A DNA stretch of 39,369 bases from the NCBI RefSeq assembly GCF_000731095.1, contig NZ_JMTZ01000037.1, positions 1 through 39,369 of the forward strand, given 5' to 3'. The position numbers and the translations under genes are program-made. The notes under the pieces are model-generated. The model was not told where the DNA came from and did not search any database. It worked only from the letters and a program-made list of their open reading frames with translations. Shown in pieces: positions 1-39,369 of this stretch (position 1 is the first letter of the stretch; the number at the start of each line of letters is the position of its first letter). This DNA comes from Lysobacter antibioticus (GTDB lineage Bacteria > Pseudomonadota > Gammaproteobacteria > Xanthomonadales > Xanthomonadaceae).

Positions 1-230
1 ATCCTTGTCCTATCGAAAAACGGCGCACGTCCTGTGCGCCGCCCTCCGGGTCTCCATTGGACCGGTAAACCGAGAGCCACAGCCAGAGCCACAGCCAGAG
101 CCACAGCCAGAGCCGCGGCCTGAAATCGGTACTCGCTGCATGGATCTGCCCGGGCATAGCCAAAACCGCCATCCGCTCGGGACGCTGGCCCAAGCGGCAA
201 AGACACCGAACCTACACCTCCGATGCTGCG
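1..230. other. Upstream region without a supported gene
   Basis: I see no convincing gene here: possible frames lack ribosome binding sites, domains and normal codon bias. The stretch lies upstream of the nitrate operon control region and contains a short tandem repeat (listed separately). It may be the intergenic space to a neighbour outside the window. Confidence 0.5.
73..120. repeat. 12-bp tandem repeat, about four copies
   Basis: The unit AGAGCCACAGCC occurs three times exactly (73-84, 85-96, 97-108), followed by a degenerate copy ending in GCGGCC (109-120). It would encode Pro-Gln-Pro-Glu repeats in one frame, but no gene is supported here, so it is listed as a non-coding microsatellite-like repeat. 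Function unknown. Confidence 0.85.
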
Positions 231-249
231 TTGCACAAACATGGTGCAA
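231..249. promoter_or_regulatory. Probable NtrC-binding site
   Basis: The sequence TGCAC-N7-GTGCA (232-248), extended by T/A at both ends, is a 19-bp interrupted palindrome. It matches the classical NtrC (NRI) site found upstream of glnA-type promoters. It lies about 140-160 bp upstream of the inferred start at 390, a usual distance for sigma-54 activator sites. Only this one copy is clear; NtrC usually binds paired sites, so a weaker second site may exist. Confidence 0.75.
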
Positions 250-362
250 GCCCGCTCGATTTTGGAGCGCGACGCTCCCCAGGCACCGAGCGCGCATCCG
301 TATCGCTCACCCAAGTGATTGAAATCGTGACGAACGCAGCTCATTCGCTTCGATGCGCATAG

Positions 363-378
363 TTGGCACGGCTATTGC
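363..378 (+). promoter_or_regulatory. Sigma-54 (RpoN) promoter of the nitrate assimilation operon
   Basis: TTGGCACG-N4-TTGC matches the -24/-12 consensus with correct spacing. Counting 12 bases from the C of the -12 element puts +1 near 390, one base before the first leader hairpin. Together with the upstream NtrC-like palindrome this indicates nitrogen-limitation control, as established for assimilatory nitrate operons such as Klebsiella nasF. Confidence 0.88.
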
Positions 379-390
379 GTAGCCTAGTAG

Positions 391-458
391 GCGGATGCAA
401 CGGCGCATCCGCGACAACCTGATTCCGGCAGACGGGCCAACGGCGGTCCGGCCTGTCG
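391..458 (+). ncRNA. Dual-hexaloop leader RNA (ANTAR-protein target, NasR/NasT type)
   Basis: Two hairpins stand in series. P1 has a perfect 8-bp stem (391-398 with 405-412) and loop AACGGC (399-404). P2 pairs 427-431 with 453-457 and 433-438 with 445-450 around a small internal loop, again with loop AACGGC (439-444). Both loops have A at position 1 and G at position 4, the known signature of RNAs bound by ANTAR-domain antiterminators. The transcript is predicted to begin at P1, and an intrinsic terminator follows P2. By family knowledge, a nitrate-activated NasR or NasT protein binds here and prevents termination. That regulator is not in the window. Confidence 0.85.
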
Positions 459-463
459 AAGAC

Positions 464-510
464 AACGGCGTCTTTCCGGTGCGAACCGGGAAGGCGCCGT
501 TTTCGTTTCT
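464..510 (+). terminator. Leader intrinsic terminator (attenuator)
   Basis: A 17-bp stem pairs 464-480 with 485-501, with two G-U type pairs and a GCGA tetraloop (481-484). It is followed by a T-rich run (500-509). It lies between the ANTAR hairpins and the first start codon at 579, so it should stop transcription unless antitermination occurs. Confidence 0.88.
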
Positions 511-578
511 CCCCCTCACGGCCGTTGCGGGACGCCTGGATCGGGCGTCCGCCGCGGCCCCGTTCGGAGATTGCGCGG

Positions 579-1787
579 ATGGATCGATCCTTCTGGCGGG
601 CCGGGCATACGCCCACGCTGTTGTCGGCTTTTCTGTATTTCGATTTGAGCTTCATGGTCTGGTACCTGCTCGGGCCGATGCAGGTGCAGATCGCCCAGGC
701 GCTGCATCTGGATACGCAACAGCGTGCCTTGATGGTGGCTGCGCCGATTCTCTGCGGTGCGGTGCTGCGCTTGTTCCTGGGGATGTTCGCCGACCGCGTC
801 GGCGCCAAGCGCGCCGGCTTGATGGCGCAGGCGGTGGTGATCGCGGCCTTGTTGGCAGCGTGGTGGCTCGGCGTCGACAGTTTCGCCCAGGCCTTGTTGC
901 TCGGCTTGATGCTCGGCGTCGCCGGGGCGTCGTTCGCGGTCGCCTTGCCGCTGGCCTCGCGTTGGTACCCACCCGAGCATCAGGGCACGGCGATGGGCAT
1001 CGCCGGCGCCGGCAACTCGGGCACGGTGCTCGCGGCCTTGTTCGCACCGGCGTTGGCGGCCGCGTTCGGCTATCAGAACGTGTTCGGCCTGGCCTGCATT
1101 CCGCTGGTGCTGGTGTGGGCGGTGTTCGCGGTGTGCGCCAAGGACGCGCCGGTCGACACGCCGAGCAAGCACTGGGCCGATTACGGCCGGGTGCTGGTCG
1201 GCAACCGCGACTCGTGGTGGTTCATGCTGTTCTACGCGATCACCTTCGGCGGTTTCGCCGGCTTCGCCAGCGCTTTGCCGGGTTATTTCCACGACCAGTT
1301 CGGCTTCGAGCCGAAGATCGCCGGCTGGGCGACCGCGGCCTGCGTGCTCGCCGGCTCGGTGATGCGGCCGCTCGGCGGTGCTATCGCCGACCGCATCGGC
1401 GGCACCCGCACCTTGCTTGCGGTGTATCTCGCGGTCGCGACCCTGGTCGCCGTCGCCGCGCTCGGCATCGGCGGCCCGGTCGCAACCGTGGCCTTGTTCG
1501 TACTCACTCTGCTATGCCTGGGCGCCGGCAACGGCGCGGTGTTTCAGCTCGTGCCGCAGCGCTTCGGCGCCGACATCGGCCTGATGACCGGCTTGATCGG
1601 CATGGCCGGCGGCATTGGCGGGTTCTTGCTCGCCGCCGGCATGGGCATGCTGAAGCAGCACACCGGCAGCTATGCGCTAGGTCTGTGGCTGTTCGCCGCT
1701 TGCGCTGCGTTGGCTTGGGGCTTGTTGGCGAGCCTGCGCCATCAGTGGCGCCACCGTTGGGCGGCGCTCAGCGCCGCACGCGTCTGA
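579..1787 (+). CDS. narK: NarK/NasA-family nitrate (nitrite) transporter, MFS
   Basis: A 402-residue major facilitator protein of the nitrate/nitrite porter family that imports nitrate for the reductases encoded downstream. It shows about 12 hydrophobic segments. The first nitrate signature, AGAGNSG, is at residues 142-148, and the second, GAGNGAVFQLVP, is near residue 320. Substrate-site arginines are likely in GAVLRLF (R64) and in the equivalent GSVMRPL segment of the second half. The chosen ATG at 579 follows CGGAGA with normal spacing and starts MDRSFWRAG; an upstream in-frame ATG at 525 lacks a good site. It is first in the operon, behind the attenuator, with 20 bp to nirB. The direction of transport is inferred from context. 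Confidence 0.95.
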   Translation: MDRSFWRAGHTPTLLSAFLYFDLSFMVWYLLGPMQVQIAQALHLDTQQRALMVAAPILCGAVLRLFLGMFADRVGAKRAGLMAQAVVIAALLAAWWLGVDSFAQALLLGLMLGVAGASFAVALPLASRWYPPEHQGTAMGIAGAGNSGTVLAALFAPALAAAFGYQNVFGLACIPLVLVWAVFAVCAKDAPVDTPSKHWADYGRVLVGNRDSWWFMLFYAITFGGFAGFASALPGYFHDQFGFEPKIAGWATAACVLAGSVMRPLGGAIADRIGGTRTLLAVYLAVATLVAVAALGIGGPVATVALFVLTLLCLGAGNGAVFQLVPQRFGADIGLMTGLIGMAGGIGGFLLAAGMGMLKQHTGSYALGLWLFAACAALAWGLLASLRHQWRHRWAALSAARV

Positions 1788-1807
1788 ACCGGCCCCGGAG
1801 CGAACTC

Positions 1808-4261
1808 ATGAAGAAACCCAGATTGGTGGTGGTCGGCAACGGCATGGCGGGCGCACGCACGCTCGAAGAGCTGTTGAAGCTGGTCCCGGACATGTACGAC
1901 ATCACGGTGTTCGGCGCCGAGCCGCATCCGAACTACAACCGCATTCTGCTGTCGCCGGTGCTGGCCGGCGAGCAGGCCTTCGACGATATCGTGCTGAATT
2001 CTCTGGCGTGGTACGCCGAGCACGGCATCCGTCTGCATCTGGGCAAGGAAGTCAGCCGCATCGATCGGGTGCGGCGTCGGGTCATCGCCGCCGACGGCAC
2101 CGAGGCCGAGTACGACCGTCTGCTTATCGCCACCGGTTCGCTGCCGATCGTGCTGCCGGTGCCGGGCAAGGACCTGAAGGGCGTGATCGGCTACCGCGAC
2201 ATCCACGACACCCAGGCGATGATCGACACCGCCAAGGTGAAGCGGCATGCGGTGGTCATCGGCGGCGGCCTGCTCGGGCTGGAAGCCGCCAACGGCCTCA
2301 AGCAGCGCGGCATGGAGGTGACGGTGGTGCACCTGGCCGGCTGGCTGCTGGAGCGCCAGCTCGACCCGGTCGCCGGGCAATTGTTGGAGAAGTCGCTGAC
2401 CGAGCGCGGGCTGAAGTTCCGCCTCAACACCGCGACCCAGGAACTGATCGGCAACGAGCAGGGCGAAGTGACCGCGGTGCGCTTCTCCGACGGCAGCGAA
2501 GAGCCGGCCGACCTGGTGGTGATGGCGGTCGGCATCCGCCCGAACATCCAGTTGGCCCAGGCCTCGGGCATCCACTGTGCGCGCGGCATCGTCGTCAACG
2601 ACTCGCTGCAGACCTTCGACCCGCGCGTTTACGCCGTGGGCGAATGCGTCAGCCATCGCGGCATCGCCTACGGCCTGGTCGCGCCCCTGTTCGAGCAGGC
2701 CAAGGTCTGCGCCAATCACCTGGCGAACTACGGCATCGGCATCTACAGCGGCTCGGTGTCCTCGACCAAGCTCAAGGTCACCGGCATCGACCTGTTCTCG
2801 GCCGGCAACTTCATGGGCGGCGACGGCAGCGAGGAGATCGTCCTGTCCGACCCGGCCGGCGGCGTTTACAAGAAGTTGGTGATCAAGGACGACCGTTTGA
2901 TCGGCGCCTGCCTGTACGGCGATACCAACGACGGCGGTTGGTACTTCAAGCTGCTCAAGGACGGCAGCCGCATCGACGACCGCCGCGACCAACTGATGTT
3001 CGGCGAGAAAGCGCTCGGCGATTCCGGCACCGCCGGGCAGAACCGGGCCAGCGCCATGACCGACCGCGACGAGGTCTGCGGCTGCAACGGCGTGTGCAAG
3101 GGCACTATCGTCAAGGCGATCAACGAGCAGGGTTTGTTCACCGTCGACGAGGTCAAGAAGCAGACCAAGGCGGCGAGTTCCTGCGGCTCTTGCACCGGCC
3201 TGGTCGAGCAGATCCTGATGAACTGTCTGGGCTCGAACTTCCAGGAAACCCCGAAGACCAAGGCGGTGTGCGCCTGCACCGACCACAGCCACGGCGACGT
3301 GCGCAAGGCGATCCGCGAGCACCGGCTGTACACCCATGCCGCGGCCTACGCCTTCCTGGAGTGGCGCACGCCGAACGGCTGCGCGACCTGCCGGCCGGCG
3401 ATCAACTATTACCTGCTGTCGACCTGGCCGCGCGAAGCGGTCGACGACCCGCAGTCGCGCTTCATCAACGAACGCGCCCACGCCAACATCCAGAAGGACG
3501 GCACCTTCTCGGTGATCCCGCAGATGAAGGGCGGGGTGACCAATGCCGGCGAACTGCGGCGCATCGCCGATGTCGCCGACAAGTACGCGGTGCCGATGTT
3601 GAAGGTCACCGGCGGCCAGCGCATCGACCTGCTGGGCATCAAGAAAGAAGACCTGGTCGATGTGTGGAAAGACCTCGGCATGAATTCCGGCCACGCCTAC
3701 GGCAAGTCGATCCGCACGGTGAAGACCTGCGTCGGCAGCGAGTTCTGCCGCTTCGGCACCCAGAACAGCACGCAGATGGGGATCGACCTGGAAACCATGC
3801 TCGCCAACATGTGGAGCCCGCACAAGGTCAAGCTGGCGGTGTCGGGCTGCCCGCGCAACTGCGCCGAATCCGGGATCAAGGACGTCGGCATCATCGCCGT
3901 GGACTCGGGCTGGGAAATCCACATCGGCGGCAACGGCGGCATCAAGACCGAGGTCGCGCGCTTCCTGGTCAAGGTCAAGACCAGCGACGAGGTGCGCGAA
4001 TACACCGGCGCTTTCCTGCAGCTGTACCGCGAAGAGGCCTATTACCTCGACCGCACCGTGCATTACATCGCCCGCGTCGGCATGGACTACATCGTCCAGC
4101 GTGTGGTCGAGGACGCGGCTAACCGCAAGGCCTTGTTCGAGCGCCTGCTGTATGCGCTGGAAGGCTTGCCCGACCCCTGGGCCGCGCGCATCGCCGGGGC
4201 GCGCCCGCGCGAGTTCCAGCCGCTGCGCATTCCTGCCACGCTCGTCGACGCGGAGGCCTGA
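1808..4261 (+). CDS. nirB: Assimilatory NAD(P)H-nitrite reductase, large subunit
   Basis: An 817-residue cytoplasmic enzyme reducing nitrite to ammonium with six electrons from NAD(P)H. Domains in order: FAD/NAD pyridine nucleotide oxidoreductase (FAD motif GNGMAG at 10-15, NAD motif GGGLLG at 152-157); a BFD-like [2Fe-2S] domain (C424, C426, C459, C462); a second similar Cys set (C488, C490, C525, C528); then the siroheme/[4Fe-4S] sulfite/nitrite reductase module with C641, C647, C681 and C685. Length and order are typical of full NirB. GGAG stands 7 bases before ATG 1808. Siroheme should come from the methyltransferase at the operon end, and NirD follows after 3 bp. Confidence 0.97.
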   Translation: MKKPRLVVVGNGMAGARTLEELLKLVPDMYDITVFGAEPHPNYNRILLSPVLAGEQAFDDIVLNSLAWYAEHGIRLHLGKEVSRIDRVRRRVIAADGTEAEYDRLLIATGSLPIVLPVPGKDLKGVIGYRDIHDTQAMIDTAKVKRHAVVIGGGLLGLEAANGLKQRGMEVTVVHLAGWLLERQLDPVAGQLLEKSLTERGLKFRLNTATQELIGNEQGEVTAVRFSDGSEEPADLVVMAVGIRPNIQLAQASGIHCARGIVVNDSLQTFDPRVYAVGECVSHRGIAYGLVAPLFEQAKVCANHLANYGIGIYSGSVSSTKLKVTGIDLFSAGNFMGGDGSEEIVLSDPAGGVYKKLVIKDDRLIGACLYGDTNDGGWYFKLLKDGSRIDDRRDQLMFGEKALGDSGTAGQNRASAMTDRDEVCGCNGVCKGTIVKAINEQGLFTVDEVKKQTKAASSCGSCTGLVEQILMNCLGSNFQETPKTKAVCACTDHSHGDVRKAIREHRLYTHAAAYAFLEWRTPNGCATCRPAINYYLLSTWPREAVDDPQSRFINERAHANIQKDGTFSVIPQMKGGVTNAGELRRIADVADKYAVPMLKVTGGQRIDLLGIKKEDLVDVWKDLGMNSGHAYGKSIRTVKTCVGSEFCRFGTQNSTQMGIDLETMLANMWSPHKVKLAVSGCPRNCAESGIKDVGIIAVDSGWEIHIGGNGGIKTEVARFLVKVKTSDEVREYTGAFLQLYREEAYYLDRTVHYIARVGMDYIVQRVVEDAANRKALFERLLYALEGLPDPWAARIAGARPREFQPLRIPATLVDAEA

Positions 4262-4264
4262 GCC

Positions 4265-4609
4265 ATGGAATCGACTGCCTCCTGGTTGCGGGTATGCCGG
4301 CTCGACGACATCCCGGTGTTGGGCGCGCGGGTGTTGGAAATGGCCGGGGCCGACAACATCGCCTTGTTCCGCACCGCCGGTGATCGCGTGTTCGCGATGG
4401 TCGACCGCTGTCCGCACAAGGGCGGGCCGCTGTCGCAGGGCATCGTCGCCGGCGACAGCGTCACCTGTCCGCTGCACGGTTGGAACATCGCCCTGGCCAG
4501 CGGCGAAGCCTGCGCGCCCGACGTCGGTTGCGCGCGCAAGTTCCCGGTGCGCATCGACGGCGACGAGGTGTGGCTGTCGCTCGACGCCACCGCGCGGAGC
4601 GAGGCTTGA
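4265..4609 (+). CDS. nirD: Nitrite reductase small subunit, Rieske-type
   Basis: A 114-residue NirD with a Rieske fold. The ligand pattern is complete: C49-x-H51 in the CPHKGGPLSQG segment and C68-x2-H71 in CPLHGW. A [2Fe-2S] cluster is therefore likely, unlike some enterobacterial NirD proteins that keep the fold but lack the ligands. It partners NirB in nitrite reduction. GGAGG overlapping the end of nirB serves as ribosome binding site, and the stop overlaps the next ATG (TGATG), which suggests translational coupling. Confidence 0.95.
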   Translation: MESTASWLRVCRLDDIPVLGARVLEMAGADNIALFRTAGDRVFAMVDRCPHKGGPLSQGIVAGDSVTCPLHGWNIALASGEACAPDVGCARKFPVRIDGDEVWLSLDATARSEA

Positions 4610-7431
4610 TGGAAGATCTGGCGCTGCACGAGGAGATCGACACGGTGCCGGCGGCGGCGCCCGAGTTGCGGCGCACGCGCACGCGTTCGATCTGCTGTTA
4701 CTGCGGGGTGGGCTGCGGGGTGTTGATCGATGCCGAACACGGCCCCGACGGCAGCCGCATCGTCGGCATCGAAGGCGACCCCGAGCATCCGGCCAACCAA
4801 GGCCGGCTGTGCACCAAGGGCCGCAGCCTGCCGCAGACCGCGAGCAGCCTGAGCGGGCGGTTGTTGGCGCCGGAGCTGCGCCACCTGCGGCAGGAGCCGC
4901 GCCGCCCGGTCGATTGGGCGCTGGCGCTGGATACGGTGGCCGACCGCCTGGCCGGCATCGTCCAGCAGCACGGCCCGGACGCGGTGGCGTTCTATATCTC
5001 CGGGCAATTGTTGACCGAGGATTATTACGTCTTCAACAAGCTCGCCAAGGGCCTGCTCGGCACCAACAACATCGACACCAACTCGCGCCTGTGCATGTCC
5101 AGCGCGGTCGCCGGCTACAAGCTGGCGCTCGGCGCCGACGGCCCGCCGACCTGTTACGAAGACCTGGAACTGGCCAAGACCGTGCTGTTCGCCGGCAGCA
5201 ACATGGCCTATGCGCACCCGGTGTTGTTCCGGCGCCTGGAAGCCGCACGCGAGCGCGACCCCGAGGTGCGCTGGATCGTGATCGACCCGCGCCGCACCGA
5301 CACCGCGGCGATGGCCGACCTGCATCTGCAGATCCAGCCCGGCACCGATGTGGCGCTGTTCAACGGCATGCTGCATCACTTGATTTGGGAGGGGCGGGTC
5401 GATGCGGCGTTCATCGCCGAACACACCGACGGCTATGCCGAACTGAAGCAACTGCTGCGCGACTACACCCCGCGTATGGCCGCCGAGTTATGCGGCATCC
5501 CGGTCGCCGACCTGATCCAGGCGGCGGACTGGTTCGGCCGCGACGCTGCGGCGTTGTCGCTGTACTGCATGGGCCTCAATCAGTCCGCGCACGGCACCGA
5601 CAAGAATCTGGCCCTGATCCATCTGCATCTGGCCACCGGCCAGATCGGCAAACCCGGCGCGGGGCCGTTCTCCCTGACCGGCCAGCCCAATGCGATGGGC
5701 GGGCGCGAAGTCGGCGGCATGGCGACCATGCTCGCCGCGCATCGCGAGATCGGCAACGACGCCGACCGCGCCGAACTCGAACACCTGTGGGGGCTGCCCG
5801 GACACAGCCTGTCGGCCAAGCCCGGTCTGTCGGCGGTGGCCTTGTTCGAGGCCTTGCGCAGCGGTCGGGTCAAGGCGGTCTGGATCGCCTGCACCAACCC
5901 CGTGCATTCCATGCCGGACATCGGCCAGGTGCGCGAAGCGCTGCAACAGGCCGAGTACGTGATCGTGCAGGAAGCCTTCCGCAACACCGACACCGTGCCC
6001 TATGCCGACGTGCTGCTGCCGGCGACGAGCTGGGGCGAAAAAGAAGGCTCGGTGACCAACTCCGAACGGCGCATCTCGCGGGTGCGTGCGGCGGTGCCGG
6101 CGCCCGGCCAGGCCAGGCCGGACTGGTGGATCGCCAACGAAGTGGCGCGGCGCCTGGAGGCGCGCTTGGGGCCGCCCGGCTTCGCACCGTTGTTCGCGTT
6201 TGATGGGCCGGCGCAGATCTTCGACGAGCATCGCCGCCTCACCGTCGGTCGCGACCACGACATCGGCGGACTCGACTACGCACGCCTGGACAGCCAGGGG
6301 CCGCAGCAATGGCCGTTCCCGGCCGGCGCCGCGCAGGGGCAGGCGCGGCGCTACGGCGACGGCGTGTTCGCTACCGCCGATGGCCGCGCGCGCTTTCACC
6401 CCACGCCGTATCGGCCGGTGGCCGAAGCGACCTCGGCGCGTTTTCCGCTGCGTCTGTTGACCGGCCGCCTGCGCGATCAATGGCACGGCATGTCGCGCAG
6501 CGGAAGAGTGCCGGGCCTGTTCGCGCACAGCCCCGAACCGGGCCTGCGCATGCAGCCGCAGGACGCGGCACGTCGCGGGCTGGCGCACGGCGATCTGGTC
6601 AAAGTGATCAGCAAGCGCGGCGAATTGGTGCTGCCGCTGGAACTTTCCGACGAGGTCGCCTCCGGCACGGTGTTCGCGGCGATGCACTGGAGCGGGCAGT
6701 TCCTGTCCAGCGGCGGCATCAACGAGGTCAGTCAGCCGGCGGTGGATGCGCGTTCGTTGCAGCCGGAGCTCAAGCATGCGGCGGTGCGGATAGAGAAAGC
6801 CGAATTCGCCTGGCATCTGCTCGCGGCGCGGCGCGGCGATGCCTTGAGCCTGCAGGCCGCGGTGCAACCGCTGCTCAGGGATTGCGGCTTCGCTGCGATC
6901 ACCCTGAGCGCCGATGGCCAGGTCGACGGGCGCGATGGCGAGGGCGTTAGCGATTCCGCCTGGCTGGTGCTGCGCGCTGCCTTCGAGAATATTCCGCCGA
7001 GCGAGTGGCTGGAGGCCTTGAGCGAAGCGCTGCAGTTGCACGCCGGCCGCGACACCCTGGAGTACCGCGACGCGCGCCGCGGCCTGTTGAAGCGGGTGTC
7101 GTGGCGCGCCGATTGCGACGACAACCGCATCGACGGCCTGCTGTTGACCGATGCGCAGCGCCACGGCGCCGGCGAGAACCTGCTCGATTCGGCCCTGTCC
7201 GGGCGGCCTTGGAGCGGCTCGCGTCTGGCGGTGTTCGCGCAGTCCGGCGGTGGCGGCGCGCGCGATGCGGTGGTGTGCAACTGCCTGCAGATCCGCGAGT
7301 CGAGCATCCGTGCCGAGATCGCGCGCGGCGCCGGCGTCGCCGAACTCAAACAACGCCTGGGTTGCGGCACCGTCTGCGGCTCCTGCGGGCCGCAACTGAA
7401 CCAGCTGTGCCGCCAGGCGGCGCAGGCGTGA
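4609..7431 (+). CDS. nasA: Assimilatory nitrate reductase, catalytic subunit (molybdopterin)
   Basis: A 940-residue cytoplasmic enzyme of the DMSO reductase superfamily that reduces nitrate to nitrite. The N-terminal [4Fe-4S] motif is C29-x2-C32-x3-C36 with C68 in GRLCTKG. Molybdopterin oxidoreductase and dinucleotide-binding domains follow. A C-terminal BFD-like [2Fe-2S] domain (from about residue 888; C890, C892, C923, C926) probably receives electrons directly. No separate NasB-type electron-transfer subunit is encoded here. There is no Tat signal, which separates it from periplasmic NapA. ATG 4609 overlaps the nirD stop by one base. Confidence 0.96.
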   Translation: MEDLALHEEIDTVPAAAPELRRTRTRSICCYCGVGCGVLIDAEHGPDGSRIVGIEGDPEHPANQGRLCTKGRSLPQTASSLSGRLLAPELRHLRQEPRRPVDWALALDTVADRLAGIVQQHGPDAVAFYISGQLLTEDYYVFNKLAKGLLGTNNIDTNSRLCMSSAVAGYKLALGADGPPTCYEDLELAKTVLFAGSNMAYAHPVLFRRLEAARERDPEVRWIVIDPRRTDTAAMADLHLQIQPGTDVALFNGMLHHLIWEGRVDAAFIAEHTDGYAELKQLLRDYTPRMAAELCGIPVADLIQAADWFGRDAAALSLYCMGLNQSAHGTDKNLALIHLHLATGQIGKPGAGPFSLTGQPNAMGGREVGGMATMLAAHREIGNDADRAELEHLWGLPGHSLSAKPGLSAVALFEALRSGRVKAVWIACTNPVHSMPDIGQVREALQQAEYVIVQEAFRNTDTVPYADVLLPATSWGEKEGSVTNSERRISRVRAAVPAPGQARPDWWIANEVARRLEARLGPPGFAPLFAFDGPAQIFDEHRRLTVGRDHDIGGLDYARLDSQGPQQWPFPAGAAQGQARRYGDGVFATADGRARFHPTPYRPVAEATSARFPLRLLTGRLRDQWHGMSRSGRVPGLFAHSPEPGLRMQPQDAARRGLAHGDLVKVISKRGELVLPLELSDEVASGTVFAAMHWSGQFLSSGGINEVSQPAVDARSLQPELKHAAVRIEKAEFAWHLLAARRGDALSLQAAVQPLLRDCGFAAITLSADGQVDGRDGEGVSDSAWLVLRAAFENIPPSEWLEALSEALQLHAGRDTLEYRDARRGLLKRVSWRADCDDNRIDGLLLTDAQRHGAGENLLDSALSGRPWSGSRLAVFAQSGGGGARDAVVCNCLQIRESSIRAEIARGAGVAELKQRLGCGTVCGSCGPQLNQLCRQAAQA

Positions 7432-7465
7432 TCGCGAATTCCCGGGCCATCACTACGGAGTCATC

Positions 7466-8359
7466 ATGGATCGCATCGTTTCCGACTCGTTCCGGCGCGC
7501 ACCCAGCGAAGTGGTGTTGCTATCGGCCGGCCCCGGCGACCTGGAGCTGCTGACGATCAAGGCCGCGAAAGCGCTCGCCGCCGCCGAGGTGGTGCTGCTC
7601 GACGAATTGGTCGACCCGCGCATCGTCGAACTGGCGCCGCTGGCGCGAGTGATCCGCGTCGGCAAGCGCGGCGGTTGCCGTTCGACCCCGCAAGCTTTCA
7701 TCTGTCGCTTGATGCGCCGTTATGCACTGCAAGGGCAGCGGGTGGTGCGGGTCAAGGGCGGCGACGCGCTGTTGTTCGGCCGGGCCGGCGAAGAGATCGA
7801 TTTTCTGCGACGCGCCGGCATCGAGGTGCGCATCGTCAACGGCATCAGCGCCGGTTTCGCCGCCGCGGCGAGCCTGGGCGTGTCGCTGACCCATCGCGAT
7901 CACTGCCACGGCATCACTTTCGTCACCGCGCATACCCACGACCACGGCGAACCGGACTGGGCCGCGCTCGCGGCCACCGGCACCACCCTGGCGATCTACA
8001 TGGGCATGAGCCGGATTGCGAACGTCGCGAACGGCTTGCTGCGGCATCTGCCCGCGCAGACACCGGCGGCGATCGTGCAGGGCGCGAGCCAGGACGGCGA
8101 AACGCGCTTGTTGACGACATTGGAGCGATTGGCCGGCGACGCCGCGGGCATCGGTATGGGTACAGGCGGCGGCCGGCCGGGTGTGATCCTGGTCGGTGCG
8201 GCGTTGGCCGCAGCGCGCGCTAACGCTGCGAACACCCTTGCGGGTCGAGTCGGTCTGGCCTGGAAGAATTGTGTCGACCGGTACAAATCTTCGCGTCTGT
8301 CGTTGAGATCGCAATCGTTATTCGAGCCGATCCGTACCGAAACAGAATGCGTTGACTAG
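7466..8359 (+). CDS. cobA: Uroporphyrinogen-III C-methyltransferase (siroheme synthesis)
   Basis: A 297-residue SAM-dependent methyltransferase (SUMT) that makes precorrin-2, the first step toward the siroheme used by NirB. Family motifs are visible: SAGPGDLELLT near residue 20, VGKRGG near 72, VRVKGGDALLFGR near 90-105, and NGISAG near 130. It lacks the precorrin-2 dehydrogenase/ferrochelatase half of fused CysG, so those steps must be supplied elsewhere. The last roughly 35 residues go beyond the usual domain end and are unremarkable. CGGAG lies 5 bases before ATG 7466, 34 bp after nasA, so it is probably the last gene of the operon. Confidence 0.93.
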   Translation: MDRIVSDSFRRAPSEVVLLSAGPGDLELLTIKAAKALAAAEVVLLDELVDPRIVELAPLARVIRVGKRGGCRSTPQAFICRLMRRYALQGQRVVRVKGGDALLFGRAGEEIDFLRRAGIEVRIVNGISAGFAAAASLGVSLTHRDHCHGITFVTAHTHDHGEPDWAALAATGTTLAIYMGMSRIANVANGLLRHLPAQTPAAIVQGASQDGETRLLTTLERLAGDAAGIGMGTGGGRPGVILVGAALAAARANAANTLAGRVGLAWKNCVDRYKSSRLSLRSQSLFEPIRTETECVD

Positions 8360-8513
8360 CGCAAATACTCGTGTCTGCAGTTGAATTCGGGCTTGCGCTG
8401 CGTGTTTTTATTCGTACATGCTTCAAGTGCTCGACGGTGTCGGGCATGCGCTGACGTCATGGTTTACGGATGTGCGCATCCAGGACAACTGTGTATTTCT
8501 CAGGAGATCTTCC

Positions 8514-9665
8514 ATGCCGACGTCCGATCCAAGCGGCTCCTCTTCCGGATTTCTGTCGGGCCTGTTTGGCCGCTTCCAAGGTCAACCGCGGCCCACGCCC
8601 GAGCCGGTGCAGCCGCAGCGTCCCAAGCTCGATCCGGTCAGCGCCGCGGCGATCATGGAAGACGGCTACCAGCCCAAGAGCACCGGCAAGACCGGCGATT
8701 GGCAGCGCGTCGACGACGACATGCTGAAGAAGCTCAATCTGGACCCAGGCAAATTCCACAGCAGCCCCAGCGGCATGCATGCGACCTTGTATCGCAAACC
8801 CGGCTCCGCCTCCGAGTCCGAAGGGTTCGTGCTGGATTATCGCGGTACCGCCCGACTCGGTGATTGGTCGGCGAATTTCCGCCAGGCCCTCGGCATGAAG
8901 AGCGCGCAGCACGAGGAGTCGATGACGCTCGGCAAGGAAGTCAGCGCTGCACTCGGTCCGAGCCTGGTCGGGGTGACGGGGCATTCCAAAGGCGGCGGCC
9001 AAGCGCTGCTGGTCTCACACGCGATCGGCGTCGATTGCGTCACCGCGAACCCGGCCTGGCCAAGCCAGGGCACGCTCAAGGCCTACGGTTTCAACCCCGA
9101 GACTTTTCACAACGGCAAGGGCGGCCCATCGGTGACCAACCTGGTCGTCGGGGGCGAACCCTTGCAGAGCCTGCAAAGCACTGGCGCGGTCTCGCTGGTG
9201 CCACCCAGGCAGGGAACGGAGTTGCAGGGGCCGAAGTTCGAGTTCAAGCCTCAGCAGCACAGCGGTCTGCGCGGTCACGAGCCTGGCGACGACCCGGACC
9301 TGGACATGGCGCGTTCCATGTTCGCAGCCATGGATGGGAGCAAGCATCTGCTCAAGTTGCACGGCATCGGAACGGTGCGCGACGCGCTGCAGAATCACGA
9401 GGTCGCCGAGCTGGCCGACATCGCGCAGAAACGCGGGCTGTCGAAGGTCGATCACATCGTTGCGGAGAAAGACGGCGGCAAGGGCCATTTCCTGGTCGAG
9501 GGCAAACTCGGCGATCCCAGCGCGAAGTACGCCAAAGTCGAGGGCGCCTTGCCGAGCGGTGTCTTGGGCCAGCAGTTGATCCAGAGCATCAACCAGCATG
9601 AAACCTTGAATCGTCAGCAGACTCCGCTACAAGTGGCGATCCAGCCGCATACGCGCTACGTCTGA
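8514..9665 (+). CDS. Lipase-like alpha/beta-hydrolase with XVIPCD-like C-terminus; possible T4SS effector
   Basis: A 383-residue protein. The first roughly 45 residues are Ser/Pro-rich and look disordered. A lipase-like core follows, with nucleophile elbow GHSKGG (Ser158) and His283 as a possible triad member. The last roughly 75 residues (GLSKVDHIV near 308-316, FLVEGKLGDP near 326-335, then a Gln-rich end) resemble the XVIPCD signal of Xanthomonas-type T4SS effectors. No Sec or Tat signal is seen. AGGAGA stands 6 bases before ATG 8514. Its own promoter is not evident. If it is such an effector it would attack membrane lipids of rival cells, but no lipoprotein-like immunity gene lies beside it. 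The hydrolase call is fairly firm; the effector call is an inference. Confidence 0.65.
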   Translation: MPTSDPSGSSSGFLSGLFGRFQGQPRPTPEPVQPQRPKLDPVSAAAIMEDGYQPKSTGKTGDWQRVDDDMLKKLNLDPGKFHSSPSGMHATLYRKPGSASESEGFVLDYRGTARLGDWSANFRQALGMKSAQHEESMTLGKEVSAALGPSLVGVTGHSKGGGQALLVSHAIGVDCVTANPAWPSQGTLKAYGFNPETFHNGKGGPSVTNLVVGGEPLQSLQSTGAVSLVPPRQGTELQGPKFEFKPQQHSGLRGHEPGDDPDLDMARSMFAAMDGSKHLLKLHGIGTVRDALQNHEVAELADIAQKRGLSKVDHIVAEKDGGKGHFLVEGKLGDPSAKYAKVEGALPSGVLGQQLIQSINQHETLNRQQTPLQVAIQPHTRYV

Positions 9666-9837
9666 GGCGCGCGCCATGTCTCAAGGGCGCCGGTCTTAAC
9701 CGCACCGGATCCGGGCACTGTCGGACGCGCGTATCGAGCCGCGTCGGCGGTTCGGTCCGCGCAGCGCAGCGCACGCCGGCGTGCAGGCCGGTGGCCTTCA
9801 CGGTCACGCGGCCGGCGTCCGCGTGTTCCGGTCCCAC
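9666..9837. other. Convergent intergenic region with a perfect palindrome
   Basis: This 172-bp gap separates the convergent lipase gene and the last eCIS gene. It contains GCACGCCGGCGTGC (9771-9784), a perfect 14-bp palindrome, and other GC-rich dyads, but no T-tract. It may hold Rho-dependent or weak bidirectional termination. No gene is supported. Confidence 0.35.
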
Positions 9838-11439
9838 CTATTTTTCCGTCCGTTTGCGTTTCGTCGTCGTAGTTTTCTTGGCCACGGCGGTGTCCTGCGG
9901 CGCGCGCTTGACTGCCTTGACCGTGCCGACGGTGGTGTCGCCGGACACCGCGTCGTCGAAGCGTTCTTGGGTACCGCAGCTGCGGTCGGGGTAGACGACG
10001 CAGGTGCAGGGGGCGACCCCCGTCATGCCGTCGACGTTAAGGCCGACGAAACCGAGCGGAGCGTAGCGGTGTTCGACCCCGAGCGGCGGCCGCAGTTCGG
10101 CGACGCCGCCGTTGCGCGGCCATTCGATGTCGCCGGTGGCGACGCGCGCCGGAATCAGCCAATAGTCGCCGCTGCGATACTCGCCGTCGGCGGCGAAACG
10201 GATCTGGATGCCGTCCTCGAGCGCTATCCAGTACAGCTCGCCGGGCTTGAGTGGCTTGCCGTCGTCGGGCTTGTCCACCGGCACCGCGCCGTCGACGAGC
10301 GCGATGTCGCCCGTACCGACATGGTCCCAGCGCCGTACCTTGGTCGTCGCATTGGGGCTGCGGCCCTGGGCCTGGGTCAGCGTCAACACGTTGCCTTCGA
10401 CGCCGCTGATCTGGCTCAGCTGGCCGGGACGGCCGAGCAGGTCGTCTTGTTCGTCGGTGATCTCGACCCATTGGCGCTCGCGGAAGTCGCGCGCGTTGGC
10501 GACTTCGAGCTTGTCGCCGCCGCCGCCGATCCAGCGCGTCAGCACGCTGCCGTTGTCGCGCGACCATTTGAAGGTAGCGCCGAGGTTGCCGTTCTCGTTG
10601 CCGCGATGGATCTCGACCCGGTACAGATGGTTTTCGGCGCCGCGATACGCCGAGTCTGGGTCGGTGACACAGGGGTCGTCGAGGCGCGGCAGTTCTTGCA
10701 ACTGCGCGGCAAGTTTCGGCCGTTGCCGATCGAACAGCAGCAGCGGTGCGGGGCAGGCCGAGCGATAGTCTTCCTCGAGTTGGTCCAGGCCCTGTTGCAA
10801 GCGTTCGATTTCCTGTTTCAGGCGCTCGCGCTCGGCTTCGTCCTGGGTTTGCTCGAGGCGTTCGTTGAGGACTTCGATGCGCTCTTCGAGCCGCTCCTGG
10901 ATCGTCTCCAGTTTCAATGCGCGCACTTGCCAGATCACCTGGCGCCGGCTGCAGGTGTCGGGCCCGCCGAGTGCGACCTCGCGCAGCTGCGGCATTTCCA
11001 CCGCGGTGAGATGGCGCTCCCACACGTCCAGATAGACCCAGAAACGGCTGTCGTCCTGGTTGGAGGACGATTCCAGCCACGACCGCAAGGGATCGCCCGA
11101 GCCGGGCTGCTCGCTGGCCGCCGCCGGGGTGAAATGCGGCTGCGCCAGATAATCGCTGCCGTCGCATTCGCACAGCACGCCGTCCACGTAATAGCGGCCG
11201 GCGCCGATCCGCAGCGAGCGCTTGCCGTCGTGCTGCTCCAGGGTCAGCCCGAACCCGGGTGTTCCGGCCGGCGCGGCATAGGGGCCGAACACGTCGCGGG
11301 CGAGCGTGCGCAGCAGATGCAGCAGGATCGCGCCTTGTTCGTTCGGGTCGGCATCTAGGGTGACCCGGCCCTGTTGCAGCAGGACCTGGCTGAAATGATG
11401 GCGGGGATCGAAGCTCGCCCGTGAGAAGTCGCCTTTCAT
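9838..11439 (-). CDS. DUF6519 family protein, last gene of the eCIS operon
   Basis: A 533-residue protein. The N-terminal motif (GDFSR, FDPRHHFSQV, QQGRVTLDADPNEQ within residues 3-40) is the DUF6519 signature seen in contractile injection and phage-tail-like loci. A strong coiled coil rich in Glu/Arg/Gln spans about residues 175-225. The C-terminal tail is Lys/Thr-rich (AKKTTTTKRKR) and probably disordered. It ends the operon, 18 bp after the gpI-type tail gene. Its role is unknown; an accessory baseplate or peripheral tail component is plausible, given its place beside the baseplate genes. There is no signal peptide or membrane segment. Confidence 0.75.
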   Translation of the reverse strand: MKGDFSRASFDPRHHFSQVLLQQGRVTLDADPNEQGAILLHLLRTLARDVFGPYAAPAGTPGFGLTLEQHDGKRSLRIGAGRYYVDGVLCECDGSDYLAQPHFTPAAASEQPGSGDPLRSWLESSSNQDDSRFWVYLDVWERHLTAVEMPQLREVALGGPDTCSRRQVIWQVRALKLETIQERLEERIEVLNERLEQTQDEAERERLKQEIERLQQGLDQLEEDYRSACPAPLLLFDRQRPKLAAQLQELPRLDDPCVTDPDSAYRGAENHLYRVEIHRGNENGNLGATFKWSRDNGSVLTRWIGGGGDKLEVANARDFRERQWVEITDEQDDLLGRPGQLSQISGVEGNVLTLTQAQGRSPNATTKVRRWDHVGTGDIALVDGAVPVDKPDDGKPLKPGELYWIALEDGIQIRFAADGEYRSGDYWLIPARVATGDIEWPRNGGVAELRPPLGVEHRYAPLGFVGLNVDGMTGVAPCTCVVYPDRSCGTQERFDDAVSGDTTVGTVKAVKRAPQDTAVAKKTTTTKRKRTEK

Positions 11440-11457
11440 AGCTGCTTTCCTTCCAGG

Positions 11458-13710
11458 TCAATCGGCGAAGAGAAGTCCGACGGTCATGCCGGCCGGGGTG
11501 TATTGGTCGAGCCGCGCGCGCAGGTTGGCCTCGCGTTGCGGCTCGTAGAGGTGGTGGTAGACGCCCATCTGCGATTCGTCGTCGGCGCCGCGCAGGATCT
11601 CCGGCGCGCAGTGATCGAGCAGCCGCGCATAGCCGGGCCGGCCGTAGCGGCGCGAGCGATAGCGCGGCCGCACCCGCAGGCGTTCGGCGGCGATCTCGCG
11701 CTGCTCCAGCGGCGCCGGCAGCTTGCGTTCGCGCACCGCGGCGATCGCGCCATCGGGTTGGCAGCGGTAGCGTCGCGGCGTGCGGCAGTGGCAGGGCACG
11801 TGGCTGAAACGCACGCAGCCGATCTGGCGGCGGGCGACGTTGAGGCAGTCGTTGAACAGGCAGTTCTCGGCCAGTTCCAAGGCATGCGCCTCGATCGTGC
11901 CGAACACGGTGCAGCGAAGCAGCTTCAGACGCGCATGCGCGACCGCCGAGGTCGCCGCGCCGATCGCTTCCTGGCGCGGGCCGGCGGCATCGACGATGCT
12001 GTCTTCGATCGTCAGCGGCATCGGATCGCTGCCGACCTCGTCCTGCTGGACCTGGATCGAGCCGACGATGCTGCGTTCGATCCGCACTTTTGCGCGCAGG
12101 TTGTACAACTCCAGGCTGGGCTCGGCCGGGCGGTCGGGTTCGCAGCCGCAACCGATGCCCCATCCGGGTACCAGGGTGCAGTGGCGGATCGACAGCTCGG
12201 CGGCGCAATCGGGTTGCCGTGCGGCCTGTTCGGCGTAGGTCTCGGGCTCGCGCGGCGCGGACACATGCAACGGCCGTCCGGTCAGCAGGATGCCGTCGAG
12301 AGCGAAGCGGCTGCCGACGTCCATCTCCACGGTCAGCGCATCGGCCAGGTCGGTCTGCCAGTCGATCAGGCGGATCACCGGACGCACACCGTTGGCTGCG
12401 CGCAAGCTCAGCGACTGCCCCGGTCGCAACCGGATATGCAGCGGTTCGACCCAGACCCCGCTGTGGATCAGTTCGATCACCGCGTGCTGCGGCGACTGTT
12501 CCTGCCACAGGCGCAGGGCGTCGGCGATGCGCGGCACCGGCGCGGGGGCGTCGGCCGAAGCGTCGTGCGCGCCGGACTCGCCGACCCGATACAGGCGGTA
12601 GTCCTGCGCCGGTCGGCGCATCGTCCGCCGGTACTCCCCGCCGCCGAGGTCGGCGGCGAAGCCGTAGTGATAGCTGACGCGCACGCCTTTCTTCGGAATC
12701 TGGTTCGGCGGGAACATCAGCCGGCCGAGCACCGGATCGATCGCGACCTTGCCGCGCGGCACGCGATAGCGCCAGCCGCTGAGGTCGGCGACCACGATCG
12801 CGCCGACCGGCAGCGGTTCGTTGGCGTCGTGGCCGGCCCAGCGTTCGGCCCACACCGCCAGGCTCTTGCCGATGCCGTACTCGTCGTCCAGGTGCCGTTC
12901 CAGGGCACGCCGACGCAGCGGCATCGGCAGGTTCTCCTCGCCGGCGAGATGGTGGCGGTCCGGTTCAGGGCGCGGCTTGCGGTACAGCGGCGCGTCCTGC
13001 CCCAGCACGCTGAAGGTAAAGCAATGCGGGCCGGCATCCTCGACGCAGTAGGCGGGTGTGCGGGTGACCGGATAGCTGCGCATGCGCCAGGCGAACACGC
13101 CGACGCTGGGGATGTTGTAGCGCCCCGGGCGACGCGGCGAAGCGATCCGGCGCACGTCGACGCTGTGCGCAAGCGGGTCGAACGGCCCGCCGCACAGATC
13201 CAAAGCGGCCATATCGCGCAGAGAAGCAGTGCCGAGCCGGTGCAGGTACAGGTGATCGAGGTTTTGGGCACGGTCCAGGCGCTGGAAGAACTCGACGGCG
13301 CGCGCCGGCCAGCCGGCGACGTCGCGGGCCAGGTCTTCGAGCAGGGCGACCGTGCCTTTGCGGCGACGATGCTGGATCGACTGGGCGACCTCGCGCCGCG
13401 GCACCAGCGCGCGTTCGAGTGCGCGCCCGGCTTCGTCGCGGCGCTGCACCGGTGCGCCGGCGGCGTCGACCGGGCGATAGCCGATCAGATCGGCGAGGTA
13501 GGGCACGACCCAGTCGTCGGCGGTCTCGATGAACCAGTTGTCGTACAACTGCGCGATATCGTCCTCGACCAGGTTCATCTGCTCGGCGATCACACGCAGC
13601 AAGGCCTGCAGCGGATAACCCTGTTCGATGTCGCGGATGCGGTGGATCGTCGGCAGCAGCCGGTACAGGCGGTCGATGCGCGGTTCGATGTGCAGCGAAG
13701 GGATGTCCAT
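11458..13710 (-). CDS. eCIS baseplate/tail protein, P2 gpI-like (Afp12-type position)
   Basis: A 750-residue protein. The N-terminal third matches the tail protein I family, with segments such as IHRIRDIEQGYPLQALLRVI, NLVEDDIAQLYDNWF and WVVPYLADLIGYRP. The C-terminal half is rich in beta-strand-like repeats with many cysteines (about residues 510-660) and may form a beta-helix. In phage, gpI forms the outer baseplate. The long C-terminal extension could also be a peripheral or receptor-contacting element, which matters because no other fibre gene is seen. ATG 13710 was chosen; an in-frame GTG at 13722 overlaps the previous stop as GTGA and would add four residues. Confidence 0.85.
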   Translation of the reverse strand: MDIPSLHIEPRIDRLYRLLPTIHRIRDIEQGYPLQALLRVIAEQMNLVEDDIAQLYDNWFIETADDWVVPYLADLIGYRPVDAAGAPVQRRDEAGRALERALVPRREVAQSIQHRRRKGTVALLEDLARDVAGWPARAVEFFQRLDRAQNLDHLYLHRLGTASLRDMAALDLCGGPFDPLAHSVDVRRIASPRRPGRYNIPSVGVFAWRMRSYPVTRTPAYCVEDAGPHCFTFSVLGQDAPLYRKPRPEPDRHHLAGEENLPMPLRRRALERHLDDEYGIGKSLAVWAERWAGHDANEPLPVGAIVVADLSGWRYRVPRGKVAIDPVLGRLMFPPNQIPKKGVRVSYHYGFAADLGGGEYRRTMRRPAQDYRLYRVGESGAHDASADAPAPVPRIADALRLWQEQSPQHAVIELIHSGVWVEPLHIRLRPGQSLSLRAANGVRPVIRLIDWQTDLADALTVEMDVGSRFALDGILLTGRPLHVSAPREPETYAEQAARQPDCAAELSIRHCTLVPGWGIGCGCEPDRPAEPSLELYNLRAKVRIERSIVGSIQVQQDEVGSDPMPLTIEDSIVDAAGPRQEAIGAATSAVAHARLKLLRCTVFGTIEAHALELAENCLFNDCLNVARRQIGCVRFSHVPCHCRTPRRYRCQPDGAIAAVRERKLPAPLEQREIAAERLRVRPRYRSRRYGRPGYARLLDHCAPEILRGADDESQMGVYHHLYEPQREANLRARLDQYTPAGMTVGLLFAD

Positions 13711-13718
13711 GTCGTCGC

Positions 13719-16700
13719 TCACTGGACCGGATTGAGGATCAGGGTGTCGGGCACGTTCGGCACGAAGCAGGCGAGCCGCGCCGGACGGATCGTGTCGCCA
13801 TCGGGCTCGGCGGGGCCGGCCTCGACGCGGGCGGGCGGCTGGACCGGTATCGGCTGTTCGTCGTTGCCGTTGAAGCCGCTGTCGCTGTCGCCGTAGACGA
13901 TGGCCTGGACGATGTCGGTGATCTCGTCCTGGCTTATCAGCCGGCGTTGGTCGCTCTGCCAGTCGATGACGGTCTCGGGGATGCCGCCGAAGCTGTCGAC
14001 GTCGACCCAGTCGACGCCGCGCACCGACTGCATCGCCGTGACGATCTCGCAGAGCAGGGCCGGCCGGGCCAGGGCGCGTTGGTCGAAGCCGAAGCGTTCC
14101 AGCAGGCGCTCGCGTACCGCGGTCGCGACCGGCTCCCAGCGATGACCGGGCAACAGACGCAGCCGCGCCTGCAGCACCAGGGCAATGCGTTCGCGCATGG
14201 CCACCTGCACCGACAAGGCGGGGTCGCCGAGTTCGCGCAGGGCCTGCATGAGGTTGCGATAGAGATCGGAGTTCGGGTCCAGCGGCATGTCGTCGACCCC
14301 GGCGACGGTGATGTGCACCACTTCGCGCACGCCGTCGCTGAGCCGCGCCGCCACGGCCTTGGCGATGCCGGCGAACATGCGGGTGAAGTCGGCGTAGTCC
14401 GACAGCGACACCAGCCGGTCCAGCGCCATCAACGAACGCGGCGCGTTCTCGCGGATCAGCCCGATGCTTTCGCGGTCGGCGCCGCCGGAGGCGTGCAATG
14501 GATTGATCACCTCCTTGATCCCGAGCGGACGGCTGATCAACAGCGAGATCTGTCCGGCGCGCACGTTGCCGCCCTTGCCGATGCCGTTGCGGTATTCGGC
14601 GCGCAGGTTCTCGAAGCCGCTCGGCGGGCGCAGGCCGTTGACGCCGTCGCCGAACACCACCGAGGTCACGCCGTCGTCGCCGGTCACGGTGACGTAGGCG
14701 CGCGCGTCGGGGCCGAGCCCGGCCAGGCTGTCGGTTTCCTGCCACTCCACCTCGTTGACCAGCACCTTGAGCGTGCTCGCCGCGCCCGCGGCGGTCGGCG
14801 CGGGGCGCCAGGTCAATGGCGGTTGGCGCAGGGCGAAGCGTTGCAGCGGCCGGCGTGCGTCGCTGCTGCCGAGCACCTCCTTGCGGGTCTCGCCGTGGCT
14901 GGCCGCGACCACGTTGGCGTGGATGCGCAGGCCGTCGCGGTAGTACACGTAGGCCAAGGGTGTGGCCAGGCGCAGGGTGGTGTGCGGACGGTCGCCGGGA
15001 CGCCAGAAGTCGCTGCCGTGCTCCAGGCCGGCGATCATCATCAGCTCGCTGACGCGCACGCCGCGCACCCCCGGGATGTCGCTGCGCTCGCCTTCCACCA
15101 CCACCCAGCGACCGGACTTGAGTTGCTCGTGCAACGGGCCCAGTTCCAGGCGGCTGCCGGAGACGTCGTCGAGAATCGGTTCGGCCGCCATCTCCAGCCG
15201 GCGCCGTTGCGGGTGCAGCCAGGTCTGGCGCAGTTCGTCGATCCGGCGGCGGGTCTGACCGTCGGCGACATCGCGCCAGGCGCTGGGCTCGCCTTCGGCG
15301 CCGAATTCGATCCGGGTGCTTTCCTGCGACAGGCCGTACGCGCTGCGCGGCCCGGTATGCGCGCTGGCGACGTGCATCACCTGATAGCGCGCCAACAGCT
15401 CGGTCGGCAGCGGTGGCCGCACGACCAGGACCCGGTCGCCGATCGCGAGCAGCGGATCGGCCTTGCCGAGGAAGGCGTTGCTGTCGCTTTCGTCGTCCTC
15501 GTAGACCCAGTCCGCCCACGATTCCACCGGCGGGATGGTGTTGTTGGTGGTGCCGGGCATCGGCTTGGACGAGCCGGCGCCGAACAGGGTCTCGCCGGCG
15601 CCGAGCACGTGCACGGCCGTCAACGAGGGCGTCGCCTGTTCGGGGCTGGAGCCGCGCCAGGCCGCGTAGTAACTGTCCTTGAGCGTCGGCGCGAAATCGG
15701 TGATCAGTTGCGGCTGCACATCGGCGTCGTAACTGAAGGTTTCGTCGAGTTTGCGCGGCAGGCGCAGGGTGTTGGCGGCCTGCAGCCGGCGTGGCGCCAG
15801 CAGATGCTCGACCGCGTCGTCGGGCCCGCCGTTCGGCGCGCTCGCGCCCGGTAGTTCGAGTTCGGCCAGTGCCTCGCCGAAAGCGTCGATGGCCTGCATG
15901 GCGTTGCCGTTCTCGACCCCGCCGTTCAGCAGGCCGGCCCATTCGTCCATCGGCGGACGCGGAGCGCCGAGGCGCAGCGCATTCAACAGCTGCGCGCAGT
16001 TCTCGATCGCGCGATCGTCCTGGGTAAAGGCCAGTTTGTTCTGCAGGATCTGCAACAGCGGGTGCGCCTGGTCCTGCAGTGGCGGCAGCGGCTGCAGGCG
16101 CAAACGCGTGCGCTGCCCGGCGAAGTCGGGTTCGACCGCGACCACGCGACGTGCGACGTGCACGGCGGTGGCCGAGGCGCCGAACTGGAGCAGCAACAGG
16201 TCGCCGGGCAGGACACCGGTGTCCACACCGACCGCGTGGATGCTGTCGAGGGCGAGCACGTTGGCCAGTTCGATCCGCTGCGGCCGCTCACGGCGGATCT
16301 GCAGGTCGTTCCACTCGCGCCGCGCCTGCAGCGCCTCGTCGGTCTCGAACGACTGCGGCAGTTCGCCGGGGCCGGGGATGCTCTGCGCGCGGGTGCCGAC
16401 CGGCAGTTCCACGGGCCCGGCCTGGTTGTCGTCGACGGTGTAGGACAGGAATACGCTGGACGAGACGCCGGCGCGCGGGGCGTAACCGACCAGGCGCGCC
16501 AGTTCGACCAGGGAGCGGCGTTCGCCGGCGGTGCGCAGATAGCCTTCGTTGGCGATGCGCTCCTGGTAGAAGCTCAGCACGTCCGAGACCGTGGCCCAAC
16601 CGTCGAGCAGGGCGATCGCCGGATCGGCCGGATCGCGCGTGGTCAGCGGCTGCAAGGGCCGCAAGCTGCGTGCGGCCTGTCGGCCGTCGCCGGGCACTTC

Positions 16701-16877
16701 GACCTCCATGCTCGGCAATCGCGCTTTCATGCTCGCGAGGAAGCGGCCGTGGGTGCCGACCCGGTAGGCCAGCGCCGGCAGTCCGCGCCGGTTGTCCAGC
16801 GCCACCGGCGTCGACGCCGCGACGCCTTCGCAGCAGCCACAGCGGGCGCTGCCGCATCCGCAGTCGTGAGCGCTCAT
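13719..16877 (-). CDS. eCIS baseplate wedge protein, gp6/J-type (second, larger copy)
   Basis: A 1052-residue putative baseplate assembly protein. The family segment is present near residues 87-140 (LLDGWATVSDVLSFYQERI, EGYLRTAGERRSLVELARLV), and the C-terminal baseplate-J region includes KEVINPLHASGGADRES and LSDYADFTRMFAGIAKAVA. By homology it builds the wedges that link hub and sheath. The N-terminus is unusually cysteine-rich: HDCGCGSARCGCCEG holds five Cys within the first 16 residues. ATG 16877 overlaps the stop of the preceding gene (ATGA). It is distinct from, though related to, the 836-residue protein before it. Confidence 0.9.
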   Translation of the reverse strand: MSAHDCGCGSARCGCCEGVAASTPVALDNRRGLPALAYRVGTHGRFLASMKARLPSMEVEVPGDGRQAARSLRPLQPLTTRDPADPAIALLDGWATVSDVLSFYQERIANEGYLRTAGERRSLVELARLVGYAPRAGVSSSVFLSYTVDDNQAGPVELPVGTRAQSIPGPGELPQSFETDEALQARREWNDLQIRRERPQRIELANVLALDSIHAVGVDTGVLPGDLLLLQFGASATAVHVARRVVAVEPDFAGQRTRLRLQPLPPLQDQAHPLLQILQNKLAFTQDDRAIENCAQLLNALRLGAPRPPMDEWAGLLNGGVENGNAMQAIDAFGEALAELELPGASAPNGGPDDAVEHLLAPRRLQAANTLRLPRKLDETFSYDADVQPQLITDFAPTLKDSYYAAWRGSSPEQATPSLTAVHVLGAGETLFGAGSSKPMPGTTNNTIPPVESWADWVYEDDESDSNAFLGKADPLLAIGDRVLVVRPPLPTELLARYQVMHVASAHTGPRSAYGLSQESTRIEFGAEGEPSAWRDVADGQTRRRIDELRQTWLHPQRRRLEMAAEPILDDVSGSRLELGPLHEQLKSGRWVVVEGERSDIPGVRGVRVSELMMIAGLEHGSDFWRPGDRPHTTLRLATPLAYVYYRDGLRIHANVVAASHGETRKEVLGSSDARRPLQRFALRQPPLTWRPAPTAAGAASTLKVLVNEVEWQETDSLAGLGPDARAYVTVTGDDGVTSVVFGDGVNGLRPPSGFENLRAEYRNGIGKGGNVRAGQISLLISRPLGIKEVINPLHASGGADRESIGLIRENAPRSLMALDRLVSLSDYADFTRMFAGIAKAVAARLSDGVREVVHITVAGVDDMPLDPNSDLYRNLMQALRELGDPALSVQVAMRERIALVLQARLRLLPGHRWEPVATAVRERLLERFGFDQRALARPALLCEIVTAMQSVRGVDWVDVDSFGGIPETVIDWQSDQRRLISQDEITDIVQAIVYGDSDSGFNGNDEQPIPVQPPARVEAGPAEPDGDTIRPARLACFVPNVPDTLILNPVQ

Positions 16878-19384
16878 CGCCCACCTCCGACGAAGATCGA
16901 GAGCTTGCCGTGCTCGGGATAGTTGGGGTCGTTGTCGAGGCGCGCGATCTCGTGCGCGCCCAAGCGCAGGATGCCGTCCTCGAGTTCGCGGTTGGCGGCC
17001 GCGTACAGGCGTTGCAGGCGGATCACGCGGGCGCATTCCACGCCGGTCACCGCCATCGCTTCGGCCACCAGTGCGCTGGCCCGCAGGCTGTGGCCGAAGC
17101 TCAAACGATCGGGGTGGAAATAACCCGGCTGGCCGTCGCGGCGGCGACCGGCGCCGAAGCGTTCGAGCAGTGCGGCCTTGATCGCGCCGCGCTCGTAGCC
17201 GGGCAGGGCACAGACTTCCAGGCTCAGTTCGATCGGCACGTACACCGCCGTTTCCACATGCAGGTCGTGGCCCATGCGGCGCACGCGGTGCAGGGCCGTT
17301 TCGACCTCGCCGATCAACTCGGCGTCGGCCGGCACGCGACCGTACGGGTCCAGGGCCACGTCGGCTTCGTACCAACTGCCGGTCCAGACCAGTTCGCTGG
17401 CGGCGCGCTGCACGCGCAGATCGCGTTCGGCCAGGCGCGCGTAATCGTCGGCGGTGATCGCGCGCAGGCGTTGCTTGCGGAACGCGCCGGGCGCCAGCAA
17501 GCGCGCCTGCGCCAGCGGCTCGGGGTCGATGCCGCCTCGCGCCGGCAGCGGATTGTCGACGCGCACCTGCAAGCCGCTCCATTCGCCGCGCAGATGCACG
17601 CGGTTGATGCCGTGGGCGCCGACGTTGCCGGCGCTGCCGTTACCGAGCCGGTAGCGGGCGGCGAAGCGTCGGCCCGGCTCCGGGCGCTTGCCGAGGTCGT
17701 CGTCGCCGAAGCGCAGATGGGCCAGGCCCTGGTTGTCGATCTCCACGACCACATGGCGGTCCTCGTCGCCGCTGCCGAGCAGATCGAACACCGGCGTCCA
17801 CGAACCGCCCTCGTCATCGTCCAGCCGCAATGAAGGCAATGCTTCGCGCGGATCCTGATCGAGGCTGGCGGACGCAGCGCGACTGGCGGCCGGCATCTGG
17901 GTGCGATGGGTCAGAGGCGCATCGGGCAGGTGCCAATGGAAGCGGCCGGGCCGTTGCACGAGTTCCGACGGTTGGCCCTCGCATTCGCATTCGGCCTGGC
18001 CGTGTGCCTCGGGCACCGTGCCCAGGTCGAGGGGGCCGGCGCGACGGCCGTGGTCGGCCAGGACCACGTTGCCGAGCGCCATCGACACTTCGCGCAGACG
18101 CGCGCAGCCCGGCGCAGGGCCGAGCGCGCTGAGGCACAGCGCGAACGGCAGCGCGTCGTCGACATGCCATTGCACCCGCAGCAGAGGCATCGGCCGTGGG
18201 TCGTCGGGACCGGTGGGATAAAGCGTGTCCTCGATCGCCTCGACCCGGGTCAGCCGCACCGGCCAGACATGGGACGGATCGGCATCCGCCTCGAGTCCGC
18301 TGCGCGGCCCCAGCACTTCCTTCAACAACAGCACGTCGCCGGCCTTCAGCTCCAGCGCGCGTGTCTCGCCTTGCGATTGCGCCCATGCGTCGCGCAACAC
18401 CGCCGCCGTAGCACCGCGCGGCAGGCAGCAGTCGTCGCGGCCCCAGTCGTAGAACGCGATGCGGTTGTGCGCGCTGCGCAGGGCGATCGAGCCTGAGTCG
18501 CCACTGGTCAGCGGCAGGAAACTGTCGTAGCGGCCGTGATCGTCGGACGCGAGCGTGCGCATGGCTTCGTCGCCGAGCAACGGCGGCACCGGCGCATCGA
18601 CGGCGATGCCGCTGAGGAAGGTGATGTCGGCGACCGCCACATCGAGATCCTGCGAGGTTTCGATGGCGACCCAGGCGCGGGCATTGCAGCCTTCGTGCAG
18701 GCGATAGTCGACCAGGCGCGCGTGCCGGCGCACCGAGATGCGTTGGCGCGCGGTGTCGAGATAGGCCTCGGTCGCGACCGCGTCCTGGTAGTAGCTCAGG
18801 TAATCGCCGGCATAGGCCAGCAGTTCGATCAAGGTGACGCCGAGATCGGGCACATGCTCCGGGTTCCAGTCGGGCGAAACCAGTGCGAGCCGGTCCTGGA
18901 TCAGGCGACGGAAACTGGCGTAGTCCTTGGCCAGGTACGACAACGCGGGTTCGTTCGGCGGTTCCTCGATGCAGGCCGGAGCCGCCGCGCAATCCAGGTC
19001 GGACGGGCAGCCGGCCTTGAAGGAGAACTCGGCGCTGGCGTACATCGGGTCCAGCCCCTCGATGTCGAGCAGGCGCAAGCGGTAACGCGAATGGTCGCCT
19101 CGGCGATCGAGACCTACCGTCAACCAATCGTCGACATCGGGTTCTCCGCTGGGGTGAGGGTCGACGTCGACGATGCCGATGTCGACGATGCGGGTGCCGC
19201 CTTCGATGCGCAGATGGCGCAGCAGCCCGGGACCGTCCTCGCCGAGCTCGGGCGGCAGCTTGCCGAGAAAATAGACGTGCAGTTCGAGCTGGTCGGCGGA
19301 GACTTCGACGAAGTCCAGGCCGACCCGTCCGCCGAAGGCGCGGACATCCTGGCGGCGCGGATCGTTGCAGCATGAAAGAGTCAT
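16874..19384 (-). CDS. eCIS baseplate wedge protein, gp6/J-type (first copy, Afp11-like)
   Basis: An 836-residue putative baseplate assembly protein. The family signature lies near residues 175-230 (LGVTLIELLAYAGDYLSYYQ, VATEAYLDTARQRISVRRHA, ARLVDYRL), with a baseplate-J-like C-terminal half (NPLPARGGIDPEPLAQA, ITADDYARLAERDLRVQRA). By homology it forms the inner baseplate wedge with gp25. A CC pair lies at the N-terminus (residues 5-6). The start is 19 bp after the gp25 gene, and the stop overlaps the next ATG. Confidence 0.9.
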   Translation of the reverse strand: MTLSCCNDPRRQDVRAFGGRVGLDFVEVSADQLELHVYFLGKLPPELGEDGPGLLRHLRIEGGTRIVDIGIVDVDPHPSGEPDVDDWLTVGLDRRGDHSRYRLRLLDIEGLDPMYASAEFSFKAGCPSDLDCAAAPACIEEPPNEPALSYLAKDYASFRRLIQDRLALVSPDWNPEHVPDLGVTLIELLAYAGDYLSYYQDAVATEAYLDTARQRISVRRHARLVDYRLHEGCNARAWVAIETSQDLDVAVADITFLSGIAVDAPVPPLLGDEAMRTLASDDHGRYDSFLPLTSGDSGSIALRSAHNRIAFYDWGRDDCCLPRGATAAVLRDAWAQSQGETRALELKAGDVLLLKEVLGPRSGLEADADPSHVWPVRLTRVEAIEDTLYPTGPDDPRPMPLLRVQWHVDDALPFALCLSALGPAPGCARLREVSMALGNVVLADHGRRAGPLDLGTVPEAHGQAECECEGQPSELVQRPGRFHWHLPDAPLTHRTQMPAASRAASASLDQDPREALPSLRLDDDEGGSWTPVFDLLGSGDEDRHVVVEIDNQGLAHLRFGDDDLGKRPEPGRRFAARYRLGNGSAGNVGAHGINRVHLRGEWSGLQVRVDNPLPARGGIDPEPLAQARLLAPGAFRKQRLRAITADDYARLAERDLRVQRAASELVWTGSWYEADVALDPYGRVPADAELIGEVETALHRVRRMGHDLHVETAVYVPIELSLEVCALPGYERGAIKAALLERFGAGRRRDGQPGYFHPDRLSFGHSLRASALVAEAMAVTGVECARVIRLQRLYAAANRELEDGILRLGAHEIARLDNDPNYPEHGKLSIFVGGGR

Positions 19385-19403
19385 GACGGAATCCCTGCCT
19401 CGG

Positions 19404-19760
19404 TCAGATCGCGCGGGTGAAGCGCGCGCTTTGCTCTTCGCGGGTGCGCAGCAGCACGTAACTCAGCTCGACGGTCAATGCGGCGTCCTGCGCGCTGACC
19501 TGCAAGGCGCGCACTTCGATCACGTCCTGCAACCAGCGTTGCAGCGCCGCCTGCAAGGTGAATTGCACGGTCGCGGCCAACTCGGGGCTGTTGCCGGCGA
19601 ATACCAACTGCAACAGCCCGCTGCCGAAGTCGGGCCGGTTGACCCGTTCGCCGGCCTGGGTGAACACCAGTTGCTCGATCATGTCGCGCACATGGCCGGC
19701 ATGATCGGTGGCGGCGCTGCGGCCGCGGCCGTCGACATGGAAAGGAAAGTCCAGATGCAT
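19404..19760 (-). CDS. eCIS baseplate wedge protein, gp25/GPW family (Afp9-like)
   Basis: A 118-residue GPW/gp25 protein of typical length. It shows the family pattern: an HVRDMIEQLVFTQAGERVNR segment (about residues 22-41), then FGSGLLQLVFAG, and a beta-rich C-terminus. gp25-type proteins connect the baseplate wedges to the first sheath ring in contractile tails, R-type pyocins, T6SS and eCIS. The gap to the PAAR gene is 28 bp, and the two gp6/J genes follow. Confidence 0.92.
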   Translation of the reverse strand: MHLDFPFHVDGRGRSAATDHAGHVRDMIEQLVFTQAGERVNRPDFGSGLLQLVFAGNSPELAATVQFTLQAALQRWLQDVIEVRALQVSAQDAALTVELSYVLLRTREEQSARFTRAI

Positions 19761-19788
19761 GGCGATTCTCCGGCTAGTGCTGCAGCGG

Positions 19789-20148
19789 CTACATCGCGAA
19801 CACGCGGGCCTGCATGGCGCCGACGATCGGCGCGCCCTGCGGGATCTGTTCGGCGCTCTGGCAGATGCCCGGGGCCGGCCCGGGCGCCGGCGTCAGCATC
19901 GCCGGCAAGCCCATGACGGTGACCCGCGCGCTCGGCATCGACCAGCGCACGGTGACGCAGGGCTGTGGCTTGCCGTTAGGCAGGGTGAAGGGACAGCCGG
20001 CGACGACGATGGTCGGCGCGCCCGGCGGGATCGTCGCTACCGGTTGCCCCATCACCAGCACGCGCGTCTGCACCGGCGCGATCTTGGCCTGACCGACCGC
20101 GTGCTGGCAGGTCATGACGGCGTTGGCGTGCAACAGATATCCAGGCAT
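19789..20148 (-). CDS. eCIS spike tip, PAAR-like (Afp10-like)
   Basis: A 119-residue PAAR-like protein rich in Gly, Pro and short beta strands. It begins MPGYLLHANAVMTC and contains VLVMGQPVAT and VTVMGLPAM, typical of the beta-arch tip that caps the spike trimer. It lies 10 bp after the OB-fold spike gene and before gp25, matching Afp8-10 order. Cysteines and histidine (C14, H16, others) could bind the tip metal ion found in PAAR proteins; this is inferred. Confidence 0.85.
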   Translation of the reverse strand: MPGYLLHANAVMTCQHAVGQAKIAPVQTRVLVMGQPVATIPPGAPTIVVAGCPFTLPNGKPQPCVTVRWSMPSARVTVMGLPAMLTPAPGPAPGICQSAEQIPQGAPIVGAMQARVFAM

Positions 20149-20158
20149 GGCCGCGTCC

Positions 20159-20701
20159 TCAGGTGATCGCCATAGCGACTTTGTTGAAGGTGATGGTCGG
20201 CCCGACCAGGTAGATCGAGGCGCCTTTGCCGTTGTCGATGTAGATGCCGCTGTCGTTGACCACCAACATCGCGCCGGTGGTGCTCTTGAGCACGATGCCG
20301 CCGGTGATCGGCGTAGGCGGCATGTCGCTGACCATGAGCATGTTCTGCAGCAAGGACTGGATGACGATGTTGGGATCGGCCGGATTGCCGAGCTTGGCCA
20401 TGGCCGGCGGATCGGCGCTGGTGTCGAAGCGACAGCCCAGCCACACCGGCTTGTTGACGTCGCCGTGTTCGAACATCAGCCACACGCCGGCGCCGACCGG
20501 CGGTACCGCGTACACGCCCATGCCCGGGCCGGGCGGCCCGGACAGCGGCGTGCAGGGCTCGGCCCAAGTGGTCGGCACGAAGCCGGCCACGTCGACCGCG
20601 GTCAGCAGCAGCCGGCCGCGGAACTCGGGATCGGTGTTCATGGCGACCGTGCCCCGGTAAATGCCCGGATACAGTCGTACGCCGCTGGATCCGTCGCTCA
20701 T
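20159..20701 (-). CDS. eCIS spike protein, gp5/VgrG-type OB-fold and beta-helix
   Basis: A 180-residue protein. Residues about 9-90 fit the OB-fold of gp5/VgrG spikes (YPGIYRGTVAMNTDPEFRGR, then VGAGVWLMFEHGDVNKPVWLG). The C-terminus (IVLKSTTGAMLVVNDSGIYI and after) has the alternating pattern of a short beta-prism or helix. The hub function is encoded separately just upstream with an ATGA overlap. Together the two equal the fused Afp8/VgrG protein of other systems. Confidence 0.87.
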   Translation of the reverse strand: MSDGSSGVRLYPGIYRGTVAMNTDPEFRGRLLLTAVDVAGFVPTTWAEPCTPLSGPPGPGMGVYAVPPVGAGVWLMFEHGDVNKPVWLGCRFDTSADPPAMAKLGNPADPNIVIQSLLQNMLMVSDMPPTPITGGIVLKSTTGAMLVVNDSGIYIDNGKGASIYLVGPTITFNKVAMAIT

Positions 20702-21825
20702 ATCGGCACCTTCGGAGTCAGGGAAATCAGCCCGTCGCGGCTGAGCTCGAAGTTCTGCTTGAATTCGCCGCGCTTGATCTTGTGGGTCACGCTGTCGACG
20801 TAGTAGAGACCGTCGTAGGCCAGCCCGGCGCCGCGCACGCCGACCATCAGCTTCGAGCGCAACACATGGCCGTAGCGCAACACGTCGAGCGAACCGCTGA
20901 CGGTGATCGCATTGGCCGCGCCTTTGAGCATGCGGCCGAGCATCTTCTTGAGGGTGAACTCGGTCGAGTCGCCGCCGGTGTCGTGCGACATCACCATCTT
21001 CAGCGGCGGCGTCGGCCGTGCGCCGAGCGGGAGCTGGAAGATGTTCACCGACGGGATCGGAATCACCAGCGGCAGGCGCCCGGTGATCGGGTCGTGGACG
21101 TTGACCAGCAAGGTCTCTTTGGCCAGGCCGTCGAGCTGGAAACTCATCGACTCGACGTTGGTGTGCGCATCCATGTTGATGCTCAATGCCGGTTGCGGCA
21201 CCGGGATGCGGATGTTCGGCCCGAGATAGGCGATGCTTTGCCCGGGCAGGGGGCCCGGTTCGACGTAGAAGACGAAGCCGCTGTCGTCGGCGATCTTCTT
21301 CAGGTGCTCCAGGTCGGTGCCGTTCTGCGCTTCGATCTTCTTGGTCATGATCGGCTGTTCGGGGATGAACGGCGGGATCACGATCGGCACGATGCCGAGT
21401 CCGGCGTATCGGGCCAGGATCTGGTAGGCCTGTACGGTCGAAGACATGTTGGGATAGGGCAGGGCCAGTTCGACCAGGTCCATCGCGGTGCTCAGATCGT
21501 CGCCGGTGATGGTCAGCACCGACTGCCCCGGTTCGCTGCTCGGCGCGAGCTCCTGCCGCGTCACCAGGCCGTCCATCAGCACGTGCGGGAATCCGCCCAG
21601 CGTGACCATGACCACCACGCGGGTGGTGATCGGGTCGAAATAGCCGGCCGGCAGCAAGGTGGTCAACAGCATCGAGTCCTTGCCGACGCCGAAGCTGAGC
21701 TGGAACCCGCTCTTATCCTTGCCGCTGGTGATCTCGACGCTCTGCAACGCATCCACGACCGCGCGCGGCGCCGGCACCGGCACCGCCGGCCCGATCATCA
21801 GCGTCAGGTGGATGCCCTGGACCAT
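20698..21825 (-). CDS. eCIS hub protein, gp27/phage GpD-like (N-terminal part of Afp8)
   Basis: A 375-residue late-control gene D/gp27-like hub. The pattern of beta-barrel hub domains is visible: VEITSGKDKSGFQLSFGVGK early, LMDGLVTRQELAPSSEPGQ, TITGDDLSTAMDL, and a C-terminal barrel ending YYVDSVTHKIKRGEFKQNF. In contractile systems the trimeric hub sits between inner tube and spike. The ATG is 4 bp after the LysM-like gene, and the spike ATG overlaps its stop. Confidence 0.87.
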   Translation of the reverse strand: MVQGIHLTLMIGPAVPVPAPRAVVDALQSVEITSGKDKSGFQLSFGVGKDSMLLTTLLPAGYFDPITTRVVVMVTLGGFPHVLMDGLVTRQELAPSSEPGQSVLTITGDDLSTAMDLVELALPYPNMSSTVQAYQILARYAGLGIVPIVIPPFIPEQPIMTKKIEAQNGTDLEHLKKIADDSGFVFYVEPGPLPGQSIAYLGPNIRIPVPQPALSINMDAHTNVESMSFQLDGLAKETLLVNVHDPITGRLPLVIPIPSVNIFQLPLGARPTPPLKMVMSHDTGGDSTEFTLKKMLGRMLKGAANAITVSGSLDVLRYGHVLRSKLMVGVRGAGLAYDGLYYVDSVTHKIKRGEFKQNFELSRDGLISLTPKVPI

Positions 21826-21829
21826 GGCT

Positions 21830-22153
21830 TTATTCCCGTGCCGGCGGCGGCACGCCGTCGGGCAAGGTGATGCGCACGCGTTCGCCGACCGTGTCGGTGA
21901 GCTCGTCGGGGTGCATCACGCCGTTCGCATCGCACAAGCGCCAGAACGCTTCGGAATCGCCGAGCTCGCGCGCGGCGACGAGGTCGGGGCGTTCGCCTTC
22001 GACCACCGTGTGTTCGTGCAAGGTGACGAAGCCGTCCAGCGGCGGCAGGAATCGCCGTTGCAGATAGGGCACGACCGTGCCGTCCTCGCCGACCCGCATG
22101 GCCACCGGCACCGCGTGGTAGCGGCTGCCGGGAGGAAAGTCGTAGTTCGCCAT
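21830..22153 (-). CDS. Small LysM/gpX-like tail adaptor (C-terminal part of Afp7)
   Basis: A 107-residue protein. The central segment HEHTVVEGERPDLVAARELG followed by AFWRLCDANGVMHPDEL fits the LysM-like fold of phage tail protein X and the LysM part of Afp7. It probably helps join the tube to the hub. AAGGAG lies 6 bases before ATG 22153, and the gap after the CIS-tube gene is 66 bp, the largest between the core structural genes. Confidence 0.8.
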   Translation of the reverse strand: MANYDFPPGSRYHAVPVAMRVGEDGTVVPYLQRRFLPPLDGFVTLHEHTVVEGERPDLVAARELGDSEAFWRLCDANGVMHPDELTDTVGERVRITLPDGVPPPARE

Positions 22154-22219
22154 CGCCGTCTCCTTCGTCGTTGCAGCGGATCGAAATCCGCGTCGTCCTG
22201 GTCGATCTCCCGCTCGCGG

Positions 22220-22873
22220 TCAGAACACGCCTGGAATGCCGAGGGCGCGGAAATCCGCGCCGATCGCCTGCGCCGCGAGGCGCTCCTTGCTCAGCAGGTA
22301 GCTCATGAACAAGCCGCCGCCTTTGCTGTCGAACCCGATGTCGTCGATGCTGAGCACGCGCAGGCCTATGCTGAGCTTGGCCCTGATCGGGTTCAGCGAT
22401 ACATCGAAGGCCTCCTCGGTGATGCTCAGCTCGGTGATGCGCACCGGCGCGATCCGGTTGGGGCCGAACACGAATACCGACAGCGGCGCCAACGCCGGGG
22501 CTATTTCCAGCGAGCCGGTCGCCGCGATCGCATTGGCCGCGAACAGGTCGCCGCTGGCAGGGTGGACCAGCGCTTCGATCGCGGCGATCTGCGGATGCAG
22601 GCCGCTCAGCGTGGACGACACCTGACCGGCCTCGAGGGCATCGCTGGCGTCGATCTCGGCTTCGAGCTTGATCGTTTCCGCCGGCGGCCCCTTCAAGCGC
22701 AGCGCTTCCGAACGATCGCCGGATTCGCCGCCGATGCCCTTGATCTGCAGGCTGCGGGTCATGCTGTCGGGGTTGTACTGCAGGCCGATGATGCGGATTA
22801 CGTTGCCGCTCGTGGGGTCGAGCAGGACCAGGCCGCCGCGCAGCAGTTTCGGTGATCGTGGGTATCCGCTCAT
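22220..22873 (-). CDS. CIS-tube N-terminal-domain protein (Afp7-type tube adaptor)
   Basis: A 217-residue protein starting MSGYPRSPKLLRGGLVLLDP and continuing with IRIIGLQYNPDSMTRSL. This matches the contractile injection system tube/adaptor family, whose motif is a conserved QYNP near residue 32. It stacks between inner tube and hub. In Afp and related systems this domain is fused to LysM; here the LysM-like part is a separate gene directly downstream. The gap from the preceding gene is 24 bp. Confidence 0.87.
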   Translation of the reverse strand: MSGYPRSPKLLRGGLVLLDPTSGNVIRIIGLQYNPDSMTRSLQIKGIGGESGDRSEALRLKGPPAETIKLEAEIDASDALEAGQVSSTLSGLHPQIAAIEALVHPASGDLFAANAIAATGSLEIAPALAPLSVFVFGPNRIAPVRITELSITEEAFDVSLNPIRAKLSIGLRVLSIDDIGFDSKGGGLFMSYLLSKERLAAQAIGADFRALGIPGVF

Positions 22874-22897
22874 CGTCTGGTTTCCCTTTCGGCCCGA

Positions 22898-23689
22898 TCA
22901 GAAATCTCTACTGAAGAACGGGAAAATCGGCGTCCTGATATCGTTGGGGTGGTGGACTTTCCATTCCGATTGCATGCGGTCCATGACGTTCGGGTTCTCG
23001 CGCGCGTTGAGCTGGTCGGCCTGCAGGCGCAGCCCCAGATTGAGCAAGTCGAGGTTGAGCGGGCCCAAGCGCAATCGCTCCGGCATGCCGATCGTGCGCA
23101 TCAGCTCGGACGATCGTTGCGCCTCGGCGACGAAGGAATCCGCATCGCGCGAGCCGAAGTAGCTGCCGCGGGCGCTATAGGCGCGGCGGATGCCGAGCCA
23201 ATCGATACGAGAGTTCATATCGGTCGATGGCGGTCGCCAGAAATTCGGGTCCAGGCCGCTCAGCGGAGCCATCGGTCCGAACTGCGCCTGCAACGGTAAC
23301 CGCAGCGGCATCAATGACGGTGCCGGTACCGGAGGAGTAAGGGACGTCGCCGGCAGCGGGGGCGACAAGCGCAGCGGCGGCACCAGCGAAAGGCGCGGAA
23401 AGCGCGGGCGCGGCGAGAGCAGGGACGGCGGCTGCAGGACGAAAGACGGCACCTGCGGAATCGTGGCGGTGTCATCGGGCTCGGCGCGTGCGCTTTGAGG
23501 CGCGGCTTGCGGTGCGACTTGCGGCGCGTATGCGTTGATTCGCGCGAAGTCCACGCCTGCCGATGGCCGCGCGTGGGGTAGACGCTGGCTGGACTCGTGG
23601 GTGGCCGCCAGGTTCAGGCCCGCGGAGGCCCGCACCGCGGTAACGGAGTTTTTTCGGCGTAGGCGAGGATGAAGGCCATGGCGCTCCAT
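22898..23689 (-). CDS. Unrecognised proline-rich protein in the eCIS operon (MERHG start)
   Basis: I do not recognise this 263-residue protein. Residues about 35-150 are Pro/Leu/Ala/Ser-rich with PPL-, PSL- and PRF-type repeats, probably extended or disordered. The last roughly 100 residues (from NSRIDWLGIRRAYSARG) look folded and charged. No signal peptide or membrane segment is seen. It begins MERHG, like the gene before it (MERHA), and its ATG overlaps that gene's stop (TGATG) with GAGGAA 7 bases upstream. It lies directly before the tube-adaptor genes. It might be cargo, a linker or a divergent tape measure; none is demonstrated. Confidence 0.8.
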   Translation of the reverse strand: MERHGLHPRLRRKNSVTAVRASAGLNLAATHESSQRLPHARPSAGVDFARINAYAPQVAPQAAPQSARAEPDDTATIPQVPSFVLQPPSLLSPRPRFPRLSLVPPLRLSPPLPATSLTPPVPAPSLMPLRLPLQAQFGPMAPLSGLDPNFWRPPSTDMNSRIDWLGIRRAYSARGSYFGSRDADSFVAEAQRSSELMRTIGMPERLRLGPLNLDLLNLGLRLQADQLNARENPNVMDRMQSEWKVHHPNDIRTPIFPFFSRDF

Positions 23690-24324
23690 CAGCGGGTTCC
23701 TCGCCGCGGCGGGAAATCGAATTTTGTCTCGAATTGAAAGTCGTGGCCCTCGCCTTCGTCCTTAAGCTCGTCTTGAGCCTGTTGAAACAGCTCTGTCCTG
23801 CCCGACGGCCCGAACATGTGGAGAGGGTCGGGGTCCAGGCCCGGATCCTGGTCGAACAGGGTAGTGACGAACGACCACAGCCATTCCGCCTTCGGACCTA
23901 ACTTGGGAACAAGCGATTCGGGGCCCGGCAAGCGGCTGAGGTCGACACGAGGAACCTCCAGCCGCGGCGGAGACTCGGGCCCTTCCACCCACGTCGGCAA
24001 TTTGTTCTGCGGTGAGGGCAGCGGCAGCTTCAGCTTTTTTCTTGGCCAGGCCGACAGCGCTGGCTTGAACGGCGAGCGCGGTTTGGTCAAGGGCGCGATC
24101 AGCGACATATGGGCGGGCAAACGCATTCGGCCGGACTGTGAAGAGACCGGCTGCATCAGGTCGGCGGAATCGATCCGGACCTGGGAGCGCGGCATGCGCG
24201 CCACGATTTGCGACGCATCAGAGGGGGTTTTTTGCTCGGTGTCGTTCGGGCGCAAGGCGAACGGACTGGCCGCCGCCGAGTTCGCGGGTTTGAGCAGGCT
24301 GCGTTCGATGGCGTGGCGTTCCAT
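23689..24324 (-). CDS. Unrecognised Pro/Lys-rich protein in the eCIS operon (MERHA start)
   Basis: An unrecognised 211-residue protein. The N-terminal half is Ser/Pro/basic-rich (VARMPRSQVRIDSADL, PRKKLKLPLPSPQNK) and probably disordered. A hydrophobic aromatic segment (EWLWSFVTTLFDQDPGLD, about residues 147-164) follows, then an acidic C-terminus. The ATG at 24324 was chosen because GAGGGG lies 6 bases upstream; another in-frame ATG at 24348 would add eight residues but has a poor site. Its stop overlaps the next ATG. Position between DUF4157 and the tube adaptor suggests an accessory or cargo role; this is inference. Confidence 0.75.
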   Translation of the reverse strand: MERHAIERSLLKPANSAAASPFALRPNDTEQKTPSDASQIVARMPRSQVRIDSADLMQPVSSQSGRMRLPAHMSLIAPLTKPRSPFKPALSAWPRKKLKLPLPSPQNKLPTWVEGPESPPRLEVPRVDLSRLPGPESLVPKLGPKAEWLWSFVTTLFDQDPGLDPDPLHMFGPSGRTELFQQAQDELKDEGEGHDFQFETKFDFPPRRGTR

Positions 24325-24430
24325 CAGTCGCCCCTCAATAAGCCGCATACTTGGCTTCTGCGCGGGTGGGCGCAGTCGCAGGCCGAAAACGCTGCATGCG
24401 ACGGTCGCGGCATGGTCGCTGCGGGCGGTT

Positions 24431-25144
24431 TCACGACACCGACTCCAAGGCGTCCAGCGCTTGCCTGGCGCGTTCGACCACGGCCGCCTGCGGATGCTGG
24501 GTCAGGGCGCGGATTTGTACCCGCGCGGCATCGCGCATCGCGAACAATTCGGCGAGCGCCGGTTCGCGACGTTCGATCGGACCATCGAAGACTTCCTGCG
24601 CGAGGGTGGCCGCGGTCGCCGCGACGGCGGCGTCGTCGCGTTCGAGGAGGAACGACAGCGTCAGTTCCAGCGGCGTCGCGTGCGTCAGGTCGAGCGCGCC
24701 GTCCTCGCTCGTCGCCAGCTTCAGGGCGCGCCGGCAGGTCAGCGTCAACAGATCGTGCTCGCCGTCGGCGATGGAGCGGCGGCTGTTCTCGAGGGCGACG
24801 AACTGGTTCAGCAGCAAACTCTGGCGCCATGGCGTGTCGGCCGCGACGACGACCAGGCCGATCGGGCCGCCTACATCGGGTACGCCGGCGCAAGGGTCGG
24901 CCAGCGTCGTGCCGCTGCCGGCCAGGGTGGCATGGAACGCGAAACCTGCCGGGCGTTGCTTGGCGCGGTCGCCGCCCACGGCCAGATGCAGGCGGCCCGG
25001 GCCTTCGACCTCGATGAAGTAGTGCAGCGCTATCGGCGCTCCGGCAAGCAGGAGGGTACTGGCGACGCGCAGACCTGCGCGCACGCGCAGCCCCTCGACC
25101 TCGAACGATTGCAGCGCTTCGTGCTGTTCGGATCGCATGTTCAT
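24431..25144 (-). CDS. Unrecognised eCIS-operon protein, 237 aa
   Basis: I do not recognise this family. The first roughly 150 residues look like a beta-sandwich with alternating hydrophobics (for example ALHYFIEVEGPGRLHLAVGG). The last roughly 75 are alpha-helical and Ala/Glu-rich (AATAATLAQEVFDG, ALAELFAMRDAARVQIRAL), resembling a repeat-like helical pair. No signal peptide is present. ATG 25144 overlaps the DUF4157 gene stop (ATGA), indicating coupling; a second ATG two codons on is possible. Coupling to the DUF4157 gene suggests a partner, such as a chaperone or immunity-like protein, but nothing in the sequence proves it. Confidence 0.8.
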   Translation of the reverse strand: MNMRSEQHEALQSFEVEGLRVRAGLRVASTLLLAGAPIALHYFIEVEGPGRLHLAVGGDRAKQRPAGFAFHATLAGSGTTLADPCAGVPDVGGPIGLVVVAADTPWRQSLLLNQFVALENSRRSIADGEHDLLTLTCRRALKLATSEDGALDLTHATPLELTLSFLLERDDAAVAATAATLAQEVFDGPIERREPALAELFAMRDAARVQIRALTQHPQAAVVERARQALDALESVS

Positions 25145-27660
25145 CTGAAGCGGATCCTGATGGTGGCGCTGCGCGCGGCGAGCACCGAGTCGGTCGCAGT
25201 CACGGTGACCACGCCGGTGAAACCTGCCGGTCGTGTAACGGTCGCGGCGACCGCTACGCCGGGCGGACCCGCGTTGACGGCCACGACGACGCCTGCCGCG
25301 GCGGCGGCGGGATCGACGATGAAATTCACCACCCGTCCGCCCGGATTGGCATTGAGGGTGACCACGCTGGTCAAGACGCCGACCGGCACCGGGCTGGGCG
25401 CCGCGCGCATGTTGCGCAGGCGCACGGCCTCGACCCTGACGCGGCCGTCGGCACGGCGGTTGGGGAAGATCGTATCGGCCGCGCGCAGGCGGAAATTTCC
25501 GGCGCGCAGGCCGGCGGTCAGCGTCGCCGCCGCCGGCAACGCGGCGGGATTGCCTGCGGTCACTGCGCTATCGCCCGCCAATACGTTCCATCGGGCACTG
25601 CGTGCGGCGACGGTCGAGGCGACGGTCAAGCGAGCCGTTGCCCTGCCGTCGGCAGCCAAGGCGGTCGCGCCGGCGGCGGTCGGCGTCGCCGTCACCGCGC
25701 TGAACACGATCAGCGGATTGCCGGCATAGGGATCGTTGCGCGGTGGAGCGGCAACGCCGCCGAAACGGTGATCGGTGCGGAACTGGAATCCGGCCGTGGG
25801 CGAACCGCGCAGGGAGCGTTCGTGCACGCCGTCGGCGAAAGTGCGGCTGACCACCGCGCCGGCGCCGCGCCACGACGAGTACTGGAAGCGCTGGCGGAAG
25901 TTCCAGAAGCGCGGCAACTGCCGCACGCCGGGTCCGACGAAGCGATTGACGTCGATGGCCGGCAGCCCGTCGGCGACGTTGGGCAGGGCGACCGGCGTGA
26001 CCAGTTGATCGACCCAGGCATTCGCCGGCACGGCCAAGAGCAGATTGAAGGCGTTGTTGAAGCCGATCGGCGGATTGACCGGAGCGAGATTGAAATCGTT
26101 GCGATTGAGGGTGATCAGCTCGCCGACGATGCGGGTCAAGGGCGCATGCGCGGCGTCGGAGGATCGGAAGGTGATGCGGTTCTGCACGCCATAGGGACCC
26201 GCGCCGCCGGCGAAGGTCAGCGCAGTGACCCGGGTCGGCACGGCATTGACGGTCAGTTCCGCCATCAGGCCGGAAGCGCCGACCACCGGTGCGGCGACCG
26301 GCTGGGTCTCGTCGAGTCGCGCACCGGTGGCGGTGTCGGCGACGCGCACGCGGATGTCGCCGGTCTGCGCGCCCGGGGTGATGACGTTGCCGGCGACGCG
26401 GGCGCCGAGCGCGCGGCGCAAGGTCACCCGCACCGGACGGCCGCCGGGCGCAGTGATCGCGTTGACCGTGGCGGTGTTGCCGTTGATGCCGTCGCGATTG
26501 GGCTCGGCGGTGCCGGCCGGCGCTGCGCCTGCCACCAATGCCGGCACCGGGGCCAACGCCGGCGCCGCGGCATAGGTCGCACTGGTCACTTGGACCAAGC
26601 GTACCGCGATGGAGTTTGCGTTGTCGGCCGGCGTGCCGGCGACCTCGGCGCGAATCGTCAGCGCCGCGCCGCCGACCACCGTGCCCGGCGGCGGCTGCAC
26701 GGCACGGATCCTGACCCGACGGCCGCCGCCCACGACCGACACGCCGGCGGGGACGGCGCCGCCGGGATTGATCGTCCAAGTCAGCGCGCTGCGACCGGCG
26801 ACCGTAGCGGTGGCGGTGATGTCGTTGCCGCCGACGCCGAGCTCGGCCGAGGAGACGGCGACGGCGGTGACCAAGGGCGCGGCCTGGGCCTGCATCGGCG
26901 CAGCCGCGATGTGTTGCGACAAACCCGATCGTGCCGGCAATGCACCGGCGCCGAGATCCTGCTGGACGACGTGGGTCAGCTCGTGCGCGAGCAGATGGCG
27001 ATGCTCGGCCGCTTCGGGATCGGCGACCTTGTCCCCGAAGATCAGATTGCGCGCATAAGTGAAAGCGCGCGCGCCGAGTCGGCCGGCCGCGGCCTGCGCG
27101 CCGTCGCCGGTGTGCACGCGCACGCCGGAGAAGTCCCACGAGAATGCGTTCTCGAACGCGCTGCGCAGCGATTGCGACAACGGCCGGCCCGGGCCGAGTT
27201 CGGCGATGCGCGCGGCCGATGCGGGCGCCTGTGCGGTGTCCTCGCCCGCGGAAGGATCGGTCGGCAGGGAGAGCCGTTGTACGGCGGCCTCGGCGATATG
27301 GTCGGCCTCGCGCTCATGCCCGCTCGCAGCTTCGATGCGCTGCGGCAGGACCGTGGCGGCGAGCGAAGCCGGCGCGGGTCGACGCGCCGTCGGCGGTGCG
27401 CGCAAGGCAGACGGTTGGCGTTGCAGCGAGGGCCCCGGCGGAATCGCGGCGAGAGTGGCTGCGTTGGACGCGTTGGTGGTGGGACGCGCATTCGCCGCCG
27501 CCGGTGCCGACGAGGCGGCGGGCGCATGTCGCGCGCATTCGCCGCAGGTCGCACCGGCAATGGTGTGGTTGCCGCATTCGCAGCGACGCGCAAGGACGCC
27601 GGCACTCGCCGGTACCGGCGCCAGCGCCGAAGCGGCCTTGAGCGCAGCGTTCTTGCTCAT
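25141..27660 (-). CDS. DUF4157 (eCIS-core) protein with HExxH motif and long C-terminal region; candidate cargo
   Basis: An 839-residue protein. A short zinc-knuckle-like motif stands near the N-terminus (C27-x-C29, C39-x2-C42), then a Pro/Ala-rich linker. The DUF4157 domain (about 105-235) carries the zinc-metallopeptidase signature HELTH (226-230) and the family hallmark FSGVRVHTG near 177-185. DUF4157 is a known marker of eCIS loci and is linked with effector proteins. The remaining roughly 600 residues are Ala/Gly/Val/Thr-rich with Ig-like beta-strand patterns; I see no known toxin domain. There is no signal peptide, as expected if it is loaded into the particle. It sits between the ATPase group and the hub genes, with ATGA overlaps at both ends. 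Confidence 0.88.
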   Translation of the reverse strand: MSKNAALKAASALAPVPASAGVLARRCECGNHTIAGATCGECARHAPAASSAPAAANARPTTNASNAATLAAIPPGPSLQRQPSALRAPPTARRPAPASLAATVLPQRIEAASGHEREADHIAEAAVQRLSLPTDPSAGEDTAQAPASAARIAELGPGRPLSQSLRSAFENAFSWDFSGVRVHTGDGAQAAAGRLGARAFTYARNLIFGDKVADPEAAEHRHLLAHELTHVVQQDLGAGALPARSGLSQHIAAAPMQAQAAPLVTAVAVSSAELGVGGNDITATATVAGRSALTWTINPGGAVPAGVSVVGGGRRVRIRAVQPPPGTVVGGAALTIRAEVAGTPADNANSIAVRLVQVTSATYAAAPALAPVPALVAGAAPAGTAEPNRDGINGNTATVNAITAPGGRPVRVTLRRALGARVAGNVITPGAQTGDIRVRVADTATGARLDETQPVAAPVVGASGLMAELTVNAVPTRVTALTFAGGAGPYGVQNRITFRSSDAAHAPLTRIVGELITLNRNDFNLAPVNPPIGFNNAFNLLLAVPANAWVDQLVTPVALPNVADGLPAIDVNRFVGPGVRQLPRFWNFRQRFQYSSWRGAGAVVSRTFADGVHERSLRGSPTAGFQFRTDHRFGGVAAPPRNDPYAGNPLIVFSAVTATPTAAGATALAADGRATARLTVASTVAARSARWNVLAGDSAVTAGNPAALPAAATLTAGLRAGNFRLRAADTIFPNRRADGRVRVEAVRLRNMRAAPSPVPVGVLTSVVTLNANPGGRVVNFIVDPAAAAAGVVVAVNAGPPGVAVAATVTRPAGFTGVVTVTATDSVLAARSATIRIRFR

Positions 27661-27913
27661 CTTCGGATCTCCCGCCCCAGGGCCGTGGCGACGGAGCCGG
27701 CGACGGCGCGCGCCAGTCGCGCGGTTCCGGCATCGGTGCGGACCGCCGGCGCCGTCAGCCGCGCCAGCGAGGCACCGCTGCGTGCGTCCGCCAGGCGGCG
27801 ATCGCCGATCAGGCGTGCCAGCTCGTCGGTCAAGGCACGTACGAACTCGCCACGCTGCGCATCGCCGATCCTCGCGCCATGCACGACCACTCGCTCGATA
27901 TGCAGCTTGACGC

Positions 27914-27917
<4 letters not shown>
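27657..27917 (-). CDS. Small conserved-looking eCIS-operon protein, 86 aa
   Basis: An unrecognised 86-residue protein. It starts MSVKLHIERVVVHGARI, a beta-hairpin-like start, followed by helices rich in Arg and Ala (FVRALTDELARLIGDRR). It is joined by ATGA overlaps to the AAA+ ATPase gene before it and the DUF4157 gene after it, so it is almost certainly translated. A role as a loading factor or adaptor between the ATPase and DUF4157 protein is conceivable from position only. Confidence 0.8.
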
Positions 27918-30027
<2,110 letters not shown>

Positions 30028-30031
<4 letters not shown>

Positions 30032-31311
30032 GCCACCACCACGGTTTGTTGCGGGTCGAACTCGAAGCCGTCGGCTCCGACGATGCTGGGCAGGCTGTCC
30101 AGGCCGTCGACGCGCAAGCGCACTGGGTAGTCGCCGGCGGCCACGTCGGGCACGGTGAACTCCAGTACGCTCGCTTCGGCCGGATCGGCGGGCGTGTCGA
30201 TGCTGTCGGCCCGCACCTGGATGTCGCCGAATACGAGGCGTACACCGTCGTGCTGGGCCGGCAACAAGCGCGGCCGGCACCGGATCGTCAATGCGAGATC
30301 GCCGGTAGGTGCGGCCAGCGGAGTCACTTCGATCAACGGCGCGAGCGCCAATACCACGGTATTGCTGAGCAGCGCCGGTTGTCCCGGCGACGCTTCGCCG
30401 CGCAAGCGCACGGCGTATTGCCCGATGCGCCAATCCGCCAGCGCGCCGGCATCGCCGGGCGCCGGCAGCGCCACGAGCAGGGAATGTTCGTCTTCGCCCG
30501 CGCTCGCCGGCAGGGTTTGCTGCAGGCCGCCGCGTGCGGCTTCGAACATCGCCTGCGCACCGGTGGCGACCAGTCGCTCGCCGCGCAAGCGCAGGACATC
30601 GCCCAGGCGTGCCGCGGGCAGCAGTTCCGATGCCGCCGGACGGACTTCGTCGAGGCGAGGGGCGGCCGCCGCGAGAGCCTTCGGGCCGCGGTCGTCGGCG
30701 CCGCGCTTGAGCACCGGCAGCGCGCTGCGCGCACCGGCGTCGGACTCGATCAGCACCACCGATACCTGGTAAGCCATGGAGGGGCGGTAACGCGCCTGCA
30801 TCGCCGTCCACAGCTTGGTCAGCTCTTCGGTGTTGAGATACTTCGGGGTGATCTTGATCCACTCGATCTGGTCGGCGAGGCTCAATGCGGAGAAGTCGCC
30901 GAACGGCGGCGTCGGCGGGCCGAGCACGATGCGCAACTGCGCACGGCTCAGGGTGGGCGTCTCGTGCAGGAACTGCATGCCCAGGCCGAGCAGGGCTTCG
31001 GCCGCCAAGTCCTGGGCGCCGTAAGCGGTGAGCAGGTAATGCAGGTCCAGGGCCAGCGGCGGTGTGCCCATGCGGGCGCCGGCGCCGTCGCGGGCGGGCA
31101 GTTCCTGATTGCGCCAACCGCTGTTGGGCGTGACCTGATAGAGAAACAGATTGAGCTGATTGGGCTCGGTCTGGCCGGTGGTGATGCGGTCGGGCGGCAG
31201 GGCGCTGACGCTGACGCTGCCTATCGCCGACAGATCGAGCCCGAGCAGACCGTTGCCGATCAGGTCTTTCAATCCCGCGGTGACCGCAGCGATCGCCAGC
31301 GCGTTGCTCAT
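30028..31311 (-). CDS. eCIS cap/tail terminator, DUF4255 (Afp16-like) with C-terminal Ig-like extension
   Basis: A 427-residue protein. Residues about 1-190 match DUF4255: MSNALAIAAVTAGLKDLI at the start, LNLFLYQVTPNSGWRNQELP near 52-71, then LALDLHYLLTAYGA. In Afp this protein caps the tube and sheath and sets particle length. The remaining roughly 240 residues are an unusual extension for the family, with beta-sandwich (IPT/TIG- or Ig-like) patterns such as LEFTVPDVAAGDYPVRLRVD. These could decorate the cap or tether the particle. ATGA overlaps occur with both neighbours. Confidence 0.88.
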
Positions 31312-32264
31312 GGCCGGCCTCCATGGCGCCGGCGCAGATAGTCGTCGAGGCCGAGTTTCGGTTCGCGCGTCGGGCCCGGCGCGGATGCACCCGCCACTGA
31401 GTTAGGTGCAAGGGCGCCGACCTCGAGCCGCCCGATGGTGACCTGTATCGGCGCCGGAGACGATGCGAGCGGCGCAAGCGATGTCGCGGCCGCGCGGCCC
31501 GGGTTCGCTACCGGTGCGACCGGCGCCGCGTCGCGTCTGCGCGACATCGGGCTGGGCAGGGCTGCCGGGACGCTCAAGCGCTGCGGCTCCGCGGCGGGCT
31601 CCTGGGCATGCAGGGCGGCGGCCAACCTCGCAGCGTCCGCTTGCACTTGCGACTGCGTATGTTCGATGCGGGTCAGGCGCTCGACCCGTTCGATGTGTTC
31701 GACGCGGGCGGTACGTTCGATGCGCTCGCTGTGCGGCTTGGGTTCGTAGACGCCGGCGGTCTGGGTCGGGCCGATCGGTGGGTTCCGGTTCGGATGCGCA
31801 TGCGCATGCGGATGGCGTTGCGCGGTGGAGCCGGATTCGGCGTGTTCGGCCGGGCGATGGCTGCGGTAGGGCGATCCCGTCGGGACGGAAACTGCCGCCG
31901 GCACCGACAGCGGCACCGGCGGCGGTGCCGAGGCGGCGATGGTCGGCGCGGGAGTGGCGACGGGCGGAACGGTTTCGGATCTCGGCAGCGCTGAGGCGCC
32001 TTCCAACTGCGCGTGCTCTTCGATTGCATTCGGCCGGGCGAGTGACGGCATGGGCGCCGGTGCCGCCGCGACGACGATCGATTCGACGATGTCCGGGGCC
32101 GGGCCCGAGGGCTGCCGTGGCTCGAACAGCGAGGGCCGACGACGGGTCAGCAACGGCGTCTGCTGGCGTGTCCGCGCCACTACGCGATCGAGGAAGCCGT
32201 CGGCATCCGCGCGGGGACGCGCCGGACCGCGCACGTCGCCAGCCGTGTCGTTGCGGGCGCTCAT
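31308..32264 (-). CDS. Disordered eCIS-operon protein with short C-terminal motif
   Basis: A 318-residue protein, mostly Pro/Ala/Ser/Arg/His-rich and probably disordered. A charged heptad-like stretch (HSERIERTARVEHIERVERL, about 185-204) may form a coiled coil. The end stands out: IQVTIGRLEVGA followed by LGLDDYLRRRHGG. I recall a comparable ending (I-x-V-x-IGR-x-EV then L-x-DYL-x-R) in hypothetical proteins of other eCIS loci, but cannot verify this here. It lies between the zinc-ribbon protein and the DUF4255 cap, with ATGA overlaps on both sides. A scaffold or adaptor role is possible. Confidence 0.78.
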   Translation of the reverse strand: MSARNDTAGDVRGPARPRADADGFLDRVVARTRQQTPLLTRRRPSLFEPRQPSGPAPDIVESIVVAAAPAPMPSLARPNAIEEHAQLEGASALPRSETVPPVATPAPTIAASAPPPVPLSVPAAVSVPTGSPYRSHRPAEHAESGSTAQRHPHAHAHPNRNPPIGPTQTAGVYEPKPHSERIERTARVEHIERVERLTRIEHTQSQVQADAARLAAALHAQEPAAEPQRLSVPAALPSPMSRRRDAAPVAPVANPGRAAATSLAPLASSPAPIQVTIGRLEVGALAPNSVAGASAPGPTREPKLGLDDYLRRRHGGRP

Positions 32265-33043
32265 GCTTGCACCATGTCGAGATAGAAGCGACGCCGGGCC
32301 GGCGCCATGGCGAGAATGTCGCGCTCGCTCCAGGCGTAATTGCGCGCCAATACGTGAACTTCGGCGAGCAGATCTTGCGCCCAGTCGTCCAGTTCCTCCC
32401 ACAGGTAGCCGGCGACGTCCAGCGACGCCGACCAGGCGTGCCGACAGGAGGGGCATTCGACCGCCAACTGCAGGTCCGCGAGCGGGTCGTGATCGGCCAT
32501 CGCGGCGATGAGGCGCCGGCGCAGCGATGCCGGCAACTGCGCCGCGGCCAATGCCTCCCGGCCGCAGTGCGCGCTGACTATGCAGCGTTGCAACAGCAGG
32601 CCCACGCTTTCGTCCTGCTCGGCGCTGTCGTCGAGCGCCTCGATGTCGTCGCTGCAGGGAGGGCGGAAGTAGATCCGGTAATCGCGGTGCTTGAGCAACA
32701 AGGGCTCGCGCGGCGAAGGCATCTGCGCGGGCAAGGGACAAACCTCGCCGGCATCGAAGTCGGTTTCGAGACGGTCGCCGCAGGCCGGGCATGCGGCGAC
32801 GGCGCGCAGGCGTCCGCCGAACAAGCTTTTCTGGAGCAGGAGCAGGCAGGCATCGCGATCGCCGAGGCAGAGTCCGCGCCAATGCGAACGATCGTATTCG
32901 GGCCATACCGCCGCCAGCAGGCCGAGCGCACGCTCGGCCGGCGATGCCGAGTACGCGGTTTCCCACACGCGCAGCAAGGCCTCGATCATGCCCGAGGCGG
33001 AGGTCGTCGCGACGTACGATGCTGGCGCGCCAGCGGCACTCAT
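32261..33043 (-). CDS. Zinc-ribbon baseplate-type protein (T4-type baseplate protein family-like)
   Basis: A 260-residue protein following the tube gene with an ATGA overlap. It contains CPACGDRLETDFDAGEVC (about residues 80-97) and a second CPSC pair near 211, forming a possible four-cysteine zinc ribbon. The rest is helical with an acidic C-terminal half ending ARNYAWSERDILAMAPARRR. This pattern fits the small T4-type baseplate proteins annotated in eCIS and phage clusters next to the tube, some of which act as tail assembly chaperones. The assignment to that family is from layout and motif, not a search. Confidence 0.7.
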   Translation of the reverse strand: MSAAGAPASYVATTSASGMIEALLRVWETAYSASPAERALGLLAAVWPEYDRSHWRGLCLGDRDACLLLLQKSLFGGRLRAVAACPACGDRLETDFDAGEVCPLPAQMPSPREPLLLKHRDYRIYFRPPCSDDIEALDDSAEQDESVGLLLQRCIVSAHCGREALAAAQLPASLRRRLIAAMADHDPLADLQLAVECPSCRHAWSASLDVAGYLWEELDDWAQDLLAEVHVLARNYAWSERDILAMAPARRRFYLDMVQA

Positions 33044-33564
33044 GCAGGCTCCGTGAAGCTCGGTTCGGCCGGCTCGACCACATCGACGTCGCGCTCCCAG
33101 CCTTCGTTTTCCAGCTTCAGCCGCTGGATCGCGACCGCATTGGCATTGGCGTCGAGATCGGGCAGCGACTGGAACTCGGAGACCCAGCAGCGATACACCT
33201 TGTAGGCGATGGCGAGCTGGCCGGCTTCGTTGTAGACCTCGATGATCAGGTCCTTGCGGAAGTCCTTGAGCGACACCTCCGAGCCCAGGCCGGCACCGTA
33301 GTTCCAGACTTTGTTCGCCCACTGCTCGAATTCCTTGTCGTGGGTGACGCCGCGTTCGAGCGTGACCGCCTCGAATTCGGTGCGTCCCGGCGATTTGCGG
33401 CTGCTGCTGGGGTCGCCGCCGTCGCGGTGCTTGACCACCTCGGTACTGCGTTTGAGTGCGCTGACCTTGCTGATGCCGGCGACGTATTTGTTGTCCCACT
33501 TGACCCTGAACTTGAAGTTCTTGTACGGGTCGAAGCGCTGCGCATTGACGGTGAACTGGGCCAT
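33040..33564 (-). CDS. eCIS inner tube protein (gp19/Hcp-like, Afp1/5 type)
   Basis: A 174-residue tube protein. Family features are the start FDPYKNFKFRVKWDNKYVAG, the central TEFEAVTLERGVTHDKEFEQ, and the terminal strand pattern RCWVSEFQSLPDLDANANAV followed by IQRLKLENEGWERD. It polymerises as hexamer rings to form the inner tube through which cargo passes. Only one tube gene is present, as against two in Afp/PVC. AGGAG lies 7 bases before the ATG, 30 bp after the sheath gene. Confidence 0.94.
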   Translation of the reverse strand: MAQFTVNAQRFDPYKNFKFRVKWDNKYVAGISKVSALKRSTEVVKHRDGGDPSSSRKSPGRTEFEAVTLERGVTHDKEFEQWANKVWNYGAGLGSEVSLKDFRKDLIIEVYNEAGQLAIAYKVYRCWVSEFQSLPDLDANANAVAIQRLKLENEGWERDVDVVEPAEPSFTEPA

Positions 33565-33594
33565 GGAAGTGCTCCTGAGGCGTGGATGAGAAAC

Positions 33595-35502
33595 TCAGAC
33601 GTCGATCTGGCCGGCGATCTGCTGGATGCGCAGGACCACGAATTCGGCCGGTTTCAACGGCGCGAAGCCGACCACGACGTTGACCACGCCCAGGTTGATG
33701 TCGTTCTGGGTGGTGGTGTCCTTGTCGCAGCGGACGAAGTAGGCGTCGCGCGGCGAACTGCCCTGGAACGCGCCCTGCCGGAACAGGTTGTGCATGAAGG
33801 CGCCGACGTTGAGGCGGATCTGCGCCCACAGCGGTTCGTCGTTGGGCTCGAACACCACCCATTTCAGGCCGCGGAACAGGCTCTCCTCGATGAACAAGGC
33901 GGTGCGACGCACCGGCGTGTATTTGTATTCGTCGGCGAGTTGGTCGGCGCCGCGCAGGGTGCGCGCGCCCCAGACCACGCGGCCGCTGGCCGGCATCGCG
34001 CGCAGGCAGTTGATGCCGAGCGGGTTGAGCTCTCCGTTTTCGGCGTCGGTCAGCGGCACCGACAACTGCGGCACGCCGACCAGGGTCGCGTCGAGACCGG
34101 CCGGCGCTTTCCACACGCCGCGGCTGGCGTCGGTGCGAGCGAAGATGCCGGCGACCGCGCCGCAGGGAGCGAAGCTCTCGATGCCGTTGTCGCGCAGCAA
34201 GTTGGGCTGGCGCAGGCGCGGGAAGAAGATCGCGGCGTTGCGGCTCTTCGGGTCGGCGACGGTGTCCAGGCCGGCGATCGCCGCCTCCTTGCTGGTCCAG
34301 CCGCTAGGCGGATCGATCACATGGAAGGCGCGGCGCCGTTCGCAATAAGCGGTCGCGGCCGAGAGCACGATCGGTTCGGCGTCGAACTGGATGCCGTCGA
34401 CGCTCTTGTACGGCGGAATGCACAGCAGGTTGAACAGGTCGGACTGTTCGAGCGCGTACAAGCCCTTTTTCAGCTGCATGCCCTGGTCGGGCAGGAAGTG
34501 CAGCGCGCCCAGGTGGCCGCCGTCGGAGGCGGCCTGGTCGGCCTCTTCGTATTTCACCGCCAGCGCCGCGCGCTTGGTCTCCCAGAGCGCGCGTGCGGCG
34601 TCGATATCGGCTTGCGACGCGCCGGCCTTGATCAGGTCGTCGAGCTCGGTCTTGGCATCGCCGACTTCGGCTTCGGCGGTGGTGATCGCATCGGTGCCGG
34701 CGCTGACCGAACCGGGCAAGGCGCCCTTGACCCGCACCAGGGCCGACTCGGATTCGAGTACCCGGTCGATGCGGCGCGGGCTTTCGACCACGGTGACGTT
34801 GAGATAGGTTTCCACCGCGCCGCCGGGGCTGGCGTCGCGTATGGTCAGGTTGAACAACGCGGAAGGGGCTACGCCGAAAGCCAGTGCGACCTCGGCGTTG
34901 GGCGAGGCGACGATCTCGCCGCGCAACTTGCCGCCCCAGGCGCCCTCGTAGGCGGCCTCCAGCGACAGTTCCTCGATCGTCAGCGGCGCGCGCGCGGGCG
35001 CTATGCTGGCCTTGGCCGCCTTCTGCACCGTTTGCGCGGTCGCACCGGGCTCTTCCGAAGCCCCTTTGGCGACCAGGGCGACCGCTTTGGCCGCGCTCTT
35101 CTCCGGGTCGTTGGGGTAGGTGTTGGCCTTGGTCTCGGCCGCCGTGGCCGCTGCGGCGGCGCTGTCGCCGGTGGCGGCAGCGACGACCGCGATCGCGGCC
35201 GCTTCGGCGGCGGGACTGGCGAAGCTGGCGGTGGTGGAGGCGTACAGGCGCACGATGATCGCCTGGCTGCCGCCGTTGAGGAAGAAATCGCGCACCGCGT
35301 AACCGAGCTGGCTCTGCAGCCACAGTCCTCCGTAACGACGTTCGAAGTCGCCGAAGCCGTTGATCACGATCGCTCGGTCGACCGGCCCGCGCCGGGCGCG
35401 TCCCACGAAGGCGGTGATCGAGGTCGCGACCCCGGTGATGGTGCGGACTCCGCTAGGAATCTCCTCGACGTAGACGCCCGGGTAGGTGAGCGCAGCTGGC
35501 AT
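33595..35502 (-). CDS. eCIS contractile sheath protein (Afp2/3/4 type)
   Basis: A 635-residue tail sheath protein. The N-terminus PAALTYPGVYVEEIPSGVRT is the canonical sheath start, and the C-terminal domain ends with NVVVGFAPLKPAEFVVLRIQ, the conserved sheath C-terminus. The middle (about 80-330) is a variable, Ala-rich insertion likely exposed on the particle surface. Only one sheath gene exists, against three in Afp/PVC. The start at 35502 is decided by spacing: AAGGAG is 7 bases from this ATG but only about 1-2 from the in-frame ATG at 35508. Confidence 0.95.
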   Translation of the reverse strand: MPAALTYPGVYVEEIPSGVRTITGVATSITAFVGRARRGPVDRAIVINGFGDFERRYGGLWLQSQLGYAVRDFFLNGGSQAIIVRLYASTTASFASPAAEAAAIAVVAAATGDSAAAAATAAETKANTYPNDPEKSAAKAVALVAKGASEEPGATAQTVQKAAKASIAPARAPLTIEELSLEAAYEGAWGGKLRGEIVASPNAEVALAFGVAPSALFNLTIRDASPGGAVETYLNVTVVESPRRIDRVLESESALVRVKGALPGSVSAGTDAITTAEAEVGDAKTELDDLIKAGASQADIDAARALWETKRAALAVKYEEADQAASDGGHLGALHFLPDQGMQLKKGLYALEQSDLFNLLCIPPYKSVDGIQFDAEPIVLSAATAYCERRRAFHVIDPPSGWTSKEAAIAGLDTVADPKSRNAAIFFPRLRQPNLLRDNGIESFAPCGAVAGIFARTDASRGVWKAPAGLDATLVGVPQLSVPLTDAENGELNPLGINCLRAMPASGRVVWGARTLRGADQLADEYKYTPVRRTALFIEESLFRGLKWVVFEPNDEPLWAQIRLNVGAFMHNLFRQGAFQGSSPRDAYFVRCDKDTTTQNDINLGVVNVVVGFAPLKPAEFVVLRIQQIAGQIDV

Positions 35503-35530
35503 GACCATTCTCCTTGCTGGGTTCGTGGAA

Positions 35531-35797
35531 TCACAATGCGGGGGGCATCGGTGCGCGGCCGAGCGAGTACAGCGTGGTGCCGTCGGGCAGGCGGCGCAGG
35601 CGCAGGGCGCCGTCGCCGACCAGCCGTTCGAGGGTCGCTTCGATGCGCGCGTGGGCGGTGACGTAGCGTTGCTGCGGCAACCACCATTGGACGATGCCGT
35701 CGAGCGTGTCGGCGGCGAGCGGATGCGCGCCGATGTAGCCGAGCACGGCGGCTTCGATTTCTGCGTCGCGTTCCTGCGCTCGCTCCGGCGTCGTCAT
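35531..35797 (-). CDS. Small winged-helix-like protein, first gene of the eCIS operon
   Basis: An 88-residue protein with an acidic helical start (TPERAQERDAEIEAAVLGYI) followed by a helix-turn-helix/wing-like pattern (ATLERLVGDGALRLRRLPDG, TTLYSLG). It resembles a small winged-helix domain, but DNA binding is unproven; it could equally be a structural adaptor. It starts 23 bases after the inferred sigma-54 transcription start, with AAGGAA upstream of the ATG, and is 28 bp from the sheath gene. Confidence 0.72.
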   Translation of the reverse strand: MTTPERAQERDAEIEAAVLGYIGAHPLAADTLDGIVQWWLPQQRYVTAHARIEATLERLVGDGALRLRRLPDGTTLYSLGRAPMPPAL

Positions 35798-35831
35798 TGC
35801 TGCGTTTCCTTGCTCCGACGAGGGATAGCAA

Positions 35832-35847
35832 GCAATCGTCGTGCCAA
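35832..35847 (-). promoter_or_regulatory. Sigma-54 promoter of the eCIS operon
   Basis: On the minus strand the sequence reads TTGGCACG-ACGA-TTGC followed by T, a near-perfect -24/-12 element with the right spacing. The inferred +1 is about 35820, 23 bases before the ATG at 35797. Its core is the same as that of the nitrate operon promoter. The sigma-54 activator gene immediately upstream supports it. Confidence 0.88.
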
Positions 35848-35966
35848 CTTCTTCGCGGTTGCAGCGAGCGGCGAGGAAGTCGCGGCAAGGTCATGAAAAA
35901 CGGAGCGAAGCCGGCTCGAAGGCGGCAGGGCGGCGTGGTATGCGGCCGAGGCCGGCGAAGGCATCC

Positions 35967-36007
35967 GGGTGCGCGCGCACCCACATCGCCGGGTGCGCGC
36001 GGACACC
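35967..36007. promoter_or_regulatory. Two palindromic sites, candidate activator-binding sites (UAS)
   Basis: GGGTGCGCGCGCACCC (35967-35982) is a perfect 16-bp palindrome. A second, imperfect copy GGTGCGCGCGGACACC (35992-36007) follows, with centres about 25 bp apart. They lie about 150-185 bp upstream of the inferred eCIS start, the usual range for sigma-54 activator sites, and overlap the 3' side of the activator gene. An alternative is a termination hairpin for that gene, but no T-tract follows. Confidence 0.55.
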
Positions 36008-36015
36008 TGCGGCGT

Positions 36016-37095
36016 TCAGCCGATGCGCAGCCGGTCGCCGTGGATGCCGTGGCGCTTGAGCAGCTTGCCGAGGTGCCGGCGCTCGGTGCGCGAGATCTCG
36101 GCGGCGTGGCTGATGTTGCCCTTGGCCTGTTGCATCAGGCCGATCAGGTAGGTGCGCTCGAACACTTCGATCGCTCGGCGCTTGGCCGAGGCGAAACCTT
36201 GTTCGTGCGGGATCGAATCGACCGGCGCCGAGTCGACAGACACCGAGTCGACAAGCGCGGATGCAACAAGCGCCGATTCGGCAGGCGCCCGCGCTTCGGC
36301 ATGGGCCGTCGCATCGGTCAGGCTCAGTTCCTCCACGCCGATATCCAGCCGGTCCGAGCGCAGACAGGCGCGCAGGATCGCGTTCTCCAACTCGCGCACG
36401 TTGCCGGGCCAGCGTTGCCGGGCCAACGCCTGCAACGCCGCAGGACTCCATTCGCGCGGCGGCATGTCCTGGTCGCGCACGACCTCCCGCAGCAGATGCC
36501 GGGCGAGCAGGACGATGTCGTCACCGCGTTCGCGCAGCGGCGGAAGGGCCACATACAAGGCGTTAAGGCGATACAGCAAGTCGCGGCGGAAGTGCCCGGC
36601 CTCGACCGCCGCGAGCAGCGAGATATTGGTCGCCGCGACGATACGCACGTCGGCCACTCGCAGCGGCCGTTCGCCGATCGCGCGAAACTCGCCGTTCTGC
36701 AGGAAGCGCAGCAGGATGGTCTGCGCACGCGCGGACAGGGAGTCGATCTCGTCGAGGAACAAGGTGCCGCCGTTCGCATATTCGACCAATCCGGGCTCGC
36801 TGGTACGCGCATCGGTAAAGGCGCCGCGGCGATGGCCGAACAGTTCCGATTCGAGCAATGAATCGGGCAGGGCGCCGCAATTGACCGGAACGAACGGCCC
36901 CAGGCTGCGCGGGCTGGCGTAGTGGACCTCGCGCGCGGCCAATTCCTTGCCGGTACCGGTCTCGCCTTCGATCAGGATCGGGGCATTGCAGCCGGCGTAA
37001 CGTCGCAGCAGGCGCCGGATGGCCTGCATCGGCTCGGACTCGCCGATCATCGACATAGACGGTCCCGTCGGCTTCGTTGCGGAAGTCCGTTGCAT
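36016..37095 (-). CDS. Sigma-54-dependent activator without sensory domain (PspF-like layout), probable eCIS regulator
   Basis: A 359-residue bacterial enhancer-binding protein. The AAA+ domain starts almost at once (Walker A GETGTGK 44-50; Walker B TLFLDEID 111-118). The sigma-54 contact loop reads GAFTDA (91-96) instead of GAFTGA. A linker of pentapeptide repeats (around VDSVSVDSAPVDS) leads to a C-terminal Fis-type helix-turn-helix (AKGNISHAAEISRTERRHLG). No receiver, GAF or PAS domain precedes the ATPase, so activity must be set by expression or a partner protein. AAGGAAG lies 7 bases before ATG 37095. It sits 218 bp upstream of the eCIS operon in the same direction. Confidence 0.92.
   Translation of the reverse strand: MQRTSATKPTGPSMSMIGESEPMQAIRRLLRRYAGCNAPILIEGETGTGKELAAREVHYASPRSLGPFVPVNCGALPDSLLESELFGHRRGAFTDARTSEPGLVEYANGGTLFLDEIDSLSARAQTILLRFLQNGEFRAIGERPLRVADVRIVAATNISLLAAVEAGHFRRDLLYRLNALYVALPPLRERGDDIVLLARHLLREVVRDQDMPPREWSPAALQALARQRWPGNVRELENAILRACLRSDRLDIGVEELSLTDATAHAEARAPAESALVASALVDSVSVDSAPVDSIPHEQGFASAKRRAIEVFERTYLIGLMQQAKGNISHAAEISRTERRHLGKLLKRHGIHGDRLRIG
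36212..36286. repeat. 15-bp imperfect tandem repeat in the activator linker
   Basis: Five units of 15 bp (36212, 36227, 36242, 36257, 36272) with a recurring GAGTCGAC-like core encode five pentapeptides in the order AESAL, VASAL, VDSVS, VDSAP, VDSIP. It lies between the AAA+ domain and the DNA-binding domain. Changes in copy number would keep the reading frame and alter linker length. Confidence 0.75.
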
Positions 37096-37462
37096 GACAC
37101 ATCTTCCTTGTCGCTTGGCTTCCGGCGCGGGCGTGCGACGCCGAAACGGGGGAGACGGGCCGCAGCCGCGGCCACCTGCTAGGGAACGTAAGCGATGGCG
37201 GACGGCGGCCAAACCGGGCGAGCGCCCAGGCCGTGGCCGTTCCGGCCCCCTCCCGCGTCGTGCGGCTGCCGCCTGCATCAAGGATGCGCAAACGCGTTGA
37301 AATTCGTCGAAAGCGCGAGGTAGCCGGTGCCATGACACCGCCCCGGGCCGTATCGGTCGGTTGCGCAGGCGTGCTGCGCGCGGCCTGTCCACGCTTGCGC
37401 GCACCGACGGCGACGACTAGCGTGTCGGCGGTCCGCGCTTCGCGCCGTTTCGAATCCATCTC
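37096..37462. other. Divergent intergenic region between the activator and the Ntn hydrolase
   Basis: This 367-bp region lies between divergent genes. No gene is supported. It contains a small operator-like dyad CGGTG-N6-CACCG (37325-37340) and a weak TTGAAA element near 37299, but no sigma-54 consensus on either strand. A promoter for each gene is expected here but not identifiable with confidence. Confidence 0.45.
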
Positions 37463-38485
37463 ATGACCTCCCGCCGTCGTTTCCTGCACAGCTCGTTGCT
37501 CGCCGCCACTTCCGCTGCCTTGCCTGCATTCGCCGCCACCGGGCAAGCCCCGGGGCGAGGCGGTACCGGTGCGAAGCTGGTGTCGACCTGGGACTTCGGC
37601 GTCGGCGCCAACCAGGCCGCCTGGCCGGTGCTCGCTGCCGGCGGCTCGGCGCTCGATGCGGTCGAGGCGGGCGCACGCTGGGCCGAAGCGGATTTGTGCA
37701 ACAGCACCGTCGGCCGCTGCGGCAACCCCGACCGCGACGGCGTGCTGACCCTGGACGCCAGCATCATGGACGGCGACGGCCGTTGCGGCGCGGTCGCCGC
37801 GCTCGAAGATATCGCCCATCCGGTCAGCGTCGCGCGCCGGGTCATGGAGCGCACGCCGCACGTGTTGCTGGTCGGCGCCGGGGCGCAGCAGTTCGCGATC
37901 GAGCAGGGCTTCCCGAAGCAGGCCCTGCTGACCGACAAGGCCCGCGCGGCCTGGCAGGAATGGCGCAAGACCTCGAAGTACGAACCGAAGATCAACGCCG
38001 AGCGTCTCGACACCGCCAAGCCCGGCGACAGCAGCAACCACGACACCCTCGGTATTCTCGCCATCGACGCCAGCGGCAAGCTCGCCGGCGCCTGCACCAC
38101 CAGCGGCATGGCCTGGAAACTGCACGGCCGGGTCGGCGACAGCCCCATCGTCGGTGCGGGGCTCTACGTCGACAACGAAGTCGGTGCCGCGACCGCGTCC
38201 GGCGTGGGCGAGGAAATGCTGCGCAACGCCGCGAGCTTCCTGGTGGTCGAGCTGATGCGGCAAGGCCGCAGCCCGGACGAGGCCTGCCGCGAGGCGATCG
38301 ACCGCCTGGTGCGCAAGCGTCCGCAAGCGAGCAAGACCTTGCAGGTCTGTTTCCTGGCGATCAACAAGCACGGCGAAGTCGGCGCGCACGCGCTGCACCG
38401 CGGCTTCGTCTACGCGGTTTGCGATGCCGGCAAACGCGATGCCTTGCTCGACTCGCGTTCGGTCTACACGACCGAACAGACGTGA
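37463..38485 (+). CDS. Tat-exported N4-(beta-N-acetylglucosaminyl)-L-asparaginase (aspartylglucosaminidase type)
   Basis: A 340-residue Ntn hydrolase of the asparaginase-2/aspartylglucosaminidase family. The Tat signal is SRRRFL (3-8) with a hydrophobic stretch and a likely cleavage near residues 24-25, so the enzyme should be periplasmic or secreted. The autocleavage site is H193-D194-T195, with T195 as the new N-terminal nucleophile, followed by the CTTSGMAWKLHGRVGDSPI segment of the substrate pocket. It probably splits the GlcNAc-Asn bond of glycoasparagines or hydrolyses related beta-aspartyl substrates. No good ribosome binding site is seen before ATG 37463. It is followed at once by cutC. 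Confidence 0.9.
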   Translation: MTSRRRFLHSSLLAATSAALPAFAATGQAPGRGGTGAKLVSTWDFGVGANQAAWPVLAAGGSALDAVEAGARWAEADLCNSTVGRCGNPDRDGVLTLDASIMDGDGRCGAVAALEDIAHPVSVARRVMERTPHVLLVGAGAQQFAIEQGFPKQALLTDKARAAWQEWRKTSKYEPKINAERLDTAKPGDSSNHDTLGILAIDASGKLAGACTTSGMAWKLHGRVGDSPIVGAGLYVDNEVGAATASGVGEEMLRNAASFLVVELMRQGRSPDEACREAIDRLVRKRPQASKTLQVCFLAINKHGEVGAHALHRGFVYAVCDAGKRDALLDSRSVYTTEQT

Positions 38486-38493
38486 GCGGCGCG

Positions 38494-39222
38494 ATGAGCC
38501 GGCGCAGCCTGGAAATCTCGGCGAATTCGCTGGGCTCGGCACTCGCCGCGCAAGCCGGCGGCGCCGACCGGGTCGAGCTGTGCGAGAACCTGGGCGAGGG
38601 CGGCACCACGCCGTCCTACGGCACGCTGGCGGTTGCCCGCGAGCGTCTGCGCATTCCGTTGTACGTGCTGATCCGCCCGCGCGGCGGCGACTTTCTCTAC
38701 GACGACTCCGAGCTTGCGGTGATGCGTGCCGACGTCGAGGCCTGCGTGCGGCTCGGCTGCGACGGGGTAGTGATCGGCGCGCTCGACGCCGACGGCGAGG
38801 TCGATGCTGCGACCTGCCGCGAGCTGATCGCAGCGGCCGGATCGCTCGGCGTGACTTTCCATCGCGCCTTCGATGCGGCGCGCGACCAGGGCCGGGCGTT
38901 GGAAGCGGCGATCGCTCTGGGTTGCGAGCGGATCCTGACCTCGGGCGGCGCTGCCGACGCCTGGAACGGCGCCGACCGTATCGCGGCGCTGGTGGAGCAG
39001 GCGGCCGGGCGCATCGGCTTGATGGCCGGTGCCGGTGTCACCGTGCAGAACATCGTCGCGCTCGCGCAGCGCGCGGCAGTCGGCGAGCTGCACGCCTCGG
39101 CCAAGATGCCGAAGCGCTCGGCGATGCGCTATCGCAACGAGGCGTTGGCGGGGTTGTCGGCGGATTGGGAGCAGAGCGATGAGCAGCGGGTGCGAGAGTT
39201 GGTGCGCGCCTTGCTCGGTTAG
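38494..39222 (+). CDS. cutC: CutC family protein
   Basis: A 242-residue TIM-barrel protein of the CutC family, historically tied to copper homeostasis although the biochemical role is disputed. Conserved segments include EISANSLGSALAAQAGGADR at the start, ELCENLGEGGTTPSYG, VLIRPRGGDFLY and FHRAFD, with HASAKM near the end. ATG 38494 was chosen; an in-frame GTG at 38482 would overlap the previous stop (GTGA) and add four residues. Probably cotranscribed with the Ntn hydrolase gene. Confidence 0.93.
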   Translation: MSRRSLEISANSLGSALAAQAGGADRVELCENLGEGGTTPSYGTLAVARERLRIPLYVLIRPRGGDFLYDDSELAVMRADVEACVRLGCDGVVIGALDADGEVDAATCRELIAAAGSLGVTFHRAFDAARDQGRALEAAIALGCERILTSGGAADAWNGADRIAALVEQAAGRIGLMAGAGVTVQNIVALAQRAAVGELHASAKMPKRSAMRYRNEALAGLSADWEQSDEQRVRELVRALLG

Positions 39223-39261
39223 TGGTGCATGGTCTTCGGGGGGGCGAATCGCGCTCCTCGG

Positions 39262-39285
39262 GTAGGAACGGCGCGAGCCGCGACC
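39262..39285. repeat. REP-like extragenic repeat, copy 1
   Basis: GTAGGAACGGCGCGAGCCGCGACC differs at only a few positions from the copy at 39327-39350 and contains a GCGGC/GCCGC-type dyad. Such 24-bp elements are, from memory, abundant between genes in Lysobacter and related genera. Confidence 0.75.
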
Positions 39286-39326
39286 GCGGTACTTCAATTT
39301 CTCGGCGCTACTGGACGTAGCTCCCT

Positions 39327-39350
39327 GTAGGAGCGGCGTAAGCCGCGACC
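39327..39350. repeat. REP-like extragenic repeat, copy 2
   Basis: GTAGGAGCGGCGTAAGCCGCGACC, in direct orientation 65 bp after copy 1. The dyad GCGGC-GTAA-GCCGC can form a small hairpin. A paired direct arrangement downstream of cutC is typical of REP clusters and could act as a terminator or REP-transposase target. Confidence 0.8.
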
Positions 39351-39369
39351 AAGGGATGGGTAGAGGCTG

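What the first reader, a model, noticed from the sequence alone, without database searches (positions are those of the whole stretch)
9838..37095. Complete RpoN-controlled eCIS locus with its own activator
A 21-gene operon encodes sheath, tube, adaptors, hub, spike, PAAR tip, gp25, two gp6/J proteins, gpI, DUF4255 cap, AAA+ ATPase and a DUF4157 protein. It has no phage head, integration or lysis genes. It is preceded by a sigma-54 activator gene and a near-perfect sigma-54 promoter. Sequence shows the layout; eCIS identity follows from known Afp/PVC families; function as a secreted or intracellular injection particle is inference.
Basis: partly seen in the sequence, partly recalled or inferred. 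Interest (0 to 1): 0.9.

Follow-up and report, generated by a model that had tools for sequence, protein, structure and literature searches.

The report
Sigma-54-switched bacterial protein-injection syringe locus
This stretch of what is most likely a Lysobacter genome encodes a phage-tail-like protein syringe together with its own likely on-switch (an activator gene, a specialised promoter and a small DNA-binding-type protein), and the same switch turns up in front of several different kinds of such syringes in related bacteria.

Summary
Window 9838-37095 (minus strand) carries 22 tightly packed open genes plus an upstream sigma-54 activator (bEBP): sheath, tube, gp25, spike, two TIGR02243 baseplate proteins, Pvc16/DUF4255, AAA+ ATPase and an eCIS_core/DUF4157 protein. 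The sheath matches solved CIS sheaths, not T6SS. An exact sigma-54 site lies 33 nt before the first gene. New here: bEBP, promoter and a small winged-helix gene ("w88", 35531-35797) form a recurrent cassette. Of 44 w88 places found in 395 family genomes, 43 have a bEBP upstream, 38 a sigma-54-like site, 37 a CIS sheath downstream. In 80 sheath-found loci, w88 occurs in 15 of 18 with a bEBP within 4 kb and 0 of 62 without. Paired GGGT-N8-ACCC dyads, probable enhancers, precede the promoter in 14 of 16 loci of this bEBP clade. The cassette sits on different eCIS chassis. Listings of open-licence papers showed no sigma-54 control of eCIS. Regulation and function themselves are inferred.

The parts
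36016..37095 (-). bEBP: sigma-54 activator, AAA+ from residue 16, no N-terminal sensor domain, GAFTDA loop, Fis-type HTH
   Evidence: PF00158 7.7e-61, HTH_8 0.0037 (below its cut-off); NifA/NtrC/PspF-type models, all below their equivalog cut-offs; loop read; orthologues in 15 of 395 family genomes, own included
35967..36006 (.). two candidate enhancer dyads GTGTCCGCGCGCACCC (35991-36006) and GGGTGCGCGCGCACCC (35967-35982), 24 bp apart
   Evidence: two or more sites in 14 of 16 loci of the bEBP clade, 31-33 bp apart in 12 of those 14
35831..35846 (-). sigma-54 promoter TGGCACGACGATTGCT, 33 nt before the w88 ATG
   Evidence: 0 mismatches, 0.01 expected by shuffles; 4 exact sites in the genome against 3 for the reversed pattern
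35531..35797 (-). w88: 88 aa winged-helix protein, first gene of the operon, likely co-regulator
   Evidence: AF2 H-H-H-E-E, pLDDT 76; Foldseek winged-helix domains; in 15 of 18 eCIS loci with a bEBP within 4 kb, 0 of 62 without
33595..35508 (-). sheath, 637 aa
   Evidence: Phage_sheath_1 4.8e-12; PDB 8bky 6.5e-71, Pvc2, Afp2/3
33040..33564 (-). inner tube, 174 aa
   Evidence: gp19 1.2e-45; PDB 7adz, 7b5h, Afp1, Pvc1
32261..33043 (-). T4-baseplate-like protein with CxxC
   Evidence: PF12322 1.8e-5, phrog_150 3.1e-5
31308..32264 (-). 318 aa Pro/Ala-rich, fast-evolving protein
   Evidence: no confident family hit; dN/dS 0.44 against G506
30028..31311 (-). Pvc16/DUF4255 tail terminator (cap)
   Evidence: Pvc16_N 1.5e-48
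27914..30031 (-). AAA+ ATPase (Pvc15-like role by context)
   Evidence: AAA 3.8e-27 and WHD 2.6e-18
27657..27917 (-). 86 aa small protein after the ATPase
   Evidence: 4-nt overlaps; tblastn matches in some relatives
25141..27660 (-). eCIS_core/DUF4157 protein, 839 aa, HExxH; probable cargo or cargo carrier
   Evidence: eCIS_core 6.5e-24; HELTH read; its last 599 aa have no match in 298 other genomes sampled from the order, but G506 and G478, not in that sample, carry it
24431..25144 (-). cargo-slot protein, 237 aa
   Evidence: no family hit; slot variable among relatives
23689..24348 (-). cargo-slot protein, 219 aa, Pro-rich
   Evidence: no family hit; dN/dS 0.48 against G506
22898..23689 (-). 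cargo-slot protein, 263 aa
   Evidence: partly similar to sequence at the equivalent place in G115 and G013
22220..22873 (-). Afp7/CIS_tube-like protein, 217 aa
   Evidence: weak PF19266 0.014, below cut-off; conserved
21830..22153 (-). 107 aa baseplate-region protein
   Evidence: weak PHROG tail hits 0.0088-0.05; conserved
20698..21825 (-). hub (by position only)
   Evidence: no Pfam hit; VgrG_rel 0.023
20159..20701 (-). spike, gpV/gp45 type
   Evidence: Phage_base_V 3.1e-14
19789..20148 (-). PAAR-like tip (by position only)
   Evidence: no Pfam hit up to E 1; conserved in most relatives
19404..19760 (-). gp25 wedge
   Evidence: GPW_gp25 7.3e-15
16874..19384 (-). baseplate gp6/J protein 1
   Evidence: TIGR02243 4.9e-93; PDB 9gtp 2.7e-10
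13719..16877 (-). baseplate gp6/J protein 2
   Evidence: TIGR02243 2.2e-76
11458..13710 (-). gpI-like protein (by position)
   Evidence: only Phage_Mu_Gp48 0.02, below cut-off; conserved
9838..11439 (-). DUF6519 protein, last gene
   Evidence: PF20129 1.3e-81; 927-1115 aa in G103, G123, G196

Best explanation
A functional eCIS-type contractile injection machine, most likely in a Lysobacter, is switched on through sigma-54. Proposed working: the adjacent bEBP, which has no sensor domain of its own, binds the paired GGGT-N8-ACCC dyads, loops to RpoN polymerase at TGGCACG-N4-TTGCT and drives one long transcript of 22 genes. The first product, the winged-helix protein w88, acts back on this switch, by binding DNA or the activator. 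The machine is loaded with the DUF4157 protein (and perhaps its neighbours) from the variable slot between the ATPase and the Afp7-like gene. Shown: gene content, purifying selection on the genes compared, exact promoter, conservation and co-occurrence of bEBP, promoter and w88, conserved dyads, the same cassette on different chassis, predicted winged-helix fold. Inferred: that the bEBP binds these dyads, that transcription is RpoN-dependent, that w88 regulates, that slot proteins are cargo, and the injection function itself.
For: Exact sigma-54 site 33 nt before the first gene; one rpoN; 7 strong bEBP hits in the genome (of 10 matches), 2 of them beside its two CIS loci. Family relatives: promoter at most 1 mismatch in 7 of 7 fetched eCIS loci with the bEBP, none in G103, which lacks bEBP and w88. 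Nine further bEBP loci: promoter at most 2 mismatches in 9 of 9. Sheath-found loci (best 80 of 285): promoter in 12 of 18 with a bEBP within 4 kb against 3 of 57 without (62 less 5 with short upstream sequence); w88 15 of 18 against 0 of 62 (Fisher 2e-7 and 1e-13). Tree-aware: w88 goes with bEBP in 9-11 of 11 independent pairs and never against it, median p 0.002; 10 pairs, p 0.004, after dropping 11 rows, mostly with short upstream sequence. w88-seeded: of 26 newly fetched loci 25 have a bEBP upstream and 20 a promoter within 250 bp, where 3.7% of 1909 background tiles do. Dyad pairs in 8 of 10 clade loci not used to spot the motif. GAFTDA is listed among variants held to keep activity (PMC4641369, passages read).
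Against: No expression data. In the window and its near relative G506 the dyads are 24 bp apart, not 31-33. G123 and L099 have a bEBP and promoter but no such dyad, so the dyad belongs to one bEBP clade. 6 of 18 broad loci with a bEBP lack a promoter match, and in two of them (L059, L068) the bEBP lies on the other strand. Exact sigma-54 sites are hardly more frequent in the genome than the reversed pattern (4 against 3). Seven of 44 w88 places show no sheath in the 4.9-6.9 kb seen downstream, so the cassette is not exclusive to CIS. The dyad motif was first spotted by eye in the sequences on which one search counted it. No tail fibre found, so target and mode of release are unknown.
Confidence: 0.82

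Rival explanations
1. The eCIS is real but the bEBP regulates something else; the sigma-54-like site is incidental and the operon is driven by a housekeeping or other promoter.
For: No expression data; 6 of 18 broad bEBP loci lack a promoter match, and 62 of 80 eCIS loci have no bEBP within 4 kb.
Against: Promoter, bEBP and w88 occur together and are missing together; all 15 bEBP orthologues found at E <= 1e-85 (own included) lie beside an eCIS; chance of any bEBP within 4 kb of a random point in this genome is about 0.01.
Confidence: 0.08
2. w88 is a structural or assembly part of the particle, not a regulator.
For: It is the first gene of the structural operon and lies next to sheath or Pvc16 genes.
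Against: Not found in 62 of 62 eCIS loci without a nearby bEBP; at seven places it occurs with no sheath seen downstream, in six of them with a bEBP upstream; predicted winged-helix fold.
Confidence: 0.15
3. The machine works inside the producing cell (as recalled for Streptomyces CIS) or from a membrane, rather than as a released particle.
For: No recognisable tail fibre or lysis gene; the sheath's closest solved relatives are 8bky and 8bl4, which I recall as Streptomyces CIS (not from a call). PMC12923769 says loci without fibre candidates might act intracellularly (passage read).
Against: Nothing decisive; DUF6519, the 318 aa protein and the slot proteins are uncharacterised and one could be a fibre.
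Confidence: 0.35
4. The paired dyads are a terminator hairpin for the bEBP gene, not enhancers.
For: In the window the two copies can pair with each other over 10 bp (GCGCGCACCC / GGGTGCGCGC, read).
Against: No T-run follows in the window; copies keep 31-33 bp spacing in 12 of 14 loci; single copies are themselves palindromic in several loci; positions 77-203 bp upstream of the -24 element are enhancer-like.
Confidence: 0.1

Closest known systems
eCIS / contractile injection systems (Afp, PVC, AlgoCIS, Anabaena tCIS, Streptomyces CIS; some entry-to-system names recalled)
   Same: Sheath, tube, gp25, spike, two J-type baseplate proteins, DUF4255, AAA+ ATPase and DUF4157 in one operon; sheath hits 8bky, 8bl4, 9ezm, Pvc2, Afp2/3, All3325.
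   Different: Under a sigma-54 cassette with a bEBP and winged-helix gene; separate hub and spike genes; no fibre recognised; DUF6519 as last gene.
GerE (LuxR-type), BTAD or RfaH-associated eCIS regulation (PMC8213781, passages read)
   Same: An adjacent regulator gene is proposed to control an eCIS locus.
   Different: There the named regulators are GerE, BTAD and RfaH; the word 'sigma' does not occur in the main text.
VasH-type sigma-54 control of T6SS (recalled; T6SS/RpoN papers seen only in search listings)
   Same: A contractile injection machine under a bEBP.
   Different: T6SS machinery, not eCIS; the bEBP here lacks a sensor domain and goes with w88.
PspF-like bEBPs without N-terminal domain (recalled; PspF model hit below its cut-off)
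   Same: AAA+ at the N-terminus, Fis-type HTH, control presumably in trans.
   Different: GAFTDA loop, linked to eCIS and w88.

Membership tests
eCIS | contractile sheath and gp19-type tube | tested here: met
eCIS | baseplate set: gp25, two J/gp6 proteins, spike | tested here: met
eCIS | DUF4255/Pvc16 and AAA+ ATPase | tested here: met
eCIS | DUF4157 (eCIS_core) marker | tested here: met
eCIS | PAAR tip | tested here: inconclusive
   no profile hit, position only
eCIS | tail fibre | tested here: inconclusive
   none recognised in the Pfam scans
eCIS | released particle that contracts and injects | not testable with these tools
   needs microscopy
T6SS | TssB/TssC sheath and TssJLM membrane complex in the locus | tested here: not met
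   no such hit in the locus (Pfam on 22 of 23 genes; J2 by NCBIfam); sheath matches CIS. The rest of the genome was not searched for T6SS.
prophage or tailocin | head, integrase or lysis genes | tested here: not met
   none above cut-off in the same scans; PHROGs, run on 10 genes, gave for DUF6519 only weak hits, mostly on one stretch, among them integrase 0.02 and virion protein 0.22, which I take as chance; flanks are nitrite/nitrate-type genes, a T4SS-effector-like gene and an asparaginase-family gene
bEBP (sigma-54 activator) | PF00158 AAA+ domain with GAFTGA-type loop and Fis HTH | tested here: met
   (HTH_8 only weak); loop is GAFTDA, a variant held to be active
sigma-54 promoter | -24/-12 site with bEBP-dependent transcription | tested here: inconclusive
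   sequence exact and conserved; transcription not tested
winged-helix protein (w88) | H-H-H-E-E fold | tested here: met
   AF2 pLDDT 76, pTM 0.59; Foldseek to winged-helix domains, E 8.6e-4 to 0.05 in the 50 rows shown; a prediction, not a solved structure

The most novel reading that the evidence does not exclude
bEBP, sigma-54 promoter with paired enhancer dyads, and w88 form a portable switch that bacteria plug in front of structurally different contractile injection machines (at least three chassis by sheath identity in this family, plus loci in other Pseudomonadota, Acidobacteriota, a Bacteroidota bin and a KSB1 bin), and w88 is its dedicated co-regulator, giving eCIS a common, previously unrecognised control logic tied to RpoN.
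Probability: 0.6. Interest if true: 0.75.

Novelty: new variant of a known kind. Interest (0 to 1): 0.62.

Why it matters
When and why bacteria switch on eCIS is little understood; the regulators named in the survey I could consult are GerE, BTAD and RfaH types (PMC8213781, passages). A defined activator, candidate binding site, promoter and candidate co-regulator make eCIS expression directly testable in a cultivable soil genus, give a handle to turn the machine on for particle preparation, and w88 offers a short marker for finding further such loci (44 places in 39 of 395 genomes).

Tried and rejected
First Pfam scans used mechanical longest ORFs, several in the wrong frame or with over-long starts; real starts were set. 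The promoter filter had a one-base slip in the required GC position: one search then in effect reported only sites with at most 1 mismatch, and wrongly reported none; one search is the corrected run. A search of the own genome for two dyads in a row was useless because the pattern excluded the window's own first copy. GGACA-N4-TGTCC dyads seem to replace the GGGT type in L062, but C38 (whose bEBP groups with L062's) does not pass the same threshold, so I make no claim. Searches of solved structures by sequence with hub, gpI, Afp7-like and Pvc16 proteins gave nothing useful. Rfam and tRNA scans were empty. Considered and rejected: T6SS, prophage or tailocin (see membership test); tape-measure role for the DUF4157 protein, since its counterparts in the relatives run from 619 to 2372 aa.

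Paper coverage: only open-licence PMC text was searched; Chen et al. 2019 (PMC6899500) is not held. 'Not in print' means not found in the listings, most of whose papers (T6SS papers among them, such as PMC6653060) I did not open, and in the passages returned; one search returned no passage.
Full report
What is there. On the minus strand of window 9838-37095 lie a sigma-54 activator gene (36016-37095) and, 218 nt further on, 22 genes with gaps of -4 to 82 nt, all open. Profiles give sheath, tube, Pvc16_N, eCIS_core, Phage_base_V, gp25 and DUF6519, two TIGR02243 baseplate proteins and the AAA+ ATPase. The sheath's best solved relatives are CIS sheaths (8bky 6.5e-71, 8bl4, 9ezm, Pvc2, Afp2/3); phage gp18 sheaths follow only at 7e-6 and worse, and no TssB/TssC chain is among the 20 matches; the tube agrees. 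PAAR, hub and gpI are named by position only. Flanks are nitrite/nitrate-type genes and a T4SS-effector-like gene on one side and an asparaginase-family gene on the other. The genome is in the same genus group as G488, whose contig length (231,163 bp) is that of Lysobacter enzymogenes ATCC 29487, so it is most likely a Lysobacter.

The switch. Between activator and first gene lies TGGCACGACGATTGCT (35831-35846), an exact sigma-54 site 33 nt before the first ATG. The genome of 5.53 Mb has four exact sites; the same pattern read backwards has three, so the number says nothing and the place does. The genome has one rpoN and ten PF00158 matches, seven of them strong (E below 1e-49), two of which sit beside its two CIS loci. 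The activator's AAA+ domain begins at residue 16 of 359, so it has no sensor domain, and its loop reads GAFTDA, a variant listed as compatible with activation (PMC4641369, passages).

Conservation test. Of 198 family genomes, 25 have a tube match, 13 of them (own included) at 60% identity or more. I fetched the 12 others. Seven have the eCIS with bEBP, w88 and a promoter with at most 1 mismatch; G103 has the eCIS with none of the three; four (G139, G012, G174, G010) have only a lone tube gene. A wider draw gave close tubes in 23 of 395 genomes: 19 with the eCIS around them, and bEBP plus w88 in 18 of those 19. A search for the bEBP found 15 of 395 genomes, own included, at E <= 1e-85; all 15 lie beside an eCIS.

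Enhancer dyads. The intergenic regions hold GGGT-N8-ACCC dyads. In the set where I spotted them, 13 sites against 0.38 by shuffles, none in one of the seven loci, G123 (circular). In ten loci of the same bEBP clade not used for spotting, 8 have two or more and two have one. In all, 14 of 16 clade loci have at least two (G116 and G435 are near-copies), spaced 31-33 bp in 12 of the 14 and 24 bp in the window and G506. Outside the clade the motif is mostly missing (G123, L099, L062, C38: none; L053 and L070: one; G196: two, 133 bp apart).

The small gene. w88 is predicted to fold as H-H-H-E-E (pLDDT 76) and Foldseek finds winged-helix domains (best E 8.6e-4 to a plant O-methyltransferase; then, among others, Fur and other bacterial regulators at E 0.01-0.05; the fold name is my reading). 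Among the 80 eCIS loci kept of 285 found by sheath across phyla, a bEBP lies within 4 kb in 18; w88 is in 15 of those (14 by tblastn, one more by profile) and in 0 of the other 62; the promoter is in 12 of 18 against 3 of 57 with enough upstream sequence. bEBP presence changes at least 11 times on supported branches of the sheath tree, and w88 goes with it in 9-11 of 11 independent pairs and never against it; dropping 11 rows (ten with about 2 kb or less upstream, and L109), and then 8 long or odd rows, leaves 10 pairs and p 0.004.

w88 as bait. A profile of 20 w88 rows found 44 w88 places in 39 of 395 family genomes (13 candidates were scored in each genome listed, so a lower bound). Eighteen were already examined; I fetched the other 26. 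Of these 26, 25 have a bEBP upstream on the same strand, 20 a promoter with at most 2 mismatches within 250 bp (3.7% of 1909 background tiles do), and 19 a CIS sheath downstream. Over all 44: bEBP 43, promoter 38, sheath 37. The seven without a sheath in the 4.9-6.9 kb seen (G189, G137 second place, G115 second place, G156, G013 second place, G061, G049) precede other genes; of nine ORFs tested from four of these places, three hit the GNAT family and six have no confident hit.

Portability. G116 and G435 carry an activator, dyads and w88 of the window's clade (55-57% identical) in front of a different machine: G435, read furthest, has two sheaths about 40% identical to the window's, two tubes and one large ORF matching the spike. 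Their bEBP falls inside a 100/99-supported clade of 16 with the window's. Holding 21 bEBPs of window-type loci together against G116, G435, C38 and seven distant bEBPs of window-type loci (which I left out of the 21 for their distance) is rejected, AU p 0.0006; with those seven left out the test is narrower than 'all window-type loci'. The window's own genome has a second CIS on contig C38 with its own bEBP (AAA+ from residue 185 of the 507 aa ORF), w88 and a 2-mismatch sigma-54 site.

Cargo. Between the ATPase and the Afp7-like gene the relatives carry different eCIS_core/DUF4157 proteins: 311 (G115), 415 and 732 (G123), 619 (G103), 1460 (G044), 1485 (G157) and 2372 aa (G013); G115 also has a 2758 aa ORF whose scanned 2000 residues have no hit. 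In the window it is 839 aa plus three smaller proteins. Its last 599 aa match nothing in 298 other genomes drawn from the order, though G506 and G478, which were not in that draw, have the protein at 94% and 81%. [quoted passage not shown] That these are cargo is inference.

Selection. Against G506, dN/dS is 0-0.24 for 18 of the 20 genes compared and 0.44 and 0.48 for the other two; against G478 it is 0.09-0.70 over 18 genes: a locus under purifying selection, with the 318 aa and 219 aa proteins the loosest.

Verdict. The machine itself is a new member of a known kind; the sigma-54 cassette with w88 is what is new, as far as the open-licence listings and passages that I saw show.

Noticed in passing
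L119, L120, L121 (G139, G012, G174) and L122 (G010), tube at locus position 6001: Lone eCIS-type tube genes, 65-78% identical to the window's, with no eCIS around them; G139, G012 and G174 have no sheath match in the whole-genome search, G010 has a distant one (45%) on another contig. In G012 and G174 the gene lies between what read as mutL and an AMIN-amidase gene (names from sequence, recalled). Open and well conserved; role unknown.
   Followed up: partly
L135 (own genome, C38:62001-82000): Second CIS in the same genome, of another chassis (sheath-like ORFs, Pvc16_N), with its own bEBP, a sigma-54-like site and a w88 homologue.
   Followed up: partly
L198, L202-L207: w88 genes with no CIS sheath in the 4.9-6.9 kb seen downstream (bEBP upstream in 6 of 7); 3 of 9 ORFs tested there are GNAT acetyltransferases. 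What they control is unexplained.
   Followed up: partly
window 8418-9665 (+): X-Tfes_XVIPCD protein (6.5e-7), a candidate type IV secretion effector, directly beside the eCIS.
   Followed up: no
window 22898-27660: Variable cargo slot: relatives carry DUF4157 proteins of 311-2372 aa, and in G115 a further 2758 aa ORF, in the same place.
   Followed up: partly
window 9838-11439: DUF6519 gene at the operon end is 533 aa here but 927-1115 aa in G103, G123 and G196; could be the missing fibre or a tip partner. Structure job not finished.
   Followed up: partly
L062 intergenic (9337-9533): A different dyad, GGACA-N4-TGTCC (two sites at most 1 mismatch), precedes the promoter there, suggesting that other bEBP clades have their own enhancer sequence.
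   Followed up: no
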